From: Nereocystis luetkeana
Taxonomy: Eukaryota > Sar > Phaeophyceae > Laminariales > Laminariaceae
Assembly: GCA_031213475.1 (NCBI GenBank)
Contig: JARUPZ010000007.1
Coordinates: forward strand, 2,005,457 to 2,069,456
Length of the DNA: 64,000 bases
Direction: 5' to 3'
Part shown: one piece after another, positions 1-64,000 of the stretch
Numbering within the stretch: the stretch's first letter is position 1
How the letters are laid out: every line of letters starts with the position of its first letter
Position numbers and translations under genes: made by a program
The notes under the pieces: generated by a model
Told to the model about the DNA's origin: nothing
Databases searched by the model: none
What the model saw: only the letters and a program-made list of their open reading frames with translations

Positions 1-1260
1 GAAACCTAGATGCTCCGTCTACCACGAGCAGCAGGTAGGTACTCGTTTCTTGCGTCTGACGCGTAGGGGAAATTTTCTGCAGGTCTACTTCTAGCACTTA
101 AGTCTTCCTATGCTTCTAGGGATCTGGCGGGGAGTATCGCTACCTGTTGGCTTCGTGACCTCTGCTTGCGCCTACACCCATACGATAGTGCGTACTCCCG
201 TGTGTCTCTGCACATGCCTGGCCAGTGAAACCGGCCCCTTAACAACGAGAGGGTTCTAGCGATCCCGGGGTGGCCGTGTTGACAGTGCACTAAAGCAAGC
301 ATGTCCGATCAACGGAGACCTCTGGTCCTCTATTAGGTGTCTGTTGATATCTGTATCTGTCAAACCATTCTGATCGGAGACTTCTCCTTTACTACAAAAT
401 AAATGCTTGCCGGACTTTGCCTATGAAGGGGTCTGCTGTCTGGATCCTGACCCAGTGAGGCACGTCTTGTAGCGCCTGGAGGGCACGCTCGATCACCGTC
501 GTCGCCAGTGGTTCCCCTCAGCATGCCCACCCCCCGCTGAAAGACTGCGCTAGATAGGGGGTGAGGTGTTCGAAGGTTTCCCTTCGCTGGCAGTAGTGGC
601 GGGTTCTTAAACCTGCGAGGAGCCGGGCTCTGACCCCGGGACGGCCGTCTCGTCTCCTGTCTGTGCTCAAAGTTTTGACGACGAACACGCAGTGCTCGCA
701 GGGCAAAGGAGACGGGTGGGTGCTTCCATAAAAGGATTTAAGCGCACGGATGGGGTACGAGCGCGGCTAGATCACCTTACTAGCAGCCCGGTGTTCTCTG
801 TTTCCGTAGCTGCACCCCGGTCGTGGAACGGCAACGTGGCTAGCTGTGCACTCAAGGTTAGCTCGTCAGATTTGCCCGGGTAGCTCTTTGAGCCCGACCA
901 CACTCCGCGGAATGCTACCAAAAATTGAAGTAAGCGCGGATGGCACTCATATATTTGTTGGCGTTTCCCTACTGACAACGTGTCTTTCCTGGATACCCCC
1001 GGCTCTACCAGCCCATCTCCGAGTAGTTCGAGACCGTTCAACAACAGCAGTTAGTTACTGTTGCTCGTCTAGAAATGGGGCCCTGGGGCCGACGTAATCG
1101 GGAGGGCTGCTAGATGTTGAGTCGTCCGGGAAGGAGACTTCGATCGAATCGCCTGTTCCCTCGGGCGGAGAAAGTGGGATACAGCGTCTGGGAATTGGTG
1201 TGACGTCCCCGCCCTCCACTTCATGATTATGTCGAACTCCCTTAACCGGAGCGCCCACCT
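1..1260 (-). mobile_element. Ty3/gypsy-type retroelement fossil (integrase region)
   Basis: Read on the minus strand, about 108-302 encodes the H2C2 zinc-binding N-terminus of a retroelement integrase: paired His around a HPGIARTL block, then an RGRFHWPGM stretch typical of Ty3/gypsy integrases. Weaker retroelement-like text continues through 300-500. The segment from about 500 to 1260 lies upstream in element order and is assigned only by position. The copy is degraded, with several breaks, and is cut by the left window edge. No LTR was recognised. It looks old. Confidence 0.6.
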
Positions 1261-1784
1261 GTATAGATTGGGGTCAAGGCCCCGCCTATAAAGCCCCTGC
1301 TGGTGTGCCCTGGGGCCATTGCGCCGGCACTAAGGGAGTGTAGATAGCAGGTAGGTGGTATATAATATGGAAGGAGGGGCGGTGTGTGTTACTGGTTAAC
1401 GTCTGCCTACCAGGGCGTGTATTTTGGCCAGTGTGTTTCCCTGTCTACAGTAGTAGGGTCTAGCTTAAACTGTTTGCCGGGTTAACGGTTTGGAGTGGTT
1501 CGACATGGTGCCAATCCTTAAATATGTAGGGGTAAAAGGGTAAGGCTAAGGGGTGTATCGAGGCGTTAATTTTATCATGTGATTTTTGTTGTATATTCGA
1601 ACAGCAGTGTAGTTAGTTGTAGGTCGTCGTGGATTGTAAAAATGAAAATGTTGTTGTGGAGGGGGAATATACTGGGCCGGCGCTTCTCTCCATTTTATGT
1701 TTTTGTTTGTGATTTTCAAAATAAATGCAGGCATGCAAATCAGAAGATAGGGGGGTCGTGTGGTGTGCCGTCTTACTGAATTTC
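1261..1784. other. no gene seen
   Basis: No coding signal on either strand. The stretch is AT-richer than the fossil to its left and ends at the start of a tandem array. Confidence 0.5.
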
Positions 1785-2250
1785 AAATGCTAAAGTCACG
1801 CCCGAGGGGACTACTGGGGGGTGAATTTCTTCATGTTATCATTTGTCCTTCATATTAAATATTATGTTAAGTGGCTGGTGAGGTTGAAAATACTATAGAG
1901 TCACCCCTAAGGGGACTACCGGGGCGTTCATTTCCTTCATGTAACATATAAAAGCTAGAGTCACGTTTGAGGGACCTATTGGGGGTGTTCATTTTCTCCT
2001 TGTATCGTGAACTTCAAAATGCTCGAGTCACTCCGAGGGGACTACCGGGGGGTGAGTTTTCTTAACGTCATCATGTGTCCTTCATGTTACTACGTGGTTG
2101 GTGAATTTGAAAATGCTAGAGTCAGGCCTCAGGGGACTACTGGGGCGTTGATTTTCTGCATGTAATGTATGCGCTGCATAAAATGCTAGGGCCACGCCTG
2201 AGGGGACTACAGGGGCGTTAATTTTCTTCGTCGTGTCGTATACAGAATGC
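1785..2250. repeat. imperfect tandem array, about six units
   Basis: A core reading roughly AGTCACGCCYGAGGGGACTA, then C(T/C)GGGGGG and a T-rich TTTCTTCATGT tail, recurs near 1794, 1900, 1961, 2026, 2114 and 2190. Spacing alternates between about 60-70 and 90-105 bases because some units carry an extra spacer. Degeneracy suggests an old array. Confidence 0.85.
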
Positions 2251-2527
2251 TAGGAGGCCAGAGTGTTAGCTTTCCGCATGGTATTGTATTGTACAGGGGA
2301 GGCGATGGAGGGGGCGGGGGGTTGGTGGGCGTGCGAGCGTGCGGGCATACAAGTAAGTCAGGAGACGGGGGTGCCGTGCGGTGGCACCGACTTACGCGCT
2401 AATAGCTATGCCATCGCTCCGTCCCCTCGTACGTCCGGTGGTCGCGACGCGGTGCGTCACACGTCCTTCCCTGCTGCGCTGCGGTGTGGTCTATGGGGTA
2501 GTCGTGCATTCATCGCGATTGGTTGAG

Positions 2528-2697
2528 CTGCTGTCATCTATCTGGCCACGGCTTTTGGCTTGTAAAAATATATTAGTATTCGATTTGGTATGTATTTACT
2601 AAGTTCCCCTTCGGCTGTCATCTGGCCACGGCTTTTGGCTTGTAAAAATATACTAGTATTCGATTTGGTATGTATTTATTTACTAAGTTCCCCCTCG
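2528..2697. repeat. 82-bp tandem duplication
   Basis: Two near-identical units, about 2528-2612 and 2613-2697. Both carry TGGCCACGGCTTTTGGCTTG followed by an AT-rich run and end in AAGTTCCCC(C/T)TCGG. Only a few differences separate them, so the duplication is fairly recent. Confidence 0.9.
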
Positions 2698-2770
2698 GCA
2701 TGTGTTTGGAATCTCGGGGGTGTCGCATGTGTGTTCAAAAAAGGGGGAAAACAGATAAATAAGGCGTTCC
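2684..2770 (+). repeat. dispersed repeat, short copy (family also at 21380 and 23540)
   Basis: Starts AAGTTCCCCCTCGGCATGTG and continues with a CGGGGGTGTCGCA block and an AAAAGGG block. The same order of blocks appears in the copies at 21380-21540 and 23540-23695. This copy overlaps the end of the tandem duplication to its left. Confidence 0.5.
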
Positions 2771-3900
2771 GGTAAATAAGGAGCCTGTGCTAAATTTTAT
2801 GGTGCCATGCCTCTCCAGCTGCGGCTGCTGTACCACTGCTGCAGTGCGCTGGTGCTATTACGATTAAGAGGAAGTGTGGGCTGGAATCGTCCTGGCTGCA
2901 AATTCAAAAACTTACGGCGTAACAAAGATACACAGCAGCAAACAGGGGGGGTCGTTACGTCGACACCCACCAAAATACGCGTAGTTGCGGGATAGGAGCA
3001 TTGTGAAAAACGTTGCGCGTATTTTCGCCTACTATAATAGGAGGATATCCGTCATTATCCCCCTGAGGACGCAAAAAAGGCGTACTACTCCCGGTAAAAT
3101 GTGTCTATTAACGCGGGAACTATGTTTGGCCTCTATAATGTTGTAGTACTTATATTTAATGATGGGACTTCTATTATTATTGTTATCGCCCTCGATGAAA
3201 TGCGTGCGAGCGCTGTTCTCAGTTTGCTTGTATTTTTTATTGCGAAGTCGCAGTTGGAGTTGGTGCGAGTGTGGAGAGAGACCAGTCGGCACCGGCACAG
3301 ACGGCACCCCAGCAGGCAGGGTTTGGCTCAGACTGAACATCTGCTTTTTTTCCTTGGAAAACCAAGAACAAAAAAAGGCTCACGCTTCGCGCTCGCGCGC
3401 CTCATTGTTGAATAAATACGGTTACTATGTAACGGGACAGGGTGGTATGCCAGTACAGCAGTACGATAGCGCGGTGGGAGCAGGACGCTCCATTCCCCAA
3501 CAGACGTCAATCGATTGTGGTTTGCCTGGTCCATACGGCGGTCGGGAAAGCACGTCGTCTGCCGATATCTGTATATCACAAGATACCTCCCCTCGCCTCT
3601 AAGAAAACCCGTGGCTCACGGCTCCGGTTCCGAGCGACGATGGAAGCCGGAAGCCTGCCCGTCCCTACGTACGGAAAGACGCACACTCCGTATACGAAGC
3701 ACATGCTATCATAACGTCATGCAAAGTCCAGGCGGTGGTGAATCAGCATGTACAGCTTGCGAGAAATATTATTGAGCAGATATATATTTTTCTGAAATTT
3801 ACATAGGGGTGACGAATAATAAGCTATACACGTGGGGACGCGTCGTTGCTTCATTCCCTGCTGTATCCCGAGGAGAAATCATCAAAACTAGAGTCGAGCA
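2771..3900. other. no gene seen
   Basis: Open frames here are short, overlap on both strands and show no domain or codon-position pattern. No structured repeat was recognised. Confidence 0.5.
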
Positions 3901-3904
3901 ACCC

Positions 3905-3950
3905 ATATATATATATATATATACCTGATATATAAATATATATAAACAAA
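3905..3950. repeat. (TA)n microsatellite
   Basis: Alternating TA runs interrupted by CCTG and AAA. Confidence 0.9.
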
Positions 3951-4309
3951 ACTATAAATTCGTTTTCTCTGGTCGGTCGCCGTGGGGGCGTTTCGGTGGC
4001 CTTTCGCAAGATCGTCAGCCCTGATTCGCGAGAGCTTTGTACTAGTCGCGAGTGGAGGGACTTTTCGGGAACAGATTCAACAGGAAGGACTGCCGTTGAC
4101 CTCAGCTGCTTTGGCCCGAAGAGACCGGCTATAAGACGGCATACATACGATAGTAGACCGATTATTTTTCTATTTTGTTCCGAAATAGTTTCAACAGGAC
4201 TACGGGTCATTGGATTATTTGCGTGCGTGGGCGCATGTAGCGTGGACAGCATACGACGCGCGTCACGCTGGTGCTGCCTCTTCGTATACCGCTTGGCAAG
4301 TTGGCCTCC

Positions 4310-4500
4310 TTCTGGCGTTGCTCCTGCTCGTGCCGCTCCTGCTCGTGCCGCTCGTGCTCGTGCCGCTCCTTCTGGTGCAGCTCCTGCTGGTGCTGCTTTT
4401 ACTTTTGCTGCTTCTGTTGGTACCGGGTGCTCCTCCCGCTGGTGCTGCTCCTGCCTGGTACATGGCATCGCCTGCTCCTGGTGGTGCTGCTTCTACAGAG
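4310..4500. repeat. CTGCTCGTGCCG-type minisatellite
   Basis: A 12-base period (CTCCTGCTCGTGCCG variants) grades into CTG/CTT triplets. It creates long Leu-, Ala- or Ser-rich frames on both strands, which are repeat artefacts rather than genes. Confidence 0.85.
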
Positions 4501-4682
4501 TGGACTGCACTTTTTCCTGCTGCCGATATTAAAGGTGCTGCCTTCAATACACCTCTGCCTCGCCCTCTTCTGGCGGATCTTGGAAGCCCATTTCGAACAG
4601 AACCCACCTGTCCAAGTCAGTGCTCAATCCCACTGTAAAGTGCAACCGCTGCATCTCCCAGCTATATATATGATGGAGACAG

Positions 4683-4832
4683 ATCTTTGGAGGCAAGGTC
4701 GATTTTGCGACCTGCGACCACGACACCTGCCCCGGCAGCGGAATAATCTTGAAGTGGCCCAAAGACTGTGAATTGTGCGCCAGGCCTATCGACGTCCGCA
4801 CCGTGTCCTTCACGCTCGAGACAGGAGAGGTG
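4683..4832 (+). CDS. zinc-ribbon protein, exon a (unidentified family)
   Basis: A GC3-rich 50-codon exon. An acceptor ending GACAG precedes 4683 and a strong donor GTGAGT follows 4832 in phase 0. The frame reads IFGGKVDFATCDHDTCPGSG and then has a CELC pair and a VRTVSFTLETGEVA end. It joins in phase to the exon at 6648, which supplies a CVYC pair. CELC and CVYC, about 25 residues apart, form a plausible treble-clef or zinc-ribbon site. Upstream, about 4545-4670, the same frame is GC3-rich and holds another pair (CNRC), but an in-frame TGA next to a short TATATATA run separates it from this exon. That part may be a separate exon, or the gene may be damaged. The start codon was not found. The family is not recognised and no function is inferred beyond zinc binding. 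Confidence 0.6.
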
Positions 4833-6647
4833 GCGGTGAGTTGTGTTCTGTGCTTCTCTGTTGCTGTTGTTGTTGGTGTTGTTGTTTGCTACCTATTTAT
4901 ACCGCCGCGGCTGCTGCTGCTGTTGTTGTTGTTGTTGTTGTTTGTCGACCTTTAGCACTAAATCCAAGACATAAAACGTACCTGGTACTAATAATGCCAT
5001 TTGTTTATGCGCTACTGCGCCTACTGCCATTTGCTTTTATGCTGCTGCTGCCGCTGCTACTGCCGATGTTGTTTACAGCCTGCGTTCGTTTCCCCAACAG
5101 TGTCTACCGCCGCTGCTGCTGTTGTTTATGCGGCTGCTTCTTTTCCTGCTGCTGTAACCCCGCGCGCCTATCGTCCCTGATGCTGATTTTACTGTGTACG
5201 CAGGCGTCGTTCGCATTGTTGCTGTTGTACGCAGCTTTGATTCGGTGTCTGCCGCCGCTGCTGCTGCAGCTGTTGTCTGGGTTGTTGCTGTTGTTCCCGC
5301 ATGTTGTCGGCCTTCAGCACTAAATACAAGACACAAATACATAATTCCAGGTTCTACAGTAATTTCCAGTTTTGTCTTGCACACTACAGCAGTAGTACGT
5401 ATAACCAAAAAAAAATGGCCATTTCTTTTTTCTTGATACGAGCTCACACCGAGACAGGGGTATAGTACGCGTATTGCCATTTGTATATGCGCTGCTGCTG
5501 CCGTTGTTTTTGGTTTGCACACTATAACCAACTTTTTTTTCCGAACAGTTGCCGTTGTTGTTTGCAGCCTGCGTTTCTTTCCACTCCGAGACAGTTGTCT
5601 ACCGCCGCTTCTGCTGTTGTTGACACGATAACAGACAGGCGTTGAGTACACTAACACGTTTCCATGTTTTATGCTGCAGTGCTGCTGCCGACTCTGCCGT
5701 CGCCGTCTCTGCCGCGAAAAAAGACGTAAGGGTTTGCCCACATCATTTATCGCATCTCATTCCTATTTACCTTTAGGCCGTTTCCTATGCGGTTCGAGTT
5801 TTGAGCTTCAGATTTTGGCCCGATCGCCTTTTCAGATGTGAAGTTGGTAAATCGAAACAGCCTTCCTATTATGCGGAAAAACCAGATTTCATTTGTTGTG
5901 TGTGTAGAGATTTGAGCAAACGCCGAGACCAACTAACTGCTGTTTTAGTGGTTTGGCGCCGCGAAGAGACGCGCTGGGTGCGCTGCACTGTGCGTAGGAC
6001 CCAAGCGTCCGAGCCAAGGCTGACCATCTCTGGTCTGGCGGCGAAGAGACGTGGCGAGTGTGCTAGAGCCGCCTGTCTTGGTATTTTGGGTTCCATGTTT
6101 TCACTGACTGCTGCTGCTGCTGTATAGCAGTGTACGTACAAGTACTCGTACGTATCCACGGAGAGGTGCGTGCCGAGTTCGCTTCTCTTGGTCTCTAGGC
6201 AGGAGCCCGCGCCAGGCGACTGACGTCTGCCCACGGAGGGTCGCGCCACCCGAGCGTCGGGCGCGAAGCGACGCCGCCATACAGCTGTGTAACCTTCCAA
6301 CTCATCGATCGTTCTGCTGCTGTTTGCTGTCATGAGTAACATCTTGAATTTAGAGAGCATCCCACTTTTCGATTTGAAAATCTGATGACCCAGGTCGTCG
6401 GATTTTGGCACGCCAACGCGTATTTTCGAAACTGTTTTTCAAGGTGTTCTTGCCAAAATCAGTTATACCTGATCCGTTTGAGCCAAAATCAGGTGTATAC
6501 TAAAACCAAGTAAAAAGCGCACCACGAGCGGTGCCCTTTTCAAAGTCTTCGTCAGCTAAACTCATACCAAGTAAAATATTTGTATTCAACACGTCTTACA
6601 TGTCTCCTTTGTGCTGTCGGTTTGTTGTCTATAAACTATGTTTGCAG
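4833..6647 (+). other. intron of the zinc-ribbon gene, CTG-rich with an internal duplication
   Basis: Lies between a GTGAGT donor and a TATGTTTGCAG acceptor. Much of 4850-5740 is CTG/TTG triplets. Blocks near 4943, 4997 and 5070 recur near 5309, 5477 and 5560 (CAGCACTAAAT, CCATTTGT.TATGCGCT and GCCTGCGTT blocks), so an older duplication of 370-490 bases underlies it. The dispersed repeat at 6046-6345 also lies inside. Confidence 0.6.
6046..6345. repeat. dispersed repeat B, copy 1
   Basis: Shares ordered blocks with 10388-10690: a GACGTG.CGAGT start, CTTGG(T/G)TATTTTG, ACTGACTGCTGCTGC, GAGAGGTG(C/T)G, CTTCTCTTGGT and CCAACTCATCGATCGTTCTG. Overall identity is high at the right end and lower in the middle. 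It is probably a non-autonomous element; no terminal inverted repeat was seen. Confidence 0.8.
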
Positions 6648-6850
6648 GTCCGTAAGGATTGTGTCTACTGCAAAGGAACTATCAAGGATAACGGCATCTT
6701 GGTCGGCCTGTGCAAGCCCCCCCTGCACTTCTCGAGCTCCAAGCACTCCAGGAAGCTCTTCATCGCCCACGACGAGCAAGTTCAGGGCGAACGCCACGCG
6801 AAGTTCGGCGAATGGGCTCGGGTGGAACAACTGGAGAAAAGCACCGCCAA
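6648..6850 (+). CDS. zinc-ribbon protein, exon b
   Basis: Begins after the acceptor TATGTTTGCAG in phase 0, matching the donor at 4833. The frame starts VRKDCVYCKGTIKDNG, continues with a LCKPPLHFSSSKHSRKLF stretch, and ends in a charged GEWARVEQLEKSTAKREG segment that may be helical. Third codon positions are almost all G or C up to about 6850 and lose that bias afterwards, although the frame stays open to 7151. The true end is probably a donor near 6850-6865, but no consensus site stands out. Cysteines at CVYC and LCK pair with those of the preceding exon. The exact 3' boundary and the rest of the gene are unknown. Confidence 0.6.
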
Positions 6851-6908
6851 GCGGGAAGGCTGTGTCGGTCGATCTCCTCGGTTCGGGCTCGGAATAGATC
6901 TTCGTACT

Positions 6909-7214
6909 TTAAGAGTCTGTTCTCGTGTCTATCATGATCTTCCGGTACAGCACCATACACAGTTGATCTGCCTTTGGTCTGCACCTACCTGGGGTCGGAA
7001 TATCGAGGTGTTCGCGGGCGTTTCGTTGCAGCGTACGCCTGCGTCTATAATATTTCAATACCTTCAGCAAACATCCGTAACGCGTTGTGCGTGTACTTGC
7101 AAGTCTGTCAGCGGGTACTTTGAGTTCAAGCGTGGGGAGCGGAATGGTTGATGTTTTTTCGGTGGGGATTTCTTCACCTAAGTAGAGTATCAGCTTTTGC
7201 ATCGCCTCCATCAC
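6909..7214 (-). CDS. hypothetical frame, 101 residues
   Basis: A minus-strand frame (VMEAMQKLILYLGEEIPTEK...) with a leading amphipathic segment and a basic middle (KVLKYYRRRRTLQR). It overlaps by four bases the end of the next upstream minus frame at 7211-7459 in another reading frame, so the two may be exons or parts of one decayed gene or element. No domain is recognised. It lies tail to tail with the zinc-ribbon exon. Confidence 0.25.
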   Translation of the reverse strand: MMEAMQKLILYLGEEIPTEKTSTIPLPTLELKVPADRLASTRTTRYGCLLKVLKYYRRRRTLQRNAREHLDIPTPGRCRPKADQLCMVLYRKIMIDTRTDS

Positions 7215-7459
7215 GCTAGGGCCTTGGCGAGTTCCAAGGTCTCACTGACTTTTTTGCATCCTCTTTGGGTGCCGTGGACAACGAAAGATCCTGTTTTTTT
7301 CAATCTACCTTGGGTGTTATTTGCCAGGGTGCTGATTCCGTTGTTATTAGCGACATTCGCGTTTGCGAGGGAATTTTTGCTACTACTTACTCCCGTCGCT
7401 TCGACTTCTTTGCGTTTGACGCCGGCCCCGGGCCCACTGCTACGCTTCGTTGAAGACAT
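7211..7459 (-). CDS. hypothetical frame, 82 residues
   Basis: A minus-strand frame starting MSSTKRSSGPGAGVKRKEVE, low complexity and rich in Ser, Asn and Lys, ending in an ETLELAKALA helix-like segment. It runs directly into the frame at 6909-7214. Composition fits a disordered N-terminus of a host or element protein. Not recognised. Confidence 0.25.
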   Translation of the reverse strand: MSSTKRSSGPGAGVKRKEVEATGVSSSKNSLANANVANNNGISTLANNTQGRLKKTGSFVVHGTQRGCKKVSETLELAKALA

Positions 7460-7960
7460 TTTTTCTCGAGGAATTCCTGTCGTAGTTGGTGTGGGCGTCC
7501 GCCAAAGGTTTCGTTCGTTGTCGAACCGTTAGGTGTCGCAGGACATGTATGTATGTGTCGACTGGCGCTGGGATTCGTTGAGCAAGTGCTTACTGTCCAA
7601 GTTGCATATCACGCTCATTCATGTCGCCTTCATATATATCTCATAACAGCTGTTGTACATAAATACTACCGCTTTTTCGGTCATTAGAACTGCTCTCTTG
7701 CGTCACCCTCGTCTGCATGTTGTCCCACTAGTATTTTCCTTATACTAATTCATACTTGGTTGTTAACAGGTGTACATTTGAGCTATTGCCCCAACTGCAG
7801 CACATACAACTAACTGCAATTAATTGGTGGAATAGTTCAAACCAACCCACCAAATACGTATGTCTTCTTACACGCGTCGCTCATGCCACTCCGAAGGGAA
7901 AACTTGTATAACATATACCTGGTATATATGATATATATATATAATATATATATATATCGG
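7460..7960. other. no gene seen
   Basis: AT-rich spacer ending in a (TA)n run at about 7925-7957 that contains one TACCTGGTA word. Confidence 0.5.
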
Positions 7961-8390
7961 CTGAATGGTCCCGAGATCAAATAGACAGTACAGGATGATT
8001 AATTCACCTCTATGATTGTTTTTAGATATTTGTTATTTTCTGCATTTATTTCGGGGAGACGAAATCTCAACCTAAAGATCCCTTCTCCCAGACTGTTAAA
8101 GGTCCTCGACGAAATAAACGACTGTAGCAAAGTGATCGACAGACGATTGATTGGAGACAGAACAATGTTTTATATGGGATGAATGGTCCCGAGATCAAAA
8201 TAGGCAGGATTATTAATTCACGCCTATGATTTTGTTTTAGAGATTTGTTTATTTTCTGCATTCCCATTTGATTCGGGGAGACGAAATCTCAACCTAAAGA
8301 TCCCTTCTCCCAGACTGCTGTTAAAGGTCCTCGACGAAATATACGACGGTAGCAAAGTGATAGACAGACGATTGGAGACAGAACAATGTT
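7961..8390. repeat. about 213-bp tandem duplication
   Basis: Units at about 7961-8168 and 8177-8390 share GAATGGTCCCGAGATCAAA, a GGGGAGACGAAATCTCAACC block, CTAAAGATCCCTTCTCCCAG and ACAGAACAATGTT. The units differ by small indels. The CTAAAGATCCCTTCTCCCAG block is the same as the terminal repeat of the MITE at 28961 and 55255. Confidence 0.92.
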
Positions 8391-8486
8391 GTCATGTCTG
8401 TACCACACAGAGGATTGGAAAGTAAAAGTGAACTACACTTCGTCTTGAAGTTGATGCGAATTAGACTTTTTTCGTGTTGCTAGTAA

Positions 8487-8626
8487 TACGGGGGGCCATA
8501 GTAAATATGACCAAATATTGTTATTAATTATTAATAATACTATTATTACTATTATAGTAAAAATAGCGAAATAAATATAGAAGTTTTTGTATGGACCATA
8601 GGTTCTATTTACTATGGTCCCCCGTA
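8487..8626. mobile_element. MITE, TACGGGGG family, copy 1
   Basis: Imperfect terminal inverted repeats of about 27 bases (TACGGGGGGCCATAGTAAAT at the left, its near complement at the right) flank an AT-rich core. The same termini bound 35561-35663. It is a non-autonomous DNA element; no coding content. Confidence 0.85.
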
Positions 8627-8904
8627 CGGGTAGTGATGATGCACCAGACTCTTTCACCACCTAATATTGTTATACTAGAAGGGTGGGAACAACACACAGC
8701 AGCAGCAAGGTTTGCGGGGTTTCTTGATGTATTGCGCTTGTTTGTACCCACGACGGTTACAAAGTAATCTACACTATACTATAGATACTCGTGATCGTAC
8801 TACTATTATTAATATAATAATATTTAATAGACACATTCAAAACTACGAATTGAACATATATGTAGTAGTAGTAGTGGTAGTAGTGGTAGTAGGCTCTCAT
8901 CATA

Positions 8905-9990
8905 CTGCGCAAAATGTTACGAGGATCGCAACATGAAAGCGAAGTAGGAAGTAAGATTGACAAGATATCTCCACCTTCCTTCGTGCTGCTGCAAGCCAAC
9001 AGCGGGGCTACTACAGAGTACCGAAAATTGTCACGAGGATCGCAACATAAAAACGAAGTAAAAATATCGGGGTTACTATAATAGAGATGAAAGACCTGGA
9101 CCAATAATAGCTTACCCAGCCCCTGAGGAGATAAAACAACTCGATCACCAGTAGCTTGCCGAGCCCTGCTTGACTTTTGTGCTGCTGCAAGCCAACAGCG
9201 GGTTTACTACAATATAGAATACCGAAGTATGTCATGAGGATCGCAACATGAAACCGCCATGCAAAAGGTAGGATTGACAATTATGATATCTCTGTACAAA
9301 ACCAAATCGTCGTAGCCGCAGTATCATGAAAACTCGCTGTTGCAACCGATTGGGGACCACGACTATCAACCACGACCCCGCAATGAATGGTAGAAGTACA
9401 GTAGTAGTAGTAGTAGTAAGTAGTAGTAGTAGTAGTAGTAGCAGCAGTAGTAGTAAGTAGTAGTAGTCGTCGTCGTAGTAGTAGTCGTCGTCGTCGTCGT
9501 CGTAGTAGTAGTAGTAGCTGGTAGTAGCAGTAGTAGTAGTAGTACCTGGTAGGATAGTAGTAGGCTCTCATGCTGCGAAGTATGTCACGAGCAACGCAAC
9601 ATGAAAGTAAGTGAAGTAAAAAGTAAGATTGGCAAGATAGTATCTATCTCTACCTTTCTTTGTGTTGCTGCAAGCCAACAGCGGGGTTACTCTAGAGAAC
9701 CGAAATGTCCCCCGAGGATCGCAACATGAAATCGAAGTAAAAACAGCGAGGCTACTCTAAAGATAAAATACCTCGATCAACCAGTAGTAGTAGCTTGCCC
9801 AGCCCTGCTCTACCTTTGTGCTGCTGCAATCCAACAGCGGGGATACTATACGTAGAGTACCGAAATTTGTCACGAGGATCGCAACATGCAAGCGATGTAA
9901 AAAGTAAGATTGACAAGATAACTACAGTAGTACCTTTGTGCTGCTGCAAGCCATAAGCGGGGTTACTATAGAGTACCGCCGCTGTTTTCG
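8905..9990. repeat. degenerate minisatellite array, 100-130 bp unit
   Basis: The unit contains ACGAGGATCGCAACATGAAA, GTAAGATTGACAAGATA, TTGTGCTGCTGCAAGCCAAC and AGCGGGGTTACTATAGAGTA. Copies or part-copies start near 8920, 9030, 9235, 9580, 9712 and 9870, and a TAG microsatellite interrupts the array at about 9395-9555. Confidence 0.88.
9395..9555. repeat. (TAG)n/(TCG)n microsatellite
   Basis: Long run of GTA/TAG triplets with CAG and TCG variants. The Tyr- and Leu-rich frames it produces are not genes. Confidence 0.95.
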
Positions 9991-10387
9991 GCTGCAGCAG
10001 GTGGCGTAATTTGTTTTTTCTCGTCGCAAAGTGTCAATACGCTGCTGGTAAAGATCAGCTCACGCGACAGTAGACTCTTGATCTCGACATAGACTCAGCC
10101 CACGGCCAACCCGCTTCGTGGCGGGCAAGGGCAGCTACTATAGATGACGGGCTCGAAGAAATCAGGTGGATCGATGCTCTGGGGGGCAAGAGACCTTGCC
10201 TGCGGCGTCCTACGGTTTCCTCCCATACCTGGAAAAAAACTATTCTTCGCCATTCGAGACGGATCGAGATTTTTTTTCATCCATCTCCCCGAATGTTTAC
10301 CTCTAGTCCCAGTACAATTTCATTTAAATCAGCTCTCGCACTGCATTACTACTACTGCAACTACTGTTATTACAACTACTATACTAC
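9991..10387. other. no gene seen
   Basis: Unstructured spacer, ending in a short ACTACT run. Confidence 0.45.
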
Positions 10388-10690
10388 TACTATGGAGGGA
10401 CGTGCCGAGTCAACTCGTCTTGGGTATTTTGTACTTCACAATATGACTGACTGACTGCTGCTGCGGCTGCTGCTGGTGTTGCTGCTATGTCGCTGCTGCT
10501 GTAGTCTACGAGTACATATCCAGCGAGAGGTGTGCGCCGCGTGCACTTCTCTTGGTACCCACACCCGCACCAGCCGACTGTTGTAATGGCCGCGGAGAGA
10601 CGCGCCCCCCGCTGACCGCGCGCCGGGCGAGAAGCAACGACGCTATACAGTTGTGTCACCATCCAACTCATCGATCGTTCTGCTGCTGGT
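10388..10690. repeat. dispersed repeat B, copy 2
   Basis: Same block order as 6046-6345, best conserved at the right end (CCAACTCATCGATCGTTCTG). Same orientation as copy 1. Confidence 0.8.
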
Positions 10691-10769
10691 CGTTGTCGTG
10701 GAGAACATATTGGGTTCAGAGAGCTTGCTTTTCTCGTGTTCCTACCTGGTGTCATATCATAATATATAT

Positions 10770-11060
10770 GTGGGTACGTACATGGTATGATGGTACTACG
10801 CGGCTTGATATATACTATACCAGGAGAGGTATGGAACAAACACGGTATGGGATATGGGATATGGGATATATGTAGGTGGTATGGTAACTATTATAGGAAT
10901 GTGGGAAAACCACCGCATGTGGTATGGTATGTGTTCATGATATGGGACGGGAAAAACACAGTATACGGTATGGTACGTTTGCGGTATGGTACCATGGTAC
11001 GATGTCGTGGGTGCATTATACGCCTAAATTTGCCTGGTGGTATGGTATGCTTCAGTATAT
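10770..11060. repeat. GGTATGG-type simple repeat
   Basis: Degenerate GGTATG/GGATATG words, including a perfect run of GGGATAT units near 10855. No gene. Confidence 0.75.
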
Positions 11061-11152
11061 AAGGTCCGTAAGGGCCGAATACGTCGTACGAATATCATCT
11101 GTAACGAGCTTATATATCGGCCATTGGAAAGTTTTCAAAAATATAAGCCTTG

Positions 11153-11154
11153 CG

Positions 11155-11200
<46 letters not shown>

Positions 11201-11212
11201 TAGACAGACAGA
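11153..11212. repeat. (CAGA)n microsatellite
   Basis: About 14 tetranucleotide units with one GATA interruption. Confidence 0.97.
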
Positions 11213-11329
11213 TTTGCATTTACCATAAATAACAGAGACTCAGTTCTAGAATCTACAAACTGAGAACTGCGGCCAGTGCATGTGCAGGGCGATGAAACAC
11301 CACCCAGCAGCAGTGAACGAAGCAATTAT

Positions 11330-11515
11330 TTGAAAACTTGGAACAATCACTGGTCGGGGTTTCCCATGGGCCTGCTTGGCTCTGGCAGGTCGGAACAGCT
11401 TCCCGTAGTTGTTTCCCAGATTTTACGACTTTGAAGGTCTGGAGAAAGCACCATGGAGCCCGGCCGGGGCCAACGCTTGAACCATACGGACCACAGAGCT
11501 TGTACATCTCATACC
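11330..11515 (+). repeat. dispersed repeat C, copy 1
   Basis: The block GGAGCCCGGCCGGGGCCAAC followed by GCTTG.ACC.TAC.G.CCAC matches 26455-26505 closely. Weaker similarity extends to the left (GGTC...TTTCCC..., GACTTTGA). Ends next to TACCTGGTA in this copy. Confidence 0.55.
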
Positions 11516-13760
11516 TGGTATAAGATTATTGAAGAATCGGCACGAACACTGTTTGTACCATTTGATAGTGCTGGATGTCGACGGACAGAAAGAACGGATG
11601 CATGATTTCCTGCTATGGTATCGTAAAGTAACCGCTTATTCGAGACACGAACCGGATGAGTAATCGACCCTACCTCCGCCGCGCACTTGATCCTCTCGGG
11701 TTCAGTTCGGGCCGACCTTCTCGTACTGGAAATAAATAGAGGTAATTAGTTGTTTATTTTCCGAATTCGGGGATACGAAATAAATGCACGTTTTATCCAA
11801 GGGTCGTTGGGGCCCTTGGATGAAAAAGGAAGATCCAGATTTTTGTTACGATCTCAAAAGCGGGGAAACGAAATGGGCGCGAAATACCCCGCATCAAATA
11901 TAGTATGCGAGCGACCGAGATACAAAGTGCCAGTAGAACGTCAACAACAAACAGCAGTGCCGCTGCCAGCCGCTATCGTCTGATATCGGCAAAAGCTGGA
12001 TGGAGTAGCAGCAGCAAGCAGCATGATAAGCAGCAGACTGCAGCTATAACCTGCAGCAGTAGCAACACGGCAAAGAAAGAGGAAATCGGCTCCTACCCAC
12101 TCAGTTTGAGTATGACTTGCTGCTGAAGAATAATGGTGCGCTCAATACCAACCTGCTGGCGCCACCGCCCCCGAGCATTATGCTCCATGCACACCCGAAG
12201 CCCAACTTGGATGCTTGGAAAATAGACCGCGGAGACATCGCTAGCACCGCCGTGCTGCTGCTGGTATTACTGCTGCGTTGAGTGTGCGGGAAGATCGTGC
12301 CAGTAGATAACGGTGCTGCTGGTGCGGAGAGAGCTGGGGAAGGAGAAAATAGGGGAGTGATGACTTGGGTGCGGGGGGGGGGGGGGGGGGGGTGATGGTC
12401 GCTTCTCGTCTCCGCATCTGGCGCGGGACTGTCTGGTTTGTCCCCGTAGGGTCCCAGAAAACCGTCGGATTTCTCTTTTGGGTTCTCGCTCCGTGATTTG
12501 CGCACGCTCACTGGTTAAAACCAGCAAAGCCGCCGGCAGTTGAAAGAGTTCGCAAGCTGTATCCCGGGTCGATAGTAGTGCGTTTCTTTGTACAACTCAA
12601 CAATAAAAAATATATTTTTGTAAACTTAAAGGATCCAACAAGATACCTTCTTTATCTGGGACGTCGCCCGGCTTTAAAAATCATTCATACTACTCGTACT
12701 ACACCTCGTACCTCGTATATGTTTATCTTCCGATTCGGGAATGTAATCATGTAGCTGCGGTAGGTATGTGTTGACAATCGTGTTGGGTGCGGGAAGATGG
12801 TGGCAAGAAAACTGCTGTATGTACTGTAGATGAAAAAATAGTGGTGAAGCGTGTGGGCGGGTGGGGGTGCTGTGGTGATCTCGGTCGATTAGCCTCTTCG
12901 TGCCTGGCACACGGGACCGACAGCCCATTTAGACCCCGGTACCGATTTGCACGCTTTGACAACAAACCACAAAACGATACGCGTACCATACTTCTCTTAC
13001 TTGCGGGTTGTGTCCTCCGTCTGTGTGATTTTGACACGCTCATTGGTCCAAACCAACGATAAAACCGGCACGTTCTACCATTCTGCAAGCTGTAGTTCTC
13101 TTCAACAACAACAGGTACGTGTATTAACCCGCGAACAGTCGTTTGACCCCGACAAAGTCGACACATTATTTGTTTGTTTTCGAGCGTGTTTTTGCATGCT
13201 GTTCGTGTTTTTGTGTTTTTGACGGATTGATCCGCATGATGAGACCCTCGTTTTCAAAAAAATACAAAAGTCTTCGAGGATCTTGCATTTTGTTTTTGTT
13301 TTTTCGGTTCATAGTTGCAATCTGACCAACACAATTAAACAAAGTGACCTGAATAAGATTCGCAGTCGATACCGCCGGTGGGTCATGATCCGACGTCTCT
13401 ATGTATGTGTTAGCAGAGTGTTGTCATCGTACTCTTGAACTACGACTGCTAGAGTGTATGTAGGACAGCTCGGACTGAGACAGCAGTCCGATGACAGGAT
13501 GAGACAGGGAGATATGATGAGTGAGAGCCGAGGGGCGAGCAATCATCGTTGCTCTCGTGACGCTCGGGTCAAAGGACAATTCAGCGGGTCCTTGCTAAGT
13601 CCCGCTGCGGAGAATCCGCTAGGTAGGGAGAATAGCCGCCGCTGAGGACCCGTCAGCGGAACGTGAAGGAGAAGACTCCGTGGCGAGATCCAGACATACA
13701 TGACAATCTCCCGAGTTCCCCAAGCAAAGCTTCTGGAAGAGTTTTCTCCAAGGCTCATCA
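11516..13760. other. intergenic, no gene seen
   Basis: Contains CAG triplet patches (11990-12060) and a 21-base G run (12371-12391). Frames on either strand are low complexity. Confidence 0.45.
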
Positions 13761-13764
13761 CGGT

Positions 13765-14080
13765 ATTTCGGCGGGACGGTAACGATGGTACCGGCGGGAC
13801 GGGACGGGACGATCAAAATGATTCCGCCGTCCCCTCCCGCCGACAACCCCCCTGACCGTCGTCACATACCGTCCCGTCCTGCCGATAAAACCTCTCCCGT
13901 TGAAAATTACCGTCCCGTCCCGCCGTGACACCGAACAAAATTACCGTCCCGTCCCGCCGTGACACCGACCAATTACCATCCCGTCCCGCCGTCACACGGG
14001 ACAATTACCATCCCGTCCCGCCGTGACACCGAACAATTACCGTCCCGTCCCGCCGATAAAACTTCTCCCGCGATATTATG
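13765..14080. repeat. CCGTCCCGTCCCGCCG minisatellite, array 1
   Basis: Unit of about 30-36 bases: AATTACCGTCCCGTCCCGCC plus GTGACACCGAAC. About eight units, in mixed condition. Confidence 0.9.
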
Positions 14081-15081
14081 GACTCCGACGGACATAACGT
14101 TCCTCGTCCCCTGCGAGATACATTCATTCGTGGTCGTCTGTTCCCATCCATTCCCACCGCGAATCACGAAATTAATAAAGTAAAATCGAGTTGTACTAAA
14201 ATTTACTATTAATAGTAATTCCTACCTGGTATATAACTACAGTACCAGGTACTACGAGTACATGTTATCATAAGTAATATTCAACTCCCTGACTACTATG
14301 AATGAACTGTATAGAACAGAGTAGTATAGTAGTAGGAGTAGTAGTAGTAAGTAGTAGTGGTATTAATAGTAAATAGTTGTATAGGCGTATTACGCAGCTT
14401 GCAACATTGAAAATTGAGTGTATCAACTATCCAATTAATAACTCTAAAAAATAGTCGAACTCACAGCTGGTGACTGATGACGTATTTTCGTATTTTCATC
14501 ATTTTAATCTTGGAAAGTATGAAATTGCTCCGCACCACATTTAGTTTTTTTTTAGGACAAAAGGTGCTGGCGTTGATGATCACAGCAGCTGTATAGCTGG
14601 GTTTTTTTTTATATGTACCAGGTATGTTGAAATGAAACAAGTACTGCCATAGCAGTATTTAACACAGCAGTAGTAGCCGCATGCTCGAGTCGCCACGAAC
14701 AGAGACCACTCAACTCACAGCCACACCACCAGTACATACTAGTGTGGCCCAAAAATATGTCGGGTGACATGTTCATCAAGCGAGACGCAAAACGTGCGCT
14801 GTCAACGATGTAGGGCCGAGTGTTCCACACTAAACCTAGTAGTTTGGTGTCACAGTTAAAGCATGTATGTATGTATGTGTCACAAGACAAAGTTGCTGTC
14901 TGTCAAGGGGTAAAAATGCTGTCTCCTACCAGGTAGCATCTTTGGTATGACCGGTACGGACTCCATGGATGCCTATCTCACGGGCGGGGTCGATCGCCCA
15001 GCAGCAAGCGGGCACTAGAATCACCACCGCCGCCGCCACCACCTCCACTACCACCTACCTCCACCTCCACAACAACCACCA
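14081..15081. other. no gene seen
   Basis: AT-rich spacer with TAG triplets near 14330 and four TACCWGGTA words. Confidence 0.45.
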
Positions 15082-15199
15082 TTATCCCCTTTAGAACTCC
15101 ATTCCCGTTTTGGGGACAAAGCATTCTAATTCCAAGTAGTTTGCCCCCAATTGTCCCCAAAAAAAGGAGACTGACTGCAGTCAGTCCTAAAAGGGTTAA
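15082..15199. mobile_element. TTAA palindromic mini-element, copy 1
   Basis: Nearly palindromic, about 118 bases. The left arm starts CCCCTTTAGAACTCC.TTCCC and the right arm is GTCCTAAAAGGG followed by TTAA. Between them are GTTTTGGGGACAAA and TTGTCCCCAAAA. Left flank is TTAT, right flank TTAA. Same family as 16993, 36665 and 42853. Confidence 0.85.
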
Positions 15200-15469
15200 C
15201 AACACACAGCGCAAGCACAATAATAATCAGAACAGCCACCATGAGCACCGCAACAAGAAGAGTACGTATTTAAATTTTGGGGCAGGGGTGGAAAGAAATC
15301 AGAAAAAAAACGTCGCCCGTGTAGTGGTAGCACTTCTCGGAGCTTGCTTGTGGGCCGCGGGTCGAGAATAAAAACGTCTGCGTCGGGCCGCGGCTCCCTT
15401 AGCGCAACCAGCAGTGCGGGAAACAGGTCTTCACGTACAACCGCGCCGACCTTGCAGCAGGAAAGAAGA

Positions 15470-15935
15470 AATATATATCTACCGCCCCGTTCAGCAGAAG
15501 AAGAGGAAAACATATCTACCGTCCCGCCCCGTCGAAGAAAAATATAATTACCGTCCCGTCCCGCCGTGGGGAAAAATATTTGCCGTCCCGTCCCGCCCGA
15601 GGGAAAAAACATTTAATTACCGTCCCGTCCCGTCGAGGAAAACATATTTATTTACCGTTCCCTGCCGCCGAGGAAAAAAAAAAATACCGTCCCGTCCCGC
15701 CGGAGGGAAAAATAATTACCGCCCCGTCCCACCGGAGGAAAAAAAAATTACATCCCCGTCCCGTCGTGAAAATCTGTCCCGTTGAATTCTACCGTCCCGT
15801 CCCGTCGAGAAATTGTGACCCGCTGTCCCGTCCCGCCAACAACTTTGTATGTCTTCATTTTACCGTCCCGTCCTGTTGTCATTTAATTTCCCGCCAAACA
15901 AGAAAAATCTGTCCCGTCCCGTCCCGCCACGATTC
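15470..15935. repeat. CCGTCCCGTCCCGCCG minisatellite, array 2
   Basis: Same core as array 1, but the spacers are GAGGAAAAAA(T/C)ATTT rather than GTGACACCGAAC, so the two arrays expanded separately from a shared core. Confidence 0.9.
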
Positions 15936-16199
15936 TCAGTCACTGTGAGGATGAGCCCTTTGGTTTTCTCGAAGGACACTGCGCTGGGGGTTCGACTATA
16001 TGGATAGGCGTGTTGGTTCCGGGGGGCATGGTAGATCCACATGAATTTCAATTTTATTAATAATTCGTACTGAAAAAAAGAGTGAATAATAGATTTTCCA
16101 TCTTCGGGCACACGAAAGAAATTGAGGGACACACACACATGACGTCAACTACCTGGTATGTTTTTGATTATTATGGGTATGTTATTGTCTCACCCGAAA

Positions 16200-16525
16200 T
16201 TGGAATACCCAGCAGGGGGAAGGATAGGACATGTTTCCCGGGTATTGGTATGGAGGCCACTACGGGTTTATACTCCTAAGAAGGAAGAACACAAAAAAAC
16301 TCGGTTTGATGGCTGACTATGTATGGCTGATCAGTAGAAGAAGAGCAAGCAGGAGCACCAGACAGCAAGCAGAGCGTGCTTGGCCCCAGCTGCACAATAA
16401 AAAAAACAACGACGCTTGGGAGAGTGAACCAGTAACGCTGCGGACGAACACGTGGAAGACGAAAAAAGCACTACGTACAGCAGCAGTAGTACCGACAACG
16501 AAAAGCCGCGTCCAGCTTCGAAAAT
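16200..16525 (+). promoter_or_regulatory. presumed 5' flank of the P450 gene
   Basis: The 326 bases before the P450 start. An in-frame stop lies 13 codons upstream of the ATG, so translation does not begin further up in this exon. No TATA box or initiator stands out. The extent is arbitrary and the call is by position only. Confidence 0.3.
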
Positions 16526-16783
16526 ATGGTCTCTCCTTCTACTGCCGGAGGGAAAGTGCTCCTCTCCTTGCAGACATCGTCAACATCGACGATATGCTGT
16601 CTCTCCCTCATGACGATCCTCGCCTTGGTCGGAACTCAGTACATACTGTGGAGGTCATGGGAAGAATCACGCGCACGAAAGTACGTGCGCGTGCCGGGAG
16701 GGCGTCTGCCTTCGCCTGTCTCGGTGCTGCCCAAGTGGTTTGGCTTCATAGGGGGGCACACCTTGCTCGTGAAGCCTACCGAG
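16526..16783 (+). CDS. P450 exon 1 (residues 1-86)
   Basis: ATG with an upstream in-frame stop. The hydrophobic stretch ICCLSLMTILALVGTQYILW is the signal anchor. It is followed by basic residues and the hinge VPGGRLPSP, then KWFGFIGGHTLLVKPTE. Donor GTATGC after 16783, phase 0. The join to exon 2 gives the PTE-MEAWSREFGG order expected before the first P450 beta sheet. Confidence 0.88.
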
Positions 16784-19700
16784 GTATGCTTGTTGAAGGG
16801 TGTTACGACCACGTCAGCTAGCACGAACTGAGTAGTAGTAGTTGAAACTCTCAACTAACTTTGAAAGCTGCCTGGTACGCACTATTTAATGGGTGAACCC
16901 TCTCGTGTTGCGTCTCGACTGAAGAAACAGTTTGGTTGCTTTTCGCTAAATTGAATCGTTCTCAGTTCAATATTTATTTTGATTTTTTTTATTTAACCCT
17001 TTTAGAACCGCTGTCCCGTTCTGGGGACAAACCAGTCAAATTTCAAGTAGTTTTGTCCCCAAACAGGACTGCGGTTCCAAAGGGGTTAAATCAATCTCGA
17101 CATTCTCGATCACACTTCTCACAGGCCAATTATTTTATGCAGTCGGATTCGCTGTCAGTTAAAAATGTCTCTTTCAGCACCTTCGCATGAGCTTTGGCCC
17201 GTAAATATTTGAAACTTGGCTTTTCTCGCCTCGGCATGTGTCGGAGTTATCTCCAAGATCTGTCAAGGGGTGTTTCCCGCTCCTCCAGGAGGGGCCCGGT
17301 CGCAAGAATCACCGTCAACACGTTTTCGATCCAAATGAGGTGAACATTACTGAGATCGGGGATCATATCGAAAAATAATACTGCTTTTTCGATCCGATTG
17401 GGCGTTTGGATCGTATTTGACCCCGAGGCGGGTCGAAAAAGTGCGGCCGGCAATTTTCTGTTTCTGGGTGCCCGGAAAAGCGGGAAACACCCCCAGATAG
17501 ATCTCGGAGAGAGGTCCGACACATACATACATCCTAAGACGAGAAATAAATACCAATTTCCAACATTTCCGGGGCAAAAGCAGATGCGAACGTGCTGAAA
17601 GTTGTTTTTCAACTCACTCCAAAAATCAGACTGCATAAGGAGTGGCCTTATTTTGTTGATTGCTCGAGGAGGGGGGGGGTTGGTTACTTGATGTCTGAGC
17701 CGTCCACGCGGCCTCTCTCCGTCATGCCGCGTCCCTTCGAGTCCATACAAAGTCTCCGGCTCGTCATTCGACGTCTTTTTTTGTGTCTGTTTCATCTGTT
17801 TTTTTTTTTTTTTCAACTTCACTTTTACGGTATGTATATATATTGTACGGTGTTGTTGCTAAATTACTGCATGCAGTAGTCAGGGGCGTCCGTGAAAAAT
17901 GGAAAGAAACCCCAAACCCCCATAGATAGATCGGTATGAAAAACCGTTGCAACCGTTGTGATCACATGATGAAGTGGGGAAAAGGAAAAAACAACATCCT
18001 TAATTTCCTTTTTTCTCACATACATGGTTCTCGTAACCCCGCTTTGTCGTCGCGAAAAAAAAATGCCGTGGCGGTTCACATAATTTCCCCCCGGGATCCG
18101 TTGCAGTAAAAATAGTAAATTATGTACCTGGTACCTGGTCGCAGTATTTAGTGTCATCTGCCTAGTCGTGTTTGCCCCTCCCGCGAAACCCTGTACCAGG
18201 TACCAGGTATGTATGTATATAGCGAGCCCTGTGCTACTGTTTCGTCGGTGGTTACACGGCTGGGTACTACCGCTGTAGATACCCCTCTCTGCTCTCGGTA
18301 GGCTCCCCGTAAAAAAGAACCTCGGAAGGCTGGTTAAACCCCGCAACAAAAAACGAAATCTCCGTGATTGAAATAATCTCAATCAGCCGATGAGATGTTT
18401 TTTATATTGCATTCTAGATAGATGGAGATCTCGACAAGCGTTCGACTCAAAATAAATAAATGTCGCCGAGTTTTAGTCAGACACGCTCGTTAGGCGTGCT
18501 GGTTCAATGTATACCAGGTATACCCCTTACTTATATTTAGTAGTAAAGTGTTTGTGACTTTAACCTATACGGTCGCCCCGGTGGTTCAAGTGGTTAACCT
18601 CGAATTCTACTTGTTTGAGTCCTGGGTTCGAGCCCCAGGTGGGTCGGACTTTGACTTTATTTGCAAAAATAAAAAAGGGTTCAATTGTTGAGAGCGCCTT
18701 GCAGCGTGGGTAGGCACAATTCGATGCGAGTCGACGAGGGAAGAAAAGGCTGAAATCTTCTCGCGATAAAAATGAAGGCACGTACCGTAGCGGGAAGGGG
18801 GGAGAAGAGCCTGCCATGTGACCCCGGATCTGAGTTACGAGTTGGAAGGAGAGAGAAGAAGATGTGCGAAGATAATGAATGGGATGAAAAAAATAAAAAT
18901 AAAAAATAAATACGAAGGGTAGAAGATGGTTAATGTTCAGGTCTGTAAGTTTATTATGGCCACGCGGGCACCCGAGCGTCTCCTGGTGTCCGGGTTTCCG
19001 GTAACTCTACTACTGTAGTCTCTGGATGTTTTATCGGAACATAAAAAACACATCGCTAGTTCAACACGCTGCGTTTAAAACGTCGACTGGCTCCTACTCT
19101 CTGGAAAGGGACGATGACGAGTTAGAGGGTTATCACAGCAGCTAGTTTGTGTTTCTCTCCAGATTCACCCCCCCCAGGTTCTCGACAGATGACCACACCC
19201 CGATTAAGAGGTGCTCCAGAGGTCGAAATTTGGGGTACAAACAACCCCAAACTGGACGCTTGCACTTCACTTGCGGAAGGCTACAGCTCGTTGCAGGGAA
19301 CTGCAGCCCGCGAAATTGAGGGGTGCTTATGGTGGGGTCCGCGACGGCGTCGGGTGCGCCAGGCGGCAGTCGTAGGTAGCGAAAAACGGCTCACGAGGTG
19401 TTTTCGTGTAGTTAAAGTTGCGAGCGAGTGGCACAAAAAGGTCGCAAAAACGCCGAAATGTTGCAAGTCACGCAAGGGAGCTTAGCACAATGGCTACATC
19501 TGATCACCGATGAAAAATTTGCCTTCACTAGAAGATTGCTGTTATCCACGCGGATGATATACATATCTGTTAGGGAGTCGTCGACGAAGACGCCGTGGAA
19601 GTACACACTACGTTCCCGTGATGAGTAGTACGTTATTAGGCACAAAAAAAGGCAGAAAAGGGCTGAAAGTTCAGCAGTCTCCATATTTGCGTCAACCATT

Positions 19701-22700
19701 CTACAACCACGAAATAGGTATTGCAAATCCCAGACTCTTATTCCAAGTCGTATGCACATGTTGTCAAAACGCCTACGCGCGGGCATATGACGGCGCATTT
19801 CTGAGCGTGCCACTGCTGTATTAATTGTGTCCCTAGTAAGTACACAGTCTCAGATATCACGACATCATACGCATGCCCGGACAATCAATTCAATAGGCAA
19901 CTGTGAGCGACTCTGATAAGATGTAGGAGCAATATTTTGCGCTACTAGCTCTATTGTCATATTATTAAGCAGAAAAGGGCGGGATGTGTCAACTGTTAAT
20001 TAAGTATTACCTGGTAGTATGTATGTATTCAATGTATTCGTACGTAAGAAGCTTTGATATCATACGTATGTTCACAGATGCGATCACAACAAAACATTAT
20101 ACAGAAACAAAACAATCCGCATGCACTATAAATTTAAGTTGGAGAGTCAAATGCTTTCGGAGACTGTCTACCATTTAGGGCTGCCTGGACAATTGAGTTG
20201 GGAGATTTTCGACTACTATTATAATAGGTGGAATAATCCGGACAATTGATTTTGGATGCTGTCTATAATTATTTTTTATCTTGCCATCCGACAATGTGCA
20301 GCATGATCTTCAACATGGATCACTCATAACTTTCCCGAAAGAAGAAAATCTCGGAAACAAAAGGAATCCCATGCACCAAGTCTACCTCATGCTGCCTATA
20401 ATAATAGTAGTAGTTGGAATAGCCCAAACAACTACTGTACTCCTCTTAAGGCGGTCTACCGAGTGCAATTATACGGAGAATTAATTGTTTTTGGAGGCTG
20501 CAGCCGGCGTCCCCGGTGGCTTGATAGGTGGTCTGCGTGCCTGTCAAGATCAATTTCGTGGGTTCAACTACCACCGAGTGCATACTCGTAGAGTTTTTGT
20601 CTTTCATAAGAAAATTGATTAGCGGAAAGCGCGAGACCGTGAGTTAGCTACATTCGATGAAAATCGACGAGCCGTGGGAATGCTGATTCCTATGCGCGAC
20701 AAAAAATAGAGGCACGTATCGGGGGGGAGAAGGGTAGACACACCTGTTACCACGGCTTGTCCAGAAGTTCGCTGAGGGTGAAAAACTCCTACGAGTTAAG
20801 TAAAAAGTGATGATAAAAAAAAACTAAAAAACAATTGGAACAGTCCGGACAAATGTTTTTTTTTAGGTAGACAATTGATTTTATAAAATGATGAAACACG
20901 TCAGCTGTGAGTTCGACTGATTACATAGTTGATACTCAACTTTGCAAGCTGCGTAATATGTCTCGTCTATATCCCATTTCTACTGAATTTACAAATTTTA
21001 TAACAATTGATTTGAATAAAAAATTAAAAGAGCTACCAGGTATAGTATGTCAGCTGTGAGTTCAGCCGATCGGCAGATCGATCGATACTCAACTTTGCAA
21101 GCTGCGTAAACCGTTCGCGCGTTTTTCATCATTTCCCTGGTAGTGATGAATTACTGGCCGGTGACTCCCCTGGATGCTACCGGGGTCGACGAGACGCTAA
21201 TACTTGTACCATTTCGATTTAGGAGAAGGTCTACTAATAATTTATTAATTGGAACTGTCCGGGCTTTTTTCAGGAGATTTTATAGAAATAAGAGTAGTCC
21301 GCTCTTCGTCGCCTATAAAATGGAGTAGTCTGAACACTATTTAATAGGTTTCGAAGTAATTGTCTGGACAATATAGAGAAAGGTGGGGGTCTGTATTTTA
21401 TGCATATACAAGGTTCGCCTTCGAGACGTGCGTAACCTGATATCCCGGGGGCGCCGCAAGGCGAAAAGGGAGTCACAGGTGACACACGTGTAGCTGTTCT
21501 TGACCGAAACGCGAACCATGGGTTAGCTCATCATAGCGTATTGCACGAAGGAAGGAGTAATTTTAATAATTATCAGCAGGAACTGACTACATCTCTTTCT
21601 GAGGTGAATACTACACAACTGTGTCATGGTGCCTCATAGAGGAGTGACACAGGAATGTCGATACCAGCTAAGGCACTCTTCTTCTTGGGATTTTCTTGTT
21701 ACTTACCTTATGGAGAGCTCAGAAAGGGTACAGGAACAGTGTGCGACAGGGGGGGGGCAGTCGAGTGCCAAGCAGCCCCCTGAACCATGTACGTTCAAGC
21801 ACATACGATCTACGTACTGACGTTCCGATACTACTATAGCGCGTCACATGATCTCATACGACTCGTATTAGTCGTACGTATCTGCCTGTCTCTTCATGCT
21901 GATACAGTCTACGGAGACGTTTCCGTTAGTAACACGTGAGGTGCGCTGATACCGGTACGTATCGCACCGCTTATATATATAGCTACTGTTACGCAATACC
22001 ATCGCACTACTATGCACGCGGTACAATGGGTTGACTACCTGGTATATTATTTTTTCCCTTGCCTTCCGACAATGTGCAGCATGATCTTCAACATTGATCA
22101 CTCATAACTTTCCCGAAAGAGGAAAGCCTGGGAAACAAAAGGAAACCCCTGCACCAAGTCTACCTCCCTTCTGTGCCAACTTCCGGCTTGTCTACTCCAT
22201 TCTCTGTCCTTGCTCCTTCCTTCTCATCGCGTTCTATTTATAAATCCTAATCTGCATCCAAGCTCCATACTGTTTCTGTACACCACTACCATTACGCTCG
22301 TACTACGAAGATGTAGTACAGGTAGAAGAAGCATGCGCTTTACAGCATACTACCTGATACTCCCTCTTACTACGACTACTAGCCATACTACTACCAACTA
22401 CCCCTGCTGGAGCATGACACACGCTCATTCAATACAGTAGACTATATCATGGTAATCAGAGAGGTCAAATAAACGCGCGGTACCATTGGCTGGGGCATGA
22501 CTACTATGCTGTTGCTACTCTACAACATTACCAGTAACACGTGAATGCAGTTCAGGTCGAAGCAGCATGAATAAATACTGCACCATTCATACTACCTTTT
22601 CTACTGCTCTACGAGTAATACAATAATAATAACGTCTTTCGGGAAAGTTATGAGTGATCAATGTTCAAGATCATGCAGCACATTGTCGGATGGCAAGAGA

Positions 22701-24572
22701 AATAATGTTAGCCTTGTTACAACGGCAACGTAGCATGCATGCAGTACCATGGGTTGGGGGCATGACAACTATACTGTTACTGATATAAATATACCAGGTA
22801 CCACTATTACTATACTACGCAGATATGTGCACTATAATAGAGGTAGAAGCAGCATGCATGCTACTCAGTAATATACTATCAATACTACGCCGACCAAGGA
22901 TTTTGTAAATGCACAGGCTACCTGTCATATATATACGGTTGACGGCATCTACTGGTATTGGCCAAGAAGAAGCAGCATGTACAGCAAAAACAGCAATAAC
23001 AGCAGACACCACACAACGACTACGACTATTATTATTGCTATTACTTATAGTACAGGTACTACTACTGCTACAGGACAGGCATTGATAGAAGCAACATGCA
23101 CTCGGTACCATGGGCTACAATTCATATCAATATCAATACCTTCCCACAACTATTATAGAAGCTCTTACTTAGATATATATCCCTGAGCGTGCTCGGTTGG
23201 TACATCCCTGGCCTCTCAGAGCTCCCACTTCGAAGCCGCCTCCTTTTATTACTTGCCGGACCTTTCCAGAGGTTGTTTGTTTTCTCCATTTCTCTTGGCA
23301 CTCTCGGTCCTTTCTTTCTTTTTCTTCTTTCGTCTCATGTGCGTGCGTGTACTCCGAGCACGGCACGCCGAGAGAGCCCAGCGCCGTCGCGGGTGTCAGC
23401 GGGTGCTGGCGGGTAGAGGGGGGGTTGCAAGGAGCGCGGTCGCCGCTTTCGTGCCTAGGCGTCGGGTGTGCCTCGACACACGAGGGATGCATGTACGGGC
23501 TCTGTCTGGCCTCAATATGTGATTTTGGATAGAATATGTACGAGATACAAGGTTCCCCTTCGGGATGTGGGTGGCATGAAATCCGGGGGGTGTCGCAAGT
23601 TGAAAAGGGAGACGCAGGTAAAACCCTTGCACCTCTGTTTTGAGTAAAAATGATCTCGGAGAAAACTGAGTCATGGGCTACTGATCTATTGCTAAAAGCG
23701 AAGAGTAGTGGTGTAGGCTTCGATGCTCTCGCATGTCTTGGCGCATACCTGGTAGGAGACATGGACTACTGTATTGCTTAGAGGAAAGCGTAGCCCCGAA
23801 ATTGAAGGGGTGTGCATCATCCAGGTATTTATCGCCTGGGTGGGATCTGTATCATCGATATAGGATAGGTAATCCTTATTGATGATCTGAACACCTCTAC
23901 TGGGTGGGGTCTGCACGATCTGCATGAAACTAACCCTAACCCTAATCGAACATACATGTGCCGTGATTAACTAACTGATGAGTTGCTTTGCGTGGGTGGG
24001 TCTGCATGATCCGAAGGATCTGTACGATCTGCAGGGTCTGCATAACGTAGATGTACCACTCTTTTCTTTGGCGGTGAAATCTGCTTGGTCTTTATGATTG
24101 GACTTGCGTGCAGGGTGGGATAATCTGAACGCCATGTGTGCATGATGCGGAGGATCTGCATGATCGATTATCTACACACTCCAATTTGTAATTTGCCTGG
24201 AGAGACAGGTATGTTCCGTATTATTTCCACTTGTATGCCAGGTGGGATCTGGTTGATCTCAATGACATGCTAATGAATAACCGGGTCTACCTGGGTGGAA
24301 TCTGTGTTATCTAAATGATCTGTACATAATAACCGGGATACGGTCTGTATGACTTGGAGGATCTGTATGATCTGCAGGATGTCTGTATGATCCGGAGGAT
24401 CTGTAAAAGCTGAATACTTTACACTTGTTTCAGCATGATTATTAATAGCAACAACAGGAGCAGCAAGATAAGCAACCGCGTGGCACAGGCGAAAATATAA
24501 TAAGGGTAGCAGCAAGAACAGCAACCTGTGCCAGCAACAGCAGTAGTAATAGCAGCTACACCGCGATTTTGT

Positions 24573-24608
<36 letters not shown>

Positions 24609-27600
24609 ATAGTAGTAGTAGTAGTAGTAGTAGTAGCCGCAGCAACAACAGGAGTGTTAGCAGAATATGAAGCCAACCGCGTGGCACGCGCACATTGTAC
24701 AAAGGGCAACAAACACTCGGCTACAATATAACACACAACGCTATACGTGGTTAGAAGATCCGACAATAGGTTATTCGCACCGAGATACCTAGAAAAACAC
24801 TACCATACATCGTTCATTGTGTACTGCGGCATTGATGGTATGTATCGTTAGTGAGGGACGGGCCAAGGGCCGACGCGTTGGCGCCGGCCTCGAGGCCTGC
24901 GCCGGCACATAGTTTCTCACCGTCGACCGCCATTTTAGTGCACGGCCACAGCGTCGTTAGGGCATACAGCAGTACATGGCGTCTCGCAACGTGTATGATG
25001 TGTGGCGGTAGTGAGGGACAGGCCACCGGCCGACGCGTTGGCGACGTGGTGGATACAGCGTGTTCTCGAGTCTTGTGACCAAGCAGAGCACTCAGCAGCA
25101 GCAGCAGCAACAACAACAACATTCAGCAGCACTCGAGCAACACTCGATTCGAGCGGCACTCGTACGCCTGTTGTTGCTGTTCTTGTACTGCGGCGTACTG
25201 CTCGAGCAGGACTCGAGCGCACGAGCATGAGTAGTAGGTGTCAAGCATATTGCACCGCAAAAAAGAACCCGGGACCACGATCACTCGATTGCTCAAGCGC
25301 AACGAGCACGAGACAAAAACGAGCACGGCGTGGCCAAGCAGTCACGGGCACACGAGCACTCAGCAGCAGCAGCAGCAGCACCCAGCGGCCCTGGAGCAAC
25401 ACTCGACTAGAGCAGCACTCGTACGCCTGTTGTTGCTGTTGCTTTGCTGCTGCGTACTGCTCGAGCAATTGAGCTCGATATTATGACACGCAACGCAATA
25501 CCTGGTACGTGGTATTAATACAAAGATCCGATAAATGATGAATCGCACCGAGATACTAAAGAAACAATCCCATGTATGTACGTGGTGGATACAGCGCGTT
25601 GCCATGTCTTGTGGCCAAGCAGTCACTGGCACACGAGCACTCAGCAGCAGCAGCAGCACCCAGCGGCACTGCAGCAACGCTCGACTCGAGCAGCACTCGT
25701 ACGCCTGTTGTTGCTGTTCTTGTACTGCTGCGTACTGCTCGAGCTGGACTCGAGCGCACGAGCATGAGTAGGCGTCAAGCCAATTGCACCGCAAAAAAAA
25801 GGAACCGGGACCAGGACCATTCTACTGCTCAAGCGAAACGAGCACGAGACAAACACGAGCACGGCGTGGCCAAGCAGTCACGGGCACACGGGCACTCAGC
25901 AGCAGCAGCAGCAGCAGCACCCAGCGGCCCTGGAGCAACACTCGACTAGAGCAGCACTCGTACGCCTGTTGTTGCTGTTGTTTTGCTGCTGCGTTCTGCT
26001 CGAGCATGATTGAGCTCGACATTATTACACGCAACGCAATACCTGGTACCTGGTACGTACAAAGATCCGCTAAAAGATGAATCGCACCGAGATTCTAAAA
26101 AACCAATCCCATGTACGTGGTGGATACAGCGTGTTGTCATGTCTTGTGGCCAAGCAGTCACGGGCACACGAGCACTCAGCAGCAGCAGCAGCAGCAGCAC
26201 CCAGCGGCACTACAGCAACACTCGACTCGAGCAGCACTCGTACGCCTGTTGTTGTTGCTGTTGCGAGCTCGAGCAGCACTGCTGTGTGCTGTAGTTGCAG
26301 TTGCAGCAAAAAGCGAGAAAAACAAAATCTTTGCAGCTGAAAATACGAAGATCCGGGTAGGAGTTTAAGCCTCTGGATGGCTTTTCGGAAGTGGGACCCC
26401 ATCCCCTGAGTTGCTTGCTGGGTCACGTGACTTTGACCACGTGGAGCATGGGCCACGGAGCCCGGCCGGAGCCAACGCTTGTACCGTACTGTCCACGCCG
26501 CCCCCCTGCGGTCCCCGCAGCAGGAAGCACGAGAAAAGACCCGCGGCCAAACGCGAAAAGTGAACTATTATTCCGGAAAAAAGTCCATTTGGTACTAAAT
26601 AATACCTGGTATGAGGGTCGCTCGAAATTGCAAGATAACCTTCAAGCAGTGCTTATTTGAGCAACCACGCTGAAGTTGAAAGAGGGAGCTCCCAGTCTGA
26701 GCACCAATATACTGCCGAGCTGGCGAACGACGGCCACGGTGAGCACCGGGCTTCACGCGAGGCGGGCGACGGGGCTGACTGTGGCGGAGAGTGAGGAAAA
26801 CTTTACCCGGACCGAATCGGTGGCGAGGTGGTCGCGAGAGGGGCGGGCGGCGTACGAGGCAGAGAAAAGTTCTGCAGTTCGTATGTTCTCTTTTTTGACC
26901 GGTGCAAGGTCTTCCAATCAGGCAGAAAATGGTTTCAGGAGAGAGACGGGGATTTGTTTTTCTTCCCGAATTTTTCGGTTTCATTTTACATTGTTTTTGC
27001 GGTGTTGCTGCTGTGCCGCTGTGCCGTGTTGTGCTTTCTCTTTTTTCGTACATACATACAGCATATCAAAATAATAAATGAAGTACCCTACCTGGGGTAT
27101 GTACGTACGTGCGGCAACCGTCCGCGATGCGAAGCGTATGTGGCGCCCGAGCTGTTTTCTCCCGAAGCATGACGACGGGACTCTTGGCATTATCAAGTCG
27201 CCAGTTCAGTTTGCAACTACGATCATATTAAAAATAACTATACCTGGTACCGGTATTCAATAATGGACCTCTGTCCGCTTCGCGTATTATTATTAATAGT
27301 AATTTGATGTACTTTTCCTTCCTGAGCGAGCGTAGCGGGCGGCGTAGGTCGCCCTCGGAGCGAAGCGCCTTGTATTTTATACTATGAATACCGTTTCTAT
27401 TGCTATACCTGCGAGTCAAAAACAGCGTCAATAGTACAGAAATAAATGCCAAATAACGTTACCTAAATTATCACTTTTCATCTTATTATGTACAGTATTT
27501 ATTTGTAGGAAGCAGCTTCTTTTCTCTATGTACTTCCTCTGTCCCATAAGTATAGTCCGTTATGATTATACGGACCTTTTTTTGGTGAGTTCGATTCCAC

Positions 27601-29766
27601 AGGCGATGATTTTTTTCGATTTTTTTGTTGTTATTTTAGTCGGATTCCGTTGTTTTTTTTCCCTTCACGCACCACCCAGCATGTGCGAGCGTCCGAAAAA
27701 AAGTCGGTCGGCCCCAAAATGGCCGTATGTTTTCCCCTTTTCCGGGGGGAAAAATGTGCCGAAAAAAAGAAAAAGTTGGGATTGTTTTTTTGTCCTCCTC
27801 GGCATTACTCTGGCTTGACGCCAGATAGTCCCAGGCCTTCGCGAAGGCCTCCTGATCGTACTTGACCACCCTTTCCAACGTTCCTGCCCACTGCCGCGGC
27901 GAAACCCTCGTGTGCTCCACACCAAAAATACGTTTATTCCCAAAACAAATCTCAAACAAAGTATCATAATAATCCCAAAATATTCCCAAAATTTACGCCC
28001 TTTCGAACCAATAATTCTCATTATGTAAGTGTCGGAATTTTATCTAAGCCATGACTTGAGCTTTCTAATGAACCTAACTTTAGCGTCGTGCGTATATCCA
28101 TTGGCGAGGTGCGATCTGCCCCCCAGAGCGGACTTCACTTATGGGACAGAGGAAGTACTCATGCACAGGTATACGTACGGTTGAGGCGCGATGAAAAAGT
28201 TTTATTTGTCATGAATAGTTTCGAACGACTGTCTAATAAATACTCACGGCAACAGCAGCTGACTCGTGTGGCAACAGCAGCTGGCCCGTGGCAACAGCAA
28301 TGGAACTCGAACAGTAATTATGGAAATCAATAGGCAGCATCTCGGCTGTAATCAGTATACTACGGTATACCTCTTCACATGATTGAGGGCATCACATCAA
28401 AACAACATCTGATTCTGTGCTTGTCATGAAAAATGCTTCTCTCTACGTTCAAATGACTGTCCAAAGCAGTAGTACTCGTATATTCTCATGGTTACTATTA
28501 ATAGAGCAACAGACTCGTGCTACAGCATCACTAACACACTACTCCTAATACTACTATAATACTGCTACTACTACTACTACTACTACTACTCCTCCTCCTC
28601 CTATTACTACTGTTGTTGCTGTTAGTACTGCTGCTGCTGCTACTACTACTACTGTACTGCTATAACCACTGCTATGACTATCTATGCAGGATGCACACCG
28701 AGACAGGGGGGGTAGAGAGAGACGGGCGGCAGATGAGGCTCTGTGATTATTGCCCGGTGCGATTACCTACTGCTGAGAGTTTGCGACTGGACAACTTGCT
28801 AAGTTTGATACTTATGCAAATACGACTGTAGCACCTTGTACCAATTTGCCCCAGGTAGACGGACCGAGGGAGCCTGGTGCCTGGTGTTCGTTAAAGGGCT
28901 AGGTCAAACATATATGACGCTCGACAGGCGTGTACTGCTGCTGCCGTATCTGCTGCTGCTGAGTAGGTTTAGCAATCTGGGAGAAGGGATCTTTAGGGAT
29001 GTTGTTGACTTGAAAAATGCGTGGCGTGGTCTGCACTTCGGGATCGTCGTCCGCAACTGAGAAATTTTCTGGTCTGATGCAAACGCGGCGCAGCCCGCCG
29101 CGTTTATGGCGAGTTTTGGCCCGTTTTGGCTGCGGTTTGGGGTCAGGGATAGGGTTACGGTTGGGGTTAGGGTTAGAGTCAGGGGTTGGGTTGGGTCTTC
29201 GCCCGTACCTTGATCCCAACAGGGACCAAAACACCTGAACAGCCTACCAACCTAAAGATCCCTTCTCTCAATTTGTTAAAGGTCCTCGCTGCGATTGATA
29301 AAAAACACTAAGTGGACGGTTAAAAGCGGGCGATTTCTAAATTATTGAGATTTTCAACGCAGAGAAATTCAGATAGAAAATTCTTTGTTGTACGACGTGA
29401 ATGCCGAATCACACGTGTCCTGATATTTTAGTCGTACAAATAGGATATCCGCCCGGCAGTCGAGCAGTGTGAGTCGTGTTAGGCGCCACACCAAAACACA
29501 GTACAGCGAGACGGAGGCAGTCTGAGCCTGGTTCTGTTGCTTTTGCTCATTGCGAACATACCTTTCGCTGAAAGCGTGCAACTGGAAAACTACCGTAGCC
29601 AGAGGTATGACAATACTTGGCATAAAAAAAGTATCCCAGGTAGACGGACCAAGGGAGGCAGTTTGTGGTCTCGAACATGCTCGGTGTTAGGTGTACACCA
29701 CCCGTGAAATGGCTTGGTGCAAAATAAACAACCGCCGACAGATGTGTACTGCTGCTGCTGCATGCC

Positions 29767-29797
<31 letters not shown>

Positions 29798-30888
29798 TGC
29801 TGCTACTACTTCTTCTTCGTCTGAGGTTGAACACCTAATATGTACAGCAGAGGGCGGCGAGCAATGGGAAAATCACTATCCCATTGGTGGCGGGCGATTT
29901 ACAAAGAAGGACGAAGAAAAAGGTGGGGTTGTCCATGTCACCTACTCGGCTCGGCTCGGCGAGGCGGAAAGCAATCCCTTGTTTTTTGGAGTCTATTCAG
30001 CGACGTTCAATGCACCGAGCAACTCCACGGTGCTTGGCCGGAATCCAGACATGCGTCGTAATATACCCACGGCCCCCTTGCTTGCCCCGCAGCCGAAATT
30101 GATCGAAAGAACCCTAGGGTTCCGGAGAGAAGCATGCCTAAAAACAAAAAAACGCATATCATACATATACATATTATTATAACTATGTTCAAGGGGGGCT
30201 TCGCCGCGGTGAACTGACGCCCGCCGGCGGCTCCCCTCATGCCCGTAAGGGCTGAAGGCGTACGGGTATGCAACTCTAGGCTGTTAGTACGACAGTGCTG
30301 CCAAGGGGTGCAATACTAAAAACAATTTTGAGCGAAAAGAAAGAAAACGCTGGAAACACAAGAAAAAAATCCTTTCCATCCACCATTGGGCACCACAACA
30401 CGTAACTCGTTCGTACAGCAGCACGCAGCACTGCAAAGTACTACGTACGAGACGCTCGGCGTCCAAAGTGTATACCTCGTATGTATGCAGATAGCCACAA
30501 AACAGTTAGTTGAGCAGCAGCAATCGATCGAGCTAATCGACAGTATGGAGCGCCGGCGATTACATTGGTGCAGGAAACTCAGCAGTAGCAAGCAGAAGCA
30601 GCAGCATAGCGTGCAGGTACGTATCGTACGAAAACTATGCTCGCACAAGACCTCCGCCGAGATGCTAAACTAAATATCAATTACGAGACGGCACTCGTAC
30701 ACCTTCCGAAGCAGATGCATCAGTCTTTCAGCTATAAGATGCGGATACACATCACCGAGAGGAGGCGACTTGCAAAATAACCATGTTCACGGGGTTCAGC
30801 AGCAACAAAATATCGCAGACATAGCAAGAGCAGCAGCAGTAGAACCGCACATTAGTAGTAGCAGTAGTAGTAGGAGCAGTAATAGTAG

Positions 30889-30950
<62 letters not shown>

Positions 30951-33900
30951 ATAGTAGGTACATAGGTGCAGCACCAGAGCAGCGGCGAAACCACGGCAAG
31001 AGCAGCCGCAGTTGCCATGAACCACAACATTGTTAATGACGTTTTGACTGGCCAAAGGCAGTCCTGACGGGGCAAAAATGAGCTGTCAACCGAAATCTGT
31101 AATAAATCACGTACTGGTAGCTTTCAGAATTGGTACTGGTCGAAGTCAGTATCGACCACTCGACGAGTCCACGGAACTCCGTGTCGCCCACTCATACATT
31201 TGGGGCATTTCACAGCTGACGTATTTGAGATGTTTCTTGCACCCCGTCAGGACACTGCGCGAGCGTGGTAGAGGCCGTCTCTACAGCAGCAGAAGCAACG
31301 ACGAGACAAAGCATAAGCCTACCCTCGAGGGTCAGCAACGAAGCATGTTGCAGGGTGAGCGTATCGCGCACATACAGGCATATATATGCTTCTTCTTTTT
31401 CTCGGCAGTTACATAATAATACAAAACACCTTCACAACACAACCAAAACTCCGCGATGCAGGTGACACTGTCCGCCAGTGCTGGTGTGCATAAAAAATTG
31501 TTTTCGTAGACACCGTTTGTACCTCTACCACCGTACCGCTCGTCCAGCGGCGTAGCCTCGTCCGATTCGGTCGACACCAAATAATCCGCCCTCTCTGCCT
31601 TACGGAGCCCGGTCGCCCGGCGTGCACAGCAGCCGAAGAGGCTCGTGACGTTCGTTTCACGACCATATGCTAGCCTACGAATATCAACTGTCTCGTAACT
31701 AATTTGGCTTTTTCACACGTAAAATAGCCCGAATCGGAATTTCGACACTCGTTTCTTGAACGCCCAAGACCTCAACGCACAAGCAAAGACGGAGCATGAG
31801 ACCAGCCACCCCAGCCCATATTCCCCACACTCTTGCCGCCATGAGCTCGAAGGCCGCGGAGGATGCGGCCTCTCCCGTTTCGGCCAAAGGAGAAGAGGTC
31901 CAATCTGGGTGCTGGCATCGTGAACATCATGGATGTCGGATGACGGTACGTTTGCCCCTTGACGGACAGCCATCAACGGCATCCCAATGCTCAAAACTAT
32001 TATATTTCAGAACAAGGCTTGGCGGGCAAAATTTAGGCCTGACGGAGCAAAGATACGTCATCAACCAAAAATATTTGGCCAGGAGACTCTGATAACTCAA
32101 GTATCGGCCACTCTACTGCCGGCAGCGAGGGCACGGAAACTGTTATAAATCAAGTATCGACCACTCAATTGATCGAACTCACAGCTGGTGTACCCACACC
32201 CGACCAGCCGGCAGCCGGCCAGTGCACGACGCCCGAGGCCGCCCCGGGGTCGGCGATCACGATGAGGCAGTTTCGTCCGGTGAGGTGAACCTCATCTCGC
32301 GCTAACACGGACAACGCAAAACAACACGCCAAAGAAACGCTAAGGAGCGCTGAGAGAAGAGGGACAACAATACCCTATATGTATATCTATATAAAATTGG
32401 GTTTCTTTTTGTTTCCGAGGTTTTCTTCTTTCGGGAAAGTTATGAGTGATCCATGTTGAAGATCATGCTGCACATTGTCAGATGGCAAGAGGAATAATAA
32501 TATAAAACACACACATGGCACGATGAGGTCCAACTATTTGGACCAAGGGACCACAATGGATGGCCCATGAGGTAAGAGACTATTAATTGACCATTGCACT
32601 AATGTTGTATGTTGTCCAGGGTGTGAATATCTAATATCTATATGCTGGTGCTTCGCAGCACTTGAAGTTAAGCAGCCTGGCACGCTACTAGTTAGTGCTT
32701 GCTGTGGATTACGGCAAAGGAGAGGGTTTGTTGGCAATCAGTATCCAAAACCATCTAAACCCGTAAGCACAGCTGCCTCGGCAGAAGGCACATTGCACAT
32801 CCACCAGTAAGTTGCAACCGGTTCGGCACCAAGTGTCTATACTACTGGTTGATGATGACGATTTGAATATATGAGGTGTATGAAGATTTTTATGAGACTG
32901 CTGCTGATGATGGTGATCTTACGCTCGCGCCAAGTCCCGGTGTTCTTTAGCCTGCAGTCGCGCTGAACAGGCCGAAATGGCGTCCGACGAAATAAGAACA
33001 CGCGTCAAATGCATATGTGCACCGCAGCAAAGCAGTGTACAAGGGAACGGTTGACGCCCGATAGGATAGGGCAGCACATTTAGGCAAACACACTTCGGGG
33101 CTGACGGAGCCCCTGGACCAAGAAACCATCCAAAAAGGCACGTTTCTTCGTTGGAATACAGTGAGTTACGGTAGTGTTTTAAAACAAATGCTGATGTTCG
33201 TCATGCATCTACTGTTGCTGTAGCCCACCGGATTGTGCATCGGGTTGATATTTTGCTTTAGTACCTTCTCTACTATCGGTTTCAAGGTCAGAGAACGAAA
33301 CGATCATAGGATGAGGAGCCTCAGAGAAAGTAGGTGCAACTCTACCGTGAGACGCGTCATCGTCGTCGAAAACAAATATTAAATGCTCCAGTCGTTCGGG
33401 TCCCTGCGACCACTGGTGGAGGTTTCGAGCCCGGCGCAAAAACACGTCGTTGTCGGCATTCACACTATTGACCTCTGAGCTATGTACGAGTAGCAATCAA
33501 CGCTGATTGCTTTTACGGGGGGGGGGGGGGCATAGTGATCAGAACCTACGATGGACACGAATATCGGGTATGCTCAGAATGTTTAGACACAAGGTTTGTT
33601 CCTGAGTGCTAAATTCGCTTCAGGGTCGTGGTGAGTCTCTTGAAAATTAGCCGTATCGTCATAGCTGTCTGGCTGTTAAATATCTAACTCAGATTTCACC
33701 CAAGGCCCTCTGACCACGCTCTCAATGGTTGTATGGCGTGCCTCCAAACAAACACACAGCAGTCTGGGGTCCGGTTTTGACTATTAAGCCTGGATCTCGG
33801 ATTCGACCGAAAGGATTAAAATTCCTTTTGGTCGGTACAGCCCCGAACAGACGCAGAGATTGTGGCGCTTGTTCCTCTTGACGGGAAACGTTGAAACACG

Positions 33901-36900
33901 TTATTACTTCGAGCCAAGTTGTGTGCCCTTCCGAAAATTCACGGATGAATAAATCGAGGTCATCACCCTAACCGTGTGCATCCCTCAAACCCGCACGAAC
34001 GCAACGCTTGAACCCAGATCGGCGCTCAGATGGAGGCGTGGTCAAGGGAATTCGGAGGGGACTACGAGCTGCAAATATTCGGCCATAGAGTCGTCGTCTT
34101 GACCGGACTAGCCGACATTCGGCGAATGCTTATCGTTCGCCCGTCCAAGATGAGGAGGTTTTTAGTTTCGGTGGGTCGCAGCTATGATCGACTGACTGCG
34201 CAACGATTTATATTCTCCCCCTTATCCCATCCCTTGTATGCCATATTTTCGGGGTCGCAGAATACGAGTGTCATTCTCGAAATAAAGAGCGAGAAACAAA
34301 TGACGATTCTCGTGACATTTGTATGTCGTACCTTTCGAATGATCGTGGTGTCCCCTTTTCAAGAACATAATCGCACTTTTTTCCTCACACGACCCATCGT
34401 TTTAGTTTCTTTCGATAATTATGTATTGCGTGTACAGGTATAAAATAGCTTTATGGCCCGTTTTGCCAAAGCAAAACCGCGTTTATGTGCCACCTGTCAC
34501 TTGGTATGTACATGTTGTATACAGTTCTGTACGTAGCATGAAAATCTTGAATAGTTCGATTGTTTGTGTGTCATAAGATAACAATCGCTGACGTCGTTCT
34601 TCTCCGTACCGCGTTGCTCGAGAGCGTGGAAAGGGGAAGTGAGGGCATCGGCGTGGTTTTGGTACGCCCCTGTTTCCCTTCTCCGCAAACCAGATCGTTG
34701 TGGATCGCGGCGGGCACAAGCCGGCTGCCAGGAACCCCCCAACGAACAGTATATAGCAGTACACGTACCGGTACAGCGACGCTTTCGGGTAACGCGTTAT
34801 GCGGCGACAACAAGCTGCCCCCCCCCCCCCCCCCCCCCCCAGTCATCCCGCACATGCCCCCCCCCTCGCCCATGATACGGGTCGCGCTGGTAAATTTGCT
34901 CTTCAAGGTCGCTCGTATCTAACGTCCTGCATGTTTCTGCTCTGGTATAGGAAAGCGGTTGACCTGGGCTGCGTTTTGCGGTGCTAAGACCTACCGGTAG
35001 GAAGGATGACCTCTCCAGGCTCCACCCATCCCCTCTCGTTGATTCTCCCGCCTCCTCCTATGCTATGGTTCACGCGGGAAGAATTCACCTCTGAGACAGC
35101 TCCTCTCCATCATATTCCACACTTTTGGAGGCACACCTGCGTTTTTGGGCCCAACGTACTTGGAAATAGAGTGAGAAAATATGTTTCCGGCACAGAAAAG
35201 GCTTGTTTTTCAGCACCGTGCGTGTGTGTCCGTCGGTTACAGAGACAGTTGGCCTGGGCTGGGAGAGAGGCAGGGATGATGCCGTCCATGTTCTTCGACG
35301 AGGGCAAGGAGTGGGGACGTTCGAGGCGGATCATTTCCCCGAATCTGACCGGACACAACATTGCGGTCATGCTCCCGATGATATCCAAGGTACTGTATGT
35401 ACTGACGAGCGGCGCATCAACGCCCGGCACGGCTGCAGCGTCACACCAGAGCGCTTGCCGCGTTATTACGTTTTTTTTGTAATCCTGTTCGTTTTGTCTT
35501 CGCCCGTCTTATATCTTTCCTCTCCTGTCATTCCTCAAATCCGGGGTCACGTACGTTTATTACGGGGGACCATAGGTCAATAGGACCAAGTATTGCTAGC
35601 AAAAAATGGTTTTGGTATAGTTTTTATGTTTACCATAGGTCCTATCAACTATGGCCTCCCGTAATAGTAGGCTACTCTTCTCCTTCCTCACAACGTGCCT
35701 TGCATATTTATCTTAAGGTAGGGTTCGGCGCTTTTTTCCCTTGTCGACTCGCGGCTACTGCAGTTGTGCCATACCTCGTGCATCTGCATGCCGATGACGT
35801 GAATCGATACGCTCCTTTCGCGTATGTCGCTTGCGCGAATTTGTGTTTTTGAGAGCCGCAGTGCGTCCTGCCTGTGCATACAATATTGTTTTCTTACCAT
35901 GCTATGACACTGCCCTCCCGCACAGTGGCCAATATTGTCACTAATTCCTTTAGAGGGCAGAGCCCGGAGTAAGTATCTACCAAACCAACATTGAAAAAAT
36001 ATGCGTCTGATATCACCGAAGCTCCAGGCCTGCGTACGCATCTCCCTCCAAAACAACGATCGCAGACGAATTGGTGCCCCTTCCGCGTCGGGTGTCTGCA
36101 GTTTATCACACCTCCAAAACAACGATCGCAGACGAATTGGTGCCCCTTCTGCGTCGGGTGTCTGCAGTTTATCACACCTTCTTCAGTAGAAACGAAAACA
36201 AAAATGGAGAGAGGGGAAACGAAACCAAACCAAACTGTAGGGCCAGGCTGAATACGATCGGCTAAACGTCGTGTCACATGGGGTTGCTGTGTTTGTTCAA
36301 CCTCTCCGCGTCCCGGTATCGACTGTGCGGCGTGATGTGGCGGGGGTTTGCCGCGTTCAAGTCTAACGGTTAATTATTTTATGTTTGTCATGGCCTTGCT
36401 GGCGACGTTTCCCTTCCGCGGTCGTTCACGTACGCTCCTTCGTGGCCTCGGACGAATCTCGACAAGATCGGCGAGCGGTTGTGTGCCAAGCTTGGAGATG
36501 AAGCAGACGCCGGCGAAGTCGTGGATGCCAAGCAAAGGTTTGGTGAGGAAAAAACAAAGCATTTCGCGACAAGCTCAACGGGTCGTGATGTTCTCCCGCC
36601 GGCGGGGTGACAGATAGCATTCCGTACTGTTTGTTTTATGATTGCCGCGTTCCTCCAGAGAGGCTTAACCCTTTTAGGACCGCAGTCTCGTTTTGGGGAC
36701 AATTGGGGACAAGTGACTTGGAATTTGAGTGGTGTGTCCCCAAAATGGGACTGGCGTTCTAAAAGTATCTCAGCGCGGGATGATATGGGGATGGCGAAAC
36801 CCCAACGATGACATGGGCAAGTGTAGAAGAAGAAGATGTATATGTATTATGGAGTGAGACGGGTGGGCCCCTCTCTAGCCTCCTCCCTTGCTCTTCCCAA

Positions 36901-39900
36901 CACCCACCAAAGCACAGGGGAACCCAGACAACCACGCCTGGCCTTAGGCTACCGAACGCCTCTCTCGTAATCCACAAAGAGATTTAGATCCCCCAATACA
37001 TCGCAGTTAACGTGCCACCTCCAGCTATTTTCCCACTGGCATTTCGAGGAACTATCATGTGCGAAGGACATTCCGCCACACACACTACCCATGAAAGACT
37101 CTCACATGCCACATCACTGCGATGATCTCTTGTCCCACATACGTTACCAACATTATCCTATCCCCATTACCGAGGGAACTTACTCTAGGTGCCGACGGGG
37201 GCTATGACACCACTATCAGAGATTCCCCTCCTGTTTTATCAACATATTACCTATAGGGAGAACTACCGACAATCCCATCACAGTGTGCAAAGCGACTGAT
37301 GTGCCACATCGAATATGTTCCGACACTCGTACCAATTACGCCCCACACAGCCATGCATGAAAACGTATCAAACGCTGATGAAGCCTCCGTTTGAATAGAA
37401 ACCCTGATATCATCCTTCACCACAGTTCACATCAGGGATGGAGAATCGTACGGGAAATATCCACCCACTCGAGTTGAAGCAACGATTACTCCGAGATTCG
37501 TGACACAGCGGGGCGCATAGGCACCGCGCAGTAGTTGCGATACTACATTGTCTCACATCCCTCCGGACCGTGTCACTGTCGAAATAGTATGCCTGTCCTC
37601 CTGGGTCCAAACTCTTCCATCACACACTCTCCGATACGATAGGCCATATCGAGTTCCTTCGTTTCAGTGTTCTCCTTGGTAAACATCCACCAGTCGTTCG
37701 GTGGTTCACCTTCTTTCATGCGGAAGCTGTACCATGCCTGGGTCAGCCTCGCCTCCTCTGCAGCTGATTGGGGGGTGTAAAAAAATTCGAAGATTTCCCG
37801 ACCCTCACTAGGGCTATCGCTCATGGGATCTGGCTGAGAGTTGAGCCGTCTTTGAGCAGATACGACTGGACACTCGTTGCGGTTACGCGCGCTGCCGTGA
37901 AAATGCGGCGACGGAGGGCGGCGTAAGCAGCGGTGGTGACGGTGACGCAGCTGCTGCTGTTGCGACGGTAGTGGTACCGTTGGCGGCGACAGTGGGGGCG
38001 GCGGTTGCGACGGTGGTAGCGGTGGCGGCGGTTGCGACGGTGATAGCGGTGGCGGCGGGCGAAGGGAGCGTCGGTGGCGACAGCGATATCGGTTGCTTCG
38101 GCGACGAGAGCGGCGGTAGCGACAAGAATATCGGTGGCGGTGGTTTGCGACGGTGGTGGCAAGTACTTGATGCTGTATGCGTTGTCGACGCGGCGGCGTA
38201 CGTTGATCCCCCCGCGGCGGGCGGCGGCGGCGGCAACGGCAGCACGGGCACACGGGAAAACACGCTCAAGTCAGACGCCTGCGTACCGTGGGCGCAGCGG
38301 CAAGCGTCCTAACCTTCGACACGCCTTGATTTCCACCTCAGGGGTGCGCAGATGAAGGGAACGGATGCTGACGGGATCGACACGGATAGAATTACACCAG
38401 CTTTCCCTGAAACGGCCTAGGGTCCACCCTCCGTGAGCAATACTGATGAAAGTGTCCCCAACAAGGGTTCCTTGGTTCTACCCAATGGAGCTCTGACAAA
38501 TAGTCACTTGAGAGAGGGCTGATGCCTGGAACCCCTCGATATCCCCATCGGCGGACGAAGGGTGTTCTTCTGCATTGTTGAGAAACGATATCGTGGACAG
38601 CATGCGCGTGGCTTTGCCGCAGCCTTGCTCGGGAAGTATCCGGTCTCATGACGTGGTTTGCTGGCGGCGATCGGCGGACACAGGATATTCTTCTGCGTTG
38701 TTGAGAAACGATATCGTGGACAGCATGCGCGTGGCTTTGGCGTAGCCTTGTTCGGACAGCATCCGGTCTCGCGACGTGGTTTTGCTGGCGGCGATCATTC
38801 TATTGATAGTGCCTTGTTACGATTCACGTCATAGTTGACAGATTTACGGCGCTTGCTCATAAGAGTGTAAATTATATACCTCACACGATGCTCCAAAACG
38901 TTTTCCCGCGCTCGTGGTCGTCAGGCGTTTTCGACTTGATCCATCGAATAGCGTATTTCGTCGCCGAACGGCTCTCCATGGTAATGTCGCGCGCCCAAAG
39001 TGACTGTTTACCCCCCTCTGCAGCTGCGACTACCTTTAGCGTACAGCGACTTGGAATTGTGGCTGGTACGATTTTGTACTTGTAAAACATGTTATACCCT
39101 CACCCCCCCCCTATATAATCCCCGGGGTGGGGACCCCCCTACAAAAACCTGTCGCGTGTGCAGGGTGAGCACGCAACAGTACGGGGGAAACAAAGTTGGC
39201 CCCGTACCGTACGACTCCTCGCGCTAAAACGCGGGCACCTATTTCGTATCATCCCCGAATCCCGGTCTGAAGTGCCAATAGGGTTGTGTTCGCGGGCCTA
39301 GGTATGCTCTCTGTGCAAGACCGAACACAGTATATCTGTACCTGGTACCAAACAACATCAAGTGCCTGGTATCAAAAGCGCGTAGCGTTAATCTTGACCC
39401 TCCCCACCCTTTTGTCCTTGTCCGTGCTCTCGGTTGCCAGGGCGCTTCACGCACGACGTTATAGCGCTGACAGCGTTCGGTCTTGACGTGAACACCACCA
39501 GCGCAGCGCCAGGCCTCCCTTGCCCGTCGTACGATGCCATAGCAAGCGCGATGTGGACCATGATGGTCCTGTCCATGCAGCCACTGTCCATGTGAGAACT
39601 GTTCACACAACGAACATATCACGATCTACACAGTAAATCGCGATCTGGAACATGATCGATATATATTCATCTGGATCCTAGCCTACCGTTGTGATATACT
39701 GTGCAGGATTTGAACAGTAAATATCCAACCCAGAAGACAAAAGTGCTAGACCATACAGCTTCTACACGCCAGAGGGGGCTAGACCAATTAGGTTGGCCAT
39801 ATATCTGCCCCGCAAGATCTACAGGTCATTGACCGGCGATCGTTGATCTATCCGTTCTTGGAAAACGGTTGTTGGATACGGGTATCTGCTGGGCGCTGGG

Positions 39901-42900
39901 TGTGCGAATGCCCACGAAACGATCCCCGAAAACTCGCAATGAAATGTTTCTGAAGTCCCATTCGCGAAAATTGTGGAATCAACCCCGCATCAGACTGAAT
40001 ACACCACGAGGCTACGGCAAGTACTCGATGGGATCGGTAAAGAGGTGGCCATCCTATAAATGTGGCGAGCGAGGCACTATGACACGGCTTCAGCGCTGAC
40101 TCTGACCGAATCCTGCATGAGCACATTGTTTTCTGCGGAGTACTTCAAATATTCGTCGTACCAAGTTGTGGTGGGCCCAGATGGCGCCGCAGCCCATCCG
40201 ACTCGCTTGCACTGCCCAGCTTTAGCTCGTTCCGCCGCTTTGTAAATTTCCTTGTGTAAGATGTAACCGCCAGATTCATGTTCACAGAGTAGCCACATCC
40301 ATGTTAGGGCCCATGCACACGGGGTCGAGAACATCGATTTTCTCGGTTCCCCAGAATCAATATACCGGTAGTGCTTATGATACCCCGCAGACCAGCTTTG
40401 ACCCTCCCCCCCTTCCCCCCCCATTCCCCGGCGCGCCTAAATCCTTGCTTCCGTTCGTGATGACGCAAGATTGGGGTGGAAACTCCTTTCGTCGAGGCTG
40501 GCGTGGGTACGTCGCTCCAAGAAACATTCTCTTCACCTCAAGGAAGCCGTGCAGGTGCGGCCGGATACTACCCGCCGCTTTGCGCCCCTCCCCCCCCACC
40601 TTCCGCCTCCCTGGTGTTTGTCCGCATATTTAGCCCCAAATACAGTTAGTCGAATACTGCCAACTCTGTAAATACATCGCTGCCTCGAATAAGTTTCGTG
40701 GTTTAGTTCGCAGATCTCAAAGGCGAGTGATGTAATGTTATACGAAGTATACTGACACATGGAACGCACACGACACACGTCCCAGGTATGACTTAACCTG
40801 AAAAAATTACCATCAACCAGTCCATCATAACATACGTATTTTGGATAGGGTTTCCTCCTGGCAGCGGCTTTGCAGGACACCAAGGCTGCATTCATTCTCA
40901 CCGACCGGGCAGACCTCTCTTGCACCAAGCGCGAAGCGCTGTGAGGGGATGAGGCAATGTTTTGTTCTAAGTTTAGTAATCGTTGCTATTTCGGACACGC
41001 TTTTCCCCTTTTGCTCTGCAGGGCGCAATCGACGCCGTGAGGGAGGAAGCGAGGCAAGCCGCCGATCGTGCGGCCTCGGGGGCCGAGGGAGCCGAGGCTG
41101 CCGTTCCAGGGCCCGAAGAGACCGTGACCGGTGGCACTCTGCTACGCAAGATCGTGAGTATGTAACACCTTAATAGAGGAGACCATCTCTGTAGTACGAT
41201 CGTGGTTCCTCAGTGTCGCCGGTAGCTGCCAGGCCGCAATGCAGGCGTTATTGCGGCAACATGCACTGCTCGAAACGGGGCCTCAATAGTACCGTTTCCG
41301 GCACAGTCACTGATGAAGTTACGGGATTCCCTCAAACAGTGCTGGTGCCCGCACTACCCGACAACAATGATTTTCATGGTGCATTACCCAAGCTACCATG
41401 TAGGCCCAGTAAGTAGGGAGGATGCAGAGCGTGATGGTGAAAAGGGGCCTCGTTCAGGTATACAGCGGGGCGCGTACAGGTGTGTTTTGTCATGGACGAG
41501 AAACGGAGGTGCGCATCATGAGCGGCACAGCATCGTCGTACATATACTGTACGTACTGGTGCTAGAGTTGCACCCCGGCCTCAAAATTTAGAACCGGGTA
41601 CCCGACCGGGTGGGGGGCGGTTGAGGCGGAACCAGAACCGGGTACCCGGGTCCCGGAATACACGGGTACCGGGTACCCGGGTACCCGGGTACCTGGGTTA
41701 CCATACACTATCTGCTCCTTTTTTAGCGTTTGAGCGGCGGCGAATGAGGCCGACACGGGAATCTGGGTACCCGGGTACCCAAGTACCCGGGTTACCATAC
41801 ACTGTTTGGTCCCCTTTTCGCGTTTGAGCGGCGGCGTGGTAAGGTGTACCCGGGTACCCGGGTACCATACACTATTTGCTCCCCTTGTAAAAATTGGCGC
41901 GGAGGCGTGGTAGGCAAGGCAGGTATTAATAGGGGTATTCTCTACTCTCGATCTGTAGTCTGCAGGGGCGAGAGGCGAGGGTCTAGACGCACAGTCGCTG
42001 GAGTGTGAATCAACGTATACCCTAGTCTTGGGGCCTCTGTATATAACAATTGACGGGTACCCCGGTACCCGGGTACCCGGGGTACAAATACCCGCGGTTC
42101 CGTGAATTGGACCGGGACGGTTCCGGTTCCGACGGTTCCAGGTACCCGCCACCGGGTACCCGGTTCTCAGTCAGACGGGGTGCAACTTTAACTAGTGCAC
42201 GTGGATTGGTGTACAGCACCTCCGCAGTGCGCAAAGCGCTGGAACGCTTGTAGTAAAACATGCCAGACAAATACAACAGCAGTACTGTAATCTCGTGCCT
42301 ACAGTACTATACCAAAGTACACATGATTACGGGGCCGGTCTCGTTCGTGTACTCATAGCCCGTCACATTGTATGCCGTTCTGTTCATCAACCGAGTGCAC
42401 CAGGTACAGCACAGCACTGCTGTACTGTGCCTCCATGGTACGCACGTACTGGTCCTACTTCGATTGAGACGGGCGCCTGTCACAAAATTTACACCACCAA
42501 CAATGTATATACCGCACAGGAACATTACCAAAACGGAATATGTGCCTTGCCACGAACGGCAAGCTGCCCCCCTCAACACGTACGAACACATAGAAAAAAA
42601 GCAAAAACAAACATGAGACGGAAAACATCAACCCAACGAATGACAGCGATGCATTCGTACTGAACACTGCTGTAATACTCGTGGGCTGACACGCTATTCG
42701 TGTCGTCGCTCGCCAATCACACGGCAGCCACGTGTGGGTGGTTTTGAAAGAAAAGGAAGACGAGATAACCGAGCTAAAATATCAAAAGGGTTCCGGGTTG
42801 GTACGTTTCACCTACTCTCAAAGGGCATGGTGTGCCTCGACTGGGGGTGCTATTAACCCCTTTAGAACCGCAGTCTCATTTTGGGGGCAAACCACTCAAA

Positions 42901-45900
42901 TTCTAAGTAATTTGTCCCCAAATCGGGACTGCGGTCCTAAAAGGGTGAAGAGTGTCCCTACTGGTTGGGCCGGTTGGGGAATGTGCTGCTGTTGGTTGCG
43001 CAAACCTAGTGCGGGTTGGGGCTTTCGTGCCGGGGATCGACACTGATTTGGTTGTATGGCGTATTAATCGAAATGTACGCGGCCTTAAGGTGGGAAAAAA
43101 TGTTTCTTGGTTATTGTGTACGGGGCGAAACTGGCTTGTTTTTGGTGTCGGCGTCGATTGCCTTCGTTTTTTTTTCGTAGGCGGTCCAAATTGACTGGGC
43201 TTTGTGTCGGGGCATCGAAACTGGCTTAGTTTTTCGAGCGTTCTACATCGCTCTGGCACGGGGTGTACAATTCCTCGCTTCATTTTATGCAAAAACTCTT
43301 TGAAGAATCGGTCGACATCCTATAGATATATTTCAGTTAGATGACATGAAAAACACACAGATTGATTGGGTCACCTGTGGGTTGCAACAATGGTTTACAG
43401 GCGCTAATGAGGGGCGTTATTGGTTGAAGTCTGAGGCATTATTGCTTGAAGTACTATCTCGGTAGTACGAGTATTAATACTACTAGCTGCGGGTTTAATC
43501 TGTGTCAGCCGAAAATACCTGTACTACCGGGGCCACCGGCACTATTGAGGGACCACGCCCGTAATCAGATCCCACGATGAGACCAAAGACCATCTATCCC
43601 CTATGTCTACACATCATATATGGGTATGATTACTGCGCCGCCCCCGCAATAGTAAACTACTGTGCAGAACCCTGCGCCGTCGGTTCAGGTGGCAGAGGGG
43701 CGGGCGGGGGGGCGGGCACGGGACGACTAACAGGGAGGGGGGGGGGGATGCTTTGTAGCGTTCCGTAGCCGTTAGCACACCCGCTTGGAGGCAAGTACCC
43801 TACGTTATTTTTGCGGGGTGATACGCGGAGTCAGGCCCAGATGAGGGCTGGCTTGCTTCGTTCCCGTGAGCGGGCGGTAACTTGGTTTGTTCCCCAGGTT
43901 TAGGTGGATTCGTTTGGCGACTTGGTCGAACGTCACGCACTGTTTGCTACCGAGAGATTGACGCCTCCTCGCCGCTTGTTGACATCCCTCAACTAATTGT
44001 GTCCTTGTGGGTTGCAGGTGGGGACCACGTGTGACAGAGGCATCAACGACCGTAAGGTCTTCTCCGACGAAGAGGTTCTGTACCAGGCCAATAGGTGACA
44101 CCCTAGCTATAATAGGGGAGTACGTTTGTTTTGCCAAAAAAAAAACATTTTTGATTTGCGGGGGCTCCTTTCTCGGGAGACTCTGCCCGATATCGTCGGA
44201 ACACAAAGTATGCTCTACACCTTGTTGGTTGGGAACCTGGGAAATTCCTCTGCGTATCCTTTATAAGTATCAAAACCAGTGTGTGAGTGAGGTGTGGAGA
44301 TCCTCAAATGACGAGCCTCCGAAAAAAGTAGGTGCGCCCCTACCGCAGCATGTGTCGTGACTCCTATGCAGCCCCGCTGGTTTGCCCTGGTGGTGTGTCG
44401 TGTGCTTCATTGGTTGCCTCTCTTGCCCGTTTTTGCCAGCACCTTTCATGCCGACTGCGTCTGAGTGGTGGGACCGGTAATACCTGAAAAATACCCCTCA
44501 CTGCAGATAGGATAGCGGCCGCCCCCCCCCGAGCGAGCTTTGGAATTGGATCAACCACGTTCACGGCTCGTTTATACCAAAGTCGGCGGGTGTCTTTTAC
44601 ATCAATGCACACCTCGGAGGGACCATGATCTCTACCATCTACAGCAGCTGCAGCAGTAGTTTGTCCTCTCCCGTTGTGAGAGGTTGTGCTGGATCCGCAT
44701 ACTACATACATGACGCACAGGAAACACACGCGGGGTCATGCAGAATATGCGGATCCTACCCGGAAAACCGTTTGAGAACGGCGGTAGATACGCTCTGAAG
44801 TAGATATCTAGATCATGAAGCGGGAATCGATCGTCTCTCTGGGGTGTGCTGTAATTCGGTCCGGAGTACGTAACGTCCATGGGGAACTTACGCCCATGGT
44901 GTGTAGCGACCCCTCCGCCAGGGAATGCACTAGAGCACCGGGGTTACGAGACTCGTCTTGTTTCCAAACTTGAGGGAAAATATTGTTAAATCCGGTAACA
45001 GTCAGGTTTTTCGGGAGGGCACCTGCTCGTCCGGAGAGGGCTGGTTTGATTCGCTGTCGGATGGCGTGAGTCGGCAAGTCGGCTGACCTCCACAGCTGGT
45101 TTCACCAGTCGACTTGCCTACTCAATCCAGTTAGTTACTGGTGGTAAAATTATGTCGACTTTCACTGCTCTGAAAAATCGATCCTTCGCTCGGCTTCAAC
45201 GACCAACCATTGCAGTCTGTTCCTCGGAGGAACGGACACGACAGCGCTGACTCTGTCTTGGACCATGTACTACCTGGTCAAGCACCCGGAGGCATTAGCT
45301 CGTTGTCGGGCAGAGGCGCTTCAGGTGGCGCCGGGAAGGTGTGCGTATGTGTTCGGTTGTAATCCCCATCAGAGTACTACTGTCTGTACTCTGTACTTGC
45401 GGCTTGCGGCAGACCTGTTCTACGATTGATTACGCCTTAAAGCACGGTTTTACCACGAACCTTTCTGATTGGCTGGGCTCTTCAACTGCTAATAGAACCT
45501 ATACAATATCGGTGAAAAGCAAATATGCCTTTCACAAAAAAGGTGCCCACTGGTTTAACTTAGACCTCGAGAATATGTATCTGGTGTGCAGATGTGTTTT
45601 GTCCTCCTCGAGTCGGTTTTTTGGATGCAGTATCGCAAAGATCTCCATTTCTCTCGTGAGTAGAGCATCGGAAATTGTAGGAGTACTCCCCTTCCGTACG
45701 ATGCGTCGTCACTCTCGCCCTGCTTGAGGACGGCGTCCACACGGCCGTTGCCACGCCTAGTAGTGTGGCTCACGACGTTGCCGCAACGTTCTCGCCTGGG
45801 CTGACGCGGCATAGTAGATGCGCCTGCTGCACCAAGTCCGCTGCTTGGCATGCATGGTGATCTCCACCGATGGACCAGATCGTTGGTTGAAGAATCACCC

Positions 45901-48900
45901 GGATTGAAATGCCGAGGTGCGTAAAGCAAGCAAGTATACCCCTCTTCCACTCCTAGTTGTTCGGAGCCTTTATTGGGTCCTCGGGCCGCATTTTGGCGAG
46001 GCGTTAATGCTTGAGCAACAACAACAACGCGCCTTTCTCCGCCCTTGCCCTTTGCTATGTCATGACCCCGCATGCTGCCGAACCCGGAAGCAACGGCATG
46101 GTGTCCACAACCGGGCAACTATCTCAACTGGTATTTTGCTCCGCGGTGTTCACGGAGGTGCTGAGGCTCAGAGGTGTTATACCGTTTTTGTACTTCCACG
46201 GGACGGTGAGTTGCTCGCGGCGGACGCGGGGTCATCCCCCCCACAGCACAGTTGAAGCGCACACCTGTTTGTTGAGTATTGTGTGTAGAACGTCAAGCCC
46301 TCTTTGCTGCCCCTGCGTCTGCCTGTTATCTCGAACGCCGGACATCAGCTGGGGTAACTCGCTCTCTGGAGGGTTGGAAAAGTTTCCCTTTCGAGTTTGA
46401 CGAGTAACGTGGCCCGATTCTCGGATTACGGCTCTCGAATCAAGTTCACCGTGACGCTCGCACGCGTGGGGGAGTGTAACAAATGTTGTGGATCAATGGT
46501 TTGTAGTACGATTCGTTTGTCACAGCTTCGAAAGCATGGTCTATATTCCGCACCTCCTCATTGCACAAACTATCTTCAATCCGATAGTGTTCCCAGGCTG
46601 TCACGGTCAGGGGAAGGGTTGGCATATTCAATGAATTTCAACTGTTTGGTTGAATCTGCAAGCTAAGGTGTCTATACTGCAGCATTCGGTGTGTGAGTAC
46701 TAGCTGTGCAAACCTCCGCAGCAACGAACTACCCGATACACCTTTGGAATACAGCACTTGGTGGTTTACAAAACGATTCATTTAATTACTCTATATGAGT
46801 AGATTTTAATAACGACGAGGCAATGAAATTGTGTATACTGCTGTATTTCCTGGTAAGGATTACATTCCAGTCTTGATTCTAATTAAGGTCAGTTGTTGGG
46901 TGATGAACAGAGGCCCCTCTAGCAAGGAGCCTCATTTGCCTTTGGGTGTCATCCTTATGGAGTCCCAAACCCCGTGTTTGACGTCCGGACCCTTACGAAT
47001 TAGCGACGAAGGGCAAACGCTGTGGATGGCACGAAGGACGCTGCAAGGACGCTTGGGGAGTCTGCGAGCAATTGCCGACCCCTAGCTGTCCCGCCGGCCG
47101 TCGTCCCGTTTCTATTTTTGTTTTCTCTCGACTGTATCACATGTCATTGTCCCGGAACAATCGCGGCGATGACTGATGCCGTCTGCCTACACCACCTCAG
47201 CGCTGATGGTGCTCTGTTTTCACCCACAAGCACTGGGGCGGAGAGGAGGTCGTAGGCAACAATATTAGGTAAAACATGCACAGCGTATGACTTGATGCTG
47301 CTACTGCTGATTACATCGCGCATGCTCACATTATCGTTGATAGGAAGATTTCAAGTTGCAGGACGGATCGGTGTTCCCGGTGGGGACGTCGTTCGCTGTG
47401 CTCACTCGGGTGGCCAGCGTTGCCGAGGAGGCCTTCACGAGGGCGGCAGACTTTGTGCCCGAGAGGTGACACTTTGTGCCCGAGAGGTGACTCTCTTGTT
47501 GTTGACGGTCATCTGCTCTATCTCTCACGTTTCTCATTATTCCCGTAAGCCTAGGTTACCTGGCACCCGCTTGGACGGTGGGACCTCGCTTGCGTGTGGA
47601 GAGACAGCCAGTGGTACCCGGGGTTTGAGAGCTTCCACGCGTAAGGCTGCTGCCCGCCTCAGTGGGCCGAAACTTGCCAGATTGGCTATTTGTGCACCGT
47701 ACTGATATTTGCCAGACATTTACGAAAAACGTTGTTAGTTAGTTGTCGATATAGGGTGGATACGTGTTTGGACCGGTAACCGGACATATGTGGCAGAAGC
47801 ACACACAGCATTGGTCAAGGCAGCGTTCGTGTAGTGCCAATTATAAGCCATACCCTGGAATGTACCATGGTGCCTAATAGGCACGCAAGCCGATTTCATT
47901 TTTTGTTTTTGGGTGTGTACGATAATCTTCCGCTACTACATGCATGGTACGTCTGTTTTATGTCTTCCTGTGGAATATGCTTCTACTCCAGAGTTTGTGG
48001 AAATTGTCCTGTACTCACGTGCTTGAGTTTGGCGCTGATTACTAGTGACGGGCACAACAGTCTGTGTGGCCTGGGCCACGATATTCTCTAGGCTGTCATT
48101 ATTTCGGCTCGCCGTGTTTCCGCTCGTCCAGTGAATATTAGGGCTGTCAGTTGGTGGCCCTGGCGGCTGGTGATGGCTTGCCTTGCGAATTAAGCCAACT
48201 ACAGGCCGTGCTAGTCAATGCGATTTTCGTCGATGGCGTTTGTTATCTCGATTTCTAAATACACAAATGGAAATTATGATAACAGGGTGCCAAAACAAAT
48301 GGAGGCAAAAATATCCAGTTTTTCCCATTTAATTGGCATTTGTTAGTGAACCAAGAAACAACTGAAGTGGAAAAATTCCACAAAACTTGTCTCGATGGTT
48401 TGCGGAAGTAAGCCAAATCAAAAGGCTTTCATGTTTCCTCGATTGAAAAATACTGCGAGCCTCAAAAGTACAAACCACTTACACACAAACAAACGCAGAA
48501 TTCCGGCAAATTCGGCGCGCAGCTAACTGCGATAAGTACCCGTACAAGCTACCAGGTAACTGATAATCAGTCGGCGCGTTTTAGGCAGCCAGTCCACAGC
48601 CCTACGTGGTGGGTCAAATGTTAACTCTTTTTGAGGACTTTCCTTGTCTCACCGCGATATCCTCTGGTCATGTTTTCCCTCTTTTGCCACAGATGGATTG
48701 AGGCAGAGCGTGAGGAGGCGTTGTTGGGTAAAGGGGCCGGAAAAAGAGAGGGCGGTGTCCATCACATGGAAGAAGCGCACCTCGCGTTCGGTGCCGGTCC
48801 CAGGGTGTGCCCCGGGCAGGTGAGGTAGATAGCTGACGTATTCCGATGGGGTTCACCCTCGGAAAAAGGGTACGGTAGTACACGTCCAAAATCGGATCGA

Positions 48901-51767
48901 AATCGCCCATGAGCTTTCGAAGGGGCCGAACAGAGTCCAGCATTAGGGTGGTACCATGCCGCTGTTGGGGTGCACTGGTTGCTGCACCTCGGTCTCACCC
49001 GGCGATGGACGACGCCTACATAGAACTGGAAATGAAAAACAAGTACCGGCTGTGATTATCGAGGATTTCGTCAGAACTCGTACCTGCAAGCTGCGTATGA
49101 TAATTCAATTGCGCGTACTATTACGCACAGGTTTTGATAGTTTTCGAAATAAAAAAAATATCTCGGCCGTGAGATCGAGGGTTTCCTCGAAACTCGTCTT
49201 CGCAAGCTGTGTCTGATATTTTATTATACATATCACTACGCGGAGTCTCGCTTCAGTGTGCCTCCTCTTCATCTCCCTCTGTTCTACGCATTCCTGCCAA
49301 CCGACGCAGATCTTCGGACGTTAGCAGCCAGAAGAATATTTCCCGCCGGTGTCATCTTGGTTGCGAAACATTTGTACGAGTACACTATATATATGATGCG
49401 CGTAAAAAGTGGGCGCTTGCAAAGCGGGATGGTGATTGGGCACCATCGTTGGGTTCTGTAGGGAGCCGGTACGTCAAACGAAACATTCTCCTTGCACCTT
49501 TTCAGCGAAGCGGGGTTCCTCGAAGTGAACTATTCCAAGGGGGAGGGAATTATGCCGCAGAATTTGAAGCAGTAACAGGGCTTGAAGGCGCGATTGTCCT
49601 GCAAAAACTGGAGCAACTGGAGCAGGTCTTAAGGTATCACTTGCCCAAACCTTATACATATGATGCATAAGCTTGGTACCTTCCAAGGCTCAATCGTGAA
49701 GCCTTCAACTTTCGTGGTGGAACACACGGTCCACACTCGATCATTGCAGCTCACACCATAAAAAATCGTTTGGTTGTTGAAAAAGATATTACTCAAACGG
49801 TGTCAGTCAAGCTCCCGGCAAAGAGTGACGATTCAGGGACTCTTTAAAGCAGGATATACGCATAAACGACGAGGCTTTGTCACGGTGTAGCACCGAACTG
49901 TAGCACCGAACCGCGGGGCGTACGTTTTATTTGCAGAATCCTACGGTGCGGTGCGGTGCGGTTCGGTGCGGTGCGGTGCAGGTATCGTTTCTGAGCTCGG
50001 TGCAGTGTGGCGGCGGTGCGGTGCGGACTTTGGTTTGTGGTTCTCAGTCGGTGCAATTCGGTAAACCCCTTTAAAAACCACACCGCGCCGTACCCGTACC
50101 CTACCAAATTGCTTGTAGACCTCCGGCCAACGGCGCGGTGCGGTTCGGTGCGGCTTTGGATGTTTAAAAGCGTACGGTGCGGTTTCGATATAGTCCTGCT
50201 GTGCGGTGCAGTTTTGTTGAAGACATAATCATGTGGTGCGGCGCGGTACACCCTCAAAAACCTTGCTAAATGAACGACCTGTCTGTCTATCCTCATATTT
50301 GCTTCGCCTCTCCGTGTTTCGTTGGTATGTCGTTGTGTTCGCAGGACATGGCTAAAGCCCAAGCGGCTATCATCATCGCCGCCATCTGCGCCCGTTTCGA
50401 CATGGCGCTTGCGCCTGGGCAGGTACATAAATGAGCTACATGGTACATACTTATCACCTTGAGTCAACAAATACCCCTTCTGAATACTCGCTATGCCAAC
50501 GTACGGCATTCAAGTCGAAGAGACAGAACGCGATGACCCCCATATACTATATTTCGTGGTACTAGGCCCCAGGTGTGAAACGTCAGTATCTACGGACTTG
50601 ACATGTGTCCTATTTCCGGTAAAGCTACGTGCTACCGACAAAGAAACATGTTTCGTTCCCTCGTCTACAAGACACGCTCCCTATATATAGTATTCTGCAG
50701 CTTCAGATTCGTTTGCCCTCCATGAGTGGTGTATGTACGGCATGAGAGGGAATGTTACGCCCGAAGTACGGGAGATCGAAGTATCCCACTTGCAAAGATT
50801 ACTTCGACGAAAATCCTCGATCTCACGGCTGACGTTTTTTAACGTTTAAACATACAACCTTTCGACGAAAATATGACAAACACGGCTGGCGTGTCGACCT
50901 ATCCCGTACACAGGGTATCCGACCGTATCAAAGTCGTCGGTAGGTTTAAGGACCCAAAGATACCGCCTTGACGTACTCTAACAGGTAGTGCTGGCGTACC
51001 CGCTGTGATATGTATGTGCTATGGGCATCGATGTCGTCGAGAGCTCTGATGCCTACGGGTAGAGCTGCAAGCGTTGCGGTGCCTAACGAGCGTCCTACCT
51101 TTTTCAAGCAACCTCTGACGACCTCAGCGACGCCTTCTTTATAAATCTAAAAGCTTTTCCACTATCCGCAACGGGTGGGTGAACCAGAAAGTAAGCTTCT
51201 CATCCCCGGAGAAACGTCGGCCTCACGAGCGGTTCGCACCGCGATGCAACTCACCTTTCGTGCCATTTGCCGAGCGCCTCATCATGGCGCTTCGTGCCCG
51301 TTGCCAGCAATAGTAGCTGTCTGGTCGGTGAGAACTCGACGTGCTTCCTCCCGGTGGTATATCTGGGCGCAAGAGTCCGTGTTCATGCGACCACGGCCAT
51401 GCGTGATATAAGTACACCTCCCTATAATGTGGAAAATACTGATTAGGGCGTGCCTTAGCCAACGAGAGTGCGCAAACAGCTACTTTAGGAAGATTCGCCA
51501 TCATCAGGAATCCACCACGAGGATTGCGGAGATTCTATACCCATTAAAATTCTGAAGAGGTCGTCGGCTGAAACATCCGCGTTAAAAACAATCCCCAGAT
51601 AATTTTTGGATAAAGAAAGGTGAGAGAAACATGTTGACGGTCTCCCCCATTTGCGTGATCGCCCTCCTGCTATATTCATTCGACAGGCCGACCCTCCCCA
51701 GGAGATCGAGACGATCACCACCGGCCCACTGAACGTCGACCTAATTTTCACCAGGAGGCAGCAGTGA
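16526..51767 (+). CDS. cytochrome P450, 14 exons, 570 residues
   Basis: A heme-thiolate monooxygenase, predicted to be anchored in the endoplasmic reticulum and fed electrons by NADPH-P450 reductase. Substrate unknown. Exons: 16526-16783, 34030-34170, 35243-35389, 36467-36542, 39441-39591, 40470-40554, 41022-41153, 44018-44094, 45216-45338, 46091-46205, 47344-47465, 48693-48819, 50345-50422, 51687-51767. All introns are GT..AG, every junction keeps frame, and the sum is 1713 nt. Landmarks in order: hydrophobic anchor at about residues 23-42, PGG hinge at 57-59, WxxxR at 157-161, AFGLDVN near 218-224, GGTDTT at 360-365, ExxR at 419-422, FVPERW at 472-477, FGAGPRVCPG at 508-517 with Cys515 as heme ligand. 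Total length is normal for a microsomal P450 and no coding damage was seen. The CYP family cannot be named from memory. Introns occupy about 95 percent of the gene. Confidence 0.93.
16993..17089. mobile_element. TTAA palindromic mini-element, copy 2
   Basis: 97 bases including TTAA at both ends. The left arm is CCCTTTTAGAACCGCTGTCC, the right arm its near-perfect complement ending GGTTCCAAAGGGG. The centre is GGGGACAAA...TTTGTCCCC. It is the best-preserved copy. Confidence 0.92.
17090..18570. other. intron spacer, nothing recognised
   Basis: No gene or clear repeat. Contains TACCTGGTA and TACCAGGTA words near 18124, 18193 and 18515. Confidence 0.4.
18571..18911 (+). mobile_element. tRNA-derived SINE, copy 1
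   Basis: About 341 bases. An A-box-like TGGTTCAAGTGG at 18582 and a B box GGTTCGAGCCC at 18625 form an RNA polymerase III promoter head. An unrelated body follows with an AGGCACGTACCGTAGCGGGA block, and the element ends in an A-rich AAAAATAAAAATAAAA tail. Its body matches 20506-20832. Confidence 0.8.
18912..20150. other. intron spacer, nothing recognised
   Basis: Frames on both strands are short and show no domain. Confidence 0.4.
20281..20388 (+). repeat. conserved 65-108 bp element, copy 1 (forward)
   Basis: Core CCGACAATGTGCAGCATGAT, CTTCAACAT.GATCACTCATA and ACTTTCCCGAAAGA, then GGAAACAAAAGGAA and CACCAAGTCTACCTC. Four copies are known in the window, two in each orientation. Confidence 0.9.
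20506..20832 (+). mobile_element. tRNA-derived SINE, copy 2
   Basis: A-box-like TGGCTTGATAGG at 20517 and B-box-like GGGTTCAACTACC at 20560. The body carries GAGGCACGTATCGGGGGGGA and the element ends in an A-rich tail. Same family as 18571-18911 but diverged. Confidence 0.72.
21380..21540 (+). repeat. dispersed repeat D, copy 2
   Basis: ATACAAGGTTCGCCTTCGAG, CCCGGGGGCGCCGCAAG, GAAAAGGGAGTCACAGGT and CATGGGCT-like blocks in the same order as 23540-23695 and, in part, 2684-2770. Confidence 0.75.
21541..22045. other. intron spacer, nothing recognised
   Basis: No gene or structured repeat seen. Confidence 0.4.
22046..22706. mobile_element. possible terminal-inverted-repeat element built from the 20281 family
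   Basis: A forward copy of the conserved element (22059-22166) and an inverted copy (22635-22697) face each other across about 470 bases. Outer ends are ATTATTTTTTCCCTTGCC and GGCAAGAGAAATAAT, again complementary. This makes a 661-base unit with arms of about 75 bases. No coding content; the family is not recognised. Confidence 0.65.
22170..23165. repeat. degenerate GAAGCAGCATG / ACCATGGG(C/T)TGGGG repeats
   Basis: Blocks with GTACCATTGGCTGGGGCATG near 22480, GTACCATGGGTTGGGGGCAT near 22745 and a shorter form near 23103, and GTAGAAGCAGCATGCATG near 22840. Spacing is about 270-360 bases, an eroded tandem array rich in TAC triplets. Confidence 0.6.
23540..23695 (+). repeat. dispersed repeat D, copy 3
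   Basis: ATACAAGGTTCCCCTTCGGG, ATCCGGGGGGTGTCGCAAG, GAAAAGGGAGACGCAGGTAA and TCATGGGCTA; same order as copy 2. Confidence 0.75.
23820..24420. repeat. GGATCTGTATGATCT minisatellite
   Basis: Irregular run of GATCTG-based words (GATCTGCATGATC, GATCTGCAGG, GGAGGATCTGTA). Includes two telomere-like CCCTAA units at about 23933-23946. Confidence 0.75.
24560..24645. repeat. (TAG)n microsatellite
   Basis: About 25 TAG units with rare TAA variants. Confidence 0.95.
24840..26300. repeat. composite tandem array, about 535-bp period
   Basis: The marker ACGTGGTGGATACAGCG starts at 25047, 25579 and 26115, giving periods near 532 and 536. Inside each period a 130-base subrepeat (GGCACACGAGCACTCAGCAG ... 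CTCGTACGCCTGTTGTTGCT) occurs twice, five times in all. The left edge carries a separate 160-base duplication (GGCCGACGCGTTGGCG at about 24866 and 25026). Alternate CAG, CTCGAG and TTGCTG content makes spurious Gln- and Ser-rich frames on both strands. Confidence 0.92.
26385..26510 (+). repeat. dispersed repeat C, copy 2
   Basis: GGAGCCCGGCCGGAGCCAAC and the following 25 bases match 11455-11500. Confidence 0.55.
26676..27074 (+). CDS. coding-like frame of unknown origin
   Basis: The first two thirds of the frame show strong G/C at third positions (for example TVAESEENFTRTESVARWSR), unlike the surrounding intron. The last third is T-rich and looks non-coding. No domain is recognised. It could be a decayed exon, an element fragment, or an alternative exon inside P450 intron 1. 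Confidence 0.2.
   Translation: MKEGAPSLSTNILPSWRTTATVSTGLHARRATGLTVAESEENFTRTESVARWSREGRAAYEAEKSSAVRMFSFLTGARSSNQAENGFRRETGICFSSRIFRFHFTLFLRCCCCAAVPCCAFSFFVHTYSISK
27533..28155. mobile_element. Tc1/mariner-like DNA element, non-autonomous or decayed
   Basis: Perfect 19-base terminal inverted repeats: CTTCCTCTGTCCCATAAGT at the left and its exact complement at the right, flanked by TA on both sides, the target duplication of the IS630/Tc1/mariner group. The terminal word resembles the CTCCCTCCGTCCCATAA ends of plant Stowaway/mariner elements. The 623-base interior has a minus-strand frame at 27636-27989 (WAGTLERVVKYDQEAFAKAW...) too short to be a transposase. Perfect ends suggest recent mobility. 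Confidence 0.85.
28156..28555. other. intron spacer, nothing recognised
   Basis: No gene or structured repeat; a few CAGCAG patches. Confidence 0.4.
28555..28665. repeat. (ACT)n / (CTG)n microsatellite
   Basis: Runs of ACTACT, CTCCTC and CTGCTG triplets. Confidence 0.9.
28961..29288. mobile_element. MITE with telomere-like core, copy 1
   Basis: 328 bases. The left end is GAGTAGGTTTAGCAATCTGG, then GAGAAGGGATCTTTAGG; the right end CCTAAAGATCCCTTCTCTCA, then ATTTGTTAAAGGTCCTCG is its imperfect complement, giving arms of about 38 bases. The middle holds GGGTTAGGGTTAGAGTCAGG, telomere-like but internal. Same family as 55255-55565 and 55108-55253. Confidence 0.88.
29289..30840. other. intron spacer, no gene seen
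   Basis: Contains a TGC/CTG microsatellite at about 29745-29810. Other frames have no domain support. Confidence 0.45.
30846..30962. repeat. (TAG)n microsatellite
   Basis: More than 30 triplets with few variants; the poly-Ser, poly-Leu and poly-Tyr frames are artefacts. Confidence 0.97.
31020..31210 (+). repeat. dispersed repeat E, copy 1
   Basis: CCTGACGGGGCAAAAATGAG, TCAACCGAAATCTGTAATAA and GTCAGTATCGACCACTCGA. Same order as 32000-32185. Confidence 0.6.
32000..32185 (+). repeat. dispersed repeat E, copy 2
   Basis: CCTGACGGAGCAAAGATACG, TCAACCAAAAATATT, and two partial copies of the CAAGTATCG(G/A)CCACTC word at about 32098 and 32148. Confidence 0.6.
32400..32488 (-). repeat. conserved element of the 20281 family, copy 4 (inverted)
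   Basis: Includes CTTTCGGGAAAGTTATGAGT and CATGCTGCACATTGTCAGAT, the complement of copies 1 and 2, with the TTTGTTTCCGAGG extension. Confidence 0.88.
32540..32630 (+). repeat. dispersed repeat F, copy 1
   Basis: GGGACCACAATGGATGGCCC, CTATTAATTGACCATTG and TTGTCCAGGGTGTG match 57303-57390. Confidence 0.6.
32631..34029. other. 3' end of P450 intron 1, nothing recognised
   Basis: A G run at about 33517-33531; no supported gene. Ends at the exon 2 acceptor. Confidence 0.45.
34030..34170 (+). CDS. P450 exon 2 (residues 87-133)
   Basis: Acceptor GCGCTCAG, donor GTGGGT, phase 0 at both ends. Encodes MEAWSREFGGDYELQIFGHR, then VVVLTGLADIRRMLIVRPSK: beta sheet 1 and helix B of a P450. The frame stays open past the donor, so the exon end rests on the phase match with exon 3. 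Confidence 0.88.
34171..35242 (+). other. P450 intron 2
   Basis: 1072 bases. Contains a C run at about 34817-34841; the proline- and glycine-rich frames around it are artefacts. Confidence 0.85.
35243..35389 (+). CDS. P450 exon 3 (residues 134-182)
   Basis: Acceptor CGGTTACAG, donor GTACTG, phase 0. Contains MFFDEGKEWGRSRRIISP: the WxxxR of helix C (Trp157, Arg161), which contacts a heme propionate. Confidence 0.92.
35561..35663. mobile_element. MITE, TACGGGGG family, copy 2
   Basis: 103 bases with inverted arms TACGGGGGACCATAGGTCAA and the complement of its near copy at the right end (TATCAACTATGGCCTCCCGTA region). Lies in P450 intron 3. Confidence 0.9.
36047..36178. repeat. 66-bp tandem duplication
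   Basis: Two units (36047-36112, 36113-36178), each starting CCAAAACAACGATCGCAGAC and ending TTTATCACACCT, with a single difference. Very recent. Confidence 0.97.
36467..36542 (+). CDS. P450 exon 4 (residues 183-208)
   Basis: Acceptor CGACAAG; donor GTGAGG, phase 1. Reads IGERLCAKLGDEADAGEVVD, then AKQRF: end of helix C and helix D. The earlier GT at 36538 would break the frame into exon 5, so 36543 is the donor. Confidence 0.85.
36665..36766. mobile_element. TTAA palindromic mini-element, copy 3
   Basis: Left TTAA and CCCTTTTAGGACCGCAGTCT; right arm GGGACTGGCGTTCTAAAAG has lost its TTAA. Lies in P450 intron 4. Confidence 0.88.
37410..38650 (-). mobile_element. Ty1/copia-type retroelement fossil (gag region)
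   Basis: On the minus strand about 37580-37830 reads like the gag of a copia-type element: an EEARLTQAWYSFRMKEGEPP block, then NDWWM and a helical EMAYRIGE-like segment. The Arg/Pro/Ser-rich stretch to its right is a GGCGGT simple repeat, not conserved gag. No pol region or LTR was seen. Degraded, several breaks, probably old. Confidence 0.55.
37920..38250. repeat. GGCGGTGGCGAC simple repeat
   Basis: Irregular GGYGRC triplets. Gives Arg/Pro- or Gly/Val-rich frames on both strands. Confidence 0.8.
38549..38797. repeat. 123-bp tandem duplication
   Basis: Two units starting CGGCGGAC and sharing GTTGAGAAACGATATCGTGG, ACAGCATGCGCGTGGCTTTG and GGTTTGCTGGCGGCGATC. About 10 percent divergent. Confidence 0.93.
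39441..39591 (+). CDS. P450 exon 5 (residues 208-258)
   Basis: Long pyrimidine tract and GTTGCCAG acceptor; donor GTGAGA, phase 2. Reads RFTHDVIALTAFGLDVNTTS: the conserved helix E segment. Ends in SMQPLS with a split Ile codon. Confidence 0.9.
39592..40469 (+). other. P450 intron 5
   Basis: 878 bases, no element recognised; C-rich tract before the acceptor. Confidence 0.8.
40470..40554 (+). CDS. P450 exon 6 (residues 258-286)
   Basis: Pyrimidine-rich tract and GACGCAAG acceptor; donor GTGCGG, phase 0. Reads LGWKLLSSRLAWVRRSKKHS, then LHLKEAVQ: the helix F and F-G region. Confidence 0.85.
40555..41021 (+). other. P450 intron 6
   Basis: 467 bases, the shortest intron; nothing else recognised. 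Confidence 0.85.
41022..41153 (+). CDS. P450 exon 7 (residues 287-330)
   Basis: Strong TTTTGCTCTGCAG acceptor and GTGAGT donor, phase 0. Reads GAIDAVREEARQAADRA, an Ala/Glu/Gly-rich linker, then TGGTLLRKI: helix G to H. Confidence 0.92.
41590..42175. repeat. GGGTACCCGGGTACC palindromic minisatellite
   Basis: Clusters of GGTACCCGGGTACC words separated by spacers with CATACACTAT.TGCTCC and GTTTGAGCGGCGGCG. Each cluster is self-complementary and could extrude a hairpin. Confidence 0.9.
42853..42949. mobile_element. TTAA palindromic mini-element, copy 4
   Basis: Left TTAA with CCCCTTTAGAACCGCAGTCT; right arm ACTGCGGTCCTAAAAGGG then TGAA. 97 bases, the same length as copy 2. Confidence 0.92.
44018..44094 (+). 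CDS. P450 exon 8 (residues 331-356)
   Basis: Acceptor GTGGGTTGCAG, donor GTGACA, phase 2. Ends FSDEEVLYQAN, the start of helix I. The split codon completes as Ser with exon 9. Confidence 0.9.
44095..45215 (+). other. P450 intron 8
   Basis: 1121 bases. Minus-strand frames in 44364-45077 have no domain that I can support. Confidence 0.85.
45216..45338 (+). CDS. P450 exon 9 (residues 356-397)
   Basis: Acceptor CATTGCAG, donor GTGTGC, phase 2. Reads LFLGGTDTTALTLSWTMYYL: the helix I oxygen-activation motif (canonical A/G-G-x-D/E-T-T/S), then KHPEALARCRAEAL of helix J. Confidence 0.95.
45339..46090 (+). other. P450 intron 9
   Basis: 752 bases, nothing else recognised. Confidence 0.85.
46091..46205 (+). 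CDS. P450 exon 10 (residues 397-435)
   Basis: Acceptor ACCCGGAAG, donor GTGAGT, phase 0. Reads QLSQLVFCSAVFTEVLRLRG: helix K with ExxR (Glu419, Arg422), then VIPFLYFHGT. Confidence 0.93.
46206..47343 (+). other. P450 intron 10
   Basis: 1138 bases, nothing else recognised. Confidence 0.85.
47344..47465 (+). CDS. P450 exon 11 (residues 436-476)
   Basis: Acceptor GTTGATAG, donor GTGACA, phase 2. Reads EDFKLQDGSVFPVGTSFAVL and ends DFVPER: beta sheet 1-4 and the F-x-P-x-R-W region. The donor sits in a perfect 21-bp tandem duplication. Confidence 0.93.
47450..47491 (+). repeat. perfect 21-bp duplication of the exon 11 splice donor
   Basis: ACTTTGTGCCCGAGAGGTGA plus C occurs twice without a mismatch. 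The first copy holds the last codons of exon 11 and the donor used for the frame. The second is an identical donor 21 bases further on whose use would retain a TGA in frame. Confidence 0.97.
47466..48692 (+). other. P450 intron 11
   Basis: 1227 bases. Begins with the duplicated donor; otherwise nothing recognised. Confidence 0.88.
48693..48819 (+). CDS. P450 exon 12, heme loop (residues 476-518)
   Basis: Strong pyrimidine tract and TTGCCACAG acceptor; donor GTGAGG, phase 0. Ends HLAFGAGPRVCPGQ, a full FxxGxRxCxG signature with Cys515 as the axial heme ligand. Confidence 0.96.
48820..50344 (+). other. P450 intron 12
   Basis: 1525 bases including the GGTGCG minisatellite. Confidence 0.88.
49905..50260. 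repeat. GGTGCGGTGCGGTTC minisatellite
   Basis: Pentamer-based GGTGC/GGTTC words in several clusters. Confidence 0.9.
50345..50422 (+). CDS. P450 exon 13, helix L (residues 519-544)
   Basis: Acceptor GTGTTCGCAG, donor GTACAT, phase 0. Reads DMAKAQAAIIIAAICARFDM, then ALAPGQ: helix L directly behind the heme loop. Confidence 0.93.
50423..51686 (+). other. P450 intron 13
   Basis: 1264 bases, nothing else recognised. Confidence 0.85.
51687..51767 (+). CDS. P450 exon 14, C-terminus (residues 545-570)
   Basis: Acceptor CATTCGACAG, phase 0. Reads ADPPQEIETITTGPLNVDLI, then FTRRQQ and a TGA. This matches the usual P450 ending: a T-x-G/x-P segment, a beta strand and a basic tail. An alternative in-frame acceptor 15 bases further on would drop five residues. 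Confidence 0.88.
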   Translation, partial: ADPPQEIETITTGPLNVDLIFTRRQQ

Positions 51768-52383
51768 ACGACCGTAGCTTGCCTATACAACAAAGGCGGG
51801 AAAGGGCGGCAGCAGATCAGCGCATGATGAGCTGATTTAGATAGACACGAGGGTATAAGGGAAACGTCTCTCGAGCTTTGGGACGGATAAAAGCGGCGGG
51901 TATCTCGCCTCTCATGAACTGATGTAGACACTACACTAGCAAGTGCAGTGGGTACGCGGTTCAATATCTTTGTATGTCTTCCCCCCCGACTTCACAGCGA
52001 GTAGTCCGCGAAAGTACTCGCCTTTCACTATACTCTTGTGACTGACCAGGTTGATATGTGCACGTTGCAAGCTGTCGACAGGTTTTGTAAAAAAGAAATG
52101 GTCAGGATGTTGCAGCAGTTGCCGCCCACGGAGCGACTACGAGTACATTGTTCATGAGCTTCTTTCTTATTATCGCCTTGTCTACTCAGCTCACTGCTTA
52201 ACTGTACAGCAGTATATCGGTGGCGTGCGTTTTGTGGCCACTTAGCGTGCACGAACCAGGGATCTCTCTAAAAGCGAAGGATCGCCACGGACGCTGGTCG
52301 TGCTGAATGCCGACGGGTGGAAGGAGCGGTTTAATGTTTCATGTGAAAACACACACGCCCACTGACGACAGTGCCTCTTATAA
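51768..52383. other. 3' flank of the P450 gene
   Basis: No AATAAA signal is evident close after the stop. No gene seen. Confidence 0.4.
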
Positions 52384-52660
52384 GGATCGCCCTGGGCTGG
52401 GTAATCGATCGATCTTTTACCTGTATAGCTCAGTAGGTAACACCCTCATATTTGGCGTCGTCGATAGGACACGGGTTTGAACCTCACTTCGAACGTTTCT
52501 TTCATATACAAAACGCTTGCGCGTGCACCTGAGAGAGTGTCACAAGGATAACCATGGGCTGGGTAGTATATCGTTCCTCTACTCCTATACCAGGTAGCTC
52601 AGTAGGTAACACCTTCACAGACCCAACTGTGATCCTACTTGGTGCATCATATGTGGATAG
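52384..52660 (+). mobile_element. tandem tRNA-like SINE heads
   Basis: TAGCTCAGTAGGTAACACC occurs at 52426 and 52595 within units about 162 bases apart that both start GGAT...GGGCTGGGTA. The first has a B-box-like GGGTTTGAACCTC at 52473. TAGCTCAGTNGGTA is the standard D-arm/A-box of eukaryotic tRNAs. Acceptor-stem pairing is absent, so these are SINE heads or pseudo-tRNAs rather than tRNA genes. Confidence 0.65.
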
Positions 52661-53225
52661 TTAATATCTGGTAGCATGATTGGAACAAACACTACACAAT
52701 ATCAGATGGCAAATATGTGTTGAATGTTGTTTGTGATACGCTGTACTCGATACAGGTCTGGGGGTATCTGACGGTTTCATACATATATATTCTGGGGTTT
52801 CGTAGTTTGTGTCTACTGCTGTAGGCATTGTTTGGTATGGTTGTCTGGTCTTCTGGTATGTGGGTACGGCTCGCCTTGCGAGGCAGTCATGATGCCAAGA
52901 TGCGACCCGGAGTTTTATGCTAAGGTACTCCTCAGTTTATATGAGAGAGGGTATACCGCAACGAAAAGGTACGGCTTACTCCTGTGTGGTTTGTGTGGCG
53001 GGACCTCTGACATGTGAAGGTATTGGCTCGCCTGGTATGTATTGGAGCCTTTGACGATCAGGTACCGTGCTTCTGTGTCTGGGTGTACTTCGGTGGCGGT
53101 GATGTATTCATTTACAGCTGTTCCTACACAATATCGGTGGGCCACGTGATTCCAATTTTACGTCCGACGGCAGCTTATCCAAACACAATGTTGTGTTAGC
53201 AGGCCTGCTGCTGCTGAAGGGGTAC
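52661..53225. other. no gene seen
   Basis: Short frames without support. Confidence 0.4.
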
Positions 53226-54750
53226 CGTTATGGGAAAGGAGACCTAAATCGGTTCGTTGCTATCAACAACCTGGGTCAGTTGCGGTGGTGCACAGGTTGT
53301 CGTTTTTCTCGAGACTGAGAGGCAGGGACGTTGACCATATCGCAGCAGGTCTTCGTTGAGGGTACCGTAGCGAAGTTCGGTGTCAGTCGCGGTATTATTA
53401 TTACTGCGGTGGTTGACCTGAAGCTCCATCGGTTCGACGAGGACGAGCCAGACGTTGATGAACCTTTCCGGTCATTTGCAGGGCTTTCGATGTGGTCAGC
53501 GAACCAGACTCGCTCTGATATCCTGAACGCGGTTCGAGCCGTAGCAATGTACTCTGCGGCGCCTAAGTTGCTGCATTGATTGGCAGGCAGCGCTCTCAAT
53601 TATACTACGTACGTACGACGACTCAGAACACGGCACGGCAACAACCAAGTTAATTTCAAAGTCCATCGATTCACGATGACGTAGCTAAGATCGATGTACT
53701 CGTGAAAACCTGCAGCCCAAGCGCCAGTAGTAACAGCAGCTCGTGCTGATGTTGCCACGGGAGCTATAGGTTAAATTGACACACGACACGAAAATGAACG
53801 TGGAAGTGTGGTGAGCTTAAGCTTCTTTTTTTTACCAATCCGCCGGAGGAAAATAAATAAATAAAAAATGCTGTACAGTAGTGGTAGTCCGAGCTCATGC
53901 TACTAGTAAGACACTGTGGTTGTCCTGGTCTACACGGGGCGCGCGCAACGTTCATCAAGTGCGTTTTACGACACCAGTCTGAGTATTCTGACAGTGCACC
54001 AGGATCACCAGGATACCACATAGAGCAGCATCTCCTTGAGTACTGCCCCGTTCTGGATGAGCACGTTTAGCAAATCTGGGAGGTAAGATCTTCATGCTGC
54101 GGCGCCTAAGTTGCTACATTTGATTGTGATGTACCATACGTCAACGAGCACATGCGGTATTACTTTTCAGAGAGGTCTGAGCAGCGGAGTTCAGTTGGAG
54201 TTATACGTGGATACAGACTATGCACTCAAGGCCAGCGACCGGAGTTCTGTCTCTGGTGGAATTGTATTGTGCGCTGATGCCTGGGTAGAGTTTTGCTCTA
54301 GGACGCAGAATTTCATTACTCTTTCGTTCGCGGAGGTCGAGCACGTGGCGATGGCCGCGGGTTTTTCCGAGACGATTTTCATGCGGAATCACTGGAGTTT
54401 TCTTTTCCCGAACCGCGATATTGAGTGCACCACGGTGATGGAGGACAACCGGGGGGCGGTACACTTGGCGAACAATCCTGTGACTTCTCCCAATTGTAAG
54501 CACATAGATGTCCGCGATCACTTTATTCGGGAGCGTGTCGCCAAGGGGGAGTCAGCAGAGCAGCATGCTGTGGCCTTCTCTCCAACCGTTGCCCACGGGG
54601 GCATTTCGTTTTCATCGCAACATAGTAATGAAACTTGTGTGGTGATCACATTCAGTTCTTCGGGCGTTGGTTGGTTGGAACGGAGAAGTGCCATGTCTCC
54701 CAGCACACCTTGGACAATTCCAAATTCAGTAGTCTATTGTGTCTACAGCT
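53226..54750 (+). mobile_element. Ty1/copia-type retroelement fossil (RT end and RNase H)
   Basis: Plus-strand text matches the end of the copia reverse transcriptase (FRSFAGLSMWSANQTRSDIL, then NAVRAVA.Y) and the RNase H region (GVQLELYVDTDYALKASDRS with SVSGGIV, TLSFAEVEHVAMA and HIDVRDHFIRE). Inserted sequence flanked by a short direct repeat separates the two parts. No LTR was found. Broken, with a handful of breaks; intermediate age. Confidence 0.85.
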
Positions 54751-54754
54751 AATT

Positions 54755-55105
54755 CAGGAGGTTAGGCGTTAATTGGAATTGCCTTGACGATTGTTTTTAG
54801 CGACTGCCTATGAACTGAAAATATGTAATGCCCACAACTGATTTCGGCGGTTACCCATGAATTGACAGTAACTGTTGTCAAGTCAATTTTTTTCGGTGCT
54901 TGTCCACAAATTGAAATTGTCCAGACAATTGTTTTCGGCGATTGATTGTCTATGAATTAATTGGACTAGTCCAGACAATGGAGTTCGAAGATCCTCCATT
55001 TGATTGGAATTGTCTATAAAATTGATTGCAGAGACTGCAAAATTATTGGAATTATCCAACAAATTGATTGCGGGTGCTTGCCCAATGATTGGAATCGCCT
55101 CCCTC
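54755..55105. repeat. GTCCGGACAATTGATT satellite blocks, locus 2
   Basis: About six degenerate units (TTGGAATTGTC...ACAATTG...TTTCGGCGATTG.CTATGAAT). Confidence 0.8.
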
Positions 55106-55107
55106 CT

Positions 55108-55253
55108 CTGCGGTTTGGGGTCAGGGTTAGGGTCAGAGTTAGAGTCAGGGGTTGGGTTGGGTCTTCGCCCGTACCTTGATCCCAACAGGAGCCAAAACAC
55201 CTGAACAGCCTACCATCCTAAAGATCCCTTCTCCCAGATTGTAAAAGGCCCTC
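55108..55253. mobile_element. MITE with telomere-like core, left-truncated copy
   Basis: Begins inside the element at CTGCGGTTTGGGGTCAGGGT and ends with the normal right arm CCTAAAGATCCCTTCTCCCA. It abuts the complete copy at 55255. Confidence 0.88.
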
Positions 55254-55254
55254 C

Positions 55255-55565
55255 GAGTAGGTTTAGCAATCTGGGACAAGTGATCTTTAGGGATGTTTTT
55301 GACTTGAAAAATGCGTAGCGTGGTCTTTACTTCGGAATCGTCGTCCGCAACTGAGAAATTTCCTGGTTCGAGGCAAACGCGGCGCAGCCGCGTTTATGAC
55401 GAGTTTTGACCCGTTTTAGCTGCGGTTTGGGGTCAGGGTTAGGGTTAGGGTTAGAGTCAGGGGTTGGGTTGGGTCTTTGCCCGTACGTTGATCCCAACAG
55501 GAGCCAAAACACCTGAACATCCTACCATCCTAAAGATCCTTCTCCCAGATTGTGAAGGGTCCTCG
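55255..55565. mobile_element. MITE with telomere-like core, copy 2
   Basis: 311 bases, both arms present, about 90 percent like 28961-29288. Core has GGGTTAGGGTTAGGGTTAGA. Confidence 0.9.
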
Positions 55566-55700
55566 ATAATTGTCTAGACAATGGATTTCGGGAGCTGTCT
55601 ATGAATTGGGGTCGCCTGAACAATTGATTTCGGCTACTGCTTATAAAATGGAGTCGTCCAAACAATTGATATCGAGTGCTGCAAAGTTAATGGAACTGTT
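55566..55700. repeat. GTCCGGACAATTGATT satellite blocks, locus 3
   Basis: Three degenerate units next to the MITE; the MITE pair appears to have inserted into this satellite. Confidence 0.75.
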
Positions 55701-55879
55701 GTCCAAACGGAACCCACAGAATAATAGCACACCAGAACGAAGCCCAACTACGAGTAGTCATAGGCAGACTTCGCCTGTCTGTCCACAGCAACGTTCGGGC
55801 CATCTGCTGCAGGTGATATTGTCAGGCCTACCCTCCTACTGACGAGGGGACGGAGAAACAGGAGAAGATCTGCTGTAGT

Positions 55880-56720
55880 TGTACAGCAGTCAGTAGTAGT
55901 GGTGGCACCTGCTACGAGAACCTCTGTTGAATACATGTATGTCATATCAGAGGTTGTAGATATTTCGTCTTCAAATTATGAGGGTGGAATCAGGAACCAC
56001 ACACAACATCGAGTACAGTGTACAAAGGGCACAAGCCGAGCGTACTGCGACGCGGACCCTGGCCTCGTGGATCCTACTGCTACTGCTGCTACTGTTTTGC
56101 TGCTGGAGAAGCTCTCAAGTAGATGTTGCACAGCTGCAGTAGTTGTGGCACCTGCTACGAGAAGCTCTTGTTGGGCATGCCATGTTCGTGGTGTCGTCTC
56201 GAAAATATTATGCCGACTTTCGAGGAAACATACAAAAAAACGAGTGCAGGGTACGTACTACAGTACGTATGTATGTGTAAATGTACGCGTACAAAGGGTG
56301 CAAGGGTAAGACCGACAAGCCAAGCGTACGGCGACGCTGACCCTGGCCTCGCGTGCCCTACTGCTACTGCTGCTGCTGCTGCTGTTATGGTGCGGGAGGC
56401 GCACTGCTGCTGTAGACAGATGTCGTACATCAGTCCAAGTAAAAGTTGTGGTGACACCTGTTGCGAAAAAGCTCTTTCTGTTGGACAAAACATGTGAGAT
56501 GCAGATTTTTATTGTGCTGAATTTCAACCTGAAAACACTCTGCTGGACAAACCATGTCGAGTGTTGTGTGTTCTTGACTCCTTCTACCCGTCGACATCCA
56601 GCACCACAGCAGTGTCCGTGCCGATTCCTCAATCCCTGAGAGATAGAAGTTCTGCGGTCACAGCAGTGCAGATTTCGTATTCAAATTATTATGCCGGATT
56701 TCGAGGTGGAAACCAGGATA
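55880..56720. repeat. tandem array of 245-305 bp units
   Basis: GG(C)ACCTGCTACGAGAAGCTC recurs at about 55903, 56147 and 56452. TACAAAGGGCACAAGCCGAG and ACCCTGGCCTCG recur at about 56020 and 56292 with CTACTGCTGCTG. Three eroded units. Confidence 0.82.
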
Positions 56721-56984
56721 CACACGACCAAATCCAGTACCAGGTACACTTCTTCATATCAAGAGCCAGGAGAGGCCAAGAACATTTACGAAAATTATTG
56801 AGATGCACCCACGACGGCGTACAGTAGTAGTACAGTAGTACGTACGTGGTAGATATTCCTTCGTGTTCGTTCGTTCAGCACATTGTACAATACAAAATAA
56901 TCCGTATGCGCCCAGCATGATGCATCGCAGATATATATGACTACTACTGCAGGTATTACCGAGGTCGCGCCTCATTACCACCAA

Positions 56985-57300
56985 TTACTAGTAGTTGGAA
57001 TTGTCGGAACAATTAATTTTGCCGGCAGTCAAATAGTTGAAAATTGTCCGGACAATTAATTCGGGGGGTCGTCCAATAATTGGATTTGTCGGGACAATTG
57101 ATTAAGGAGGCGGTCTGTCTGTTGATTGGAATTATCGAGACTATCGATTCAGGAGACGGTCTATTAACTAAGACTGGCCGGATAATTCATTACGGAGACT
57201 GCCTATGAGATGTAATTTTCTGGACAATAGGGTCAGGTAGGGGCCATTTATTTGAAAATTACTGGATAAATGAGTTCGATGCGTTTCAATTAACTGGAAT
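56985..57300. repeat. GTCCGGACAATTGATT satellite blocks, locus 4
   Basis: About six units of TTGGAATTGTCGGGACAATT plus GATT..GGAG.C.GTCTAT, period about 50-55. Confidence 0.85.
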
Positions 57301-57302
57301 TA

Positions 57303-57390
57303 GGGACCACAGTGGACGGCCAAATGCAATAATAAGCTATTAATAGACAATATTGGACTCTTGTCCATTCTCCAGGGTGTGTGTGTGATG
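57303..57390 (+). repeat. dispersed repeat F, copy 2
   Basis: GGGACCACAGTGGACGGCC, AAGCTATTAATAGACAATAT and CTCCAGGGTGTG match 32540-32630. Confidence 0.6.
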
Positions 57391-59274
57391 ATATGGCCGA
57401 GGTAAGGGTAAGGGACGCAGGTGTTTCTGGCAGCTGGGAAGCAGTGCTTCGCTTCTTCTTATATAGATCTTCTTTATTGATGACTAGAGCTGAGGAGGTG
57501 CTCTGGTAGAGAAGTGAGAGGTAGGGGGGTGGGACTCGACGCTCAGATATACTCGTCCCACCCCATGCTACAAGCTCTCCTAAATTCCTCTTATCTAACG
57601 TACTCCTAAATAACTTTCCTTTGGCTACCGAACGTTCTTCTGCTAATATAAGAACTTCTCACTTTACGACCCTATCTGCGTTAAGGAACATTCCTCTTGT
57701 CTGACGGCCTATCCGCCTTAGAGAACATTCCTAAAAGACGGTTGATCTCAAATACCGGAATATCCGCCGGGTTAATCCATTCTTTGGATTATTCTCGTAT
57801 TCCTCAGGCTACGAAACTGCCGACTATATTATCTATATCTATAGCCCATGAGCACTCGATTCATATCACATTAGCCCACCCTGAATAGTCGTATATGCAG
57901 ACCACAAGATGGTCGAAGGATGATGACAAAGTTCATCCCAAAGACCAGGAAAAGGTGGTCGAAGATGCGGCTATTCGAAACAAAAGAAATGAGGCTATAG
58001 ATCCCCCCACACCTCGTCATAAGACCCAAACACTGCGAAGGGGTGTTTACTTAGAACAACCACTTAAAGGTAGAGACCGAAGGAGAGGAAGAAATAACTC
58101 AAAGCGGAAGCGAAAGCAGAGAAAGGCAAAGCGAAAACCGAAGAAAGAAGAAAGAAAACAGGAGACAGAACAAAAGCCGAAGCGAAGGCTGAAGAAGAAA
58201 ACTAGTACCGAAGTGAAGGCGAAAGAAGGGCGCACAAAAAGGTGCGAACGGAGGTTGGTCGCCGAACCGGGTTGGCAAACTAGGAAACTCACGAAGGAGG
58301 CAGTGACCGCAATACAAAAAAAAAACACATATATATATTTGGTAGGAGTAATGCCTTGTCTTGTGGCGGAGGTCCTAACGTGGTAGACATCACTCAAGAG
58401 AAACGGGGCACTGCTAAAGTGCAAAGAGGGCTGCGTACACTAGGGCTATTAAAACCGGGAGACGGAGCGAACAACGCTGCGTCTGGGAGACCTCTTCGTG
58501 GTATGGACTATACCAGCAAACCTAGCAAGGTATTTAACTCAACAAGAAAAAACTGAAGAAGATCCGCAAGGAGATTGGCCTAATGCGTGCAGTTCAAGGT
58601 GGTAGATACCGCATGGCTAAAACGCTAGCGTGTGCAACTCGGCCAACAGGGGCGACATCAAATATGGTGTCGTTTGCCACAGAGCAGAGGGGCGCGCGGA
58701 ATACCGAACGAAATATGAAGAAACCTAAGAAAAAGAAAACAAACCACGATCGGGACCAGGAAACTAACTGAAAGCAGAACACGAGTCAGGGAAAATCGAT
58801 CTTGGTAGAACCGCTATGGTTGATAACTCTGCGGCCTTCCGGGGCGGCAATGCTATCCGGACCCTACTTGGCAAAGATAGAAGAAACACGGGCGAGCTGG
58901 AAGCCCGATAAAATCTTAGCTCGATGACCGTCTGAAACAGGGGTCGGTGGAAACCGACGGGGGCTAGGGTACAGCCCAGGCAACGACACGATTTTACCTC
59001 GGCGTAGTATTGCCAATAATTTGCGGTAGGCTAGTGAAGTACAAACACATATGAAAATTATGGTATCGCTACGACTCGGTGGCCTGAACGCAAGAAGGCA
59101 ACACGGACGTGTAGGCGACATGAAGAAAATAAAAGGTAGACGGAAACAAATGCACCCAAGAAGCTGGCTGTTGGTGGCTATTGAAGACTAACCCTGAAGA
59201 ACTACTTTAATATATTATTGACTAACCAGAAACAAGTACCCAGAACTAAAAAAAAAACAAATGCTAAACCAAGG
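57391..59274. other. unassigned stretch beside the gypsy element
   Basis: Plus-strand frames at 57895-58386 and 58356-58771 are Lys/Arg/Glu-rich because of an AAG/GAA purine tract at about 58080-58240; no domain. It lies where the 3' LTR of the gypsy element should be, but the other LTR is outside the window, so this cannot be tested here. Confidence 0.35.
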
Positions 59275-62200
59275 CTATCCAGGGGGGGGAGTGGAAACCG
59301 TGGGGGCTCCGCGGGACACATCAGAGTTCCGCAGCAGCCCACGTGCTAGGCTCCCATTCCCATGGCGTTGAAGACACCACGATCCGTACACGGCGTTCCG
59401 TGCTGTAGTGTAGCGGGAGGGTTGAAGGTCGATCTTGATCGGTCCGGGGTCATCCAGGAACCGGATGATGTAGGAGCCGCCCGGTGAAGGTTCCGGTGGA
59501 GCTCCCGAAGAGACGTCCGGGGGTGAGCGGTGAGCGATTTTGCCCAGCCACCAGAGGCCGTCGCGCGCTTTGTACCATATGTGCGCTCCGGGGGGGAGGA
59601 TGGTGGTGCTGAAGTTGTGGAGCCAGAGGCTGCGGGAGACCAGGGCGTAGCCGGGGGCGAGAAAGATTTGTCCTTGAGATCGTGCCAGTTCGCGGTGGGC
59701 AGCGCCGATGCGCATCTGGCGGTAGAGGCGGTTCGTCTGGCGGTGTTGTGTCGGCGCTCCTGACCAATAGAGTAGGATGTTGCGCCGGAAGTGTTGAAGG
59801 TCCAGTTCGCGTTCCCAAGAGGGGCTGAGAAGTCCAGCCCAGTGGGTCTCGTACAGAACGGCGATGACCCCGCCGCGGCCGCGTACGAGTTGATGGCCGG
59901 TGATCTGCTCGACCTCGAGGCGTTCCGGTGGGGGAGTGACGTCGTCGACGGTGACGTGGTAAGGTGGGGACTTGGCGGCAGAAGCTGTGAGTACGTATGT
60001 AGTGAGGTCCGCGGGCAGATGCTTGGGGATGTCGCTGGTGTCGTCGGGGTTCCGGCAAGGTTTGCATCGTTGAACGGAGACGCGTGGCTTGGAGTCCCGT
60101 CCCGGAAGGTCGGATGGAAGGTCGAGGAAAAGTAGCTTGTCGTGAAGAGGGCGGTTGTCGGGGGTGTTCGAGGCGGGCGTCGGTCCAACGGCGAGGACCT
60201 TGAAGGGCCCATTCCAGTTCAGGGAAAGCTTTGTCTTGAGTACAGTTGCGTCGGTGCCCTTTTTGACGCCTTGGCGAATGGTTGAGGCGGAGTTGTAGAC
60301 CCAAACCCAGCCGCCGACGGTGAAGGGGGGGGATGCTCGGAGGGCGGCCATGATGGGCGCGTTGCGGCGCTGGAGACGCGAGACGGTGAGTCGGTGTAGT
60401 TCGCGGATGAGGGAGTACGCGCGTCGTTGTCGGTCGGTGGCGAGGTTGATGTAGACCAGATGATCGCGGTCCAAGCTTTGGTGGCCGCCGATGTTGTCGG
60501 GTTCGAAGACCGAGAGCGGGAGGCGAGGAAGGCGGCCCATGTGGATTTCGTTAGGCGCAAGCCCTGTAGCGGCGTTCACGGAGTTGTTGTAGGCCGACGA
60601 CACGTGTGGCAGCAGCACGTCCCAGTCGGTCTGCTGTTCGTTGCCGACCATAGAGAGCATTTGGGCCAACACATGGTTGACGCGCTCGACGCCGCCGTTG
60701 GTGCAGGGGTGGTAGGAGCTGGTGTTGACCTTGCGGATACCAAGGCGCTCGTAGACGATGTTTGCAAGCTTGGAGGTAAAGTGTAGTCCGTTGTCGGAGA
60801 GAAGCGTAACCGGGCACCCCCAGAGAGGGATGTATTCGTTCAGGAAGATGTCGGCGGTGCCGGCGGCCGTGAACTGCGCCGCTGAAACGGCAAACATATC
60901 GGCGCGCCGGCTGAAGCGGTCGGTGAAGAGAAGGATGTGGACGTTGCCGCGCGGCGTGAGCGGCAGGGGTCCGAAGTAGTCGACGCTGACGGTGATGCCA
61001 GGCCCGTTGGGCAAAGGAAGAGAAAGGATGGGCCAGCGAATGGTGTGCCGGGAGGTTTTTCGCGCCTGGCATTGAAGGCAGCGGCGGATCCACCAGCGGG
61101 CGGAAGCGTCCATGCCAATCCACCAAAAGAAACGTGCCAGCATGCGGACCGTTCGGGTGACTCCTAGGTGTAGAGAGGTGGTGGCGTGGCAGGTGTTCAG
61201 CACCCAGGGGCGCATTAACATTGGCACGTAGATGCGTGGGGTAAGGGGGGCGGGTGGTGGTAGGCTGTTCCCGGGTGGGGGTGGGGGTGGTCGTTGGACC
61301 AGGAGGGTGGTTCCGTCGTCCGTACGGTGCAGCTTGCTTTTGGAGGCAAGGGTGAGGACGTCCGGAAGTTGTGGGCGCCGGGCCGAGGGGATGAAATCCA
61401 GGAGGTCGTTCGGCGGGGGGGCAGGGGAGTCCAACGACAGGAAGCGGATGGTGGCGCAGCACAGGGGCTCTGCTCGTTGTTCTCGCGCCCAGTCTTTGAA
61501 GGTGTAGTGCTCGACGCGGGCGAGGAGGTAGGGGTCGTCATCGGGTTCGACGATGGGCTCCGGGAGGGGCAACGACGGTGTTGGTGCCGGCGGAGAAGGC
61601 GTTGTTGGGGGGGTTGGGGTTGGGTTTGCGGGCGCAAACGGGTCGGGCGGTGCGGGAGCTGTGGCTGAAGGCGCCGTAGGAGGAGGGGGTCTTGGCTGGA
61701 CCCCGGCCGGGGGCGTGGGCGCACTGGTGGGTGTAGATCGTCTGCGTACGACGGGTTGTGGTCGACGGCCGAAGCGATAGACGGCTGTGGGTCGAGGGGT
61801 TCCCGCGGCAGCGGCGATGCGATGGCGGGTCCGAGAAGATATCAGGCCTGAGACGGCTGGTTCCGTGCCGCCAGTGGTGGACGGCGGAGAGATGACGGAC
61901 GGCCTGGAAGCCGAGCCTGGAGGAGCTCCGCTGTTCACGGCGGCGTTCTCGGGGCCAACAAGCAGTCCAGCGGTGGAGTCAGGGGTCGCAATAGGTCCGA
62001 CGAAGGTGTCGGGTGCGGGGGAAAGGGTGGGGTGCTCCATAAGTGGTCCCAGTAGGCGGAAGTCGCGGAAATCGTCGGTGGTGAAGGGAAGCGGCTGGAT
62101 GGTTGGGATGGGCCTTGAAGGGGGGGATATGAGCCCACCCAAGCCGATACCCGGGGCGGGAGGGTCGTTCGGCGCGAAGCCGCAGGGGCGGATGAGGTAG

Positions 62201-64000
62201 ATGCCGACGGTGTCCGGGCCGGTAAGGCGGTTGCGTCCGGTGCGGTCGGCGTCGGTGGCGGGTTGGGGGAGCCGGGAGAGGAAGTCGGCGTTGCCGTTGG
62301 ACGTGCCCTTCCGGTATTCCAGCGTGTAGGTGTACGCCGAAAGGAACTCGAGCCAGCGCCGGACGCGGGCGTTGTGTTCTCCGACCTTGGCGATGTTCTC
62401 GAGCGCCTTGTGGTCCGAGTAGATCTGGAAGCGGGTGGACCATAAATGTCCACGGAGGCGTTTGATCGCCCACACGATGCTCCCGGCCTCGAGGTCGAGG
62501 GGTGTCCACGAACGTTCGGAGTCCAGGGTGGCACGGCTGATGAAAAGGATGGGTCGGACTGAGCCGTCGGGTTGTTCTTGCTCAAGGGTCGCGCCGAAGC
62601 CGTCGATGCTAGCGTCGCAGTAGAGGCGGAAGGGGCGGGAGTTGTCGGCAACGGCATCCCAGTCGGGGTAGACGAGGATAGGGGGTTCGGCAAGTTCTTG
62701 GAGGATGGCGCGGACGGTGGTTTCCATGGCGGGGGTGAAGTCGAACGTGGCGCCTTGCTTGAGTAAAGCGTTGATGGGGCGCAGACGTCGGGAGAGATTC
62801 GGCAGGAACTTGCCGTAGTAGTTGATGCCCCCAAGGAGCGAGCGCACTTGCTTCTTGTCGGTCGGCATGGGCATTCTGGTGAGGGCGGCGACCTTGTCGG
62901 AGTTGGGGCTGTAACCGCCGGCGGAGATGGTGTGTCCCAGGAAATCGGCGGTGGTGGCACCAAGTTTGGCCTTGGCCGGGGAAAGTTTGAGGTGGTGCTT
63001 CCGGAGGCGTCCGAAGAGAGCTCTGATGTTGGCAACGTGGTCGTTGGGGTTGGGGTCGAAGACGATGATGTCGTCGAGATACGCGGCGACGCGTTCCAGG
63101 CCTTTGATGACCTCGTTGATGACCTTAACGAACCAGCCGGGGGAGGCGCTGCTGCCTTGTGGCATAACAAGCCACTCAAATAACCGGTTCGGTGTGCAGA
63201 ACGCTGTCAAGGGGATGGTGTCCTCGTCGATGGTGATTTGGTGGAACGAGGAGACCAGGTCGAAGAGGGAAAAGATGCGACCTTTACCCAAGGAGTCGAG
63301 GACTTCGTCGACGCGGGGGATGGGGAGTTGTCCGAGGGAGCTGATGGCGTTGAGCTTCTTGTAGTTGATTGTGATGCGAACACCTCCGTCTTTCTTGGGG
63401 ATGGCGGCCATAGGGCTGGAGTATGGCGACGTGGAATGCTGGATCAGGCCGGCAGCCAGGTATTGGTCCAATACGGCGTCGGCCTTTTTGGCGAGGATGG
63501 GGTTGATCCTGTAGGGGCGGGAAGTGACCGGTGCGCTGTCCGGAGGTACCGTGATCTTGAACGGCATTAGCGAGCACGAGCCGAAGTCGGTCTTCGACGT
63601 GGAGAAGACGTCCTGGAATTCGCAGAGGACGTCGCCCAAGTTGTTGATCACCGATGGGGTCCATCCAGAACCGTGAAGGTCGAAGTTGACGTCGCGTAGG
63701 TGCAACGGCAGGCGTTCCCAGAGGTCGAGGAAGCTGTTGCGCTGGTCGGCGTCGAGGCGTGCAAGGAGCTGTGGGCACGGGGCTTTTAGTGCGGTAGAGG
63801 GGTCGGCTGTTGGTGGACTCTGGTCGGCCACCGGGATGTTGTTGTGGAGGGCATGTACGTCCGGAAATGGAGGGGGGAGCGGCGGGTTTAAGGAGGGATG
63901 CCCAAGGGTGGCGAGCGGTACCTGTACCAGTGGGGAGCAGGAGGTTCCGAGGAGGTCACCCGGCTCGAGTTCGGTAGATCCAGATAGGGGGACCGTTTGG
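59275..64000 (-). mobile_element. Ty3/gypsy chromovirus-type pol, runs off right edge
   Basis: A minus-strand frame of more than 1570 codons that stays open to the window edge. Parts in element order: reverse transcriptase (about 62970-63560) with the YLDDIIVF block, RNase H (about 62260-62700, FRLYCDASIDGFGATLEQ), a long Pro/Thr/Ser linker (about 61480-62200), integrase (about 60490-61200) with its zinc-binding region and core, and a chromodomain-like C-terminus (about 59780-59920, LEVEQITGHQLVRGRGG). Protease and gag lie outside the window. It looks whole as far as it can be seen and is probably young. GC content is well above the flanks. Confidence 0.93.

Follow-up and report, generated by a model that had tools for sequence, protein, structure and literature searches.

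A complete-looking cytochrome P450 gene of about 14 small exons in a 64,000-nucleotide stretch of DNA

Introduction

Can a complete cytochrome P450 be read from genomic DNA in which its coding sequence is broken into many short pieces, and is such a chain of pieces more than the construction of a reader already in search of one? This is the question raised by the stretch of 64,000 nucleotides analyzed here, which we call the window. A preliminary description of it had proposed a P450 assembled from 14 exons, and its central claims stand: the P450 identity, the exon order, and the phases are as given there, and the signatures GGTDTT, EVLR, PERW, and FGAGPRVCPG follow one another in sequence order. 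The window holds one complete-looking cytochrome P450 gene of about 14 small exons, an arrangement that is ordinary for a eukaryote. We consider it highly likely that this is a single nuclear eukaryotic gene, apparently intact, for a membrane-anchored (microsomal-type) P450 monooxygenase of about 565 residues in 14 exons. The value of the result lies mainly in a correct gene model, as a many-exon gene proves readable from raw sequence and its exon boundaries are given below; biologically, it provides an additional P450.

A gene model of 14 exons

Joining the exons with exon 2 beginning at 34030 and exon 6 at 40470 yields exactly 570 residues with the heme loop FGAGPRVCPG at residues 508–517, so this is the same model as that of the preliminary description. 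Its product scores 189.9 bits against PF00067, with the heme loop where it had been predicted. In our preferred model, exon 2 begins at 34018 and exon 6 at 40497 instead, giving 1698 coding bases and 565 residues with a PF00067 score of 197.6 bits (Pfam-A). A 574-residue variant matches the same family across profile positions 11–460 of 462, at E = 1.2e-56 and 192.9 bits (Pfam-A). The Pfam gathering cut-off for PF00067 is 22.8 bits, and a score above it across most of the profile places the protein within the superfamily. The 14 exons of the original map, with their order and phases, are thus kept, but the starts of exons 2 and 6 probably shift, and exon 1 is likely. The features of the preferred model are listed here; bit scores are those of single pieces against the bacterial profile described in the next section.

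Exon 1 (probable): 16526–16783, + strand; residues 1–86, membrane anchor, basic stretch, and proline hinge PGGRLP
Intron 1: 16784–34017, + strand; 17,234 bases, repeat-rich
Exon 2: 34018–34170, + strand; helix A and beta-1 region; start in the preliminary description, 34030; 14.0 bits alone
Exon 3: 35243–35389, + strand; helix B'–C with WGRSRR; 13.9 bits alone
Exon 4: 36467–36542, + strand; helix D; 2.3 bits alone, at noise level; both ends from the spliced alignment
Exon 5: 39441–39591, + strand; helices E and F (GRFTHDVIALTAFG); 9.6 bits alone; both ends recovered
Exon 6: 40497–40554, + strand; F–G loop and start of helix G; start in the preliminary description, 40470
Exon 7: 41022–41153, + strand; helix G and variable loop; placed from open frame and phase
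Exon 8: 44018–44094, + strand; approach to helix I; 3' end from the spliced alignment
Exon 9: 45216–45338, + strand; helix I, GGTDTT at 355–360; 37.7 bits alone; both ends recovered
Exon 10: 46091–46205, + strand; helix K, EVLR at 414–417; 15.1 bits alone; both ends recovered
Exon 11: 47344–47465, + strand; beta sheet and start of the PERW motif; 14.4 bits alone; both ends recovered
Exon 12: 48693–48819, + strand; heme loop FGAGPRVCPG; 18.4 bits alone; both ends recovered
Exon 13: 50345–50422, + strand; helix L; 3.9 bits alone, at noise level; both ends recovered
Exon 14: 51687–51767, + strand; C-terminal strand with in-frame TGA stop; start recovered

The region has coding potential, and its exons lie in order, in matching phases, and with the P450 signatures in place. 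GC3 is 0.71, and GC is 0.596 in exons versus 0.495 in introns (574-residue variant). The in-frame codon score is not the highest of the three frames in exon 6 (with the 40470 start), exon 7, or exon 12. All 13 introns are GT–AG, which carries no evidential weight because the sites were chosen for it. A ceiling of about 90 meaningful codons per frame, as claimed in the preliminary description, is true of the exons themselves (at most 86 codons), but the open frames that surround them reach 164 codons. Rfam and tRNA scans of the window returned no matches.

Recovery of the exons by a bacterial profile

The profile was built from nine P450s only (plasmid loci L001–L009), drawn from 102 matching plasmid records, with one member (L004) cut at its first methionine inside the gene. 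The protein encoded in the window could not train this profile because the profile is purely bacterial, with the caveat that its nine P450s were selected by similarity to that protein. The units searched were stop-to-stop pieces of at least 15 codons on both strands of the window. The top seven, with scores from 37.7 to 9.6 bits, correspond to exons 9, 12, 10, 11, 2, 3, and 5; every one is on the + strand, and their order follows that of the profile. The highest score in 20 first-order randomized windows was 7.8 bits, and the eighth-ranked piece, at 5.0 bits, lies outside the gene. Exons 1, 6, 7, 8, and 14 have no piece among the best 25 rows of this search.

A spliced profile alignment (Viterbi) allowing GT–AG introns in three phases was run over positions 16001–52500 with a default intron penalty of 9, the exon coordinates not being supplied, and scored 195.8 bits. 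Agreement with the gene model was exact at either end of exons 4, 5, and 9–13, at the start of exon 14, and at the 3' end of exons 2, 3, and 8. At this penalty, exons 2, 3, and 8 began at 34030, 35249, and 44038, respectively; over all the penalties tried, the start of exon 2 was given as 34030 or 34027. Exons 1, 6, and 7 were not returned at penalty 9; a spurious exon at 33700–33768 appeared in the stead of exon 1, and other pieces were chosen for exons 6 and 7. With a penalty of 12, exon 6 and most of exon 7 were still absent, and with a penalty of 15, the segment 40497–40554 and the start at 41022 were returned and exons 8 and 14 were lost. Exon 6 was thus recovered at penalty 15 only, and the start of exon 7 only at penalties of 15 and 6. 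Exons 6–8 are weak when taken singly, and they fall in the variable F–G and G–H regions.

The same alignment gave 29.0 bits on the reverse strand, 22.9 and 24.2 bits on the two flanks of the window, 28.1–35.5 bits on 30 randomized regions, and 27.6–44.8 bits with 15 column-scrambled profiles. When eleven exons were masked, the region scored 29.7 bits, the level of the controls, and no second P450 was seen in it. Because the spliced score far exceeds all of these controls, we conclude that one P450 is present and that the chain did not arise by chance.

A reader who knows what to seek could in principle build such a chain by accident, and free choice of splice sites does permit open chains: 75 options for exon 6 keep the frame open, and at penalty 6, the spliced alignment also adds many spurious short pieces. 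However, the blind score lies far above 46 control runs (30 randomized regions, 15 scrambled profiles, and the reverse strand), and seven exons were each detected individually by the bacterial profile. The control runs already count against chance for exons 2–5 and 9–14. Chance assembly is therefore vanishingly improbable, the blind alignment reaching 195.8 bits where no control exceeded 44.8. A less extreme but still quite improbable reading makes the locus an unexpressed copy or a pseudogene of recent origin. The abundance of repeats in the region would suit such a reading; against it, the 1698 coding bases run without an internal stop or frame break in a window that contains no N, the catalytic signatures are retained, and GC3 is above the intron GC. 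We favor an intact gene, and its exon boundaries are examined below.

Acceptors of exons 2 and 6

Exon 2 probably begins at 34018 and not at 34030. With the longer exon 6 in both cases, the 34018 start scores 192.9 bits against Pfam versus 189.9 bits for 34030. It also restores the gap of 18 residues between the hinge glycine and the helix A tryptophan, as found in all seven bacterial proteins that could be tested. Exon 6, in turn, probably begins at 40497 and not at 40470, the Pfam scores being 197.6 bits for the former, 192.9 bits for the latter, and 189.4 bits when the exon is omitted. The bacterial profile ranks 40497 first among the 75 exon 6 choices that keep the frame, though it leads the next by only 0.9 bit.

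The probable exon 1 and the long first intron

We regard 16526–16783 as the likely first exon of the P450 gene. Its hydropathy reaches a maximum of 2.0 over 19 residues, followed by basic residues and PGGRLP, and it ends in phase 0. Microsomal (class II) P450s have an N-terminal anchor followed by a proline hinge, and the protein would have both if this probable exon is part of the gene. Its GC3 of 0.69 is like that of the other exons, and its codon score ranks 13th among the 299 possible first exons considered between 8 and 34 kb. Alone, exon 1 has no Pfam match. Adding it raises the Pfam score by 3.0 bits when the acceptor is 34018 and by nothing when it is 34030 (189.9 bits with or without); under the bacterial profile, the score rises by 0.5 bit (54.8 versus 54.3). 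That profile could not settle the matter because exon 1 stood only 31st among the profile rows for the 299 candidates (one of the 30 above it being a shorter version of exon 1). A junction test, restricted to the seven of the nine bacterial proteins in which the anchor pattern is present, scored the tail of exon 1 at −1.1, 22nd of 1019 donor-ended tails in the 34018 register; in the 34030 register, the same tail ranked 427th of 1019. An anchor (hydropathy of at least 1.6) combined with a GTA or GTG donor occurs in 17 of the 299 candidates, and among the 15 of these that were listed, a P..P..G hinge is present at two places only, 16526 and 27528/27606.

The second of these places bears on the reading, to our minds an unlikely one, that only exons 2–14 belong to the P450 gene, the exon at 16526 being foreign or fortuitous and the true 5' exon lying nearer 34 kb or being split in two. 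Such a reading would account for a first intron of 17.2 kb, roughly 13-fold the average length of the other twelve (1359 bases), and for the small gains that exon 1 brings with either profile and its lack of any gain with the 34030 acceptor. In addition, an alternative start at 27606–27755 has both anchor and hinge and scores nearly as well against Pfam (192.6 bits). The 27 kb alternative, however, has a GC3 of 0.44–0.46 and a negative codon score, and it fits the junction poorly (−25.6 versus −1.1 for exon 1). Anchor, donor, and hinge occur together at just those two places among the 15 candidates, and exon 1 keeps the 18-residue spacing from hinge glycine to helix A tryptophan of the seven bacterial proteins that have the anchor pattern. 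With exon 1 at 16526, intron 1 contains tandem and dispersed repeats, and it probably expanded through repeat accumulation. No Pfam family was found in ten of its larger open frames at E up to 0.01.

P450 signatures and proposed function

In the 565-residue model, WGRSR lies at 161, GGTDTT at 355–360, EVLR at 414–417, PERW at 469, and FGAGPRVCPG at 503–512. The heme loop conforms to FxxGxRxCxG, helix K carries ExxR as EVLR, and GGTDTT satisfies the helix I pattern [AG]Gx[DE]T[TS]. Cys510 and both the glutamate and the arginine of EVLR are invariant against six aligned bacterial P450s. The order of these motifs is most likely that of an oxygen-using monooxygenase. General knowledge of P450s suggests how such a gene and its product would work. 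The transcript would be spliced from the 14 exons, and the N-terminal helix of exon 1 would hold the enzyme in the endoplasmic reticulum. Cys510, from exon 12, would bind the heme iron, the Asp–Thr pair of GGTDTT, from exon 9, would help to split dioxygen, and Glu414 and Arg417 together with PERW would keep the heme pocket together. A separate P450 reductase would supply the electrons for the predicted activity.

Relationship to known P450s

Searching the Protein Data Bank matched 287 distinct sequences, of which the best 60 carry the names of P450s or of enzymes that belong to the P450s. The best matches are CYP97A3 (LUTEIN DEFICIENT 5; 4.8e-19) and CYP3A4 (1.3e-18). The window protein has in common with CYP3A4 and CYP97A3/CYP97C1 a near full-length Pfam match and the WxxxR, GGTDTT, ExxR, PERW, and FxxGxRxCxG motifs, but its similarity to them is low, with bit scores of up to 71 in this search. 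Five P450 families of NCBIfam were matched, all far under their cut-offs.

The plasmid P450s (from Caballeronia, Paraburkholderia, Variovorax, Methylorubrum, and Herpetosiphon) share the signatures at 22–27% identity in the six that were aligned. These six lack the anchor segment, their hinge is about 12 residues shorter than that of the window protein, and their G–H loop is also shorter; the plasmid genes are single open frames, whereas the gene in the window is split. Identity is at most 29.3% in the best 30 of the 102 plasmid records, and the plasmid search found no close homologue. Likewise, no close homologue of this single protein was found in viral contigs, where an alignment search returned 12 distant relatives among 15 matching stretches at 22–29% identity. 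In prokaryote genomes, 13 stretches fit the pattern of the 565-residue query, and none of the 13 encodes a relative.

By convention, a protein belongs to a named CYP family when it shares at least about 40% identity with a member already named. It is conceivable, though we think it rather doubtful, that this enzyme is the first of an unnamed P450 family, marked by a longer hinge and G–H loop, from a lineage such as the brown algae. The P450 fold is also that of the CYP74 clan and CYP5164, the plant and brown-algal oxylipin synthases. CYP74 heme domains are described in one report as having nine extra residues and catalytic domains unlike those of monooxygenases and as not needing molecular oxygen; CYP5164B1 and CYP5164A3 are named there from Ectocarpus (PMC10813956). 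Instead of carrying those nine extra residues, the heme loop of the window protein is of ordinary length, and its helix I keeps DTT, which argues against placement in the CYP74 clan. This distinction is drawn from the published description of CYP74.

Comparison with kelp genes

That the gene is remarkable finds no support here. According to the gene statistics in one report on Saccharina japonica, genes of this kelp average 6.54 exons with introns of 1,057 bases, and cytochrome P450 is among its expanded families (PMC4421812). Fourteen exons are therefore about twice this one kelp average, and what stands out is only intron 1 with its 17.2 kb. The other twelve introns have a mean length of 1359 bases, and the window has a G+C content of 50.3%; another report on S. 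japonica gives a mean intron of 1,203 bases and 48.7% G+C (PMC6507550). In the simple-repeat list of the latter, ACT/AGT is the second commonest unit (PMC6507550), and three AGT-type arrays are present in the window. These features would suit a kelp-like brown alga as the host, but they are no more than a hint, as they would suit many other eukaryotes too.

Repeats and other features of the window

The palindrome TACCWGGTA occurs at 27 places within 4979–56746, against 0.49 expected and at most 4 in 100 shuffles. Fourteen of the 27 copies lie in intron 1 and none in exons. No relationship between their flanks is apparent by eye, and some copies are joined in a chain, TACCWGGTACCWGGTA (at 18194 and 26040). 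The copies could be the footprint of repeated insertion at TA. Neither 9-mer was found as a word in the literature searched, and in five viral contigs with the chained form, the stretches examined held no further copies. A repeat unit of the window that was sought in viral contigs had no match there.

A 21-base tandem repeat at 47450–47499 spans the donor of exon 11 and thereby places another gtgac donor 21 bases farther downstream. Its use would terminate the protein because TGA follows the first donor immediately. Related short units at 17005–17092, 36667–36765, and 42855–42942, in introns 1, 4, and 7, have complementary ends around GAACCGC/GCGGTTC and are, we assume, MITE-like.

Beyond the gene, an open frame at 54087–54749 (+ strand) matches by tblastn two plasmid records whose annotation is that of proteins with a reverse transcriptase domain, at 33.6% identity over 54% of the frame. 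It reached no Pfam family at cut-off, and we take it to resemble the RNase H of Ty1/copia elements. In 60001–64000, GC rises to 0.630 with a GC skew of 0.305, and long open frames run on both strands; eight frames within 59349–63955 have no Pfam family at E up to 0.1. Finally, a dispersed repeat with TTAGGG-like stretches is present at 28961–29287 and 55075–55565, about 26 kb apart, with most copies 80–92% alike.
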